Origin: Bolinopsis microptera
Taxonomy: Eukaryota > Ctenophora > Tentaculata > Lobata > Bolinopsidae
DNA: 64,000 nt
Reading direction: 5' to 3'
Assembly: GCF_026151205.1 (NCBI RefSeq)
Contig: NC_087079.1
Location: forward strand, 16,067,445-16,131,444
Below are positions 1-64,000 of this stretch, piece by piece (within the stretch, counting starts at the first letter, position 1; every line of letters starts with the position of its first letter). Under the pieces are notes generated by a model. The model saw only the letters and a list, made by a program, of their open reading frames with translations. It was not told the origin of the DNA and did no database searches. The position numbers were made by a program, and so were the translations under genes.

Positions 1-732
1 AGAATTCCTATACAAACCCGAAATTAAGGGGACATCTAAAAAATGTGCCCGCAAACATTTAACAAATACCAACAATATCTCACTTCCCTCACCTTAACAA
101 TACCGTTAACTGTTAATGATAAGTATTATAATTGTCAGGTCAGTTGTTATCGGTCGAACTATGCACGAATTAGTGCCGCTTATCGAACCCCTACAATAAC
201 AGATGATATCCGGTACTAATCGGGGAGAGCCCAACTCGGGTGGTGTTGTTTGAACTGTTGTAGTGTCGTGATTGTGTCTTAATGTTGTACTGATTGTTCA
301 TGATTGTGTGCTTGCGACATTGTTATGGGACTTGTTACTGTCATTGGTGCTGAGCGATTGTCATGTTTAGTAAGCAAGTTTACTGTAGTCCTCGTTTTGT
401 TTTAGATCTTCCAATTAAAATTTATGCTATGAAATTAATAGTCTGTACTTATAATGTAGACTGGATTAATCCAACTGACATTTCTCGCCCCACAGCCGTG
501 TTTAATTAGCGAACAATCCAAATCTGTCTTTTTCTGCAATCTTAATTATTTACCTTAATAACCTATTTCCTTCCAAATTCTCCGAGCCTAATAAGTTCAT
601 TAAAAATAGAAATAACAACTTCTAATCTACCACTGACTGGTTTCAGTAGCTTCTAATTTACTTTTACATTACATTATATTATATTATATATAATATACTA
701 TATGTTAATTAAGACAGGTGTTATATCCTAGG
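1..732. other. AT-rich non-coding DNA, nothing recognised
   Basis: No reading frame with coding character, no inverted repeat and no tandem array was seen here. It ends in an AT-dinucleotide-rich stretch around 670-700 just before the CACGTG array. Confidence 0.5.
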
Positions 733-740
733 ACAGGTGT

Positions 741-840
741 TAGCCACGTGTTAGCCACGTGTTACCCACGTGTTACCCACGTGTTGCCCACGTGTTACCC
801 ACGTGTTACCCACGTGTTACCCACGTGTTACCCACGTGGT
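741..840. repeat. 11-bp tandem array carrying nine CACGTG E-boxes
   Basis: The unit is close to GTTACCCACGT, repeated every 11 bp. The palindrome CACGTG occurs at 745, 756, 767, 778, 789, 800, 811, 822 and 833. CACGTG is the core site of Myc/Max, USF and MITF-type bHLH-ZIP factors (established knowledge). A period of 11 bp is near one DNA helical turn, so the sites would lie on nearly the same face. Whether it regulates anything is unknown; no gene start is seen close by. Confidence 0.85.
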
Positions 841-845
841 CTCTA

Positions 846-1285
846 CTACCACTACGTATAATACCCGTCAGGACAGTATCCACTCCCTTACTTCACGACA
901 ACAGTAGTTTGCATGCAGCCAATCTTCTGCTGTCTGTAAAGTGGTTGTATCTTGTTCGGTATCTTCTCCGGTATCTTGTATCTCCTATGTTGTCCGGGTA
1001 TATTTTGATCAGTGTAGACTTTCATAGTTTGTTATGTATTTCGTTGGATATTACTATCTTTTTGAGTTTGGAGAAGCTGGTGTTAAACTGTTATTTAGTT
1101 TTCTTGTGCGCATGAAATAATTCATTCTCGCTTAAATATGTCAAATAGGTGCCTATTTGGTATTATCCCCATCAGACGAATATATGCAAATAACACAGCT
1201 GACAGGTTTGAGAGTAATTATTCGGTATAATCTGGTGACTATCGGTGATATATTGCTATATACCATTTAATGGCTGAACAAATAT
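846..1285. other. Non-coding, nothing recognised
   Basis: Unique AT-rich sequence between the E-box array and a piggyBac-like MITE. The open frame at 759-1115 is mostly array translation followed by low-complexity hydrophobic sequence and is not supported as a gene. Confidence 0.4.
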
Positions 1286-1289
1286 TTAA

Positions 1290-1522
1290 CCCATTAGGGA
1301 CGATAGGGTCGTTTTTATGACCCACCTTTTCTAGACGAAAAACCAAATTACTAAACGCTATAACGAATCTATAGCATATATGCTCAAAATTTATTGGGCT
1401 ACATATAATGAAGCCCAATAAATTTAGAGTATATATGCTATAGATTCGTTATATCGTTTAGTAATTTGGTTTTTCGTCTAGAAAAGGTGGGTCATAAAAA
1501 CGACCCTATCGTCCCTAATGGG
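1290..1522. mobile_element. piggyBac-like MITE, near-perfect palindrome with TTAA duplication
   Basis: The 233-bp element is flanked by TTAA at 1286-1289 and 1523-1526, the target duplication of piggyBac transposons. Its ends read CCCATTAGGGACGATAGGGT inward from both sides. The two arms (about 110 bp each) are near-complete inverted repeats, so the whole can fold into one hairpin. It has no coding capacity. The first 120 bp also match the left end of the larger element at 45360. Confidence 0.9.
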
Positions 1523-1526
1523 TTAA

Positions 1527-3226
1527 ACATAGCATCTCTGTATAACTATTGTTAAAATGCGCACTTTAGGTCGTAGACAACACGTCATTACAATAAATAT
1601 AACCACCTGAATATGTCACTATCTCTAGTTAAGTTTAGTTAAGTTTTATTGCGGCTAAAAATAGAAGATATTTACAATAACCGCTGGTTTACTCAACAGT
1701 TCTATTGCTCACAGCGGCTCACAGATGTTTATCGTTTAAGGTAAGGAATCACATATGTTTAAGGCACTTACGAATAACGGATGTTTAGGACAAGGAAATG
1801 TCTTGGTTATGGAATGCGGATCAACTATTTAAATGATGTCAGGATTATAAGTGGTATCAGGATTAACTGGAGAATCAGTTCGATCACACCGCACAGTGCA
1901 CACGGATGTCATAATCTGGCCATCTGGGTAACAAATTAAAAAGTTTGCATACGGATCGGAGTATTACCTTCAGTTATTAGGATCAACTATTTAAGTGATA
2001 TAAGAATTATATTTGTTGGAGAAACAATTTAATCGCACGGTTGACGGTAAAAATTAGGGTATTAAATAAGCTAGTTTGGATACAGTATCAACAGTACCTA
2101 CATAACAGTGCCTATCCTTGCGATAGCTTTGTTGACATTTCCTTAACTGTCGACCCCAGATTTAAATCAAAGATATGGTGGAGAGTCAAGTAAACATTAT
2201 CTCAAGAAAGATGATCACTACAATAGTAATAGCAGAGTTGAGGTATTGGGACACTGAAGCACTTTTCAGTTTGGGAAGACTGCAGATAGCTAAGGATACA
2301 AAATAAATTTTCGCCGCGAAAATTGACGGTAATTCCGACTTTTCGACGCTGTCGAACATTTAGCTGGTGAAAATATCTGTAACCAGAATATACCAGAATT
2401 CATGAAATTATCGAAAAAATTGAAAGGTTTTGTCAATTAAAAAAAGTAAATTTCTATATTATTAAGCAGGTAATTTAGAAGAATAAAACTGCTGAAACTT
2501 TTCGCAACGAAACAGTTGGCCCAAAATCTTTCGGAGTTGACAGTTAAATACATAATATTATACACTATACACTATACAGTATACACAGTACACTATACAG
2601 GTTCTGTACTGCCTCTTATAGTCACAATAGACCCAGCTACAATGTACTTCCTTCAGACTGTCTAGATCAGATGAATGATCTAACAGAGAATCAGTTGATC
2701 ACGCGTTGTTTACAATTAGTGTTTTAACAAAACGGTCGTGCATGCAAAGCTCCTACCTGCAGCCGCCAGGGTGGCTTATTGAACGTGTAAACACATACTA
2801 AACATACCAGTAACTAGTTTTGTGTTTGCTGGGAGTTCTCCAGTTTGAGTGTGTCCTGATAGCAAGTATAAGTGTATATTAGTTAAATATACTCTGTAGT
2901 GTAGTAGTGAGTGCTGCATATTATAGTACTCATTTAATATATTATGCTCTTCTTCTCGGCGTAAGAACAACTATGAAATTAATTTCGATCACGTATTCGC
3001 GATTTTTGATACGCTTCTTCATTATTGATATGGCAGATAACATTTTAATTTTATTAACAGTCTTACGCACAACTTTCTTTTGCATTTGTCGGAATTGGAG
3101 CTTGAAATTGGAAACCAAATGAATTCTGTTGAAAATCGCGTACCGTAGATCGTAAGACGAAAGTTATTTGATAACTGTTCTATCACGGGAATGATAGTAC
3201 GTATTTTTTATAATTATACAGTTAGT
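1527..3226. other. Non-coding, nothing recognised
   Basis: Mostly unique AT-rich DNA. A small TATACACTA-type repeat lies near 2558-2600. No reading frame shows convincing coding features and no splice-bounded exon was recognised. Confidence 0.4.
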
Positions 3227-3238
3227 AGAGGGCACTAC

Positions 3239-3586
3239 CTCTCTGTCAATGACATATTCGACAACCAACACATCTCCACCATTGTCAACTTTACAAACCA
3301 CACTAAACGCTTAGTGGTGCCAGAGGAGTTGGACCAGACAGGTGTAACATAGCGACTACTTTAACGCCGTCTTATTTCGCCTCTCTCTTCCACACTCAAC
3401 CACCACTTAAGCGTTTATCTATGACACACCCCACAACACTTACCATCATCCTTGATTACACATCTTGATTCCACTGGCATCCTCCCACAGGACTGCCATA
3501 CCCCAGAGGTAGGCAAAGCATTCATATGCTATCCTCTCGTGGGCCAACCAGGCCCAGCCTCTCTAAAAAAAAAAAAAAAAAAAAAA
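3239..3586 (+). mobile_element. 5'-truncated LINE insertion with poly(A) tail and 12-bp target duplication
   Basis: The 348-bp insert ends in a 22-23 base A-run and is bounded by the direct repeat AGAGGGCACTAC at 3227-3238 and 3587-3598, the signature of target-primed reverse transcription. The first 110 bp read in frame as a short tail ending NHTKRLVVPEELDQTGVT then stop (about 3341-3352), which resembles the C-terminal end of a non-LTR ORF2 protein; this family assignment is inference. The rest is the 3' untranslated part. A second partial copy lies inverted at 30463-30590. Confidence 0.85.
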
Positions 3587-3689
3587 AGAGGGCACTACAA
3601 AGTAGTTATAGTATTAAATGGTAGTTTTCGAATTTTAAAAGATTAAATCAGCGATTTCCCGGCTTTTGGAAATCACCTTGAAATTATAG

Positions 3690-6391
3690 TAACAAGAACA
3701 TTATATTAGTTATACTTATAATAGTCGTGAGTTCTTTACATTAGTTGTTCTAGCGAGACTGAGAGCAAGAACATCATATTAGTAATACTTATAATAGTCG
3801 TGAGTTCTTTATATTAGTTGTTGTAGCGAGACATTATATTAGTTGTACTTATAATAGTGGTGAGTTCTTTATATTAGTTGTTCTAGCGAGACTGAGTAGC
3901 AAGAACATTATATTAGTTATACTTATAATAGTCGTGAGTTCTTTATATTAGTTGTTGTAGCGAGACATTATATTAGTTGTACTTATAATAGTGGTGAGTT
4001 CTTTATATTAGTTGTTCTAGCGAGACTGAGTAGCAAGAACATTATATTAGTTATACTTATAATAGTCGTGAGTTCTTTATATTAGTTGTTGTAGCGAGAC
4101 TGAGTAGCAAGAACATTATATTAGTTATACTTATAATAGTCGTGAGTTCTTTATATTAGTTGTTGTAGCGAGACATTATATTAGTTGTACTTATAATAGT
4201 GGTGAGTTCTTTATATTAGTTGTTGTAGCGAGACTGAGTAGCAAGAACATCATATTAGTAATACTTATAATAGTGGTGAGTTCTTTATATTAGTTGTTCT
4301 AGCGAGACTGAGTAGCAAGAACATTATATTAGTTATACTTATAATAGTGGTGAGTTCTTTATATTAGTTGTTCTAGCGAGACTGAGTAGCAAGAACATTA
4401 TATTAGTTATACTTATAATAGTGGTGAGTTCTTTATATTAGTTGTTGTAGCGAGACTGAGTAGCAAGAACATTATATTAGTTATACTTATAATAGTCGTG
4501 AGTTCTTTATATTAGTTGTTGTAGCGAGACATTATATTAGTTGTACTTATAATAGTGGTGAGTTCTTTATATTAGTTGTTGTAGCGAGACTGAGTAGCAA
4601 GAACATTATATTAGTTATACTTATAATAGTGGTGAGTTCTTTATATTAGTTGTTGTAGCGAGACTGAGTAGCAAGAACATTATATTAGTTATACTTATAA
4701 TAGTGGTGAGTTCTTTATATTAGTTGTTGTAGCGAGACATTATATTAGTTGTACTTATAATAGTGGTGAGTTCTTTATATAAGTTGTTCTAGCGAGACTG
4801 AGTAGCAAGAACATTATATTAGTTATACTTATAATAGTCGTGAGTTCTTTATATTAGTTGTTGTAGCGAGACTGAGTAGCAAGAACATTATATTAGTTAT
4901 ACTTATAATAGTCGTGAGTTCTTTATATTAGTTGTTGTAGCGAGACTGAGTAGCAAGAACATTATATTAGTTATACTTATAATAGTGGTGAGTTCTTTAT
5001 ATTAGTTGTTGTAGCGAGACTGAGTAGCAAGAACATTATATTAGTTATACTTATAATAGTGGTGAGTTCTTTATATTAGTTGTTGTAGCGAGACATTATA
5101 TTAGTTGTACTTATAATAGTGGTGAGTTCTTTATATAAGTTGTTCTAGCGAGACTGAGTAGCAAGAACATTATATTAGTTATACTTATAATAGTCGTGAG
5201 TTCTTTATATTAGTTGTTGTAGCGAGACTGAGTAGCAAGAACATTATATTAGTTATACTTATAATAGTCGTGAGTTCTTTATATTAGTTGTTGTAGCGAG
5301 ACTGAGTAGCAAGAACATTATATTAGTTATACTTATAATAGTCGTGAGTTCTTTATATTAGTTGTTGTAGCGAGACATTATATTAGTTGTACTTATAATA
5401 GTGGTGAGTTCTTTATATTAGTTGTTGTAGCAAGACTGAGTAGCAAGAACATCATATTAGTAATACTTATAATAGTGGTGAGTTCTTTATATTAGTTGTT
5501 CTAGCGAGACTGAGTAGCAAGAACATTATATTAGTTATACTTATAATAGTGGTGAGTTCTTTATATTAGTTGTTCTAGCGAGACTGAGTAGCAAGAACAT
5601 TATATTAGTTATACTTATAATAGTGGTGAGTTCTTTATATTAGTTGTTCTAGCGAGACTGAGTAGCAAGAATATTATATTAGTTATACTTATAATAGTGG
5701 TGAGTTCTTTAAATTAGTTGTTCTAGCGAGACATTATATTAGTTGTACTTATAATAGTGGTGAGTTCTTTAAATTAGTTGTTCTAGCGAGACATTATATT
5801 AGTTGTACTTATAATAGTGGTGAGTTCTTTAAATTAGTTGTTCTAGCGAGACATTATATTAGTTGTACTTATAATAGTGGTGAGTTCTTTAAATTAGTTG
5901 TTCTAGCGAGACATTATATTAGTTGTACTTATAATAGTGGTGAGTTCTTTAAATTAGTTGTTCTAGCGAGACATTATATTAGTTGTACTTATAATAGTGG
6001 TGAGTTCTTTATATTAGTTGTTGTAGCGAGACTGAGTAGCAAGAACATTATATTAGTTATACTTATAATAGTGGTGAGTTCTTTATATTAGTTGTTGTAG
6101 CGAGACTGAGTAGCAAGAACATTATATTAGTTGTACTTATAATAGTCGTGAGTTCTTTATATTAGTTGTTCTAGCGAGACTGAGTAGCAAGAATATTATA
6201 TTAGTTATACTTATAATAGTCGTGAGTTCTTTATATTAGTTGTTGTAGCGAGACATTATATTAGTTGTACTTATAATAGTGGTGAGTTCTTTATATTAGT
6301 TGTTCTAGCGAGACTGAGTAACAAGAACATTATATTAGTTGTACTTATAATAGTGGTGAGTTCTTTACATTAGTTGTTCTAGCGAGACTGA
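3690..6391. repeat. Satellite array of two interleaved monomers, 60 bp and 74 bp
   Basis: The core monomer (about 60 bp) runs from ACATTATATTAGTT to TTGTTGTAGCGAG. A longer form adds the 14 bases ACTGAGTAGCAAGA. Long and short forms are mixed in higher-order patterns, and the short form alone repeats with exact 60-bp spacing at about 5728-6000. Single-base variants (cgtgag/ggtgag, tgttct/tgttgt) recur in blocks, which indicates unequal exchange or gene conversion. No coding potential. Confidence 0.95.
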
Positions 6392-6395
6392 GGGC

Positions 6396-6504
6396 ATGCT
6401 GACCCCGCGTCAGTGTATGAGGCAACACCACAATCGTACTAGTTACATATCCTGCACCCGGGCAAATAGCACTGTCGACAACAACCTCATCCAACTCTCT
6501 GATG
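6396..6504 (+). CDS. Candidate orphan or 5' exon between two repeat arrays
   Basis: This short unique island sits between the 60/74-bp satellite and the nonamer array. It has an ATG, 36 open codons and then GATG followed by a strong donor GTGAGTAC at 6505. The peptide begins MLTPRQCMRQHHNRT and is not one I recognise. It ends in phase 1, the same phase as the candidate cyclase exon at 15079, so an alternative first exon of that gene is possible. The donor lies directly at the start of the following tandem array, as in many introns of the cyclase gene. It could be fortuitous. Confidence 0.3.
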
Positions 6505-6512
6505 GTGAGTAC

Positions 6513-9500
6513 AACTGTACTGTAGGTACTGTAGGTACTGTAGGTACTGTAGGTACTGAAGGTTCTGTAGGTACTGTAGGTACTGTAGGTACTGTAGGTA
6601 TTGTAGGTACTGTAGGTACTGTAGGTACTGTAGGTTCTGTAGGTACTGTAGGTACTGTAGGTTCTGTAGGTACTGTAGGTTCTGTAGGTACTGTAGGTTC
6701 TGTAGGTACTGTAGGTACTGTAGGTACTGTAGGTACTGAAGGTACTGTAGGTACTGTAGGTTCTGTAGGTACTGTAGGTTCTGTAGGTACTGTAGGTACT
6801 GTAGGTACTGTAGGTACTGTAGGTAATGTAGGTACTGTAGGTTCTGTAGGTACTGTACTACTGTAGGTACTGTAGGTACTGTAGGTACTGTAGGTACTGT
6901 AGGTTCTGTAGGTACTGTAGGTTCTGTAGGTTCTGTAGGTACTGTAGGTACTGTAGGTTCTGTAGGTACTGTAGGTACTGTAGGTTCTGTAGGTACTGTA
7001 GGTTCTGTAGGTACTGTAGGTACTGTAGGTTCTGTAGGTACTGTAGGTTCTGTAGGTACTGTAGGTTCTGTAGGTACTGTAGGTTCTGTAGGTTCTGTAG
7101 GTACTGTAGGTACTGTAGGGACTGTAGGTACTGTAGGAACTGTAGGTACTGTGGGTACTGTGGGTACTGTGGGTACTGTAGGTTCTGTAGGTACTGTAGG
7201 TACTGTAGGTTCTGTAGGTTCTGTAGGTACTGTAGGTTCTGTAGGTACTGTAGGTTCTGTAGGTACTGTAGGTTCTGTAGGTACTGTAGGTTCTGTAGGT
7301 TCTGTAGGTACTGTAGGGACTGTAGGTACTGTAGGGACTGTAGGTACTGTAGGTACTGTAGGTACTGTGGGTACTGTGGGTACTGTGGGTACTGTGGTTA
7401 CTGTAGGTTCTGTAGGTACTGTAGGTTCTGTAGGTACTGTAGGTACTGTAGATACTGTAGGTACTGTAGGTTCTGTAGGTTCTGTAGGTTCTGTAGGTAC
7501 TGTAGGTTCTGTAGGTTCTGTAGGTACTGTAGGTAATGTAGGTACTGTAGGTTCTGTAGGTTCTGTAGGTACTGTAGGTACTGTAGGTACTGTAGGTACT
7601 GTAGGTACTGTAGGTTCTGTAGGTTCTGTAGGTACTGTAGGTTATGTAGGTACTGTAGGTACTGTAGGTACTGTAGATTCTGTAGGTACTGTAGGTACTA
7701 TAGGTACTGTAGGTACTGTAGGTTCTGTAGGTACTGTAGGTACTGTAGGTACTGTAGGTACTGTAGGTAACTCGGTGCTGTAGGTACTGTAGGTACTGTA
7801 GATACTGTAGGTACTGTAGGTTCTGTAGGTACTGTATGTACTGTAGGTACTGTATGTACTGTAGGTACTGTAGGTACTGTAGGTACTGTAGGTACTGTAG
7901 GTACTGTAGGTACTGTAGGTTCTGTAGGTACTGTAGGTTCTGTAGGTACTGTAGGTTCTGTACTACTGTAGGTACTGTAGGTACTGTAGGTACTGTAGGG
8001 ACTGTAGGTACTGTAGGTACTGTAGGTACTGTGGGTACTGTGGGTACTGTGGGTACTGTAGGTTCTGTAGGTACTGTAGGTACTGTAGGTTCTGTAGGTT
8101 CTGTAGGTACTGTAGGTTCTGTAGGTACTGTAGGTTCTGTAGGTACTGTAGGTTCTGTAGGTTCTGTAGGGACTGTAGGTACTGTAGGGACTGTAGGTAC
8201 TGTAGGGACTGTAGGTACTGTAGGTACTGTGGGTACTGTGGGTACTGTGGGTACTGTGGTTACTGTAGGTTCTGTAGGTACTGTAGGTTCTGTAGGTACT
8301 GTAGGTACTGTAGGTACTGTAGATACTGTAGGTACTGTAGGTTCTGTAGGTTCTGTAGGTACTGTAGGTACTGTAGGTTCTGTAGGTTCTGTAGGTACTG
8401 TAGGTAATGTAGGTACTGTAGGTACTGTAGGTTCTGTAGGTTCTGTAGGTTCTGTAGGTACTGTAGGTACTGTAGGTACTGTAGGTTCTGTAGGTTCTGT
8501 AGGTTCTGTAGGTACTGTAGGTTATGTAGGTACTGTAGGTACTGTAGGTACTGTAGATTCTGTAGGTACTGTAGGTACTGTAGGTACTGTAGGTACTGTA
8601 GGTACTGTAGGTACTGTAGGTACTGTAGGTTCTGTAGGTACTGTAGGTACTGTAGGTACTGTAGGTACTGTAGGTAACTCGGTGCTGTAGGTACTGTAGG
8701 TACTGTAGATACTGTAGGTACTGTAGGTTCTGTAGGTACTGTATGTACTGTAGGTACTGTATGTACTGTAGGTACTGTAGGTACTGTAGGTACTGTAGGT
8801 ACTGTAGGTACTGTAGGTACTGTAGGTACTGTAGGTACTGTAGGTACTGTAGGTACTGTAGGTACTGTAGGTACTGTAGGTTCTGTAGGTAACTCGGTAC
8901 TGTAGGTACTGTAGGTACTGTAGGTTCTGTAGGTACTGTAGGTACTGTAGGTACTGTAGGTACTGTAGGTTCTGTAGGTAACTCGGTACTGTAGGTTCTG
9001 TAGGTACTGTAGATACTGTAGGTACTGTAGGTACTGTAGGTTCTGTAGGTACTGTAGGTACTGTAGGTTCTGTAGGTACTGTAGGTACTGTAGGTACTGT
9101 AGGTTCTGTAGGTACTGTTGGTTCTGTAGGTACTGTTGGTACTGTAGGTTCTGTAGGTACTGTAGGTACTGTAGGTACTGTAGGTAACTTGGTACTGTAG
9201 GTACTGTTGGTACTGTAGGTTCTATAGGTACTGTAGGTTCTGTAGGTACTGTAGGTACTGTAGGTACTGTAGGTACTGTAGGTACTGTAGGTTCTGTAGG
9301 TACTGTAGGTACTGTAGGTACTGTAGGTACTGTAGGTTCTGTAGGTACTGTAGGTACTGTAGGTACTGTAGGTACTGTAGGTACTGTTGGTACTGTAGGT
9401 TCTGTAGGTTCTGTAGGTACTGTAGGTACTGTAGGTACTGTAGGTACTGTAGGTACTGTAGGTACTGTAGGTACTGTAGGTACTGTAGGTACTGCATGTA

Positions 9501-11140
9501 CTGCAGGTTCTGTAGGTTCTGTAGGTTCTGTAGGTACTGTAGGTACTGTAGGTTATGTAGGTACTGTAGGTACTGTAGGTACTGTAGGTACTGTAGGTAC
9601 TGTAGGCACTGTAGGTTCTGTAGGTACTGTAGGTACTGTAGGTACTGTAGGTACTGTAGGCACTGTAAGTTCTGTAGGTTCTGTAGGTAATGTAGGTACT
9701 GTAGGTACTGCATGTACTGTAGGTTCTGTAGGTACTGTAGGTTCTGTAGGTACTGTAGGTTTTGTAGGTACTGTAGGTACTGTAGGTACTGTAGGTACTG
9801 TAGGTACTGTAGGTACTGTAGGTACTGTAGGTTCTGTAGGTACTGTAGGTACTGTAGGTACTGTAGGTACTGTAGGTACTGTAGGTACTGTAGGTACTGT
9901 AGGTACTGTAGGTTCTGTAGGTAACTCGGTACTGTAGGTTCTGTAGGTACTGTAGGTTCTGTAGGTACTGTAGGTACTGTAGGTTCTGTAGGTACTGTAG
10001 GTTCTGTAGGTACTGTAGGTACTGTAGGTACTAGGTACTGTAGATACTGTAGGTACTGTAGGTACTGTAGGTACTGTATGTACTGTAGGTACTGTATGTA
10101 CTGTAGGTACTGTAGGTACTGTAGGTACTGTAGGTACTGTAGGTACTGTAGGTTCTGTAGGTACTGTAGGTACTGTAGGTACTGTAGGTTCTGTAGGTAC
10201 TGTAGGTACTGTAGGTACTGTAGGTACTGTAGGTACTGTAGGTACTGTAGGTACTGTAGGTACTGTAGGTTCTGTAGGTAACTCGGTACTGTAGGTTCTG
10301 TAGGTACTGTAGGTTCTGTAGGTACTGTAGGTACTGTAGGTTCTGTAGGTTCTGTAGGTACTGTAGGTACTGTAGGTACTGTAGGTACTGTAGGTACTGT
10401 AGGTACTGTAGGTACTGTTGGTACTGTAGGTACTGTAGGTACTGTAGGTACTGTTGGTACTGTAGGTTCTGTAGGTACTGTAGGTACTGTAGGTACTGTA
10501 GGTACTGTAGGTTCTGTAGGTAACTCGGTACTGTAGGTTCTGTAGGTACTGTAGGTTCTGTAGGTACTGTAGGTACTGTAGGTTCTGTAGGTACTGTAGG
10601 TTCTGTAGGTACTGTAGGTACTGTAGGTACTAGGTACTGTAGATACTGTAGGTACTGTAGGTACTGTAGGTACTGTAGGTACTGTAGGTACTGTAGGTAC
10701 TGTAGGCACTGTAGGTTCTGTAGGTTCTGTAGGTACTGTAGGTTCTGTAGGTACTGTAGGTACATTGTAGGTTCTGTAGGTACTGTAGGTACTGTAGGTA
10801 CTGCATGTACTGTAGGTTCTGTAGGTACTGTAGGTACTGCATGTACTGTAGGTTCTGTAGGTACTGTAGGTACTGTAGGTACTGTAGGTACTGTAGGTTC
10901 TGTAGGTACTGTAGGTACTGTAGGTACTGTAGGTACTGTAGGTACTGTAGGTACTGTAGGTACTGTTGGTACTGTAGGTACTGTAGGTACTGTTGGTACT
11001 GTAGGTTCTGTAGGTACTGTAGGTACTGTAGGTACTGTAGGTACTGTAGGTACTGTAGGGTACTGTAGGTACTGTAGGTACTGTAGGTTCTGTAGGTACT
11101 GTATGTACTGTAGTGACTGTATGTAATGTAGGTACTGTGA
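6513..11140. repeat. 4.6-kb nonamer array, unit GTACTGTAG
   Basis: About 500 copies of a 9-bp unit alternate between GTACTGTAG and GTTCTGTAG, with sparse variants (GTGGGTACT, GTAACTCGG). Blocks are themselves duplicated: the junction GGTAACTCGGTGCTG recurs at 7766 and 8673, and a longer block at about 9920-10045 recurs at about 10510-10640. Because 9 is a multiple of 3 and the unit lacks stops in several frames, long open frames (Val-Gly-Thr, Tyr-Cys-Arg, Leu-Gln-Tyr repeats) arise on both strands; they are not genes. Confidence 0.97.
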
Positions 11141-11149
11141 TCAAGGGAA

Positions 11150-11676
11150 CACGTTTATTAGCCAGCCAGTTATTTACTCGAATATAGAATCTTACATTTA
11201 TTATATTAATTAATTTTATTATTATAATTATAAAACACAAATCAACCATAACATAAAACATAAATTAATCAAATCTTGATATGAATGAAATGTTCTGACA
11301 TCTGCACGCAATTGAAACATGGTTCATTCAAACAAAAATAACATATTGTAGTACTTACAATTTTTAGACTCACGCTAAGATTGCTTGGGACATTTTGACT
11401 TATTGGATTTTGTTGAATACACTGTAGTCATTGCATGCACTGTATGCACTGTATAATGTAGGCACTGTAGAATATAGGTACTGTAGGTACTGTAGTTACT
11501 ATAGGATGTACCTTTCGTAACTACAGTTGGTACTCCAAGGTACTGAGATGAAAGTACTGTACTATGTACTGTCGAGTACCAGGTTCATACTCTAGAAACC
11601 GATTGTGTAACTTAACTTATACCGTTATTAAACTATTAATATCCCTATTATAACTTTATAATCGGTGAACTGAAGA
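11150..11676. other. Non-coding; decayed edge of the nonamer array
   Basis: AT-rich sequence with scattered remnants of the ACTGTAGGT unit at about 11420-11590. No coding frame seen. Confidence 0.5.
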
Positions 11677-11684
11677 ACACCTGG

Positions 11685-12784
11685 CAGGCAGAGGCACATA
11701 TTAGGTGCGGTAAAAAAATCGAAATTATGCGGTACCGCACCCGACTATAAAGGTAAAATGTGCGGTAAGGTGCGGTAAATTTTTACCAATTATGCGGCAA
11801 ATGTGCGGCGATTTTTTCGAAATTTGTGCGGGAATTGTGCGGTTTTCTTTTTTTTTTTTCTCAAGGACTTTGGAAATTCTAAACGTATAACCGCCGCTCT
11901 TATCAAAAATAGGTCTGTTTATGTGTTACTGAGGGTGTAGTTCTTTACTAAGACCATGATTGAACCTATATTGAGATTCAGTTATCTGAGAACAGTGACT
12001 TGATCTGGTAGAGATCAGGATACAGTTATTTGAAGACGCCTCTTGATAGAGTCGATCAGATCCCATGCGTGATCGCAAATATGTGACACGCTTGTTGGCA
12101 TTGATCAGGTATCTTCTGTTTCTTGTGTGGTGAGCTTGATGATGGGTCACTGTCTGTAGCTGTTCGTTTCTTTAGATAACGGTGCATGACGTTGTGATGT
12201 GATATAGAGTAATCAGATGATGTGGTTAAGTTACGAATGATAACTGATACACTATAATCGAAGTACGGTAACGACGAGGGTTCCATAACGGCCTGGGTCA
12301 CGGTCCCGAAAGGGACTGGGTAACGGTCCCGAAAGGGCCTGGGTCACGGTCCCGAAAGGGCCTGGATCAGAGTCCCGAAAGGGCCTGGGTCAGGGTCCCG
12401 AAAGGGCCTGGGTCAGGGTCCCGAAAGGGCCTGAGTCACGTGCTAAAGCTGGGTCACGTGGCCTAGGTATGAGTTCCAAAAGGGCCTGGGTCACGGTCCC
12501 GAAAGGGCCTGGGTCAGGGTCCCGAAAAGGCCTGGGTCAGGGTCCCGAAAGGGCCTGAGTCACGGTCCTATAAAAGGGCCCGACTTTTAACATATTTTGG
12601 TTTTTAAGTTTTTACACTCAAAAATCTTAACGCGAAAATTTCAAAATTATGCGAAATAACGCGGAAATATGTAGATAATTACAAAATGTGCGGAAATGTG
12701 CGGAAAACAATAAATTATGCGGAAGTGTGCGGAAAACGGTAAATTGTGCGATCCCGCACCCATCGCACCTAATATGTGCCCATG
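11685..12784. mobile_element. Non-autonomous hAT-like element, 1.1 kb, 8-bp target duplication
   Basis: The element is flanked by the 8-bp direct repeat ACACCTGG at 11677-11684 and 12785-12792. Both ends start CA and share the inverted sequence GGCACATATTAGGTGCG a few bases inside. Eight-base duplications and CA-type termini are typical of hAT transposons (established knowledge). Subterminal regions are full of GTGCGG motifs, likely transposase-binding repeats (inference). A minus-strand open frame at 12056-12301 contains a Lys-Arg/Ser-Pro-rich stretch and could be a remnant of a transposase N-terminus, but I cannot confirm this. Confidence 0.85.
12288..12570. repeat. 22-bp minisatellite inside the hAT-like element
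   Basis: The unit is close to GGCCTGGGTCACGGTCCCGAAA, about 12 copies with variants (cagggtcc, cagagtcc). It is one of the few GC-rich patches in this half of the window. Confidence 0.9.
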
Positions 12785-12792
12785 ACACCTGG

Positions 12793-14583
12793 TGTATAAA
12801 CTGATAGTGACGACAGTCTAACCACTTTGTTATCAGTCTACTGTAAATAAAATATTAACTTACTTTATATTAACTTACTCTAGATCTTACTGTCAATTAT
12901 ATTTTACTGTTGTGATACATTATCTCGTAAAACTGATATATTACCGTATTGATAAATCACCATGGCCTGGTGATACATTACCATGGTGATACATTACCAA
13001 GGTGATACAATTTAGTCGGCACTAATGTCTTCATGGTTTGACCGCCGTGTTTTGGTTTAGCCGAAATAGATTTTATTAATGTTTTACACTCCAGCTTCAG
13101 TCTGGTAGTGTTGAGTTTCATTAATATTTTCATAACCTTCGTCAATCATGTTGTCGCCTCATTGTAGATATTTTGGTCTTGTGTAAAATTAATTCGAATT
13201 TTTAAATTTTAACAAATTACCATAGTGAATAGTGATACATTACCATGGTGATACTGATAAGTGATTTTATCATGGCAATGGTGATATTTGACCAAAGTGA
13301 TACATAACGACGATACTTTGTCTATCCTTCTATCCTCCGATAAATTTTCTAAAATATCATTATTCAAATAAATGTTCAGCATAATTCTTCGAATTCTCGG
13401 GCCTTCGACATATTTATTATTGGAATGGTGACATCTCAATAATAAATAGATATTTTGAGTGCTTAGGCTAATATGCTACATAAAGTGGTATATAAAATTA
13501 ACGTAAGGAAGTCAGTTTGAGGTTTAAGTCCTCAAAAATCATTTATCAAGATTTATATTTTAACTCCGCGAGGAGCTCGTTTTACTGCTTAGACATTTTC
13601 TTTTTGAATCCTTGGGGGACATAGCCATAATGTAGTTGCTCGAAGCTGTTCCGCTCCGCTTCTTTTAAAATCTTATTTAAAATTCCTGTTTAATTTCTGT
13701 CCTGAACGGCTAGGAAGTTGTACAATTATAAGAGTGGATCATTCCAACAATTTGTTGTATGCTCAATTTTATTCCTGGCTCAATGAGTGTAGATTAGTTG
13801 ATTTTAGACAATTTATCAATATAGTAGGTCATCACCAAGAACTCGAATTTTTTAATAGTTGAGTTAAAATTACTAAAACTTTACCACTACTGTGTAACAA
13901 ATGATTTTAGTTCCCGATGATAACGTAATAACGATGAAATATCATAGTAATCAATTTCTGTTTAAACCAAAAACCATGCCCCAGTCATTGACTCAAGATG
14001 AGAATCAAAAGTGGATTACTTCTGTTTGAAGGATCGGAACTCTCACCAGTCATAACTTGCTGACTTCCCCAAACCATCTCCAAATAAAATTGACAGAATT
14101 GACAGGAATAAAGTCTAAAGAGCTTAAATACTTGTCTACATGGTAGTCACTGCACGGAGAGTCGCTTAAATGTTACATCTGTCACTCCTTGGTTTCAAAC
14201 ATTCTTCTTGCGAAAGATTTGAAATTATCTCAGTATATTCAACCTCTTGTCCACTAGTTGTGCAGTTTTGAAGACGCGTTAAAAACTAAAGCACGCTGAG
14301 AATGTTTAGAGCTAATAGTAGTGTATTGCTTGTAGATTAACAAATCTGCTGTTATAAGTATTGTTATAAGTCTAGAAGCTCTATTTAAATTTTAGACTTG
14401 ACCTTGTCCAAAATGCAGCAGATCGTGCTAGTGCCAGGATCCCCTGTTTGTTACACTGTGTTAATAGCTACTGTAATAACTGGTAGGAGTGTAGTTTAAT
14501 ATCCTTCCATATCCTCTAAACTTTTGTAATTTGCTACATTTTAGTATAGTTAATAGTTATACTGTTATATCAATACATATTAT
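12793..14583. other. Non-coding, nothing recognised except short ACCATGGTGATAC repeats
   Basis: Short copies of a CCATGGTGATACATTA motif occur at about 12970-13005 and 13220-13250. The rest is unique and AT-rich, without a convincing exon. Confidence 0.4.
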
Positions 14584-14893
14584 CTCGTTCGTTCGTTCGT
14601 TCGTTCGTTCGTTCGTTCGTTCGTTCGTTCGTTCGTTCGTTCGTTCGTTCGTTCGTTCGTTCGTTCGTTCGTTCGTTCGTTCGTTCGTTCGTTCGTTCGT
14701 TCGTTCGTTCGTTCGTTCGTTCGTTCGTTCGTTCGTTCGTTCGTTCGTTCGTTCGTTCGTTCGTTCGTTCGTTCGTTCGTTCGTTCGTTCGTTCGTTCGT
14801 TCGTTCGTTCGTTCGTTCGTTCGTTCGTTCGTTCGTTCGTTCGTTCGTTCGTTCGTTCGTTCGTTCGTTCGTTCGTTCGTTCGTTCGTTCGTT
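14584..14893. repeat. Uninterrupted CGTT tetranucleotide microsatellite, about 77 copies
   Basis: About 309 bp of perfect (CGTT)n with no interruption. It is open in frames of both strands (Phe-Val-Arg-Ser and Asn-Glu-Arg-Thr periods), which explains the overlapping open frames on both strands; these are not genes. The purity suggests recent expansion. Confidence 0.98.
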
Positions 14894-15078
14894 TTTAACC
14901 ATTTTTAATTTGTCTAACGCCTAAAGGCCCTAAACTGCATCGTTTTTGATATTTGCTATACATTCGTGAATTTCACATTTTATCTTCTTGAAGACTTGAC
15001 CTCCATTTTAATGTGCTTAATAACTAAACTGCATCGTTTTTGTGCGTTGTGTATTGAAACCAAATTTAAGTATCCAAG

Positions 15079-15208
15079 ATGGCAGCTATAGTAAAGACAG
15101 TGACAAGACCCAGAAAGCTGATATTCGCGGGCCCTACCGAGAGCAAAGATAACACAACTACCCGGAAACAGTCAGACAAAAGCGTTAAATCGTATACTGA
15201 TGAGGAGA
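15079..15208 (+). CDS. ADCY10: Cyclase candidate exon 1 (start codon)
   Basis: ATG in good context (CAAGATGG) opens 43 codons starting MAAIVKTVTRPRKLIF, then GAGGAGA with donor GTGAGTAC at 15209. It ends in phase 1, which fits the exon at 20506. The peptide is basic and disordered-looking and has no recognised domain. It could instead belong to another transcript; if so, translation would start at ATG 20535. Confidence 0.5.
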
Positions 15209-18200
15209 GTGAGTACCCAGCACAAAAGGAGAACGTTCGAGATTAATAATTAGTCTCGTATAGTCTGACTATTCTCTTTCAGCTCCTATCTTTTATATGA
15301 TTATCATATTTTACCTCTGATTTAGCACTTCCCTCATAATGTTCATCAGAGAACACATTCCTAATAATAATATCTGGTATTATCTAGAAGCAGTGAATAA
15401 TAATTTAGAATTATCTATAATTTTGATAAGAAAGAAATTGGTTACGTACTTACTTTTAATGTTTGGAACGTAATGTTTTCGTTATTGGACCGAGGAGCGA
15501 ACAATAAATCAATCTAATCAAAGAGTCATGCGATTTACTTATAACCATGATTCATTCAGTTAGGTCTCATCACCATACCAGCTAATTTATACAATTAATC
15601 CTCGTCTGCACCGCTACCATGGCAACCTATCAGCCCTGGTTCGACCCGCCAATTTATCCAATTACCTCTGTCAGAGTAGTATTATAGGTGTAACATATGA
15701 AAACTCCCTGCCACTTTCCATGTAGCACTCTGTTCGGTAACTCTCTGGAGCTGGTACTGTATTGTGACTAGCTGTAACTCTGTTATTTGGCTGTGTTTCC
15801 TCTTCACACTCCGCAAACTGCCCAATGTTCCTCAGTTCATGTAAGTAAGGGTCTGCCCACACTACGCCTCTATTCCCCGAAGGTCTGCCCAAACTACGCC
15901 ATGTGGCCCGACACCACATGGCGTAGTGTGGGCAGACCTTCGGGGAATAGAGGCGTAGTGTGGGCAGACCCTAAAGTTCACTGCTAACAATAACAGGTGT
16001 AGTCAGTAATACAAGGTAAGTTGTTGTGGAATGTGGATTAATCTGATTTAGTCGTGTTTTATTGTTGAGTCTCATCATTTAATGTTCCTTGAAGGGACAT
16101 TAAATCATGAGATTTCTGATTATTTCTGAATGAACTCAGTGATTCTAGTGGAATTAAATAGTTGAATAGTTGTAGTGGATCAGTGGGCGGTGCCTCTACG
16201 ACGTTGTAAAGCGTATCTTGTAAGTTTCAGTTGAGTCTCATTCAATAATACAACAGTATTAGTTAATTTATGGATAGAAGCAATGACATGTATTTGTTTA
16301 ACAATGGACACACAATTGGAAATAAATTTAATAGGTGTAACCGTGTAATATAAAGAGTTGTGATACTGATAAAGACTGGAACAAAAGGTCGTGTCTCACA
16401 CGCGCCATAAGTATCAAACAACAAAACAGATCATTTACCTTTGTCACGTTTAGTCGCCGTCCTCGTTTCATCACAATACAAGTTAAAACCTTTTCATGTA
16501 GACCAGTTTAAAATATTGTTCCCCTTCTCCCCCTGTTCGGGTCCCCTCTTCCACTCCCCTTTCCCCCCCCCCCCCTCCCTTTTCACTCCCCCCTCTCGAC
16601 ACGTCCCCCTTCCCCCTCCCCTCTCCACTTCCCCCTCTCCAGTCCCCATTCCCTCCTACTGTCTCATCATAGGTATAACTTTTTCCAATCTCGTATGTCA
16701 TAACTTTTTAAATGTTCCAATACTACACAATTAGACAAAAATTACCTTCCCAGCTAATGTTCAGTAGAAATTTGATCTGATTGTGGAAGCTAAACCCTTG
16801 AATAATAATCTCCTTCTTCTCACATGTGACCAATGAGTAGTAGTTGCTTCAGCTATTATGTTACCATGGTTACCTTATCCAGGAGCTTGTCTACGGCTGA
16901 CAGATGGTAGAAATGGTTTCCAGCATTTGTAATAGAAATAGGTACCATGATCGTCTGGACAGGCCTCGCTGTGAGAATGACCTAATTTTAAGATGTGGCA
17001 TGTGACATGTGACATGTGACATGTGACATGTGACAGGTATGAGCGTGGGTAATTGCCTGCTACCTGAATTTGGAGCTCCTACAGTCGTGCGTCTCTTAAC
17101 ACACTATATTTTAGCACATTTTAGTGGGTCCTATATAATATAACAGTCGTGCGTCTTGGCAGACACTCACCGACTCACGTTCACCACATTTTAGTGGGTC
17201 CTCACACCTCAGATCCATTCCATTTGCTGGAAGTCTTTGATAACTCCGCTTTGACCCCGTCATTACACTGCTTAATAGGAATTCAATAAAACTTGACAAA
17301 CTGAGCTCAGTAGACCTGTTATGCCGTTGAAAGGACCCCAACAACGAGGGGTTCTGCCCCTGAAGGGGGTTCTCCGCTCCGATACAGCTCCTCTTCTCTC
17401 CAGAAAAACCTCCGACAAACTTTGTCATAAAGATAGCTGCCAAATGGATGAGGAAGGTAGGACTTACTGTTACTGAATTTTTTTGCCGTAGTTACCGAGA
17501 TACGCGCATTCTTTTCGGTATTTTACACTTCTTCCCGCTAGAGTTGTCAGTTTTAGCTGGATACTAGCCAATCCGAGCGATAACAAATACATATTTCAAA
17601 TAGATTTAAAACAGAAAAACCTGCACAAATTTGGATCAATTAAGCTGCCGGGCGCCGGCAATATAAGGCTTGTGAATAGGTTGCAATTTGTAATTAATAA
17701 TTAGTTAAAATTGTTGTAATTTTACTTTAATAAAAAATGTTACCGTGGAGACTCCGAGTATGTTTGTCAAGCTAAATAAAATACATTTATCTATCAGTTC
17801 CGATTTTATCTACCTGTCAATACTGTGTTACTATGATTTGTTACCTGTAGTTGACCCTGTATAGTAGTTGATTATGAGTTCAATCACATTTGATTGGCTT
17901 TTCAATAAGCTGCTGTATAATCCGAGCGAAGTTTTCTTTAAAGTAAAAGGTATGTTACTTATCTTTGTCAATTATACGGCTTATTAAATTCATACCAAAC
18001 CCTCCCAAGAACTAATATATACCCATTACATATCTATAATCTCTGAAATTTTGGTGCAATTTGGAGACGAATTACGTGAGTTATTAAGAGGTTGCGTGTG
18101 GGTAGTCACTTTTGGGCCACCCTGTATATATGATAAGTTACTTCTTTCTTTGCAATTGTTAATTTTATAAATTGAACCACATGGCGCGTATCACACTGTA

Positions 18201-21200
18201 ATAAAAACTGTGCATCTCATCCGTTGTTTAGCAACAGCCAATCAGATAGCTGTATTCTGGTCACGAAACTTAAACCAACCAATTAAAGAGCAGTGCATTT
18301 AACCTGGGGTTTAGTGGCAAAATATTGACAAATTTCCACAACTTTGAGGATTAAAATTCGTGTTTGGTATCATTGGCGGGATCTGAATGTAGGAAGCCGC
18401 AGTTTCTATTTCAGTAAAAGTTTTGCATGTTAAAGTTAACATCTGCACTCCTGTTTTTTAAGATTACCAACGACTACTAAAGACTTTACATTACCAGTTG
18501 CCTAGGTTACGAAGCTGTTGCCAAGTGACTAAAGCTTTCACATTAGCGCCCGTTTTCACACTGCTGCTATCGATGTAGTTATTTTGTAGCGAACTTCTAG
18601 TTTCTACGACTTAAATTAGTTTAAAATCATTAGAAAGTTTAGAAACTCTTAAGACTTCTCCATCTTATGGAACCCTCTAAGTGTCTTGTAATTAGGGTGA
18701 ATTGTCATATGACGTGTCCTGGGTGAAGTTTTCGTTTCTAGCTGATTTTGGCCGTTCTAACTTAAGACTTTTAAGAATTAAAGCAGCCGTATTGATCTTC
18801 CAAACCTACAACTTTCAAAGTTAGTTAGCTACACCAAGATCTATCTGATTTTAGTTAGCTACAGCAAGTTCTAGCTGATTTTAGTTAGCTACACCAAGAT
18901 CTAGCTGATTTTAGTTAGCTACAGCAAGTTCTAGCTGATTTTAGTTAGCTACATCAAGATCTAGCTGGTTTTAGTTAGCTACATCAAGTTCTAGCTGATT
19001 TTAGTTAGCTACACCAAGATCTATCTGATTTTAGTTAGCTACAGCAAGTTCTAGCTGATTTTAGTTAGCTACACCAAGATCTAGCTGATTTTAGTTAGCT
19101 ACAGCAAGTTCTAGCTGATTTTAGTTAGCTACATCAAGTTCTAGCTGATTTTAGTTAGCTACATCAAGTTCTAGCTGATTTTAGTTAGCTACATCAAGTT
19201 TTAGCTGATTTTAGTTAGCTACATCAAGTTCCAGCTGATTTTAGTTAGCTACATCAAGTTCTAGCTGATTTTAGTTAGCTACATCAAGTTCTAGCTGATT
19301 TTAGTTAGCTACACCAAGATCTAACTGGTTTTAGTTAGCTACAGCAAGTTCTAGCTGATTTTAGTTAGCTACACCAAGATCTATCTGATTTTAGTTAGCT
19401 ACAGCAAGTTCTAGCTGATTTTAGTTAGCTACACCAAGATCTAGCTGATTTTAGTTAGCTACATCAAGATCTATCTGATTTTAGTTAGCTACATCAAGTT
19501 CCAGCTGATTTTAGTTAGCTACATCAAGATCTAGCTGATTTTAGTTAGCTACAGCAAGTTCTAGCTGATTTTAGTTAGCTACACCAAGTTCCAGCTGATT
19601 TTAGTTAGCTACATCAAGTTCCAGCTGATTTTAGTTAGCTACATCAAGTTCTAGCTGATTTTAGTTAGCTACATCAAGTTCTATCTGATTTTAGTTAGCT
19701 ACATCAAGTTCTATCTGGTTTTAGTTAGCTACATCAAGTTCCAGCTGATTTTAGTTAGCTACACCAAGTTCCAGCTGATTTTAGTTAGCTACATCAAGTT
19801 ATATCTGATTTGAGTTAGCTACATCAAGTTCTATCTGATTTTAGTTAGCTACATCAAGATCTATCTGATTTTAGTTAGCTACATAAAGATCTATCTGATT
19901 TTAGTTAGCTACATCAAGTTCTAACTGATTTTAGTTAGCTACATCAAGTTATATCTGATTTTAGTTAGCTACATCAAGTTCCAGCTGATTTTAGTTAGCT
20001 ACAGCAAGTTCTAGCTGATTTTAGTTAGCTACATCAAGTTCTAGCTGATTTTAGTTAGCTACATCAAGTTCCAGCTGATTTTAGTTAGCTACATCAAGTT
20101 CTACCTGATTTTAGTTAGCTACATCAAGTTCTAGCTGATTTTAGTTAGCTACATCAAGTTCTATCTGATTTTAGTTAGCTACAGCAAGTTCTAACTGATT
20201 TTAGTTAGCTACACCAAGTTCCAGCTGATTTTAGTTAGCTACAGCAAGTTCTAGCTGATTTTAGTTAGCTACATCAAGTTCTAGCTGATTTTAGTTAGTG
20301 CACACTCAGCTCTACTCACCTGTTACCTAGCATCATGATCTCGGTTATTAATAGAAGCTAACTTAACGATCTTAGTACAGATAGTAAAATCTCATCTACA
20401 CGTATCAATAAATTACTATCCTACCTGGTGTTACCACGTGCTCTACAGTCGCACAAAGTCGCACAAAGTAATACCAGATTGCTTCTACCCTCCTTATTGT
20501 ACCAGTTCAATTTAACTTTGTTACGCTAGTTTCTATGAAGCCGCTGTTGTTACCTTTCTTTGGGAAGAGGAGACCGCACAAGCTCACAGGTAGAGTTGAT
20601 ATTATTTCACAGTCGCGCTTGCCAGTACTTCATATGAAATAGTCATTCGGTTGAAGAGAAAGAATCCACGATATCGGAATTATCCAAACCTGAGGACCCG
20701 AAATAATATTTTCAATAGTTGTAAAATTTTCGACATCTGATTAAAGGTCAGAGAATTTAGGTTTTTCCTAAATACACAATTTTGAAATCGTCGATCTCTG
20801 GTGACGATCTTTTTCGAACTTAAATTTACGTCTATTCGTTCGTTTGTTTCCCACTTGTCTCATGCTGTTCAACTATGTGTAAATGTAATCTGAATACTAT
20901 AAGGAGCTAATTGAGACAATTGATCACTACAATTTGGTGTTTAGCTGACCTCAGACTTTATTGTAAGTTAGCACAATTGTAGACTTTGTGGAATGTGGAG
21001 AGATAACTCGTACTACGTTTTATAGATATAGATTGTAGAGTAAGCATACATAACACATTCGATATAATCACAAACAACAAGGAACCGAGTACCGGTCAAG
21101 GAATTTGGCTGCTGGACTGAAAACGGTCGCATATTAATATAATTAATCTATTTTCCTGTTTGCTCGTATCAAAAAGCACCAAAATGCGATGTTCTGCATT

Positions 21201-24200
21201 GTATCTGATCCCGCAAGTGCAATATTTTGATCGAAAACACAATAAAACGTAGCCTTGGCTTTTATTCTCATGTCTACTTTTTCTCACTTCCGAAGTTATT
21301 TACAAAAAATCGAAGGCTTGAATTAAAATTCTAAAATGGTTACCTTAGCTGCATAGTGCATATACTTTTTCTACAACCTTGATAAACAAAATGTTGTTGC
21401 CAATTTTCCGTGTTTTAAGCCATTGTATATATTGTATGATTAAATGAGAGTCTCGATAAGTCAGAGGTTGCAATGTTTCCTTATATAGCAAGTAGTACAA
21501 GTCTTTGTCTAGGTACGTTTTACGTCTAGGAGCTCCACGAACCTTTAATTAACCCGAAAGCCTGGAAAGTGGTAACCTTTAATTAACAGAAACTCATTAA
21601 TCAATTTATCAACCATCAAATCAGATAACTGCTACCAAGACAACCAATCAAGTCTGGTCACCGTGCCAACCATCAAACCATTTCCTCGACTGAATATTAA
21701 AGTCTCAAATTCATACGACCGTGGACGATCTGTCAATTTAGATCTCGTAAACTTGCATCAGTTTCTAAACTGTAACTAAACGTATGCAGTCTGCGACGAC
21801 AGGAGCTATATAATATGCTTCAGTGAGACATTATAAGAATCTGGCCCAGACATGCAACACTATTTACACTGAAGTATGAACCCGTAAACTCCTGTCCTGC
21901 AAGCGAGAGTGATTACTTTGGCTGCAGTTTTACTGATTTGCTTTGTTGCGCAATGCTCGGTAACGTTTCCCCAAGAATACCTCCCAGATTTTCCCCACGT
22001 TCGCCAAGGTCGCAGCATCTTCTTCAACTAGGGGGGGAACTTCTTCAACTAGGGAGGGAACAAAAGTCAGTTTCCCTCCCAAAAAGTTAGCCGCCTCCGC
22101 GTATTCTGTCGACTTTCCCTTTAAAATATTCGCTTTTTTTGTAGATTCACGTCTGCTCTGTTATTTGATAATCACTGCTGTTCAAGTTTCGTTGGATCTA
22201 TTATTTCGCTCGCCCACAAATTATCACGAGGATTGGGTTTTGAATTCAAACAAAACAGTTTTACCGTAACCCTGCACAATCGAATTTGCGTTTTACTAGC
22301 CTGTACAGTTCCTAGAGGAAGCATTTTTACGTTATGTCATGGGGTGATTCGTAATCAGCGTCCAAAAGTACATCGTTTAAAGTCCCTTTCACACCCTCGT
22401 CCCTCAGTGCCTTTTCACAAGATTTTTTTGAAATTTGGACGAGCGATATAATCGGGAACTAGTTTCGTAAGATCATAAAATTACATACAGACGATTTACA
22501 ATTTAATCCTTGTGTTTGACCTCCCATATTCCAGGTCCGTGGAGTCAGAACAGATGGAGGCCGCCAGCGTGGGAGTCTTCTGAAAGAAGAACATTAGCAG
22601 AGGTCCTCACGCAGGTATGCTAAACCACATACCCCCCATTTTTTCAGAGGGCTTCGAATTTCTTTCATGGCCAAAATCGTTTAAAATTGATTTTCGAGAA
22701 TTATACTTATAATACCTATACTAGAGTTAAATTAAATTTTTCAAAACGACCATTAACGTCCACGTGCCCCACATTTGTCGTTGCCCAGGTAGAACCATTA
22801 CAGGATTATCACTTCTTACCCGGCTTACAATTCATTCAGGTGCCAAATTACATCATAGACAAGGGAGATGACGGGTGCAGGGAGGTAGTGTCATACGTGG
22901 ACGGAGTGGTCATGTTCACTGACCTGTCCGGGTTTACAGCTCTCTGTGAGAAATATGCAGAGTCTGACGAGAAACCACACACTAACGGGGAGAAGATCCC
23001 GTCCAGAGGGGTGGACGCTCTCACTGCCTCGCTCAACGATTATCTGGGCAGAATAGTTCAAGGTAGGTTCTCATGTTAATTTCTGCTTCGCTCAACGACT
23101 ATCTGGGCAGAATAGTTCAAGGTAGGTTCTCATGTTGATTTCTGCTTCGCTCAACGAATCTCTGGGAAGAATAGTTGTTGGGAAGGTTCTCATAGCACTC
23201 ACTGCCTCACTGAAGGATTATCTAGTAGAAATAGTCTATGGTAATTGGTAGGTCCTTAAAGCCTTTCAACGACCACCTTCCATTTTACAGATCTAATGTG
23301 CGCTAACGGGGATATTCTGAAGTTCGCGGGGGACGCTATCCTTACTCTGTGGCAGTGTGAAGAATCAGAGTTCCCGGCTACTATAGACAGAGTAGTTACT
23401 GCTGCTATCAACATTCAGTGCAAAATGGACAATTACATGACCGGTAATACTTCAACTTTCAGTTCAAAACAAATAACGGTTTTTACTAGTTAGATAACAA
23501 TAGGTAGATAAGATAACAATTGAGTTGTGATGGAATAGTGAATTTTTCAGCTCAATAGACTCACTTAATTAATTAAAGTATGGTAATCAGAAATAGTAAC
23601 TACTTTGGATTTGTGTAAAGTTTGATAATAATCAGAAATATTTGTATTTTATTTTTGATTTGGCTGAAAATGATGCCAATTTTGCCCATTAATTCCTCAT
23701 ACGCATTAATTACTCAACGCATTTTTTGTCAAATGATAACTTTAAAAGCTGTAATATTAGTGGTTGTACTATCATAGTTAGTAACAGTAGCATGACGTGT
23801 GGTAGTACTCACTATCATTCCCCGTCACACAACACCGATCCTTTGCAGAAGTGGGAGTGAACCTGCGAGTAAAGATAGGAATTGCAGTGGGATGTGTTAT
23901 CTTCTACCACATAGCTAACGATAACGAGCGGCACTTTGGCGAGGCTGGTCAGACGATTGAGGAGGTCAATATAGCTCAGAGTAGTGCGAGTAGTGGAACT
24001 GTCGTGGTTAGTACTTTAGTTAGTACTTAGTACTTAAGTTAGTACTTAGTACGTTAGTTAGTACTTAGTACTTTAGTTAGTACTTAGTACTTTAGTTAGT
24101 ACTTAGTACTTTAGTTAGTACTTAGTACTTTAGTTAGTACTTAGTACTTTAGTTAGTACTTAGTACTTTAGTTAGTACTTAGTACTTTAGTTAATACTTC

Positions 24201-27200
24201 AGAGTAGTGCGAGTAGCGGCACTGTCGTGGTTAGTACTTTAGTTAGTACTTAGTACTTTAGTTAGTACTTAGTTCTGTAGTTAGTACTTAGTACTTTAGT
24301 TAGTACTTAGTACTTTAGTTAGTACTTAGTACTTTAGTAAATACTTCAGAGTAGTGCGAGTAGCGGCACTGTCATGGTTAGTACTTTAGTTAGTACTTAG
24401 TACTTAGTACTTTAGTTAGTACTTAGTACTTTAGTTAATACTTCTACCATTTTCAATTAGTATAGAACCTGATTATTAGAAAATTTCGCAAAATATCGAC
24501 CTTTTTTAAACGATTTTTCATGATTTGACTTTGGCAGATTCATGTCACTGAAAGAACTTTTCAGATAGGTATATAATATTTCACACATTAGTAATATATA
24601 AGTTAGGGCAAGAGTTGATTTTTCTGTGAACAAATTCGTAACAAAGGTTTGTCTACTGGAATGTGTTGTCCATAGTCCCAGGAACCACAAAAAAAAACCG
24701 TCCAGCTGAAACTTTTGGGCAAAAATTTTTATAGTCATTTTTCTCCAGGAACCCATACGCCCCACCCCTAATATTGGTTATTCGGCTCCCGAAGGTCTTG
24801 AGATCTCCATAGGGGGTGCAAAATGACCGCAATGGCCACATTATGGCAGGCGAATGATAGTTTCAGAACGATTGGGGCTTTAATTTTCGAAATAAATGGA
24901 ATTTTTCGAAATTTTATTGAAATTTCGAAAAAAATACACCGAATTATTTTTAACGCTTATTTCAAATCTTACTCGGGAAATAACTTCAATTAACAAATAT
25001 CAAGGTTAACTAACAAACAACAGATTATTGACCAACCCCCAGACAGCTATTCGACGGTACATACTACTCTGGTTGAATGTCTTAATCACATTCGATTTGC
25101 CATTGTGGATTAAGGCCACCCGAATAGTACTGGAAACTGGGATGCCTATTGTGGTCAGGGTTGGGGGCTTCCACACTCTCACGAGTTTTCTTGGCTGCAT
25201 AGGCTATATAATGGCAGACTCGGGTTTAGAGGAGCTCATCAAACTCGTGTATCCTGGAGACGTCACGCATATATCGGATGGAGGATCTTACTATAAGTAT
25301 AAAGCGTTGAGAGCCCACTTTCTGATCGACGCCGCTCTTTGTTGTTTCATTATATAGAGGAAGAAGTTTACGACGATGAACTAGTAGACTTGGAAGGTTA
25401 CATCAACAAATGTGTGAACGAAAATCTAGGTGTTAACTTTAAGACTAAATCTATTCAGGATCTATCAGAGAAAATAACTCTGCTTCTAAAGAACCTGTTT
25501 TCCAACAGTAGAACAGCAGCTCTATGGGTTACTTACCACAACATGATAACACTAGTAAAGGACTTCATAAGAGCAGAGAGGTTGCACGACTACACTATGC
25601 ATTTATCAGCAGTAGCTTTAATGCTGCCCTACTTCGCAGCAGCTGGGAGGGGACAGTATGCAAAAGCTTTAAGACTGTATTTGGAGCAGGATGCTATTTT
25701 TAAAGTCAACTATGGGGCGCTTTTAAAGACCTTTAAAGTAACTGGGCTTCACACGGTTTGTTACAACGACCACGAGTGGGCCGGGGTGTGGACTGACCTC
25801 TCCATAGAGCAGAGTCTTATGAGGGCAGCTAAATCTAGTGGTGGATTAACAAGTGGAAGGATGCGTAATCGTGAGTCCACTCACAAGTTATGGGTGGCCA
25901 CCCTGAATCAGATGGCTTTAATAAATCAGTCTTTTGGAGATTCATTAGCTAATTCATCGAAGCGAGGAGTATCAACTAAAGCTGCCATCCACTCAGATCT
26001 TACCAAGTCATCAATCAAGAAAAACTGTGATGTATTTGGAAAATTATTAACTTGGTTTAAAGTTACTGTCGACTTTACAGAATCCGAAGATAAGACTAAG
26101 TTAATATCTTTTTCGACTGGTCTTATATCACAGCCTGGGAACGATGAGGTGAATCCCGAGGAATGTTTGGCCGTTGGGGCTGTCCTTCAACGTGAGCTAG
26201 ATGGGTTGACATTCATCGATAAGATAAGTATCAAAGGTAAAGCAAAGAACTTGACACAACTAAGAAAGCAGGTTAAAGTGAATAATAAAAGCGTTGCAGT
26301 CGATCCGTTGAAGTGTTTTAACCGCCTAGTCTTGGTTGCTGATAGAGAGACTTCAATAGAGGAATGCCTAACATACGAGTTAACTGTGGTGCCGATGAGC
26401 TTATTTGATCAATATCAGATGATGAGGAAATCTAATAAGGCTGCTCTTGGTATAAACCAATCTACACTTAAATCTTGCAGCTTCACGATCCCACTAGTCA
26501 TTGATGGAGGTTGGCTAATTCACCAACTAAGCTCATTTAAAGGGTGTGACAATTATGGTGAGGTAGCAATGGAGTACTTGAAGCTTATCCCTAAAAATCG
26601 GGAAGTTACTGTGATTTTTGATGGATATGAGCCTTCTACTAAAGATCACGAGCACAAGAGGAGAGTAAAAGCGTTCTGTGCTAATATTGCTGTAAAGAAA
26701 TCCACCTTTTGTACTGTCACCAAAACAACATTTCTGAGCAACAACAATAACAAAAAAGAACTGATCGACCTTATCTCAAGCATTTTTACTGTAAATGGTA
26801 TTGAAGTGATCAGAGCTTGTAACGATGCTGATACTTTAATTGCAAAGAAAACATTGGAAATGTCATTCCTTGGCGATGTTGAATTGAAGGCAGAGGATAC
26901 CGATATAGTTCAAGTCTATTAGTACATCATTTCAACAGTGACCATCACAATGATATTTATCTAACAACGAAGAAGGGTACATATTCAATCAAAGAAATAT
27001 CAAGTCATCTAGATCATAAAGAAAAGGAGATACTTCTTCTAATTCATAGTATTTCAGGTTGTGATAGCGTCAGTGGACTGTTTGGTTTTAGCAAGGTTAA
27101 AGTGCTAAAGAAAGCTCTCACCTTTGATGAGCAAGGTCAGTTGGCAACATTACTTTCGGTGAGAGAATCAAAAGAAAAGATTATTGAGGCAGGCCTCTTT

Positions 27201-30200
27201 TTCTTGCAGTACATTTATGGTGACAAGAAAAAGACTCTTTCTGCTTTGAGATTCCTAGCATACAATAGGATGATAGCGAAAAAGAGTCTCAATCCGAATA
27301 GGCTACCTCCAACAATAGCTTCAGCAACAGAGCACATCCTTAGAGCTTACTTACAGAACCATAACTGGGTCATGCTTAACGCTGACAGTCCGAATCCCCT
27401 TGACTACGGCTGGAAATTGGCTCCTGGTGGCACTTACGAACCATTTGCAACAAAAGCTATAATTGCTCCAGAGTCTATTTTGAACCTTACATGTTGTAAC
27501 TGTTCTGTCGATGTGGAACAGGCCTGTTTGACTTTCAGATGTTCATGTAGGAAATATGGCTTCAATTGTTTGCCAGCTTGTGGACGATGCCATGGTATGA
27601 ACTGCACAAACATTAGACATGATGAACCTGAAGAACAAGCGAATTTTGATTAATATTAACTGTGTATTAATAATTGTCATGGTATTTACTGAGAATACAC
27701 ATTTTAGATTAACTGTATTTGTTATTTGTAGATGAGTTTTTAAATAGATTTGAAATAAGCGTTAAAAATAATTTGGTGTATTTTTTTTCGAAATTTCAAT
27801 AAAATTTCGAAAAATTTCGAAAAATTCCATTTATTTCGAAAAATAAAGCTCCAATCGTTCTGAAACTATCATTCGCCTGCCATAATGTGGCCATTGCGGT
27901 CATTTTGCACCCCCTATGGAGATCTCAAGACCTTCGGGAGCCGAATAACCAATATTAGGGGTGGGGCGTATGGGTTCCTGGAGAAAAATGACTATAAAAA
28001 TGTTTGCCCAAAAGTTTCAGCTGGACGGTTTTTTTTGGTGGTTCCTGGGACTATGGACAACACATTCCAGTAGACAAACCTTTGTTACGAATTTGTTCAC
28101 AGATTGACCCATAAACAGCAATTCTTGCCCTAACTATATATTAGTAGTATATAAGTAGTATATTAGTGATAGTAATAATTCTCCCTCCTACAGTTTAGAT
28201 TTGCACTCCAACAGTTGATATATTCAGTTTTTCAGTTTAGATTATCCCCTAAAAGCAACATAACAGACCTCTTATCATGTTTTCTTAAATTTCAGATATC
28301 CCCTAAGGCGTGGGACTTGTTGGAGCAGAAGCTCTTCAGTTATAATATTTTAGAGAATGGATACGTAGAGGTAAGCTTCCATTGGCCTAAACCCTACCAA
28401 ATCACAAACCTAACTATCAACCTGATATATAACTCTGTGGGTATATTATCTTCATATTGACTAAACTTTTGAAGATTATATAACTCAAAATAAGGAAGAA
28501 CGTTTTTTCAGATTAACCGAAGGTCGTCCCTATCTAAAACTCTTCAGACCTTTATGGAGACGAGGGACCCCACAAAAACAGAGATCTTCAACAACACCCC
28601 TGAACCAGAGTGCTTGAGTAGGTTCTAATAACCAGTAATACCAGTAATAACCAGTAATAACCAGTAATAACCAGTAATAACCAGTAATAACCAGTAATAA
28701 CCAGTAATAACCAGTATGTAGTGTTAAGTGTAGTGATAACATCAGTCACCTAAAGCTGGCAGAGTGCCAACTGCCAAATTAAATAAATGTAGTGCCAAAT
28801 AAGAGAGTGTTAGTCACCTTTCAAGCAACTTGGAAAGTGTCTTATTAAATTATTAAATGTTCCTTTTCAGGGCTGACCCAGCTAAGCAAGGTCTCTGAGA
28901 AGGATGAGACGATATACCGGATGTACACCAATCAGAACGTTATCTCCAAGTTAGATGCTTGTGCTGAGCTGAGGTGGCTCAGTGAGATAAGAACAGTCAC
29001 TGTCATGTTTTTAGAGGTAATCTTTTTAGAACAGTCACTGTCATGTTTTTAGAGGTAATCTTTTTAGAACAGTCACTGTAATGTTTTTAGAGGTAATCTT
29101 TTTAGAACGGTCACTGTCATGTTTTTAGAGGTAATCTTTTTAGAACAGTCACTGTCATGTTTTTAGAGGTAATCTTTTTAGAACAGGTCACTGTCATTTT
29201 TTTAGAGATAATCTTTTTAGAACCGTCACTTTCATGTTTTTAGAGGTAATCTTTTTAGAACAGTCACTGTAATGTTTTTAGAGGTAATCTTTTTAGAACA
29301 GTCACTGTCATGTTTTTAGAGGTAATCTTTTTAGAACGGTCACTGTCATGTTTTTAGAGGTAATCTTTTTAGAACAGTCACTGTCATGTATTTAGAGGTA
29401 ATCTTTTTAGAACAGTCACTTTCATGTTTTTAGAGGTAATCTTTTTAGAACAGTCACTGTAATGTTTTTAGAGGTAATCTTTTTAGAACAGTCACTGTCA
29501 TTTTTTTAGAGATAATCTTTTTAGAACGGTCACTTTCATGTTTTTAGAGTTAATCTTTTTAGAACGGTCACTTTCATGTTTTTAGATGTAATCTTTTTAG
29601 AACGGTCACTTTCATATTATTAAACTTAATATTTTTACAACATTGTTCCTTTATAAATTTAACTAAATTTAACTAAACTTACAGGTGCACCTATCAGACT
29701 ACAATCCAGAAAATCACATAGATATTCTCAACACTATACAGCTAGCCTTCACAATTATATACGATCAGATGACTCGTATGTTAGGTTAGTAGTAGACTTT
29801 TAAATAAGTTAGATAAAATAAATTATTAAATCATTAAATATGATCAAAAAGCTCGTATGCTGGCGTTTATCTTTGAATTTGCTAAACGTCTTGGTTAGAT
29901 TTGCAGACTAATAACCTAGAGCCCGTCCTGATATATATTTATCATTTGTCTGGTGCCTCCCTGCTTATCCGACCAAATTAGGGCATTTTGCAATAAAAGT
30001 TTGAAATGAGCTTTCTCAGTAGCTATTATAGACAGAAATTATATCAGAACCAGGGTGGTGGGTTCCGCCCAGCTGCTTCTATCAGCGTCATTATCTGATT
30101 ATGCAGACAACTTGTATAAGCTGCAACGGAGATTTAATAAACAATTCGAGCAAGTTCTGATAATACTACCAGCTATGAGAGTGAATATTATGTTGTTGTT

Positions 30201-33200
30201 CAATTTTTCTACCGCAACTTTGGAAATTAAAATTGGTCAAAAAAGCGTGTTTAAAATTTTCTGCGGAAACACCAGCTGTTAATGTTTGATATTTCAGGGA
30301 CTATAAACAAGTTATACATGTTTGATAAAGGCTGCACCTTCCTCATCATATTTGGGATGCCAGGAAAGAAACACGAGGATGAACCAACCCGGGCTCTTAA
30401 AGCCGCTGATAATATAATGAAGGATTTCCACACCAAGAACCTCGAGGCTAGTATAGGTGCGTCTTTTTTTTTCTTTTTTAAAGAGAGGCTGGGCCTGGTT
30501 GGCCCACGAGAGGATAGCATATGAATGCTTTGCCTACCTCTGGGGTATGGCAGTCCTGTGGGAGGATGCCGGTGGAATCTGTGTAAGCGGGTCAAATAAA
30601 AGATTTAATATAGTCAAATTCTATTTATATTTGTGAATATTATTATTATCATTATGGAGAGGAGCGAGTTATAACACTATTATATTTATTATCTTGACAG
30701 TTGCTGTTGTAACTTAAGATTTGAAATTTGTATTCCTTGTATTCCTTGTATTCTTTTGATTATTCTATGAGTTGCTTTATATTTTTTAAATCTCTTAGTA
30801 TTTGATCTACAGAAAATGTCTGTAAACCTCTGATTATTTAGGGATCACCACTGGCAGAGCATTCTGTGGAATTATTGGTCATCCTCAAAGGCACGAATAT
30901 GGAGGTTAGATTTCATTTTCTAACATATTTTGTATTGAAATCTTTCAAATCAATCAATTAAATACAAATTTACACAATGAATGAACAACATTAAATCTTC
31001 TCAAAATATCTCATATTTTTCCTGGAATTGTCAACATATAGATATAAATAATTATACTTGTATTCTTCGTGGGTGGCTTTACTCCTTTATAATAACGATA
31101 AACGAATCATAATGAAAAATGCCAAAATCATAATAATAACTCAACGCGCTTGAACGCCCCCATGTTACCTTTAAAACCTTTTGTTATTTAACAGTTGTAT
31201 AATAAAATGTTCACTGTTGCTTAACCATCCCCCGTTTTCTAACAAATGTGCTTAAAGACCATGTTTAAAATTATGAATTCTCTAATCCAAATTGTTTTTG
31301 GGTCAAGAACCTATCCCTGAAAACCATCAGAAACCATTACAACCAATCCCTAGCCCTCAGAAACCCCCTTTTGAAACCGCTTAAAATGCCACAAATTGTC
31401 ATAAATGTTTCAAAAGTGCTTAAAAACCTCGGGTTTGTGATTGGTCTTCAAGCACTTTTGTTATAAAACGGCAGCTATAACACCCATACCCTGCAGTAAT
31501 TGGTAAGAGCGTGAATCTAGCAGCGAGGCTGATGTCTAACTATCCTAAACGTATAGCGTGTGATGACACCACGCGGACACTTTCTAATCTCGACCCTCAA
31601 GATTTCCTGAAACTGTCTTACATAAAGGTACATAACAAGGATGAAATGTTTCTACCTTAGTTAATTAACTGGGTATAGGACACAAGGGCGGAGGACACAT
31701 TTGATTTTAATATTTGAGGGAGAACACTAAACAAGTGCTTCTTGTTTCGGTGCTATCTCATATCACACACTGTAGGTGAGAACATCCCTGTACTTGGTGG
31801 TGTGATATTATGTGTGTTATATCTATACTATAATTTAAACTTGACGAAATTTCCCCGGCAACGGGGACATAGAAGAAAAAACACCGAAAATCGACCTCAA
31901 AATGACCCTCTGGTGAAATCAAACCCAGCTCGCAAATGGAGTTGAAACCTCGCCATTTTTAGCAGGGTTGTAGAAAAAGGATAGGAATAGGCTATAGCAT
32001 TCTTAGAATTTTGATTTAGGCTTTAGATTTTTTATAATTAACGTCGGAAGTGAGGTTAAATAATCGTTAGAACAATGGCGTTATTTTAGCAAAGGTTTAC
32101 TGCGCTGTTGCGTAGCAACGATAAAAATGCACGTGCGCGAGCAAGAACATCTTAACTACGCGCGTTGTTATGCTGTATGCTACGTCATAACTTCAAAACT
32201 AGCTCACATTTACGCTCACGCTATGACTTATATTCATAACTTTGGTTGTGATTGGTATTTTTTGATGCGGTAAAAAGTATCGTTTTGGGAATCCGAATAC
32301 TAACAACGCTGTTGCCATTGTTAAATAAATTCCATCATGTCTACTGTATAACAGAGCTGTATGATGAAGAGAAATTAAAACATAACTGATTTTTAAAATT
32401 TCCTCGAACAAAGCTTTCGACTAGCGGGTTTCTAGTGTTATTATGTTATAGTAGGTTGACGCGTATAGACAAAATTTAAAATAAAATTTTTTTCCCTACT
32501 CTTGCCGAAGGCAAAAAGATCGTAGGGAATAAGTAATCGGGTTTGGATATATGAGGTGGCCCGATGGACCTGCGATGATGACAAAAGTCTGCTCCTTCGC
32601 AATATATACCACTCCCCTATAATTAAGTGTATAGGAAGCGTCTGTTATGCTGCGCGCGACGCTAGCCATGTGTTAATTAATTACAGTGAAATTCATCCTT
32701 CGCAAAGTTATTTTCCGCAATTTTCTGGATTCATTTATTGTTGATGCGCGGCGCTGCATTGGTCAAATGAATCGTCAATTTTTCGCTCCTACTAAATCGC
32801 TCGCCCAAATTTTAAGAAAATTCTTGTGAAAAGGCCTTTTGGGTATGAAATTGATCTGAATCGGTGTATTTTTGGACGCTGATTCCGAATCACCCCCCAT
32901 GACGTAGGGTAAAAATGCTTCCCTGGAGAGTTATGGGCAAAAAAACCGTTTTGGTCACGTGACCGGCTAGTAAAACATGAATTCGATTGTTTAGGGCTCG
33001 GGTTAGGGTTAGGGTTGTGGTAAGGGTTATAGATAGCTTCAAGGTTATGGTTGGGGTTAGGGTTGGGATTAGGGTTTATGTAAAACCGTTTTGTACGGCT
33101 GCAAAACCGTAAAAACCAAAGTCACGTGAAATTTTTGGGCGAGCGAATTAGTAAGAGCCTCAATTTTTACCATGCACGAATCCCACTCCTTTATGAACAA

Positions 33201-36200
33201 CGTAGTATGTAAATATGGTGCAATTTTTCCAGTCACACTTTTCACTCAAAAGAATTAATGGTACAAGTACATCGTAGGGAAAATTGATCGTGCGTGGTTT
33301 AACCACGGCGAAATTCTTGTTGATGGTACAAGTTTATTACTATTTCGTTATTTAGTACGGTGTTTCATGTTTGGTTTCGCCTTCGTGTCCAGTTCCGCTC
33401 TCCATGTTAAAGTGAGTATCATGAGATCGGCTCTCGTGTCCACAATTTTAGGAAAGTACCATCCTTGTGTCCTACGCCCTCTTGTCCGGTTCCCTTGTTA
33501 AATTGTTCTGTTCAATAATTGTTTGTGTTGAATTACCTTACGAGACATATTTATATGGTACGAAATTTGGGGATTTTTGGAAAAAATCCCCATATTTTCG
33601 TACTACCAAAATTGTGGCCGCCATTTCAAAATCCCACACATTAATTTTTATGTAATTGGCTTAAATAGGGCTAATTTGAGGTGAATTTGTCAAATAAGTT
33701 GTTTTACGTGTTTTGTGAGACACGGACACGCATTTCTCAGGTAAATAGAAAGTTACTTATTATAAAAATTACTGAATAGAAAATACTGGTTTTTCAGTGT
33801 TACGTGAAAAACGTGCGTCAGATTCAAAATTAGGGTTAGAAGTCAAACTTAGTCTCACATTCAAGAGTAGGGGAGACTTAATTGACAAGCTCAAACTTCT
33901 GTTGAGGGAGACATACACCTGGGACTACACCGGTGAGCAGACTCAAAGTGAAAGAGACGACGATGAAGACGATTTAAACGAAGAGAATGATTTTTAATTA
34001 ATTTAGTTTTTCACGATTTTTAAAAATTCCATCAAAAACTGATTTTGATTTCTCTGAAATAATTTAGCGTGAAAATGCGACAATTTAATTTGGGGTACGA
34101 AATTTGGGGATTTCTGAAAAAAATCCCCATAGTTTCGTTCCCCCATAATTCCGATCCCCAGAATTATGATCCACATAAATATGTCTTGTAAGGTATTGTA
34201 AATAATCAATAATTATTAATATTGAACTAATTTTAATTTCAAATAATTTAATTGTAACATAATGTTTAATCATTGTTAACCTATTTGTTTGTTGCTTAAA
34301 TTGTACTTTAATCAGATGAAAGGTGTCCCCTCTAACAATGTTCACTACGAGTATAAGATAGACAGAAGGAAAGACAGACTCTTCAGTACCTTCATTCCTC
34401 CTCAGCAGATCGAGGACGATGGGGGAAAGATTATAGGTTGGCTAATTAATGATTAATTAATGGTTAATTAATGATTAATTAATGGTTAATCAATGATTAA
34501 TTAATGGCTAATTAATGATTAATTAATGGTTAATCAATGATTAATTAATGGCTAATTAATGATTAATTAATGGTTAATCAATGGTTAATTAATGGCTAAT
34601 TTATTATTAATTAATGGTTAGTTAATGGTTAGTTAATGGTTAACTAATGGTTAGTTAATGGTTAATTGATGGTTCATTAATTACTTGTTATATGTTAGTA
34701 GCAATTTTAGAATGCCAGTATTTTCCTCTCCCAGTGATATTGTTAAAACTACTAATTTATTGCTCTATAAACTGAATGATTAATTATCTAATAATTAATA
34801 CCAGGTAGAGTGGAAGAGATGAAGATATTCGAGCAGGAACTTACCAGACTAATAGAACAACCTAAGGAGGACCCCCCAGGTATGTAAACAGGAATGTATA
34901 CTATTTATCCGCTGTGACGTGTGAACTGAGTTTTAAATAGTAGGTGGAGAAGTTGCTGGCAACTGCGCAACTATTTCTCCAACCTAGCAATTAATATTTT
35001 ACAGTCTCTGGATCTGACACTGTAAAGTCCATAGTTATGAAGATAGAATCAGCGACTGGTATGGGCAAGACAAGGTTGCTTCAGGAGATGAAGAACGTTG
35101 CAGAGAAAAAGAAAGTCAGGTAACAAATAAGCTTTTTCTCATTCGCTGGTAAACCTCAAATCAAAGTTAAGAGTCTTGATTATTTTTAGCGGGCTTTTAC
35201 TCGCTATGATGACCGTGATTTGGAGCGGAGCCGTTTTTCTGGTAACCATTCTTCTAGAACTTCTTTCTGCCCTCAGGGTTATATTTGCGGCGGCTGGTGC
35301 TGTGGAACATGCCACACCCCACTTTGCTATCAAAGCTCTTCTTGTCCAAATGTTCAGGTAACTGCAAATAAAATAGTTTATTAATTGATTGAAAGTAGGT
35401 AACACAAATATCTGTATTTCTTGACTTTAATTGCGGAAACTACAAATTTGAAATATAGATATGGTTTCAAATAATAACTACCTTACTCGGGAATATTATA
35501 GCGGGTTAATTTATGACTGGGAAAATTAATGACCGGGAAAAATATGGCGGAATTTTCCAAAACCCACCAAGCATCAAAATGTATTACTATTAGTTTACCT
35601 TACTCGGGAACATTATAGCGGGTTAATTTATGACTGGGAAAATTAATGACCGGGAAAAATATGGCGGAATTTTCCAAAACCCATCACTTTATCCCAGTCA
35701 TAATATTCCCAATATTATGACACAATCACACACAATTCTGACCAGGTTGATGGAATGTTGCTCAGCTACGGACCGGGCAGATGTTATTATAAAGTTCGTA
35801 GAGGAGGATATGATAAAAGAGATATACTTGTTAAACGAGCTGCTTAAAATACACGTAAGTATTCTTCCCTCCTCCTCCTTCTTCTTTCTCCTCGACTAAT
35901 GTGTATTCTACCCTCCTCCTCCTTCTTCTTTCTCCTCGACTAATGTGTATTCTACCCTCCCCCTCCTTCTTCTTTCTCCTCGACTAATGTGTATTCTACC
36001 CTCCCCCTCCTTCTTCTTTCTCCTCGACAAATGTGTATTCTACCCTCCTCCTCCTTCTTCTATCTCCTCGACTAATGTGTATTCTACCCTCCCCCTCCTT
36101 CTTCTTTCTCCTCGACTAATGTGTATTCTACCCTCCTCCTCCTTCTTCTTTCTCCTCGACTAATGTGTATTCTACCCTCCCCCTCCTTCTTCTTTCTCCT

Positions 36201-39200
36201 CGACAAATGTGTATTCTACCCTCCTCATCCTTCTTCTATCTCCTCGACTAATGTGTATTCTACCCTCCCCCTCCTTCTTCTTTCTACCCTCCCCCTCCTT
36301 CTTCTTCTTTCTACCCTCCCCCTCCTTCTTCTTTCTCCTCGACTAATGTGTATTCTACCCTCCCCCTCCTTCTTCTTTCTCCTCGACTAATGTGTATTCT
36401 ACCCTCCCCCTCCTTCTTCTTTCTCCTCGACAAATGTGTATTCTACCCTCCTCCTCCTTCTTCTATCTCCTCGACTAATGTGTATTCTACCCTCCTCCTC
36501 CTTCTTCTTTCTCTTCGACTAATGTGTATTCTACCCTCCCCCTCCTTCTTCTTTCTCCTCGACTAATGTGTATTCTACCCTCCCCCTCCTTCTTCTTTCT
36601 CCTCGACTAATGTGTATTCTACCCTCCCCCTCCTTCTTCTTTCTCCTCGACTAATGTGTATTCTACCCTCCCCCTCCTTCTTCTTTCTCCTCGACTAATG
36701 TGTATTCTACCCTCCCCCTCCTTCTTCTTTCTACCCTCCCCCTCCTTCTTCTTTCTACCCTCCCCCTCCTTCTTCTTTCTACCCTCCCCCTCCTTCTTCT
36801 TTCTACCCTCCCCCTCCTTCTTCTTTCTACCCTCCCCTCCTTCTTTCTCCTCGACTAATGTGTATTCTACCCTCCACCTCCTTCTTCTTTCTACCCTCCC
36901 CCTCCTTCTTCTTTCTCCTCGACTAATGTGTATTCTACCCTCCCCCTCCTTCTTCTTTCTCCTCGACTAATGTGTATTCTACCCTCCCCCTCCTTCTTCT
37001 TTCTCCTCGACTAATGTGTATTCTACCCTCCCCCTCCTTCTTCTTTCTCCTCGACAAATGTGTATTCTACCCTCCTCCTCCTTCTTCTATCTCCTCGACT
37101 AATGTGTATTCTACCCTCCTCCTCCTTCTTCTTTCTCCTCGACAAATGTGTATTCTACCCTCCTCCTCCTTCTTCTATCTCCTCGACTAATGTGTATTCT
37201 ACCCTCCCCCTCCTTCTTCTTTCTCCTCGACTAATGTGTATTCTACCCTCCTCCTCCTTCTTCTTTCTCCTCGACTAATGTGTATTCTACCCTCCCCCTC
37301 CTTCTTCTTTCTCCTCGACAAATGTGTATTCTACCCTCCTCATCCTTCTTCTATCTCCTCGACTAATGTGTATTCTACCCTCCCCCTCCTTCTTCTTTCT
37401 ACCCTCCCCCTCCTTCTTCTTCTTTCTACCCTCCCCCTCCTTCTTCTTTCTCCTCGACTAATGTGTATTCTACCCTCCCCCTCCTTCTTCTTTCTCCTCG
37501 ACTAATGTGTATTCTACCCTCCCCCTCCTTCTTCTTTCTCCTCGACAAATGTGTATTCTACCCTCCTCCTCCTTCTTCTATCTCCTCGACTAATGTGTAT
37601 TCTACCCTCCTCCTCCTTCTTCTTTCTCTTCGACTAATGTGTATTCTACCCTCCCCCTCCTTCTTCTTTCTCCTCGACTAATGTGTATTCTACCCTCCCC
37701 CTCCTTCTTCTTTCTCCTCGACTAATGTGTATTCTACCCTCCCCCTCCTTCTTCTTTCTCCTCGACTAATGTGTATTCTACCCTCCCCCTCCTTCTTCTT
37801 TCTCCTCGACTAATGTGTATTCTACCCTCCCCCTCCTTCTTCTTTCTACCCTCCCCCTCCTTCTTCTTTCTACCCTCCCCCTCCTTCTTCTTTCTACCCT
37901 CCCCCTCCTTCTTCTTTCTACCCTCCCCCTCCTTCTTCTTTCTACCCTCCCCTCCTTCTTTCTCCTCGACTAATGTGTATTCTACCCTCCACCTCCTTCT
38001 TCTTTCTACCCTCCCCCTCCTTCTTCTTTCTCCTCGACTAATGTGTATTCTACCCTCCCCCTCCTTCTTCTTTCTCCTCGACTAATGTGTATTCTACCCT
38101 CCCCCTCCTTCTTCTTTCTCCTCGACTAATGTGTATTCTACCCTCCCCCTCCTTCTTCTTTCTCCTCGACTAATGTGTATTCTACCCTCCCCCTCCTTCT
38201 TCTTTCTCCTCGACTAATGTGTATTCTACCCTCCCCCTCCTTCTTCTTTCTACCCTCCCCCTCCTTCTTCTTTCTACCCTCCCCCTCCTTCTTCTTTCTA
38301 CCCTCCCCCTCCTTTTTCTATCTACCCTCCCCCTCCTTCTTCTTTCTACCCTCCCCCTCCTTCTTCTTTCTACCCTCCCCCTCCTTCTTCTTTCTACCCT
38401 CCCCCTCCTTCTTCTTTCTACCCTCCCCCTCCTTCTTCTTTCTACCCTCCCCCTCCTTCTTCTTTCTACCCTCCCCCTCCTTCTTCTTTCTACCCTCCCC
38501 CTCCTTCTTCTTTCTACCCTCCCCCTCCTTCTTCTTTCTACCCTCCCCCTCCTTCTTCTTTCTACCCTCCCCCTCCTTCTTCTTTCTACCCTCCCCCTCC
38601 TTCTTCTATCTACCCTCCCCTCCTTCTTCTTTCTACCCTCCCCCTCCTCCTTCTTTCTACCCTCCCCTCCTCCTTCTTTCTACCCTCCCCCTCCTTCTTC
38701 TATCTACCCTCCCCTCCTTCTTTCTCCTCGACTAATGTGTATTCTACCCTCCACCTCCTTCTTCTTTCTCCTCGACTAATGTGTATTCTACCCTCCCCCT
38801 CCTTCTTCTTTCTACCCTCCCCCTCCTTCTTCTTTCTACCCTCCCCCTCCTTCTTCTTTCTACCCTCCCCCTCCTTCTTCTTTCTACCCTCCCCCTCCTT
38901 CTTCTTTCTCCTCGACTAATGTGTATTCTACCCTCCCCCTCCTTCTTCTTTCTCCTCAACTAATGTGTATTCTACCCTCCCCCTCCTTCTTCTTTCTCCT
39001 CGACTAATGTGTATTCTACCCTCCCCCTCCTTCTTCTTTCTCCTCAAGTAATGTGTATTCTACCCTCCCCCTCCTTCTTCTTTCTCCTCAACTAATATGT
39101 ATTCTACCCTCCCCCTCATTCTTCTTTCTTCTCGACTAATGTTGGCAATATTCAACTCTCATTAATGGTTTTTTCATGAGCCTTTGTATAACAATAATTA

Positions 39201-42200
39201 AATAGAGGAACTAGTCCAATTAAGTAACATGTTGTCAGTTCACTGCATTCTGAACATCTCCCAGGTGGGATACGTGAAGCGTGCGAGGGAAAAAGATAAA
39301 AAGAAGAAGTTGACTAACATGATTTGCTATTTGTTCGAGAAGGCCGCCAAAGAACAGCACACTATGATTATACTAGACGACGCTCAGTGGATTGACAAGG
39401 ACTCCTGGATAATGTTACATGAGATTATAAAACGCTGCCGGGTAAGTGTCAATACTGTCAACAATTATGTTACTTGGGCAACAATCATGTTACCTTGGCA
39501 ACAATCATGTTACCTTGTCAACAATCATGTGAGCTTGGCAACAATCATCTTTTCTTGGCAGTTGGCAACAATCATGTTACTTTGGCAACAATTTTGTAAC
39601 TTTGGCAACACTACTGTTACCATGACAACACTACTGTTACCATGGCAACCACTCAGGCGCTTATAGTTTGTAGTACGCGACCATTTCCTGCTGCTCATCC
39701 TCCGATGGAGGAGGCTAAAAGAATCCTCAACGGTCCGTTTACTAAAGAGATCCATTTATCTAGTAAGTAAATTTAGTAATGATATTATTTGTGTAAAATA
39801 TAAGTGTAAAATTGTAAAATTGTTAATCCTGTGGCTGAATGAAACCTCTTATCATATCTTAAAAAGAAACCAGGCCCGGCCCCGCGGCTTATTATTATAT
39901 AAGAATTATTAAAAGCTATGTCATTACCATTCAACAAATATTCAGATATTATATGTAATGTAAAGGTTGAACTAGTTTAACTAAGATTGTTTGCAGGTCT
40001 AAAGCCAGATGACATGGTAATGTTGGCGTGTCAGTTGATAAAAGTAACCAGGTTACCAATACAGCTGATAAACATCCTGAGAACCAGGTCCCACGGTGTC
40101 CCGCTCTACGCTGAGCAGCTAGTCAGCACCATGCTCCAGTTTAAAGTTCTTCAGGTCAGTCAGATAGTAATTAATTATTAATTAATGGTTAATCAATGGT
40201 TAATTAATGGCTAATTAATGATTAATTAATGGTTAACTAATGGTTAGTTAAGGGTTAATTAATTACTTGTTATATATCAGATAGTATATGTGAGCGGGGG
40301 AGGGGTATCGAAAATACCATCTTTTGAAGTATATTAGCTAATATTGACTAATGATATTGATTATTGACTAATGATATTGAATAATGATCGTTGTAGTTTC
40401 TGATTCATAGTGCATACTGAATCACTGATAATGATAGATTACCGTAAATTTGTAATGCAGCTGAAGGGTGGAAGGGTGAAGGGTGTGTGGGGTGGGTCAT
40501 TAAGTAGCTAATTATGGATGTTTGTCTGTTTCTATATTTTATTGTAACAGTAGCTATAGCGGTTATTCTAGTCGCTACTGTAACTATTGTACCGAGTGGT
40601 TCAGGTGGTCCCTATTATTGTACCGAGTGGTTCAGGTGGTCCCTATTATTGTACCGAGTGGTTCAGGTGGTCCCTATTATTGTACCGAGTGGTTCAGGTA
40701 GTCCCTATTATTGTACCGAGTGGTTCAGGTAGTCCCTATTATTGTACCGAGTGGTTCAGGTGGTCCCTATTATTGTACCGAGTGGTTCAGGTGGTCCCTA
40801 TTATTGTACCGAGTGGTTCAGGTGGTCCCTATTATTGTACCGAGTGGTTCAGGTGGTCCCTATTATTGTACCGAGTGGTTCAGGTGGTCCCTATTATTGT
40901 ACCGAGTGGTTCAGGTGGTCCCTATTATTGTACCGAGTGGTTCAGGTGGTCCCTATTATTGTACCGAGTGGTTCAGGTGGTCCCTATTATTGTACCGAGT
41001 GGTTCAGGTGGTCCCTATTATTGTACCGAGTGGTTCAGGTGGTCCCTATTATTGTACCGAGTGGTTCAGGTGGTCCCTATTATTGTACCGAGTGGTTCAG
41101 GTGGTCCCTATTATTGTACCGAGTGGTTCAGGTGGTCCCTATTATTGTACCGAGTGGTTCAGGTGGTCCCTATTACTGTACCGAGTGGTTCAGGTGGTCC
41201 CTATTACTGTACCGAGTGGTTCAGGTGGTCCCTATTATTGTACCGAGTGGTTCAGGTGGTCCCTATTACTGTACCGAGTGGTTCAGGTGGTCCCTATTAT
41301 TGTACCGAGTGGTTCAGGTGGTCCCTATTATTGTACCGAGTGGTTCAGGTGGTCCCTATTATTGTACCGAGTGGTTCAGGTGGTCCCTATTATTGTACCG
41401 AGTGGTTCAGGTGGTCCCTATTATTGTACCGAGTGGTTCAGGTGGTCCCTATTATTGTACCGAGTGGTTCAGGTGGTCCCTATTATTGTACCGAGTGGTT
41501 CAGGTGGTCCCTATTATTGTACCGAGTGGTTCAGGTGGTCCCTATTATTGTACCGAGTGGTTCAGGTGGTCCCTATTATTGTACCGAGTGGTTCAGGTGG
41601 TCCCTATTATTGTACCGAGTGGTTCAGGTGGTCCCTATTATTGTACCGAGTGGTTCAGGTGGTCCCTATTATTGTACCGAGTGGTTCAGGTGGTCCCTAT
41701 TATTGTACCGAGTGGTTCAGGTGGTCCCTATTATTGTACCGAGTGGTTCAGGTGGTCACTATTATTGTACCGAGTGGTTCAGGTGGTCCCTATTATTGTA
41801 CCGAGTGGTTCAGGTGGTCCCTATTACTGTACCGAGTGGTTCAGGTGGTCCCTATTATTGTACCGAGTGGTTCAGGTGGTCCCTATTATTGTACCGAGTG
41901 GTTCAGGTGGTCCCTATTATTGTACCGAGTGGTTCAGGTGGTCCCTATTATTGTACCGAGTGGTTCAGGTGGTCCCTATTATTGTACCGAGTGGTTCAGG
42001 TGGTCCCTATTATTGTACCGAGTGGTTCAGGTGGTCCCTATTATTGTACCGAGTGGTTCAGGTGGTCCCTATTATTGTACCGAGTGGTTCAGGTGGTCCC
42101 TATTATTGTACCGAGTGGTTCAGGTGGTCACTATTATTGTACCGAGTGGTTCAGGTGGTCCCTATTATTGTACCGAGTGGTTCAGGTGGTCCCTATTACT

Positions 42201-45200
42201 GTACCGAGTGGTTCAGGTGGTCCCTATTATTGTACCGAGTGGTTCAGGTGGTCCCTATTATTGTACCGAGTGGTTCAGGTGGTCCCTATTATTGTACCGA
42301 GTGGTTCAGGTGGTCCCTATTATTGTACCGAGTGGTTCAGGTGGTCCCTATTATTGTACCGAGTGGTTCAGGTGGTCCCTATTATTGTACCGAGTGGTTC
42401 AGGTGGTCCCTATTATTGTACCGAGTGGTTCAGGTGGTCCCTATTATTGTACCGAGTGGTTCAGGTGGTCCCTATTATTGTCTCATCATCATGCTCCGCC
42501 TTATTATCTTACTACACACAAGTTTAGAGCTGTATATTATTAACATGGCACCTGTGTGGTCCCCCCACGTCACTTCACCCCGGCACGAGGCGTCTCTCTG
42601 TCCTCTTCAGTCTTCCTCCCTATTGTTTCACTTAATTACTCTGTTCCTATATTGCAACATCATTAACAGTTCCGATATTTGGGGTCGAAGTTAACTCGCA
42701 TTAAAAGTGCAATTTGAGATATGTTTCCCTCAGATCAGTAATTCGCTTCGTGCTCTGGTAGGATAGAAGTGATGAAGTGTGCTTTTTCTGTGCGTGCTGC
42801 TCATTAGGGTGTTCATTAACACTAGTTTTTAAGGTTTATCGTTTTGTGTTATGTAGCGGTTACATTTCAACTATCTACTTACTTATTCTTACTAACTTAA
42901 TAAGTATTATTTACTATTTAGTAACACCTCTTAGTCGGAATACCGAGGTTGCCATGGTAATATTGCAGACGAATGAGTACTTCGTTGTTCTAGCAAGTTT
43001 CTACTGGACACACAGTAGATTGTTTGTAACTTTGTTGATGCTAGAGAGGACTTGAGGAGGTGTCACTTGTCACTTGTCATTTGTCACTTGTCACTTGTCA
43101 CTTGTCACTTGTCACTTGTCACTTGTCATTTGTCATTTGTCACTTGTCACTTGTCACTTGTCACTTGTCACTTGTCATTTGTCATGTTAAACTGTCCCAA
43201 TTTGTTAAAAGGGAGCGGAAATTTGCATGCGTAGTCCTGGGCACTGGAAGGATTACGTTTTCTTTTCGAGAATATTTGGTGCATGTAAATCGAAACCAAT
43301 GTCACGAAGTTTTAATGAGAAGGAACAATAGTTTATTTTGTGACAACTGCTGACTGGCTAACCTGCTAGAAAAACTCATCAACATCTAAAATATCATACA
43401 AACTGCTAGACATATTTAAGCAGCCCTGATGGGCCGAAACACGTCAAATTTCCACGTGAAGCGGACTCCCGGAGGAAAATGATAAAATTTTAGGGTCGGT
43501 AAACTTGGAACATTCCAGCAGTTAAACTATGTTGTCAGTCTAACTTTCAACTGGCGGTTTAACATTGTCTCTACTTAGTAACCAACACCATGTTACCAAG
43601 ACAACAGTTACCAAGACAACATCCAAGTTTAACCTTATTGCTAATTAGCAAGGAACCCCATAACATGCAGCTGCTTTTCAGTATTTACCAGACTTACCTT
43701 CTCTATGTTATATTTACCATGTAGCTATCACTCCACCATTAAGGGGGGTTATTAGTTATTGCGACACTTTATTTTGTATTGGCGTCTCTCCCATCCATTA
43801 GTCTCTGGCTTTAACTGCGTCTCTCCCCCGCATATTGTATACTCTACAGTCCTGGTTATGTAGCAGACTGCAGAACCGTACAGAGCATGCAATATGGTTT
43901 CTTGTGGAGTATGCAAATTGCAATAAGTGTCCTTAAAGAGTCAAGTACTGCACACTGCACGTTTTTTATTTGAAATTCAATTATTCTGATATATATGAGA
44001 ATCAAGCGTTACAATAATTTCAGCAACAGAGGCAACGTATAAGTGCGGCGGTGTGGATCGCACTATTTGCCTTTTCGCGCACGTTTTCGCACTTTAAGCT
44101 GTTTCCTGGCTAAGCAGCTTTAAACCGGACCATAAACGGATATCAAACCGAAACCGAATTTAGCCGTCTCTCCCCTCGTGAATAACCGAAGGAAGGGAAA
44201 AAATCTTGCTACCAAATCATAGCGATATTTTCCAAATAGGAGCTATTTTTGAAGAAATACGACTGCTGAGTAGCAAATTGAAAACTTAATACCAATTATT
44301 TCGTTTTGAGAATCCAGATGGTACACATTTTGGGTAAAAGGACACCACATTTATTTAGTGAGTAGATACACATTCCAATGATTTCAACGAGAGGATTGCA
44401 CAAGTCACAGCTTAAGGAGAATAACATCATCAATCATCATACCATTATGCTGTGAGATAACTTGTATCATTATCAGACTGTATTTAAGGGGACATATACA
44501 TACAAAAAGCTTTTATGCCCTGGTCCTGCTGTTAAAAGACACAACAAATTTTGTGTCTTTAAGTATTATAAATTTGGTACGAATTATAAAATCCTTTCAA
44601 TGGCTTCTTGTACGGATTGTAAGTAATGTTCATTAAAAATATCAGCCAAAAAATGTTTAAAATGACTGAAAGATCGGTATTACAGTGACAGACTTCTCAA
44701 AATTTGCAAAACTTTCGAAAAAGAAAATATATATTTTTTAGAAAGTGAGTACTCTCAAAAATAATTTTCAATGTATCAAATCTTATTGTTTTTATGTATA
44801 CTTTCTTAATATGAAGTTAACAGCAGGGCCAGGGCGCTAAAGCTTTTTGTATATGTCCCCTGACTGAGCCGCTTCAAAATAATCATATCTCTTAGTCTTT
44901 TTAGTCGCTTTTTGTTGTTTATGTTAGGGAGCGTTCATATTTTCATAAATTACGTCAGCAAGTTTTTAAGCCAATTTTGAAGACGTCAACTAGGTCCACA
45001 CCAGCAAGGCACAGATTTTGCTAAATTTGCAGCGCACTTTAAGCATTTTGAGGCAAGTGTTAACGGGTGATACTCGTAAAATATCTGTTCCATATATTGG
45101 ACCGTCGACGAGTCCAACTCGGCGCGCGTCCTGGTAGGTTGTAAACCTACAAGGCAAGTGCAGAATCGCACTTTTGGCAAAATTTTGCCGCACTTAAATG

Positions 45201-48200
45201 TTGCCTCTGTTCAGCAATGTTTTGATATAAAACTGATGGAAACAATGGTATTGCAATATAAGTTGCATACTTTTTAGCCGGTTGATAACTAAGAAAAATA
45301 AACTTAATTATACAATAATTAATTCGGCTGAACGCAACACATAGCAGGAGCCACATTAACCCATTAGGGACGATAGGGTCGTTTACGACCCACCTTTTCT
45401 AGAGGCTATAGAGGACAAACCATAATACTAAACGCAACGAATCTTTCGCACATATGCTCAAAATTTATTGGGCTACATTATTGACTTTCCAGTCGAGACC
45501 CAATTAATTACTAACAACTAAATAATTAGGCTAATTAGTCGTCATAATTGGAAAATATTTCACTTTACTTCTTGCCTTGATTGGGACATTACAACTTTAT
45601 GTAGGCTTATTTTGTTGAGGACAAAATAGTTGCGGGCAACGATTTCCTTGAGACATATGAAAAGCCCGTGATAATCAGATGTTCACAAACAGAGCTAGAC
45701 GCTGTTTACTAACTGCGGTCGCATACGACCCACTCGTCCGGGTCGCAAACGACCCATCACGGTTTTTCGGCTTTAACTTCTGAAACAAAGACGTTAGGAT
45801 AAAATAAAATAAAAAGCATAAGTTAAAAACATATGGTCAATACTGTGTAACTCTAACCTTTTAAAAATAAAGAATTTGGGTCATTAACGACCCACTCGGC
45901 TCACTTGCTTATTACTACATATGTCCATGTAACTTCTTGAATTCAGCCTAAAGCATGACATCATAAGTTCAAAATCGCCTCTCAGCAAGTGATAATCATC
46001 ATAAACTGCGAAAAATCGGTTAAATGGGTCATTAGCGACCCACTAGGACCACAAAATTGATTAATTAAATATAATGTTGTCAAACTTTTACAAATATTAG
46101 TATAAAAACATGTTATATCTTGGTCATTACTCCTGTACGTTGATTTAACTTTTAAAATCGATCAACTGGGTCAATAACGACCCACTCGGAAGTTGAACCA
46201 CCTCATCAATTATTATCAGTATCATGCTGTTCCACCATCAAGAAAGACACTCGTAGGTCTTAATTCCACGCAAACCACGGGTGGCTGACTACTAGCCCTT
46301 CTGAGATCCAGGGCCAACTGAAGGGCCGTCATCACTCATCAAAGAGCTGCGAGAATAACACTACTGCATATGCCTGGAGTTGCGTCCTGACTATAATACT
46401 ATGGTGCGTGGAAATCTGTACCGAAAGGACCGTGGCCGTGCCGCAAAAGAAAAGGAATCGGCCCTCGTTCCTAACTTGCTAGGTAATAGCCATGCTGTTG
46501 TTGTTGCTTATTAGATTCTGTTACCTTTTTCGTCAATTTCGAATCTTGGTAAACGACCTGCTACAACCCACCGCTTGAGACCCAGGGTCCCACGGTGATC
46601 AGATCATGTCACTCAAGAAAAATCCCCTGAACGAAGTATACGAGATATCATGTAACCTTGGGTAAATACTGAAAGACGAGTGGTCAAATTGCATATTCTA
46701 ATCCAACATGCCAAGATGTTTTTTTCATTCCTAGAAAGTACGAGAATAACTAAACAACTGCTGCATTCAGATGGCTACATCTACAGCTCTGTGAAGGAGG
46801 ACAAGGAAAAAGCCCCCCCCCCCCCCCCATTTGGCTGGCGGTGCTGCAACCTGCAATCTCTCAGACAACTACCTCGTTTTGGGTAACAAACCCCGCAACA
46901 ACGAGGCAGCTTTCAAAACGAAAACAAGTATTACGTAATCGGCCGAGAGGGAGGGGAGTTTCCAAATGATTAAGCTTGTGTAATTTTGACATAATAGCTA
47001 TGTGGTGGGGGGGGGGGGGTGGCGTAAAAATTGTCCAATAAGTGATTACGTAATATATGAACGGCCCCTAAGAAGTAAAGAAAGGGAGCTGCGAAGAGAG
47101 TAGATGCAGCCATCTGAAATCTGAATCCAGCAGTTGTATAGGTAGTTCTTTTTGGACGTTCTAGGAATCGGGAAAAGATAGGCATGTTGTTTGCTGTCTC
47201 ACGACATTACGGTCGTGTACTAACAGCTGATAAACTCACCTACCTATCAATCCAACCCATTATTCGTCAGTCATTGGGTGACGTGATCTGCAGATTACCG
47301 TGAGACTCCAGATCTCAGAAGGGCTAGTAGTCAGCCACCCGTGGTTTGCGTGGAATTAAGACCTACGAGTGTCTTTCTTGATGGTAGAACAACATGATAC
47401 TGATAATTAATGTCGTGGTTCAACTTCCGAGTGGGTCGTTATTGACCCAGTTGATCGATTTTAAAATTTAAATCAACGTACAGGAGTAATGACCAAGATA
47501 TAACATGTTTTTATACTAATATTTGTAAAAGTTTGACAACATTATATTTAATTAATCAATTTTGTGGTCTTAGTGGGTCGCTAATGACCCATTTAACCGA
47601 TTTTTCGCAGTTTATGATGATTATCACTTGCTGAGAGGCGATTTTGAACTTATGATGTCATGCTTTAGGCTGAATTCAAGAAGTTACATGGACATATGTA
47701 GTAATAAGCAAGTGAGCCGAGTGGGTCGTTAATGACCCAAATTCTTTATTTTTAAAAAGTTAGAGTCACACAGTATTGACCATATGTTTTTAACTTATGC
47801 TTTTTATTTTATTTTATCCTAACGTCTTTGTTTCAGAAGTTAAAGCCGAAAAACCGTGATGGGTCGTTTGCGACCCGGACGAGTGGGTCGTATGCGACCA
47901 TAGCTGTATCTTTTAAAGTAAACGAGATACAGATTAGCTTTTTTGGATATCTCATTTTTGCTGTAAAGTGACCTAGTGTGTTAAACGGCATCAAAATCGG
48001 CAAACTTTAAAACTCGTCGTCCCTAATGGGTTAACGTTTGGCCGTAATGTACAAGATAAGTCTACCCTAATGTCTTCAGGATTAGTCTACCCTAATGTCT
48101 ACGCTTAGTCTTAGTGGCCAGGCTTCTTGGATACTACCCATCATTATACTCTTCTGTCTGCAGTTTAATTTCACAGTATTTCATGTATTGGTGACGGACT

Positions 48201-51200
48201 GTAAATCTTTAAATAGCGGATTTAAATTTCAGCACCGCTGATAATATACTTTACAATCCAGATCTATTTGAGTAAAACTTGTAGTGTACATGATTAGTAA
48301 CGTGAGATTAATCCCGGTCATGTCCTCATCTAAACAAAATGTTTAGTTCTTTTTGTTGTTTAATGAACCTCTCACCACCTGCTCTCTCACCAGCTTGCAC
48401 CAGGCTCTGTTAGTAGTGCTCAGTTATATTAGTGCTCGGTTAGTGCTATTTTAGTAAGGTCTGGTTGAGAGGTAACCAGGTAACCAGGTAACCAGGTAAC
48501 CAGGTAACCAGGTAACCAGGTAACCAGGTAACTCTCACCAGCTTGCACCAGGCTCTGTTAGTAGTGCTCAGTTAGTGCTATTTTAGTAAGGTGTGGTGTG
48601 CTAGGTGTGATGCACTGCGGTTATTTCAATCCTCACACCTTATCAGTTATCTCTCTTGTTATTTTCTCTAGTTCTTTTGATTTCTACATCTTGTGTTATT
48701 TTATCTTGTTCTTATAATTTCTACACCTTGTTATCACACCTACGTTAGTTCTTGTGAACTATTTCTTTTACGACTTCTCTTACACATACTTTTTTTTGTA
48801 ACATAATTTTTTGTGTCCGTTTAATTTGTAACTCTTATTTGTTAGATAAATGCCTGCTTTTAGTATCTCTGGTTAGGTTTCTCAACTATTTGTTACAATG
48901 ATAACGATCTGATTTATTCATTCTCAGTATTGTAATAAAGGGCAGCCGTCACTCACCAAACCATGGTGTAAATGGTAGTGGCTTTCATTAGAGCTGCGAA
49001 AATAACACGAGTGTATATGCCTGGGGTTGCGTCCCGACTAAACTGCAGGGAAATCTGTACCGAACGGACCGTGGCCGAAATGCAATTAGACAGGGAAATC
49101 GGCTCCCGACTGCGGTCGACCAAATTATTATTATTATTATTTTAATATGTTATCTGACTGCTCCTCTATTATAACAGTAGCTGACAATGATAGACAGAGC
49201 AGAGGAGCCGGTGTGGTTAGTGCTAGCAGGAGTAAACGTGGTGGTAGGAGTAGTAACAATCCTCTTCAACCTCCTCGTCCTACAATACTACAAACCACGT
49301 ACCAAACAACCCACTACCCACTTCCTCTTCTTCCTCCTCGCTCTGAGTGACGTCATGTCGGGGGTCTCAGCTCTGCTGCACTGTGGAGTTCTTATCATCT
49401 ACTATCAGGACTCCAGTACGGATCAGCACCCCACTGATTCCCCTCTCACATCCACTCCTCCCACCACTACTGGGAGCAGCACTGAGACCAGGGAGACTGT
49501 GCTGGGTTGGAGGGCAGTGTTTTGTCTGGTCACCTACTTCGTAACTCAGTTCAGTAAACATCTCTCAGTGTTTATGAACCTGATACTCTCCTTCATCAGG
49601 ACATACCTCGTCATCTCCCCCTCCCACTCTGTAAAGAGACTGGTGGTGACGCTTACTGTGGGGGTTTTCTCTCTTCTCACTGCTCTATTCCTCTGTGTTG
49701 TGCTGGCTTACTTCGTGCAGATTCTCCTCCAGGATCCTGGCGAAAGTATTTATCTTATCTTCTCCATGTGTTTTAACAAGATATTTGAAGCGTACGTAGC
49801 TGTGTTGGAGCACCTTCACACCAGAGTTGATGACAAAGTGATAAACACCATCCTGATAATAGTCCCTTACGTGCTCCCCTCAGCTCTGTGCCTGCTCTGC
49901 TGTTGTGTGTTCGTTTGGAGTCTGTACACTAAACCAGCTCTGTCATGCAGAGTGGAGAAACGAAACAGGCACATTCTGGGCACAGTCCTCATCCTCACCG
50001 TCCTGTTCATAGTGTCCTGCTCGGCTCTGATAGTAGTGTGGGTATATTACGACCTGTACCCGGGGGGTCCTAGTACCCTGAGAACTGCAGCGTATGTTCA
50101 GTACACCTTCTACAACCTCCTCCCCATCCTCAACAGTGCGCTTAACCCTATGGTGCTCATTCTGAGAGGCAAGACTCTCCGTAACTATGTGACGAGTGTC
50201 TGGACGAGGTCTCACTCTGGTCACAGTCACAGTACTAGGACAAAGGGTCCTGACAATTTGCAGGCCAGTTAGTAGAAGTTAGAAGACAAACTACCCACCT
50301 GTCTGGACCACTACCAGTACCCACAGCTGCCTTACTTTTCTCAACAGCAGCGCAACTGATCGTGTTAAATTAACTCTCAATGTCTGGAAAACTGGTTACC
50401 CTGGTTACTGTATTTAACAGACTGGGTTACCTAAGTTACTGTAGGGCCCTTCCGACAGGTGTAAATTAATTCCTTCTAAGTGTATTTCTCAGCTGTAGTG
50501 TTGCACTCCTAATTACTTAAGCTTATTTTGTTATTCATCTTCTTTAAATGAAACGTTAACAATTAATGTCAAGCGATACTCAAAGTTTCAATAAGTAATA
50601 AATAATCATGCTCTCAAAAACGCTTTAGCGTACCTGTGATTTGTTGTAATATTTTGTAATTTTGTAAAGTTTCATTTCCAATATAAAATCCTGTCTTGAA
50701 TTTACTTTACACTCGGTACTGAAACCAATGACGGCATTGGTCATCTATCAAAAATATAAATTGCTATGGATCATTTAGGCGGACTTCACTCTTTACCCTT
50801 CAAGTTCAACAACTCTAAACCAATGAGAGGGAATAGTTGTCTACAAATATGACAGAGGATACCGCAGATAGCTGCAAATATGACAGGTAGACAGTTGCTA
50901 TCTTCAACCTTGACTCTGACCCAATATAACCTCAGGTACACACAGAGAAGCAGCGTCACGACATGAACAGGACCGGACCACTGGTGACAGGACCTCTTGT
51001 CACCGACACTATTCAAGAGGTTTGCGGCCTTATACACTTTTTCTGTGAATCGACAAGAATTGCGGTCTTATTTCTAGAGTCTTCTCTCTTTGGTCGACTT
51101 TTAGGCCAAACAATCGGCGATAATGTAAGAAAAAAAAGAGGCGATATTTAGCATACCCTTTCACGCCGCACTGCATCATTTCTAGTTTAAATAGAAACGA

Positions 51201-54200
51201 AGTATAACCAATAAACCTGGGGCAAAATGACATTTATTTGAAATTTAATTGAAAATATGACACTCAAATATGACATTTCAAAGATGACATTTCAAAAACG
51301 ACATTTTATCAAAAGAATTAAATAAAAAGAATTTGCCATATTTTGAACTACAGCCATTATACATTATATGTATCTATTTGAAAATATGACATTTAAGAAT
51401 GAATTTTAAGAATGAAATTCAAAGATGACATGTAGAAATGGTATTTAAAAATGACATTTAATTGAAAATAAAAGAAATGAATAAAAATATTTTCCAAATT
51501 TTTAACTACAGCTATTATATTTGTCCCGATGAATTTTCTAGTGTGTTTTTATACAGAATGCAGACTGTAAAAAACTTGCTCGTGGTAAGCACTTCCCCGA
51601 TCCCCTAAAAACAACCGAGTATGATACCTTATATTTACTATATTATTGCTAGCTATCTGCTATATTATAGCTATCTGCTATATTATCATAATAGGCTATC
51701 CAACATAGGCATGTAGCCGTGTAATTGTCTGTCCTATAAGTACCCTCTCAATGTTTGTGAGTCCTCTTCAATAATCAGAAATGTGTAAATAGTTTAACCA
51801 ACGACATGTTGTCCAGTAAAGCCCAAATCCTCCGCATAACATCCACCCACTTACTTTAACAGCCTTGTTTAATAATCTAGTATACCAGGTAAATTATATA
51901 ACGATACAATAACAAACTCACAGGAATTAACAAAACCCAGTGTAGTAAGTGTACCAACACTTACAGGATAGATTTTCAGATTCCCGCCGACTCGTCTCAG
52001 ACGGGCTCAGTTACTAGACAGCGTTACTTTTCCCTGGCCACTCCTCGGCCCCGACCGCATCACAAAATAAGCGTGGGCAGTGTCAAGAGGATGTCCCTGA
52101 TGGTCAGTAGGGTTGGTGTGTACCTTGGTTAAATTGCCGAAGGGTCTTGCTCTGGGTGACAGGGACAAAAGGAAATCGCGGCATGAACGGAATCGCGATT
52201 TTTCCCATTATTTGCGACAAATTTTATGTATAGTTTAATGTATAGTCTGTTAAAAATCGCGGTATCGTGATTTTTGGCCAAAATAATCGCGAAATCCTTT
52301 TGTCCCTGCTGGGTGATAACACTATAAACTATCATGTGTTGCTCTTTAGGGGATTAGCGCTCTCTCTCTCTATATCGCTCTGATATTATTCTCTGGGTGC
52401 TGCGCGCACTTTTCAGTTTAAACAGTGCTGCTCTCACTATGTACAATTGTCCGTGATGTTAGAGTGAATAATTTATGTTTATATGCACGTGCATAATTTG
52501 AGTAGTTTATCACCAAACAATGGTATTGTTTTACTGCACGTGCAAATATACTGATTTATTGCACGAGCAAATAAAATTGATTTATTGCACGTGCAATAAA
52601 TGACTGTTTGATAGTTTTTGGCATGAAGGCTGTTTTGAGATGAAAGTGTCAGCTTCTTAATATCAGGGATCCTTATCGTGGAAAACGATCGTTTAAATTA
52701 GTGAAAATTTACAAAAGGGGTTATTTGTTCTAGATCCGGTGTTCCCATGTGTTTTGCTGGTTGGGCGTGTTGCCATGGTAACTTGTATTCACTCTGCTGA
52801 AAATCTTTCTTATTAAGATGTCTTTCCGAATTGCTCTCAATATAAATATAACTATGGGTCGCACATAACGACAACCATGACTTACACAGATGGGCTAAAA
52901 GTACTCCACTGATTAGGCATTATATATGAGGAATCATTGTACCCGGGACTGTGCCTATTCGAAAGCAGTTCTGACGAGTCAATGGAGGGATTTACAGGTT
53001 CCTACGTGGAAAACTTCAGTGTTGTGTACAAATGAAAGATTCCCTGAGTGAAATTTTCATTCAACGAGATGCGGGCCATTTTCGTCAAAGCTTCTATAAT
53101 ATTTTGCTATTGAGTAATAGCTATTATCTGACTGATAACTCGTTATCTGATATTGATGATATGTAAAATATTACTCAAAACTCAAGTGTAAACAAAAATC
53201 ACCGCAATTCGTACGCTTTATATTCTTCGCTCTGGCACGTGCACAAATCAATTTTTGTTGACTCGCCCACGTGCAGAAGGAAGTTAAAGTATGCACGTGG
53301 TGCGCGGAACTAACTTGCACGTGGTGCGCGGAGCTAACTTGCACGTGTTGCAGGAAAGTTTGCAAGACCCACTGGCCGGGAACGACCACCACATGGTGAT
53401 GAGACTATGTAAAACACCCAGCTTTAAAAGGAAAGTTATCAAACAGCACTCCCGGCAGTCCACTTGTCCTCCTGTGGTAGTCAGGTTGGATTCTAGTCCA
53501 AATAAGTGCTCCCCCGGCGCTGGCAGCACCCTTCTGGTGAGCCTCTGCAGTTTCAGCATCTACTTCAGCACTTTGTCGGGAGTTTTATAAGTGTTACCAT
53601 GGCAACGTCTAGTGCACCCGCCTGGGTTACTTAGATTAAGATATTACACTCAGTTTTACTATGAGAAACATCCAGCTAGTTTCTAAACCATTTTCTTGAT
53701 TTTGATCTACGTATCAAGACAATATTTTTATAGCTGGAAGATAGGTGCTGATTGGTATTGTTGAAAGAAAACGGAATCATATTGGGGACTGGGAATAGTC
53801 CATTTCAACTGCAAGGTTTCTTCATTTCTACTAAGTTAAGGCTAGGTTTCTGAAATTTGTATAAACTCCAAGCACCGTTTTCTAACCTGCATAAAATGTA
53901 GACTTAGTTTCTTTGAGCGAGTTCCATATAAAAACTGAGTGTACTCTATAAGTACTCTATTGTGCATGTCAATTAGCAATTTCAAACTGCATGAGTTTCG
54001 CACATATAAAAATGTTAAACGCCTAAAGACTCAATTAATAATAACCGAAATTGAATGCTGATCGAGCTCAACAGAAGCAAAATGAGCTCAGTAAACGATA
54101 ACCAGGCACAAACCGAGTGTAAGACCATGGTTATTTCCGACTAAGACCCCGCTGTGTCTGTCACCACTCTCACCAGACTTAATCGACTAACGAGTCTCCC

Positions 54201-57200
54201 TTATACTGAGCGGAAAACGGTGCGCTGATTATTGTTAGCCTATTACTCGGCTGACAAACTTTTAAGGGTTAATCATCACAGTGATTCTCAAGAATAAGAA
54301 ATGATTGGGGAGCCCGGGAGCTCGCTGGCCTGAAGTTTTAAGAAAAGTCTGATTAGGTTGACTCGACACTGTCAAGCTAAGGCCGCTGTGATCTGCGTTA
54401 CCATGGTTACTGAATGCTGTTATACCCTGGGTCTCTACTATACTATAGTGCACTTCAGCTAAACAGACAACTGCAAGCTTGATCTTCCACTGTGTTACTG
54501 ATTATTGCGTTATCATGGCAACCTATTGCTGCGTTACCTTGGTAGCTGACTGCTGCCTTACCATGGTAACTGATTGCTGCGTTACCATGGTAACTGATTG
54601 CTGCCTTGTAAGCACTGAATTCTACCCTGGTGTGGTCCGCATGATCTCTGTTACCATGGTTATTGACTTGTGAAGCACATTAGTAAATAGTTAATTTGAT
54701 AATTAGCCAGTTAAGCAGTCAGATAGTTTTATTGCCCGATGATTTTGATTATCAAGGTTACTTATAGTGGTTATCTCTCAGACAGGCTCCTCAAACGAAC
54801 TGATGAACAGGTCACATCCCAAGTGCGCTAAAGACAGTGCTGATGCTAAAACAGAGACCATCAAATACTACCACAGCATTCCTGAAATTCAGGTTATTTA
54901 AATTCTTGAACATTTCATTAAATTTTAATTAAACTGACTGGTTTGTTAGCCATGTCATATTTGATAGTGTGTAACATATTGTGTAACATATTGTGTAACA
55001 TATTGTGTAACATATTGTGTAACATATTGTGTAACATATTGTGTAACATATTGTGTAACATATTGTGTAACATATTGTGTAACATATTGTGTAACATATT
55101 GTGTAACATATTGTGTAACATATTGTGTAACATATTGTGTAACATATTGTGTAACATATTGTGTAACATATTGTGTAACATATTGTGTAGCATATCGTGT
55201 AACATATTGTGTAACATGTGTAACATTAAGGCCAGTACGGAGAAGTTGTCGTGTTCCCTGCACGCGGGGGCAGATCTGAGCACAGTTCCTATAAAAGACA
55301 GTGTCACTGGAGTCATCCTCACTCGTATAGACCAGCTCTCCCCAATCAACCAGATGGTACTGAAGTCAGCTAGTGTGCTAGGGCGGAAGTTCCACTACGA
55401 AACTTTACAGGTTATTTTATAACACTTCACTAGCCTCGTGATTATGCTTTACATGATTATAGGCTACGAATGTTTATGAATCATAGTGTTTAAGTTTTAC
55501 TGTGCACAATTTCCATTAGGCTATTCTCTCGATCGTATACATATTTGATAAACATGCTGTCTAAGCTCTGTCGTTTGTAAGCAGCTGATCGGCTTCTTTA
55601 TGTTCGAATTCAGAATTGCTTTACCCACTGCAGGCGATAACCCCCAACATTCGAGAAGCTTCACTTGAGAAAGCTCTGACGGAGTTGTTAGCAGCTAAGA
55701 TAATAGAGCGGTGCCAGGAGGACCGGCTGAGTGTGGCCTTCTTCAGGAACAGGAGACAAGACAGTCTCCCCCAACTTAGGGGCCAGAAGATGTCATACAC
55801 GTGAGTAGTAATTGCTAAATGTAGTCATAACTTTAGTCATAGATTTTATTTACATACCACGTGCATACTTTTGACGAAACTACAAATCACGTGCACAATT
55901 GCACATTGTAGTCAGTGGTCGAAGAAAATTCTTAATAACGTGTTTCAAAAAAATGTGTTAATCTGATGATGTTGTTTCAGGTTTACACACTCAATCCTAC
56001 AAGAGACTACCTACGGTATATTGTGTGCAGACCAGAGACGAGTCCTGCACGAGGGAGCCGCAGAACACCTTCAACTCAGGTTACCTAGCAACCCACCATT
56101 ACCTTTATTCTTATCTTATTAATGTTACCTAGCAACCCGCTCTTATCTTCATTCTTATCTTATTAATGTTACCTAGCGACCCGCTCTTATCTTCATTCTT
56201 ATCTTATTAATTTTACTTAGCAACCCACCATTACCTTTATTCTTATCTTATTTATGTTACCTAGCAACCCGCTCTTATATTCATTCTTATCTTATTAATG
56301 TTACTTAGCAACCCACCATTACCTTTATTCTTATCTTATTAATGTTACCTAGCAACCCGCTCTTATCTTCATTCTTATCTTATTAATGTTACTTAGCAAC
56401 CCACCATTACCTTTATTCTTATCTTATTAATGTTACCTAGCAACCCGCTCTTATCTTCATTCTTATCTTAATAATGTTACCTAACAAACCGCCATTATCT
56501 ACATTAAATGTTACTTAGCAACCCGCCAGTATCTTCATTCTTATCTTATTAATGTTATCTAGCAACCCACCATTACCCTGGTTACCTATCAATGCACATC
56601 AAAACACAAATGGTTGATAAAAATATAGCAACAATTGAGAGTAAAATAGTTCGTATCACAAATCCAAAATAATTTATTTGTCAGAAAGACCTGTATGTGT
56701 TAAATATAGTAATGTAAGTTTAGTCTAGCTTCACACAGTAGTGCACTTGATCAGAGAGTCGGGGCCGACAGCTGATGAGAGGGGGTCCTCTGTTGGAGCA
56801 CGTGCAGGTAGCCTGGGAGGAGTCCGTGACAATCCGGGAAGAATGGAAGGAGGGTCCAGCAGAGGGGAAGTAGGGTCAGGCTGAGGAGAAGTAGGGTTGG
56901 AAAGAACGGACTTAGGACCACCGAACAGAGTGGAAACAAGGTCGCCCACAGTTGAAGTAGGAGCACTTGGAGGAGCACTTAGAGCAGGGGTGGTTATGGC
57001 CTCGGATCCACTATGGGAATCACCCGGTCTGGGTGAGGGGAGTATGAACTCTCCAGCGTGAGCTTCAGAGTAGACTATTGGGGGGAATGGAAGTCCGGAG
57101 CTGCCTTCTATTTTAAACTTAACAGCACTGAGCAACTTGTTACCGTAAGTGCAGCACGAGAACAGTAGGGTAATGCCCAGAAACATCACTATCATTGGTG

Positions 57201-60200
57201 TCCAGTCAATTGCTGGACCTCCAGCACCTGAATCCTTATCTGTACTGTTACTTCTGAAATAAAGAGGTATAACGAGGTGTGAGGTAAAATGATGGGTATC
57301 TAAAGTTTATACAGAGGTAGAGCTGGATGCGAGCAAGAATGAGGGGTAAGAATAAAGTTTAATAATGAGGGGTACGAATAAAGGGTAATAATGAGGGGTA
57401 AGAATAAAGTTTAATAATGAGGGGTTTCTAACTTTTCTATAAAAGTAAAGCTGGACATCTCCTTCCTTGATGCTTCGGCTGGAACAGTTAACAAAACCAC
57501 CGCCAAACACAATATCATTTTTAACTGCATCCTGAAAATACAGCTGTTAACTGTCGTGCAAAGTGTTTGACTAAGAGTTAGTTAATGTTACTAAAGAGTT
57601 AGTAGATAAACTGAACTGAAGTCCACATCTCAACCTTATCAAGTGTTCGATTCAGTGGTCGACCGGGGCCCCCAAAATCACAACCCCCGGCCCTTCCCGG
57701 GCCCGGCCAAAATTTGGCAAATCGCCGGGAGTAAACCCCTGCCAATAAATTTAACCCCGGCCCCGGCCAAAAACCATGCATTTGCCGGGGGCACAGCCGG
57801 GGATTTCATGAACGATTTTGGCACATTTTTGAAAGAAATCAAACACAATTTAATGGTAATTATGAGATTTCAAAGTTGAAAAATATATTGTCTACGTTGA
57901 GTACGTTTAAATATAGAAAATACAACATACGGCTTAAATAAGACTACGGCTAGTAACATAAAAACCTTGGTTCTTCCTCAGTATGATCAGACTTTTCAAT
58001 TAATCGTCTCCGGGAAATTTGCGATAAAACATACGTAGAAACTAGAAATTAAAAATACTGCACTGCAGCTAAAACTACGGCTCAACGTAAACTACAGAGC
58101 CTAACATTTATGGTAAATTTTTATGAACCGAGCCATATTTGGATGTGGGGTTACTTTTAAATCCCGAGGTCCAGATAAAGTAGCAGCTTGAGGATTAGAA
58201 ATTAAGTATGGATCTCAGGATAATGAGGATTATCCTGAGTTGGTTCACAGCACGAAGTTGCGGTTTAATCCTCAAGTCGGTGAGGATAAGCCGACCTTGA
58301 GTTTATCCTTCCCGATTGCATCACACCAGCCTGAATTATTATCAAATTCATGTTTCAATTTCTGACTTCAGTTTGGTAAACTACCCCCTGCCCTGGCAAA
58401 ATGGAAGATTTCCCGGCCCCGGCCCCGGCCAATTCTCAGTGGTCAGCCCCGGCACCGGCCCCGGCTATATTGGGGCTCCCCGGCCCCGGTCAGAATCCTG
58501 CCCCCGGTCGACCACTGGTTCAATTAAACTTCAGTATTTACACAATATTTCACAGTTGGAGTAAATGTTGATTAAGTATAAATACAGCTTAAGATAATGC
58601 ACTAGCGCACTACAAAACAACATCTATGAGCGGCTATTTAACTTAACTGCTTATTGTAATGAGTGTGTGCCATTATGCCAGTTGCAAATGCGGGGAAGTT
58701 TTGAAATATTTATAACGGGTATAATATGTCCAGCATTTGTTCAGCAATACTTCTCAGTCTTTTCTGCCGTATAAATATACATTTTTATTTGGCTAATTAC
58801 TTTAGGATATACATTTTACATTACGGTAGACATATGATATTTCCTCTCACTCACACTGGTTTCTACAGAATCTACAAATGTGGGGATAGTGGTTACCATG
58901 GCAACGATGAGTTGGTTGCTATGACAACACCGAGATTGTTGCCACGGTAACGTAGTGTTTTTACCGTGACAACATGGTGTTTTTACCACGGTAACAGTGT
59001 TTTTATCACGGTAAAACAGTGTTTATTACCATGGCAATAGTGTGCTAGTTACCACGGAAACACAGTGTCAGTTACCACGGAAACACAGTGTCAGTTACCA
59101 CGGTAACACGATGTTTCTTAGGTTTCACAAGTGCGGAGAGTGCGGATGCGGAAAGTTCCTCCAGAACCCACTCGGACCTCGAAACCCCTCCTCGGGAGTT
59201 GCCTTTATTGGAGCCTCTCACGGCCTCAGTCTCCTGGGTCGCTCTCAGTTGGAAACTTTTGAAAGTAAGATAACACTTTACTGTACCACAATTATTTATT
59301 ATAACCACCATTGTACCGTATTCTGTGTAAAATTATCTTTATCCCGGTTACTGCGACAAGTAAAAATGCTCTTATTAGGGAAAGGAGTTTACTCGACGTT
59401 TCAATGTAACTACATCGTATTCATGATCTAAAAACAAGTGTTAAAAATTAAAAACGTAAAAAACATATATCTGAGGCAAAATTGTACCAACTAACCAACT
59501 AACCGTATTTCCACCGACCAAGTTAAAACGGTGTAATTAGAGCCAATTAATGCCGCCTATACCGATATCAATCTTTAACCATGTCTACACCAATTTCCAA
59601 TTCCATTCGCCCGAGAAATTTTCACTATTCTCGCCATCCGAAAACGCAAATATTTCTCGCTTTTGACATCATCATGAGTCATGACCAATTTCTCCGAGGA
59701 GCCTCAAAAATGGCGTTTATTTCCAAAGAATAATCCCTCAGGCGGAGGAGACAACTCAGAGCCAGCTGTATCGGAGGACGAGGACGAGATGATATGTGAT
59801 ATGACTCACAGTAACTCCGACAGAACAAGTATTATTATTAGTTAATTGATTGTTAATATCTTGTAACCACCAAGACCCAAGACAGATCTTGTCGCTTATT
59901 CAAAATAATTGGTGAGAGTGTTCGGTACCATAGTAACCCAGGTTTAATTGCAGGTGCAGGTAACAGTAACAATAAAAGAGTTACGATCGGTAAAACCACT
60001 GAGATGGAGTTCCCGTTTAATGGTCGTCGGACCACGTTGCTTGGGAAACCAAACTTTGCGGAGCTAGTCCCTCCACATAGAGCATGTCGACCTTCACTAG
60101 CTAGTGTTAAACTAGAAGCAAAGTTCCAGGTATTTTACCCTTGCTTGTTAGTGTTAAATTAGGAGCAAAGTTTCAGGTATTTTACCCCTACTTGTTACCT

Positions 60201-63200
60201 TCACTATCTAGTCAGCTAGTAACTTCAATTATGCCATATTATTTTACATTTATATATAATTGTTATACTATATCATATTTACATAATCCTTACAGAATCA
60301 TCACACTGCGCATCTATCATTCTATCGGTTAAAACACAATGTCACAACTTCTTTCAGAGCACCAAATGTGAAGACAACTTTAAGACACTGATAAACTACA
60401 AGAAGAACTTGGAAACATCAGATACAACAGGAAACAAGTATTCAGAAACAGATACCAGACAACCAGACGATTACAACTCGGATCAAGACAGGTAACTCAT
60501 CTCCCTCCCTCCTTCTCTCCTTCTCTCCTCGGCAAAACTTTCTCCTTTTCCACTCTGCTATTTCTCCTTCTGTACTGTTATTTTCTCCTCATCTCTTCCC
60601 ATGCTCTGTCAAACTAAAACTATCTTCTTATCTTCTCGTCTCCCCTTCCTCCCCCTCCTCTCTTCCACTCTGTAAAGGTCTTCTCCTCCCCCTCCTCTCC
60701 CCTTCCTCCCCCTCCTCTCTTCCTCTCTGTAAAGGTCTTCTCCTCCCCCTCGTCTCCCCTTCCTCCCCCTCCTCTCTTCCTCTCTGTAAAGGTCTTCTCC
60801 TCCCCCTCGTCTCCCCTTCCTCCCCCTCCTCTCTTCCTCTCTGTAAAGGTCTTCTCCTCCCCCTCGTCTCCCCTTCCTCCCTCTCCTCTCTTCCTCTCTG
60901 TAAAGGTCTTCTCCTCCCCCTCGTCTCCCCTTCCTCCCTCTCCTCTCTTCCTCTCTGTAAAGGTCTTCTCCTCCCCCTCGTCTCCCCTTCCTCCCCCTCC
61001 TCTCTTCCTCTCTGTAAAGGTCTTCTCCTCCCCCTCGTCTCCCCTTCCTCCCCCTCCTCTCTTCCTCTCTTCCTCTCTGTAAAGGTCTTCTCCTCCCCCT
61101 CCTCTCCTTTCCTCCCCATCCTCTTCTCCTTTCCTCCCCATCCTCTCTTCTGTGCTCTGATAATAAATATTTCAGCGGTACAGGTTCTGGTATGTGTAGT
61201 GACGATGAGGCTGACAGGGCTGATAAACTTAACACTCGCAGGTCCACTTCTGAGAGCAATGTCTTCAGGTAGGTCGCTTTACCGATACATACCATGGTTA
61301 ATCGTATAATGAATTACTTTTTTATGCTTATTATTTTCTTATTTGCACTGACAATCTGACATTTGACTTGTATTAAATTTGTGATTTGACACGAGTCTAC
61401 ATGATGAACATTACAGACCGTTACCGAGAATTGCAGTTAATGGGCTGTAAGTAAAGAGATCGCATCTGATTACACACTAAATTACACACTAAATTAATAC
61501 TATGTATTCAGATGATTAGATTATAACCACGTGACTCAAACTAATTAAAGATGAGCAACTGATTAAAATTTGTAGCAAAAAGTAAAAAAACGATTATATG
61601 TACAGCGTACACTTATCGTCTAGCTATCATGGTTACTAGAAGGCCGATTGCCCTGGTTACCAGTTATTCTGGTTACCTGTTACCCTGGTTACCTGTTACC
61701 CAGGTTATCAGTTACCAGTTACCCTGGTTACCTGTTATCCTGGTTACCAGTTACACTGGTTACATGTTACACTGGTTCCCGTTACCCTGGTTTTCAGTTA
61801 CCCTGGTTACATGTTACCCTGGTTCCCGTTACCCTGGTTTCCTGTTACCCTGGTTACATGTTACCCTGGTTACCAGTTACCCTGGTTCCTGTTACCCTGG
61901 TTACCAGTTACCATGGCTACATGTTACCCTGGTTACCTGTTATCCTGGTTACCTGTTACCCTGGTTATCAGTTACCAGTTACCCTGGTTACCTGTTATCC
62001 TGGTTACCAGTTACCCTGGTTACCAGTTACCATGGCTACCTGTTACTCTGGTTACCTGTTATCCTGGTTACCAGTTACCCTGGTTCCAGTTATCATAGTT
62101 ACCTGTTACCCTGGTTACCAGTTACCCTGGTTACATGTTACCCTGGTTACCAGATACTAAGTTACACTGGTTACTTGGTCTCAATTAACATTTTATACGA
62201 GTTTTTTTCCCTACTCTTGCCGAAGGCAAAAAGATCGTAGGGAATAAGTAATCGGGTTTGGATAATATGAGGTGGCCCGACAGTCCTACGGTGTCGACAA
62301 AAGTCTGCTCCTTCGCAATATATACCACTCCCCTATAATAATTAGGTGTATAAAAAGAGTATATTTTGCGCGCGCGACGCTAGTTATGTGTTAATTAATT
62401 ACAGGCATAACAACCAGTTTTTGGTGCTTGACGACTGTTACACAGGTTTCCATCGGGTTACAATTTACTCTAATTCGTTAATATAGCATATTAGTCATCT
62501 GAGCGGATCAATCATCAATAATATAAGTGTTATTTTGGTGAGACAAGCTTAATAAATTACTATACCGAGGGATAAAATTCAGCAAGTCAAAACAAATAAA
62601 ATTATGATATCAGCTGATAAACTCGTGGCTGATTATTAAACAGTTGATCGACACTGAATAGTAAAAAGCGAATACATAGTTGAGAACAAATGATTAGATT
62701 ATAACCACGTGACTCAAACTAATTAAAGATGAGCAACTGATTAAAATTTGTAGCAAAAAGTAAAAACACGATTATATGTACAGCGTACACTTATCGTCTA
62801 GCTATCATGGTTACTAGAAAGCCGGTTGCCCTGGTTACCTGTTACCAGTTACCCTGGTTACCTGTTATCCTGGTTACCAGTTACACTGGTTACCTGTTAC
62901 CCTGGTTACCAGTTACCTGTTACCCTGGTTCCCGTTACCTGTTACCCTGGTTACCAGTTACCCTGGTTACATGTTACACTGGTTCAATCATCAATATAAG
63001 TGTTATTTTGGTGAGACAAGCTTAATAATTTACTATACCGAGGGATAAAAAGCAAGTCAAAACAAATAAAATTATGATATCAGCTGATAAACTCGTGGCT
63101 GATTATTTAACAGTTGATCGACACTGAATAGTAAAAAGCGAATACATAGTTGAGAACAGATTTTACTTTACATTTACATCCAAGAAGCAACTAAGATCAA

Positions 63201-64000
63201 GATTGCGGTACTATGCTTTTAAAGAATCCTATATCAAATCAAATGCTCGATGGTGCTGTAGATGTGTCGAATAAGCATCAAAATGTATTAGTTTATGTTA
63301 GACTTAGATACAAATAATAACTAAGATGAGACAGAATATTTTATTACAGTCAATAAAGTTGGCATACGATGCAATAATATGACGTGACATGATACGCATC
63401 GTTAACACGAAACAAAACCGCGCAACATATGAAATGATCTACAACCAAACCACATACAAATCGACGGCGACATGCACCTCAGATGTGCGCAGGATTTTTC
63501 AAGTTCTGCACGCCTAATATAATATAAACGATTAATGATTATCACGTGCGCCAAACACCACTCTGGGATACAATAAAGTAGAACAATTACATTGTAGGCA
63601 GTAGGGAAATTTGATCGTGCGTGGTGTTACCGCGGCGAAATTCTTGTTATTGGAAGTTTCTTCAAAATCTGTAATACTTCTTGATAATTCCGAAAAAGGT
63701 TACAAAACCAAAAGATTTCAAAATAATTTCAAAGCTTCACACTGATTAAACGACAAATCTTTTAGCGTTTTATTTAATTTGATCTCCACAACTGGCTATT
63801 AATCATGGCTGATTGAAGAAAATCTCTTATCAACAATTACTGTTAGTATCTCTATAATAACTGATATTATATCTATAGTAACTGTTCTCTCTGCAGTACA
63901 AGTTCGTCATCGCCGGAAAGTGAAATGTTAGCGGCCCCTTCCCAAGACTCGGATATCGACACAATGAACTCCTATCGTACCAATATGGATCAGGTCTGTG
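15079..64000 (+). CDS. ADCY10: Soluble adenylyl cyclase (ADCY10-like), 34 exons, 3' end outside window
   Basis: Intracellular class III cyclase that makes cAMP from ATP; family members respond to bicarbonate and calcium and often act in cilia or sperm. I joined exons by GT-AG sites and phase into about 1,426 codons; human is about 1,610 residues. C1 spans about residues 99-318: metal Asp143 (FTDLSGF), Lys200 and Asp204 (DILKFAGD). C2 spans about 350-590: Lys446 (MFDKGC) and NLAAR (Asn516, Arg520). The NTPase has SATGMGKT at 634-641 and Walker B LDD at 757-759. A Cys-rich HKCGECGCGKF follows at 1185-1195, then a Ser/Asp-rich tail without a clear human counterpart. Oddities: human Arg176, Val167, Met419 and Thr405 align to Asn281, Glu272, Ser523 and Gly509. 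Exons 1-2 are the least certain. Confidence 0.92.
15209..18820. other. Candidate intron 1, first part: mostly unrecognised sequence
   Basis: Contains a perfect palindrome (15848-15972), a pyrimidine-rich tract (about 16520-16650), a 7-bp CATGTGA repeat (about 16995-17036) and a short duplication of the phrase ATTTTAGTGGGTCCT near 17120 and 17190. No supported exon. Confidence 0.4.
15848..15972. repeat. Perfect inverted repeat, 59-bp arms, 7-base loop
   Basis: AGGGTCTGCCCACACTACGC at the left is mirrored exactly by the right arm ending GTAGTGTGGGCAGACCCT. The stem itself contains two copies of TCTGCCCA-ACTACGCC. It would form a cruciform or a very stable hairpin RNA. It resembles a fold-back MITE, but no target duplication is visible. 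Confidence 0.9.
18825..20298. repeat. 30-bp satellite, about 49 copies
   Basis: The unit is close to TTTTAGTTAGCTACATCAAG followed by TTCTAGCTGA. The period is exactly 30 bp throughout. Variation concentrates at two positions (acaccaag/acatcaag/acagcaag and agatctag/agttctag). The array ends about 200 bp before candidate exon 2. Confidence 0.97.
20506..20589 (+). CDS. ADCY10: Cyclase candidate exon 2
   Basis: A strong pyrimidine tract and TTGTACCAG precede 20506; donor ACAG/GTAGAG follows 20589. The frame reads through MKPLLLPFFGKRRPHKLT and continues in phase into exon 3. An in-frame stop at 20469 lies upstream, so ATG 20535 is a possible alternative start if exon 1 is not used. Confidence 0.6.
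20590..22205. other. Intron 2, first part: no gene seen
   Basis: Mostly unique AT-rich sequence. Short repeated phrase CTTCTTCAACTAGGG at about 22020-22060. No supported exon. Confidence 0.4.
22206..22446 (-). mobile_element. MITE with TCGCTCGCCC inverted ends, copy A
   Basis: Ends are TCGCTCGCCCACAAAT and ATTTGGACGAGCGA (inverted). The interior matches, in reverse orientation, the element at 32797-33146, including a block around GGACGCTGATTCCGAATCAC. The 72-residue open frame inside is therefore repeat sequence, not a gene. Confidence 0.75.
22535..22614 (+). CDS. ADCY10: Cyclase exon 3
   Basis: Acceptor CCATATTCCAG, donor CAG/GTATGC. Reads GPWSQNRWRPPAWESS and ends LAEVLTQ in phase 0, directly preceding the C1 domain. 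Kept because it fits phases on both sides. Confidence 0.75.
22789..23062 (+). CDS. ADCY10: Cyclase exon 4, start of C1 catalytic domain
   Basis: Acceptor TTGCCCAG, donor CAAG/GTAGG. Contains YVDGVVMFTDLSGFTALCEK, the first metal-binding Asp motif of class III cyclases (equivalent of human Asp47). Relative to human there are about nine extra residues between this Asp and the second one. Confidence 0.95.
23032..23240 (+). repeat. 59-bp tandem duplications of exon 4's end including its splice donor
   Basis: Units start CTCAACGATTATCTGGG at 23032, 23091 and 23150, with a decayed fourth near 23209. Unit 2 retains an intact CAAG/GTAGG donor at 23122. Use of that donor would bring in-frame stops, so the first donor is presumably used. 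Confidence 0.9.
23291..23443 (+). CDS. ADCY10: Cyclase exon 5, C1 second metal site
   Basis: Acceptor TTTTACAG, donor ACCG/GTAATA. Reads NGDILKFAGDAILTLWQ, with Lys200 (human Lys95, ATP/bicarbonate contact) and Asp204 (human Asp99). Confidence 0.95.
23849..24006 (+). CDS. ADCY10: Cyclase exon 6, C1 core
   Basis: Acceptor CCTTTGCAG, donor GTG/GTTAGT. Reads NLRVKIGIAVGCVIF then HFGEAGQTIEEVNIAQ. The last part aligns with human HFLVIGQAVDDVRLAQ, so the regulatory Arg is Asn here. Confidence 0.93.
24007..24445 (+). repeat. GTTAGTACTTAGTACTTTA array seeded at the exon 6 donor, with two exon-end copies
   Basis: The array starts exactly at the exon 6 donor (GTTAGTAC) and repeats that donor octamer many times. 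Copies of the last nine exon codons reappear at 24203-24229 and 24350-24376, each preceded by TTCAG and followed by GTTAGT, so each looks like a 27-nt in-frame microexon. Confidence 0.9.
24601..28135 (+). mobile_element. 3.5-kb transposon-like element with about 370-bp inverted ends
   Basis: Inverted repeats at about 24601-24968 and 27748-28135 match over nearly their whole length; outer ends read AGTTAGGGCAAG. Flanking DNA is AT-rich (atatat on both sides), so the target duplication cannot be fixed. It encloses the broken ORF at 25028-27653 and lies in intron 6 of the cyclase gene. The superfamily is not recognised. Confidence 0.85.
25028..27653 (+). pseudogene. Element-borne gene: GGFHTL-type region, PIN/FEN-like region and CXC-type Cys-rich end, two frameshifts
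   Basis: Three consecutive frames read as one protein. 25028-25340 contains VVRVGGFHTLTSFLGCIGY. 25339-26922 contains HEWAGVWTDLSIEQSLMRA and VIFDGYEPSTKDHEHKRR, then EDTDIVQV; the spaced Asp residues resemble PIN/FEN-type nuclease folds (inference). The last frame contains SGCDSVSGLFGF just before 27102 and ends with FRCSCRKYGFNC and CGRCHGMNC, a CXC/tesmin-like spacing. Frames change near 25340 and 26915. I recall similar multi-copy proteins in many invertebrates but know no established function. No clear start codon is seen. It may be inactive or an old copy. Confidence 0.65.
28296..28370 (+). CDS. ADCY10: Cyclase exon 7
   Basis: Acceptor TTAAATTTCAG, donor GAG/GTAAGC. Reads ISPKAWDLLEQKLFSYN, aligned with human ILSPNCWQLC at the end of C1. 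Phase 0 at both ends. Confidence 0.92.
28512..28617 (+). CDS. ADCY10: Cyclase exon 8, C1-C2 linker
   Basis: Acceptor GTTTTTTCAG, donor TTGA/GTAGG. Reads INRRSSLSKTLQTFMETRD; low conservation, expected for the linker. Confidence 0.85.
28622..28718. repeat. CCAGTAATAA decamer array just after the exon 8 donor
   Basis: About nine 10-bp units begin within a few bases of the donor. The translation on the minus strand gives the Tyr-Trp-Leu-Leu repeat frame, which is not a gene. Confidence 0.9.
28871..29016 (+). CDS. ADCY10: Cyclase exon 9, start of C2
   Basis: Acceptor TTCCTTTTCAG, donor GAG/GTAATC. Ends LSEIRTVTVMFLE, matching human LSELRPVTIVFVN. As in human C2, the first metal Asp is absent. 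Confidence 0.93.
28990..29640 (+). repeat. 38-bp array spanning the exon 9 end and its donor, about 17 copies
   Basis: Unit 1 is exonic: GAACAGTCACTGTCATGTTT then TTAGAG and the donor GTAATC. The whole unit with donor repeats downstream; some copies have lost the donor GT (AGAGATAATC). Reading through unit 2 meets a stop, so only the first donor keeps the frame. Confidence 0.95.
29685..29784 (+). CDS. ADCY10: Cyclase exon 10, C2
   Basis: Acceptor AACTTACAG, donor TTAG/GTTAGT. Reads VHLSDYNPENHIDILNTIQ and on to IYDQMTRML; aligns with human residues following IVFVNLMF. Confidence 0.9.
29785..30297. other. Intron 10, no gene seen
   Basis: An open frame at 30055-30282 lacks homology and is not needed for phase; treated as intron. 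Confidence 0.5.
30298..30456 (+). CDS. ADCY10: Cyclase exon 11, C2 substrate-recognition Lys
   Basis: Acceptor GATATTTCAG, donor ATAG/GTGCGT. Reads GTINKLYMFDKGCTFLIIFG, with Lys446 equivalent to human Lys334 (adenine recognition). Confidence 0.95.
30463..30590 (-). mobile_element. Inverted LINE 3'-end copy abutting the exon 11 donor
   Basis: Begins with a T-rich run (poly(A) on the minus strand) six bases after the donor GTGCGT and continues AAGAGAGGCTGGGCCTGG; homologous to the right part of the LINE at 3239-3586. Target duplication not clear. Confidence 0.85.
30842..30904 (+). CDS. ADCY10: Cyclase exon 12, C2
   Basis: Acceptor GATTATTTAG, donor GGAG/GTTAGA. Reads GITTGRAFCGIIGHPQRHEY; the following codon, split over the intron boundary region, gives Gly509 where human has Thr405. 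Confidence 0.93.
30905..31496. other. Intron 12, nothing recognised
   Basis: Unique AT-rich intron sequence. Confidence 0.5.
31497..31627 (+). CDS. ADCY10: Cyclase exon 13, C2 transition-state residues
   Basis: Acceptor ACCCTGCAG, donor AAAG/GTACAT. Reads VIGKSVNLAARLMSNYPKR. Asn516 and Arg520 correspond to human Asn412 and Arg416; human Met419 is Ser523 here. Confidence 0.95.
32488..33320. mobile_element. Dispersed repeat with TTTCCCTACTCTTGCCG start, copy 1
   Basis: Starts with a hairpin-forming TTCCCTACTCTTGCCGAAGG segment and ends with GTAGGGAAAATTGATCGTGC, a CGTGGTTTAACCACG hairpin and GCGAAATTCTTGTT. The same start and end bracket 62208-63650 in intron 33. The interiors differ, and here a TCGCTCGCCC MITE is nested inside. 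Class unknown. Confidence 0.6.
32797..33146 (+). mobile_element. MITE with TCGCTCGCCC inverted ends, copy B, carrying telomere-like repeats
   Basis: Ends TCGCTCGCCCAAATTTT and AAATTTTTGGGCGAGCGA are inverted repeats. Shares an interior block with 22206-22446. Unlike that copy it holds degenerate TTAGGG-type repeats at about 32998-33078. Confidence 0.75.
33557..33608. repeat. Short hairpin repeat, copy 1 of 2
   Basis: GGTACGAAATTTGGGGATTT and its near-inverse AAATCCCCATATTTTCGTAC fold back. A close copy lies at 34094-34145, so this is a small mobile or dispersed palindrome. Confidence 0.6.
33798..33997 (+). CDS. Candidate terminal exon of an unknown nested gene
   Basis: Preceded by a good acceptor (CTGGTTTTTCAG) and open for 66 codons to a TAA at 33995. 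It reads KLGLEVKLSLTFKSRGDLID and ends with an acidic tail (ERDDDEDDLNEENDF). It cannot join cyclase exon 13 in phase, so it would be a separate transcript or captured exon. It lies between two copies of a short hairpin repeat. Function unknown. Confidence 0.35.
34094..34145. repeat. Short hairpin repeat, copy 2 of 2
   Basis: GGTACGAAATTTGGGGATTT with downstream AAATCCCCATAGTTTCGTTC, homologous to 33557-33608. Confidence 0.6.
34316..34436 (+). CDS. ADCY10: Cyclase exon 14, end of C2
   Basis: Acceptor TTTAATCAG, donor ATAG/GTTGGC. Reads MKGVPSNNVHYEYKIDRRKD, matching human VMKGVADSGPLYQYW. Phase 0 from exon 13 shows that nothing is needed in between. Confidence 0.93.
34437..34690. repeat. TTAATTAATGGTTAATCAATG array seeded at the exon 14 donor
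   Basis: Units of 11-12 bp (AATTAATGGTT, AATTAATGATT) run from the donor itself. A related array follows the exon 21 donor. Confidence 0.9.
34805..34879 (+). CDS. ADCY10: Cyclase exon 15
   Basis: Acceptor TAATACCAG, donor CCAG/GTATGT. Reads GRVEEMKIFEQELTRLIEQP, matching human GRNKEINYFMYTM before the P-loop. Confidence 0.9.
35005..35119 (+). CDS. ADCY10: Cyclase exon 16, P-loop of the NTPase domain
   Basis: Acceptor ATTTTACAG, donor TCAG/GTAACA. Reads IVMKIESATGMGKTRLLQEM. SATGMGKT occupies the Walker A position; the usual first Gly or Ala is Ser. Confidence 0.93.
35277..35357 (+). CDS. ADCY10: Cyclase exon 17
   Basis: Acceptor TGCCCTCAG, donor TCAG/GTAACT. Reads RVIFAAAGAVEHATPHFAIK then ALLVQMFR, matching human IIAISLNKISFHQTFY. 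Confidence 0.9.
35481..35720. repeat. 117-bp direct duplication upstream of exon 18
   Basis: CCTTACTCGGGAATATTATA to TTTTCCAAAACCCA occurs at 35481 and about 35598. Downstream TCCCAGTCATAATATTCCC is partly inverse to it. A MITE-like origin is possible. Confidence 0.75.
35746..35854 (+). CDS. ADCY10: Cyclase exon 18
   Basis: Acceptor TCTGACCAG, donor ACAC/GTAAGT. Reads RLMECCSATDRADVIIKFVE and ends LLNELLKIH. Phase 0 end. Confidence 0.9.
35859..39140. repeat. 3.3-kb pyrimidine-rich array seeded at the exon 18 donor
   Basis: Two unit types: 44 bp (TCTACCCTCCCCCTCCTTCT plus TCTTTCTCCTCGACTAATGTGTAT) and 21 bp (TACCCTCCCCCTCCTTCTTCT). A block of about 1,115 bp is duplicated: for example 36121-36390 recurs at 37236-37505 and 36656-36970 at 37771-38085. 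The strand is almost pure pyrimidine over long stretches. Overlapping open frames here are artefacts. Confidence 0.97.
39265..39441 (+). CDS. ADCY10: Cyclase exon 19, Walker B
   Basis: Acceptor ATCTCCCAG, donor CCGG/GTAAGT. Reads KKLTNMICYLFEKAAKEQ then HTMIILDDAQWIDKDSW, matching human RIIFIIDEAQFVDSTSW. Confidence 0.95.
39442..39656. repeat. 20-bp CAACAATCATGTTACCTTGG array seeded at the exon 19 donor, with two X-box-like palindromes
   Basis: Imperfect 20-bp units begin just after the donor. At the acceptor end lie GTTACCATGACAAC (39616-39629) and GTTACCATGGCAAC (39636-39649), which match the RFX X-box pattern. Confidence 0.8.
39657..39762 (+). CDS. ADCY10: Cyclase exon 20, NTPase
   Basis: Acceptor ACCACTCAG, donor TCTA/GTAAGT. 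Reads ALIVCSTRPFPAAHPPMEEA and ends FTKEIHLS. Corresponds to the strand after Walker B. Confidence 0.92.
39997..40154 (+). CDS. ADCY10: Cyclase exon 21, NTPase end
   Basis: Acceptor TGTTTGCAG, donor TCAG/GTCAGT. Reads SLKPDDMVMLACQLIKV then RSHGVPLYAEQLVSTML, matching human CGIPFYCEELLKNL. The following intron is 10.8 kb. Confidence 0.93.
40165..40275. repeat. AATTAATGG array just after the exon 21 donor
   Basis: Same family of units as after exon 14. It includes TTAATCAATGGTTAATTAATGG-type steps; each unit 11-12 bp. Confidence 0.85.
40577..42480. repeat. 31-bp minisatellite, about 61 copies
   Basis: Unit: GTACCGAGTGGTTCAGGTGG then TCCCTATTATT. Copies are almost identical; rare variants are TATTACT and GGTCACT. 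Since 31 is not a multiple of 3 and no stop arises, all three plus-strand frames stay open and read through a 31-residue period, giving three overlapping 600-plus residue frames that are not genes. Confidence 0.97.
42481..43051. other. Intron 21, nothing recognised
   Basis: Unique sequence. The 92-residue open frame at 42777 is hydrophobic but has no other support. Confidence 0.4.
43052..43186. repeat. CACTTGT heptamer array
   Basis: About 18 units of CACTTGT or CATTTGT in perfect 7-bp register. Confidence 0.9.
43187..44487. other. Intron 21, nothing recognised
   Basis: No supported exon. GTTACCAAGACAAC-type motifs lie near 43591-43620. Confidence 0.4.
44488..44860. mobile_element. MITE with about 45-bp inverted ends
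   Basis: Left end GGGGACATATACATACAAAA and right end TTTTTGTATATGTCCCC are inverted repeats, extending to TTAACAGCAGG inside. No coding capacity; no clear target duplication. Confidence 0.75.
45360..48030. mobile_element. 2.7-kb non-autonomous piggyBac-like element with TTAA duplication and internal fold-back
   Basis: TTAA flanks it at 45356-45359 and 48031-48034. The left end CCCATTAGGGACGATAGGGT matches the MITE at 1290 over about 120 bp; the right end ends CGTCCCTAATGGG. Inside, arms of about 600 bp (45718-46315 and 47297-47900) are inverted copies. These arms carry spaced palindromic steps of the type GGGTCATTAACGACCCACTC. The centre (46320-47290) includes C- and G-runs in opposite orientation and a dispersed repeat copy. 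No transposase frame is seen. Confidence 0.85.
46322..46490 (+). repeat. Dispersed repeat (SINE-like), copy 1, inside the piggyBac-like element
   Basis: Shares TATGCCTGG-GTTGCGTCC, GAAATCTGTACCGAA and GGACCGTGGCC with 48940-49125. Short size and divergence suggest a SINE-like family; promoter boxes not identified. Confidence 0.6.
48474..48532. repeat. GGTAACCA octamer array
   Basis: About seven 8-bp units. Flanked on both sides by a duplicated phrase, TCTCACCAGCTTGCACCAGG (about 48384 and 48533). Confidence 0.9.
48940..49125 (+). repeat. Dispersed repeat (SINE-like), copy 2
   Basis: Homologous to 46322-46490 as described there; followed by an ATT trinucleotide tail (49125-49142), which supports a retroposed origin. 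Confidence 0.6.
49187..50272 (+). CDS. Rhodopsin-class GPCR, single coding exon, nested in cyclase intron 21
   Basis: Predicted seven-helix plasma-membrane receptor of 361 residues; ligand unknown. TM1 is near residues 9-33 with Asn28 (FNLLVL), TM2 near 46-72 with LALSD (Asp55). TM3 ends SFIRTY (Arg138 in place of DRY), and TM7 has LNPMVLIL at 319-326, an NPxxY motif without Tyr. TM6 lacks the CWxP motif. A Ser/Thr/Pro-rich loop of about 25 residues lies between TM2 and TM3. The tail is short and Ser/His-rich. An in-frame TAG lies three codons upstream, and CTATTATAACAG just before it looks like an acceptor, so a 5'UTR intron is likely. Codons are GC-richer than the surroundings. It lies on the same strand as the host gene. 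Confidence 0.9.
   Translation: MIDRAEEPVWLVLAGVNVVVGVVTILFNLLVLQYYKPRTKQPTTHFLFFLLALSDVMSGVSALLHCGVLIIYYQDSSTDQHPTDSPLTSTPPTTTGSSTETRETVLGWRAVFCLVTYFVTQFSKHLSVFMNLILSFIRTYLVISPSHSVKRLVVTLTVGVFSLLTALFLCVVLAYFVQILLQDPGESIYLIFSMCFNKIFEAYVAVLEHLHTRVDDKVINTILIIVPYVLPSALCLLCCCVFVWSLYTKPALSCRVEKRNRHILGTVLILTVLFIVSCSALIVVWVYYDLYPGGPSTLRTAAYVQYTFYNLLPILNSALNPMVLILRGKTLRNYVTSVWTRSHSGHSHSTRTKGPDNLQAS
50597..50602 (+). terminator. Possible poly(A) signal for the GPCR gene
   Basis: AATAAA 325 bases after the GPCR stop codon. Not proven; the motif is common in AT-rich DNA. Confidence 0.4.
50936..51019 (+). CDS. ADCY10: Cyclase exon 22 (linker)
   Basis: Acceptor TAACCTCAG, donor AGAG/GTTTGC. Open for 28 codons, phase 0 on both sides: VHTEKQRHDMNRTGPLVTGP. 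No homology is recognised; it is kept because of splice sites, phase and multiple-of-three length. Confidence 0.65.
51020..51979. other. Intron 22, no gene seen
   Basis: AT-rich, with loose repeats of AAATATGACATTT at about 51240-51480. Confidence 0.5.
51980..52102 (+). CDS. ADCY10: Cyclase exon 23 (linker)
   Basis: Acceptor GATTTTCAG, donor GATG/GTCAGT. 41 codons, phase 0: IPADSSQTGSVTRQRYFSLA then HHKISVGSVKRMSLM. Basic and Ser-rich with RxxS-type kinase-like sites (inference). Confidence 0.75.
52103..53353. other. Intron 23, no gene; X-box-like palindrome and CACGTGCA motifs
   Basis: GTTGCCATGGTAAC at 52769-52782 is a canonical RFX X-box-like palindrome. GCACGTGCA repeats occur at 52480-52600 and 53230-53350. 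Confidence 0.5.
52769..52782. promoter_or_regulatory. X-box-like RFX site
   Basis: GTTGCCATGGTAAC is a near-perfect palindrome matching the RFX X-box consensus (GTTNCCATGGNAAC type). Intronic position; function not shown. Confidence 0.5.
53354..53536 (+). CDS. ADCY10: Cyclase exon 24 (linker)
   Basis: Acceptor GTGTTGCAG, donor TCTG/GTGAGC. 61 codons, phase 0: ESLQDPLAGNDHHMVMRLCK then KVIKQHSRQSTCPPVVVRL. No homology recognised; codon composition and splice sites support it. Confidence 0.75.
53537..54781. other. Intron 24, no gene; cluster of X-box-like palindromes
   Basis: GTTACCATGGCAAC at 53593-53606, GTTACCATGGTAAC at 54581-54594, and related copies near 54400, 54515, 54535, 54559 and 54650. 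The small open frame at 54479 is made of these repeats. Confidence 0.6.
54782..54892 (+). CDS. ADCY10: Cyclase exon 25 (linker)
   Basis: Acceptor TTATCTCTCAG, donor TTCAG/GTTATT. 37 codons, phase 0: TGSSNELMNRSHPKCAKDSA then KYYHSIPEIQ. A second AG four bases later would break the phase. Confidence 0.75.
54967..55215. repeat. 12-bp TAACATATTGTG array forming the 3' end of intron 25
   Basis: About 21 units. The array stops 16 bases before the exon 26 acceptor, so the branch site and upstream intron are made of repeats; each unit contains a TAAC branchpoint-like step. Frames on both strands are open but not coding. Confidence 0.95.
55231..55410 (+). CDS. ADCY10: Cyclase exon 26
   Basis: Acceptor AACATTAAG is pyrimidine-poor; donor ACAG/GTTATT. 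Reads SVTGVILTRIDQLSPINQM then LKSASVLGRKFHYETLQ, matching human ISLIQLDSMRLSHQMLVRCA. Confidence 0.9.
55634..55800 (+). CDS. ADCY10: Cyclase exon 27
   Basis: Acceptor CCCACTGCAG, donor ACAC/GTGAGT. Reads AITPNIREASLEKALTELLA, then AKIIERCQ, matching human MIKTLATLVESNIFYC. Confidence 0.92.
55981..56079 (+). CDS. ADCY10: Cyclase exon 28
   Basis: Acceptor TTGTTTCAG, donor TCAG/GTTACC. Reads TFTHSILQETTYGILCADQR then VLHEGAAEHLQLR, matching human MMQKTAYELWLKDQRKAMHL. Confidence 0.92.
56080..56570. repeat. About 50-bp array seeded at the exon 28 donor
   Basis: Units start GTTACCTAGCAACCCGCTCT and end CTTATCTTATTAAT, alternating with a CCACCATTACCTTTA variant. The first unit begins exactly at the splice donor GTTACC. 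Confidence 0.92.
56673..56678 (-). terminator. Probable poly(A) signal of the antisense membrane-protein gene
   Basis: AATAAA on the minus strand, 53 bases after the stop codon, a usual distance for a 3'UTR signal. Confidence 0.55.
56731..57530 (-). CDS. Small type I membrane protein, two exons, nested antisense in cyclase intron 28
   Basis: Coding exons are 57530-57433 and 57253-56731 (minus strand); donor AA/GTTAGA, acceptor TTTATTTCAG, phase 2 to 0, 206 residues. Residues 1-20 (MQLKMILCLAVVLLTVPAEA) are a typical signal peptide. A short ectodomain of about 32 residues has one N-glycosylation site, NST at 35-37. A single helix (53-70, MIVMFLGITLLFS) is followed by a Cys-Cys and a 136-residue cytosolic tail rich in Pro, Ser and Thr (PPSAPTST, PPRLPARAP). 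Topology suggests a plasma-membrane adaptor or co-receptor; family not recognised. An upstream 5'UTR intron is likely because TATTTTCAG lies one base before the ATG. Confidence 0.75.
57653..58517. mobile_element. hAT-like non-autonomous element, 865 bp, GC-rich ends
   Basis: Ends CAGTGGTCGACCGGGG and CCCCCGGTCGACCACTG are inverted repeats. Flanking 8-bp repeats GTTCGATT (57645-57652) and GTTCAATT (58518-58525) differ at one base and fit a hAT target duplication. Subterminal regions are rich in CCCCGGCC. It sits about 120 bp upstream of the antisense gene's start. Open frames inside are GC-rich artefacts. Confidence 0.85.
58518..58890. other. Intron 28, last part; nothing recognised
   Basis: Near 58862-58890 a CTACAG followed by AATCTACAAATGTGGGGA weakly resembles the start of exon 29 but lacks the full Cys motif. 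Confidence 0.4.
58891..59107. repeat. Cluster of X-box-like GTTACCAYGGNAAC palindromes upstream of exon 29
   Basis: At least seven imperfect copies, including GTTACCATGGCAAC (58892-58905), GTTGCCACGGTAAC (about 58937) and GTTACCACGGTAAC (59094-59107), spaced 20-25 bp with CAGTGTCA or CAGTGTTTTT between them. Confidence 0.8.
59122..59264 (+). CDS. ADCY10: Cyclase exon 29, Cys-rich motif
   Basis: Acceptor GTTTCTTAG, donor GAAA/GTAAGA. Reads RFHKCGECGCGKFLQNPLGP, which resembles human HRCDHCRGRDF just after the NTPase-linked helix. The correct frame follows from phase 2; an alternative frame is also open but breaks the phase. Confidence 0.85.
59265..59741. other. Intron 29, nothing recognised
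   Basis: Unique intron sequence. Confidence 0.5.
59742..59828 (+). CDS. ADCY10: Cyclase exon 30, acidic
   Basis: Acceptor ATCCCTCAG, donor ACAA/GTATTA. Reads SGGDNSEPAVSEDEDEMI; likely disordered. Phase fits both neighbours. Confidence 0.75.
59954..60129 (+). CDS. ADCY10: Cyclase exon 31
   Basis: Acceptor TTAATTGCAG, donor CCAG/GTATTT. Reads KRVTIGKTTEMEFPFNGRRT then LVPPHRACRPSLASVKLE. No family match recognised; phase 0 end. Confidence 0.8.
60104..60205 (+). repeat. 47-bp duplication spanning the exon 31 end and its donor
   Basis: GTGTTAAACTAGAAGCAAAG plus TTCCAG/GTATTT recurs 47 bp later as GTGTTAAATTAGGAGCAAAG plus TTTCAG/GTATTT, so there is a second intact donor. Confidence 0.9.
60358..60491 (+). 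CDS. ADCY10: Cyclase exon 32
   Basis: Acceptor CTTCTTTCAG, donor ACAG/GTAACT. Reads STKCEDNFKTLINYKKNLET; then polar, Asp- and Thr-rich. Confidence 0.8.
60492..61155. repeat. 57-bp pyrimidine-rich array filling intron 32
   Basis: Units contain CTCTGTAAAGGTCTTCTCCT followed by CCCCTCGTCTCCCCTTCCTC; about nine copies. The CT-rich stretch starts within a few bases of the donor. AAAGGTCTTC puts a potential GT in every unit. Minus-strand Arg/Glu/Gly frames are artefacts. Confidence 0.95.
61176..61268 (+). CDS. ADCY10: Cyclase exon 33
   Basis: Acceptor AATATTTCAG, donor TCAG/GTAGGT. Reads SGTGSGMCSDDEADRADKLN then RRSTSESNVFR; Ser-rich with an RRST phosphorylation-like site (inference). Confidence 0.8.
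61511..63170 (+). repeat. Partial tandem duplication, unit about 1.18 kb, in intron 33
   Basis: ATGATTAGATTATAACCACG at 61511 recurs at about 62690 with about 140 bp of near-identity. TCAATCATCAAT-ATAAGTGTTATTTTGG at about 62502 recurs at about 62985 and continues for about 170 bp. The second copy has a shorter GTTACC array and lacks the 62165-62500 insert. Confidence 0.8.
61629..62170. repeat. GTTACCCTGGTTACCAGTTA array, 12-bp-based
   Basis: Alternating GTTACCTGTTACCCTGG and GTTACCAGTTACCCTGG steps. A shorter copy is at 62815-62985. Open frames with Leu-Pro-Trp repeats come from this array. Confidence 0.93.
62208..63650. mobile_element. Dispersed repeat with TTTCCCTACTCTTGCCG start, copy 2 (composite)
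   Basis: The first 195 bp match 32488-32686; the 3' end GTAGGGAAATTTGATCGTGC to GCGAAATTCTTGTT matches 33270-33320. Between these lies part of the tandem duplication, so this may be an element with an unusual interior or two fragments. Confidence 0.5.
63897..64000 (+). CDS. ADCY10: Cyclase exon 34, cut by window end
   Basis: Acceptor CTCTCTGCAG. Reads STSSSSPESEMLAAPSQDSD then IDTMNSYRTNMDQ. Either it continues past the edge or it ends at CAG/GTCTGT (63993). No stop codon in frame. Confidence 0.75.

Follow-up and report, generated by a model that had tools for sequence, protein, structure and literature searches.

The stretch of DNA analysed here, 64,000 nucleotides from the genome of Bolinopsis microptera (the window), contains a gene for an ADCY10-like soluble adenylyl cyclase and a number of tandem arrays, several of which lie at its splice junctions (Table 1). 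Eleven of the 24 modelled exons overlap a tblastn match to the human protein (E from 4e-10 to 0.22), ten are backed by coding score and splice sites, and three (59742, 59954 and 60358) are tentative. All splice-site positions in this text are predicted: they come from our own gene predictor, which was trained on the exon sample described below and gives a bonus within Pfam matches.

Table 1. The cyclase gene and the tandem arrays of the window, the latter found with TRF
Feature	Positions	Strand	Remarks
9-bp GTACTGTAG unit, x515 (4.6 kb)	6517..11138	+	12 bp after donor-like site 6505
ADCY10-like soluble adenylyl cyclase gene	22840..60491	+	24 modelled exons
59-bp unit, x2.6	23024..23176	+	across donor 23063; one decoy exon end and donor about one unit downstream
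19-bp units in a 147-bp higher-order unit	24008..24443	+	1 bp after donor 24007
10-bp unit, x9	28626..28716	+	uncertain: flush only if the poorly scoring donor 28618 or 28622 is real
38-bp unit, x17	28990..29642	+	across donor 29017; 12 decoy donors with at most 2 mismatches in 14 bases
11-bp unit, x22	34439..34681	+	2 bp after donor 34437
44-bp unit, x73 (3.3 kb)	35859..39142	+	4 bp after donor 35855
20-bp unit, x9	39459..39649	+	fills intron; 17 bp after donor 39442, 7 bp before acceptor 39657
11-bp unit, x9	40168..40263	+	13 bp after donor 40155
12-bp unit, x21	54964..55217	+	acceptor-side case; ends 13 bp before acceptor 55231
44/88-bp units	56080..56610	+	begin exactly at donor 56080
47-bp unit, x2	60102..60197	+	across donor 60130; one decoy donor
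57-bp array	60635..61147	+	not flush; 143 bp after donor 60492

Arrays at the splice junctions of the cyclase gene

An array with a TRF score of at least 50 lies within -70 to +20 bp of nine of the 24 modelled donors (exon ends 23062, 24006, 29016, 34436, 35854, 39441, 40154, 56079 and 60129) and of two of the 24 acceptors. When arrays were randomly re-placed inside their own introns, 2.6 contacts were expected at donors (P 5e-5 for the nine seen) and likewise 2.6 at acceptors. The direct comparison of nine with two gives a Fisher P of 0.036, which is post hoc. The outer limit was -70 bp in the window and -60 bp in the exon sample; no window array begins before -39, so this difference leaves the counts unchanged.

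The original prediction placed arrays at no fewer than 11 of about 33 cyclase donors. Nine flush or crossing cases agree with it in part; the exon end near 28617 is uncertain, with candidate donors scoring just 1.1-2.6, and the array at 60635 does not touch its donor (the predicted exon numbers were matched to coordinates by inference). A single array had been claimed to be flush to an acceptor, and in the window there are two acceptors, 39657 and 55231, with an array no more than 20 bp away.

Decoy copies of the exon end and donor follow downstream at four of the nine donors, namely after exon ends 23062 (one), 24006 (two), 29016 (12) and 60129 (one). The two decoy exon ends after 24006 read SSASSGTVV and SSASSGTVM, with GTTAGTAC after each. 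At the remaining five donors the array merely adjoins the donor. Units that span the junction, with the exon end and the intron start in one unit, make up the arrays beginning at 23024, 28990 and 60102, while those at 34439, 35859, 39459 and 40168 merely abut the donor and thus are not classed as mirages, a form of array discussed below.

An orphan exon near 6396 was said to show the same layout. Its donor at 6505 scores well (5.9) and is followed by an array, but among candidate acceptors between 6380 and 6420 even the best, at 6414, scores a weak 2.1. Another array, of 60/74-bp units, ends at 6392 by TRF, so that the orphan exon, if real, is flanked by arrays on both sides.

Array boundaries and coverage around conserved exons

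We sampled 343 exons of six conserved gene families from the same genome: a first sample of 281 and a second of 62. The first had 282 exons before duplicates were dropped, which was done only where the exon was identical; near-identical second copies (L078/L080, L112/L115 and L113/L114) were kept. The match rows left out (kinesin 10 of 109, dynein 4 of 67, cyclase 7 of 46, SNF2 5 of 40, ABC 10 of 36, myosin 0 of 73) were mostly whole-domain or long single-frame matches or second copies. The omission rule is uneven: neither reason covers at least one more of the omitted cyclase matches, on C10, while other long-frame matches and second copies were retained. Because the sampled stretches end 450-500 bp from the Pfam matches, long arrays are clipped. 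The test for the second sample was fixed before its sequences were obtained and after the first sample had been inspected; having yielded two donor and two acceptor cases, that sample by itself neither supports nor refutes.

About one in 14 sampled exon edges, at either end of the intron, adjoins or sits within a local tandem repeat. An array boundary falls within -60 to +20 bp of 27 of the 343 donors and 23 of the 343 acceptors, and the first 20 bp of the intron hold 13 boundaries at donors (4.4 expected, P 6e-4) and 15 at acceptors (5.1 expected, P 3e-4; all 343 exons pooled). The pile-up of array edges is therefore about threefold at both intron ends and is not donor-specific. Higher thresholds, applied to the first 281 exons, gave 13 donor and 14 acceptor cases at a TRF score of at least 100, and 8 and 12 at a score of at least 200.

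In flanks of at least 400 bp, arrays cover 12.5-14.8% of positions at 0-60 bp from donors against 9.9-14.4% at 80-400 bp; on the acceptor side the values are 8.8-13.5% near the junction and 14.7-17.9% deeper. Any increase in coverage towards donors is thus slight at most, with no clear rise at junctions, and nothing in this near-flat profile points to strong recruitment to donors. When flanks of every length are pooled, and short introns with them, coverage does increase with distance from the junction. Plain exclusion, in which arrays simply avoid exons, was considered and rejected: it predicts a coverage ramp, and in flanks of at least 400 bp donor coverage is near the deep-intron level by 20-40 bp and acceptor coverage only somewhat under it.

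The complete introns of the sample show 10 donor contacts (P 5.5e-4) and five acceptor contacts (P 0.19) with 3.1 expected at each end; at a score of at least 100 there are seven and one, with 1.2 expected at each. Array starts in the last 60 exon bp on the donor side number 14, against 13.1 at the interior rate, and the eight acceptor-crossing starts are below the 15.2 given by that rate. Of the proposed donor effect, then, the restriction of arrays to donors is rejected and seeding specific to the 5' splice site is not supported, as the edge excess is alike at the two ends and coverage is at most slightly higher near donors. A lean to donors is seen in the cyclase gene and in the complete introns, a subset made up of short ones, whereas donor and acceptor counts are similar over the 343 exons; together these counts do not demonstrate extra seeding at donors.

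Arrays crossing the junction

Twenty of the 22 arrays that overlap an exon by at least 8 bp in the first 281 exons cross the junction, 12 at the donor and eight at the acceptor. Two donor-crossing calls are doubtful: in L011 the Pfam match extends 23 bases beyond the called donor, and in L121 the array stops 5 bases into the intron. Decoy splice sites occur in 16 of the 20, where copies with at most two mismatches are found in 10 donor-crossing arrays (up to 23 decoys) and six acceptor-crossing ones (up to 22). In 11 of the 12 donor-crossing arrays, reading on past the called donor leads to an in-frame stop within 54 bases, and the unit length is a multiple of three in just seven of the 20. 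In-frame stops and free unit length together indicate that the array copies are not translated, and rule out translated protein repeats. The early stops are also consistent with a normal mRNA in spite of the decoys; among the ideas of the original prediction, the one that agrees best is tolerance, the frame being kept by the most upstream donor.

Arrays were examined in nine comparisons between loci. In L078 an acceptor-crossing array of 64-bp units reaches at least 8.0 copies, compared with 2.1 in the near-identical L080, and a non-flush intron array present in L123/L124 is missing from L134. L051/L137 and L053/L138 likewise differ within or beside arrays; in L111/L135 the arrays of L135 fall outside the aligned part, and in L110/L136, L112/L115 and L113/L114 array differences are none or small.

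Origin of the arrays and known counterparts

The reading that we prefer, with a probability of about 70%, is ordinary local duplication and expansion that is tolerated, the crossing arrays being mirages in which the outermost copy of the splice site is used. A local tandem duplication across an exon-intron junction would produce a minisatellite that then expands, and arrays merely abutting a junction would be products of the same process. Near junctions, duplication would occur at about the same rate as in the rest of the intron. Duplicates internal to exons would be purged; those crossing a junction would survive because the spliceosome picks the copy nearest the exon, which is the first of the donors or the last of the acceptors, a choice that exon definition would predict, and the normal exon would still result. 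Judged from sequence, such use of the outermost copies is probable. The pile-up in the first 20 bp may be a wall effect, with arrays growing or being trimmed up to the exon and halting there. Duplication with fixed boundaries predicts a coverage ramp and not an edge pile-up; for a wall effect, arrays would have to grow outward or be seeded in excess. The donor lean (nine against two in the cyclase gene, 10 against five in complete introns) is not predicted by simple tolerance.

That lean is what a donor-specific process linked to transcription or splicing (R-loops, break repair, or slippage at U1-bound sites) would explain, together with the larger number of crossings at donors. However, the equal excess at acceptors in the 343 exons, the even counts at higher scores and the lack of a clear coverage rise near donors make this improbable. 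Exon edges of both kinds might instead be prone to duplication, for example at nucleosome borders or by AG-GT microhomology. The threefold excess at either end agrees with such seeding, but coverage is nearly flat and donor-side starts in exon ends match the interior rate, and we regard it as unlikely.

We see very little room for a mobile or introner-like family inserting at splice junctions. Small clusters of units do have common cores such as GTTACCATGGTAAC or TGACGTCA, but 138 of the 213 consensus units of the window and the first sample share no 11-mer with another array on either strand, the largest cluster has eight members, and crossing units by definition hold the local exon's own sequence. 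One sequence family at many introns was thus not found by 11-mer sharing among these units, and the original view of a recurrent process rather than a single mobile family is upheld. An assembly artefact is equally hard to credit. Long arrays are difficult to assemble, and the copy-number differences sit between near-identical loci that are possibly unmerged haplotypes; yet in 16 of the 20 crossing arrays the units are not all identical (72-98% matches), and arrays are found again in copies that were assembled separately (L078/L080, L113/L114).

Introners and introner-like elements are recurrent repeats of one sequence family tied to introns. The ctenophore repeats are also recurrent and tied to introns, but most units are unrelated between loci. 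Intron gain through tandem duplication of AGGT proto-splice sites, by which a new intron arises within an exon, was reportedly described by Rogers in 1989 and by Zhuo et al. in 2007, both cited in PMC3087553; there too the duplication carries splice signals, whereas the ctenophore arrays lengthen existing introns.

The mirages of amphioxus are tandem minisatellites in which the boundary of an exon with its 5' or 3' intron is duplicated, in the genes for Adh3, troponin C, globins and PGBD5, with units of tens to about 160 bp, many of them bearing AG/GT sites, and with length instability (PMC3087553, PMC3902484). The junction-crossing ctenophore arrays match them in that they duplicate the junction at donors and acceptors and most carry at least one decoy. 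The differences are the phylum, a rate that is available here from the 343 exons, and the many flush, non-crossing arrays, which are not strict mirages. The statement that no named mechanism matches hence needs amending: the structure of the crossing arrays, though not its cause, has a name in the literature on amphioxus (PMC3087553, PMC3902484). Internal tandem repeats at exon-intron boundaries are also known from human segmental duplications, where copy number varies between paralogs, about half lie within coding exons and some create new introns (PMC2812944). Minisatellite expansion at exon-intron boundaries is common to both cases; unlike the human repeats, nearly all exon-overlapping ctenophore arrays cross the junction.

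In a bolder version, which we also think unlikely, array birth or growth would be actively promoted at junctions, perhaps more at donors, by a process coupled to transcription or splicing. Ctenophore introns would then grow step by step as their own splice sites are copied, and exon definition would pick the exon-proximal copy among up to two dozen near-identical decoys.

With several percent of sampled exon edges in or against arrays, the ctenophore genome puts splice-site choice to a natural test: donors or acceptors stand in long, near-identical series, of which one member would give the right protein. RNA and Iso-Seq data, of the kind used in annotating B. microptera (PMC10232365), already exist for ctenophores and make intron growth and gain by local duplication a testable question.

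Arrays in the cyclase gene

The soluble adenylyl cyclase gene was recognized as ADCY10-like from 11 collinear tblastn matches (E up to 0.22) that span positions 22837 to 56074. The query was an approximate human protein sequence; the remaining matches (E ≥2.3) were taken as chance matches. Our own prediction gave 24 exons for the gene, and TRF returned 113 rows for the window.

Arrays with a TRF score of at least 50 were found within -70..+20 bp of nine donors versus two acceptors of this model. When each of 36 arrays was re-placed at random within its own intron (23 introns), 2.6 contacts were expected at donors (P = 5e-5 for the nine observed) and 2.6 at acceptors (P = 0.83 for the two observed). 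The original prediction had listed eleven introns with an array flush to the donor and only one flush to an acceptor. The concentration at donors stands with nine of 24, but the arrays at 28626 and 60635 are weaker cases (see the table), and the count of acceptors was one too low. At four of the nine array-bearing donors, decoys that repeat the exon end together with the donor follow downstream; at the other five the array only abuts the donor. The rate of 9/24 exceeds the 25/281 of the first genome sample (Fisher P = 4e-4), the gene having been picked for this feature.

The introns of the gene also hold other long open frames. A Pfam search at E 0.01 of 25360-26919 and 26943-27650 gave no match for the two overlapping open frames located there, which are perhaps a transposon-derived gene.

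Arrays and other features of the window, with their positions
Feature	Position	Description
Large array	3693-6392	60/74-bp units
Possible orphan exon	~6396-6504	between two large arrays
Large array	6517-11138	9-bp unit x515
Higher-order array	24084-24443	147-bp unit; two extra exon-end copies, SSASSGTVV and SSASSGTVM, each then followed by GTTAGTAC
Two overlapping long open frames	25303-27650	539 and 256 aa (stop to stop); in the cyclase intron following 24006
Array	28626	flush status hinges on a poor-scoring donor
Clearest decoy array	28990-29642	38-bp unit across the donor at 29017; 12 decoys
Mid-intron array	40585-42481	31-bp unit x61, 99% matches (TRF), very homogeneous
Open frame for a seven-transmembrane receptor	49181-50269	Pfam 7TM_GPCR_Srw, E 9e-6 over 49190-50269; nested, by our gene model, in the 14.6-kb cyclase intron 40155-54781, same strand as the cyclase
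Array	60635	starts 143 bp away from the donor

Array edges in a genome sample

The genome of B. microptera was searched with Pfam profiles of myosin, kinesin, dynein AAA_6 and class III cyclase. We used 274 of 295 matches, which gave 129 stretches with 500-bp flanks, and trained a small exon predictor on these stretches themselves. This first sample comprises 281 Pfam-supported exons, one identical exon having been dropped. A predicted in-frame exon covers 274/274 matches, as expected, because the predictor favoured Pfam matches with a scoring bonus. For the second sample (SNF2 and ABC_membrane; 61 of 76 matches, 30 stretches, 62 exons) the test was fixed in writing before the stretches were fetched. 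The matches behind the pooled 343 exons all lie on 13 contigs, which make up 258.07 of 264.65 Mb (97.5%) of an assembly of 232 contigs.

Predicted donors in stretches L005-L133 have T at intron position +3 in 27% of cases (GTTAGT-like), which is above the usual animal consensus. The long open frame of stretch L002 encodes a glutamate receptor. Among the solved relatives of this receptor, the 256-residue chain ML032222a ranks first, above full-length vertebrate receptors; ML-prefixed names denote Mnemiopsis genes. A second open frame, in L004, agrees with L002 in relatedness.

An excess of arrays at 0-20 bp past donors only had been predicted. The excess is there, but acceptors have it likewise: among the 343 exons (TRF score ≥50), the first 20 intron bases hold 13 array edges at donors, where the edge density at 60-400 bp predicts 4.4 (P = 6e-4), and 15 at acceptors, where it predicts 5.1 (P = 3e-4). 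Within the exon, the 60 bases next to the junction hold 14 edges at donors versus 13.1 at interior density, and 8 versus 15.2 at acceptors. Edges within -60..+20 occur at 27/343 donors and 23/343 acceptors in the pooled sample, and at 25/281 and 21/281 in the first sample (Fisher P = 0.64). In the first sample, arrays with units of at least 8 bp number 13 at donors versus 14 at acceptors at score ≥100, and 8 versus 12 at score ≥200; looser limits (score ≥30, -80..+40) give 50 at each.

For flanks of at least 400 bp, arrays occupy 12.5-14.8% of bases within 60 bp downstream of donors, compared with 9.9-14.4% at 80-400 bp; upstream of acceptors the shares are 8.8-13.5% in the nearest 60 bp and 14.7-17.9% at 80-400 bp. 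Thus array edges accumulate at exons on both sides, and the arrays themselves have no clear rise in density there. Short introns may nevertheless be tilted towards donors: in 126 introns lying wholly inside the stretches (median 196 bp), there were 10 donor contacts (3.1 expected, P = 5.5e-4) versus 5 acceptor contacts (3.1 expected, P = 0.19), and at score ≥100 seven versus one, with 1.2 expected each.

Arrays that enter exons

In the first sample, 22 arrays share at least 8 bp with an exon: 12 of them cross the donor, eight cross the acceptor, and two are exon-internal. Decoy sites (two mismatches or fewer) are present in 10/12 donor-crossing arrays (0, 1, 11, 7, 11, 14, 23, 1, 4, 14, 0 and 1 per array) and in 6/8 acceptor-crossing arrays (1, 6, 4, 10, 2, 0, 0 and 22). 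Read-through at the called donor reaches a stop codon in 54 bases or fewer in 11/12 donor-crossing arrays, and the unit length is a multiple of three in only 7/20 crossing arrays; both point to extra copies that, judging from sequence, are not translated. Array units are mostly local, which fits the recurrent process that had been proposed in place of one mobile family: 138 of 213 consensus units from the window and the first sample share no 11-mer with any other array.

Nine comparisons between near-identical loci bear on copy number. A crossing array with a 64-bp unit has at least 8.0 copies in L078 versus 2.1 in L080. L134 lacks an intron array, not flush with any junction, that L123/L124 carry (two comparisons). 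Two further pairs differ within or beside arrays, and the last four have none or small differences across their alignable parts. Such gene copies lie on the same chromosomes, some of them inverted (L123/L124 and L134 on contig C13 at ~5.07 and 4.98 Mb; L110 and L136; L078 and L080), and could be either segmental duplicates or haplotypes left unmerged.

Origin of the arrays and known systems

The best supported explanation is local tandem duplication with subsequent expansion, in which selection on the coding exon acts as a filter. A duplicate crossing a donor would leave the first donor intact, with all sequence beyond it falling in the intron; one crossing an acceptor would leave the last acceptor intact. 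In exon definition the spliceosome pairs splice sites across the exon. If this holds here, the copy nearest the exon would win at donor and acceptor alike, and crossing arrays would therefore be near-neutral. The pile-up of edges would additionally call for arrays that grow outwards until they reach the exon, for trimming, or for additional seeding at exon-intron junctions.

Work on amphioxus describes tandem duplications of exon-intron boundaries, termed mirages, in Adh3, troponin C, globins and PGBD5; they lie at 5' and 3' boundaries, are unstable in length and leave mRNAs apparently normal (PMC3087553, PMC3902484). Boundary repeats in human segmental duplications are a related case (PMC2812944). 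Among the open-licence PMC papers listed, we saw no ctenophore report of tandem repeats at splice sites, and searching three ctenophore genome papers (PMC10232365, PMC13231562, PMC11797021) for the relevant terms gave no passage on them. We therefore file the crossing arrays as mirages, a kind already known, with ctenophores as a new lineage for them; what is added here to the known mirages is an estimate of their rate and counts of their decoys.
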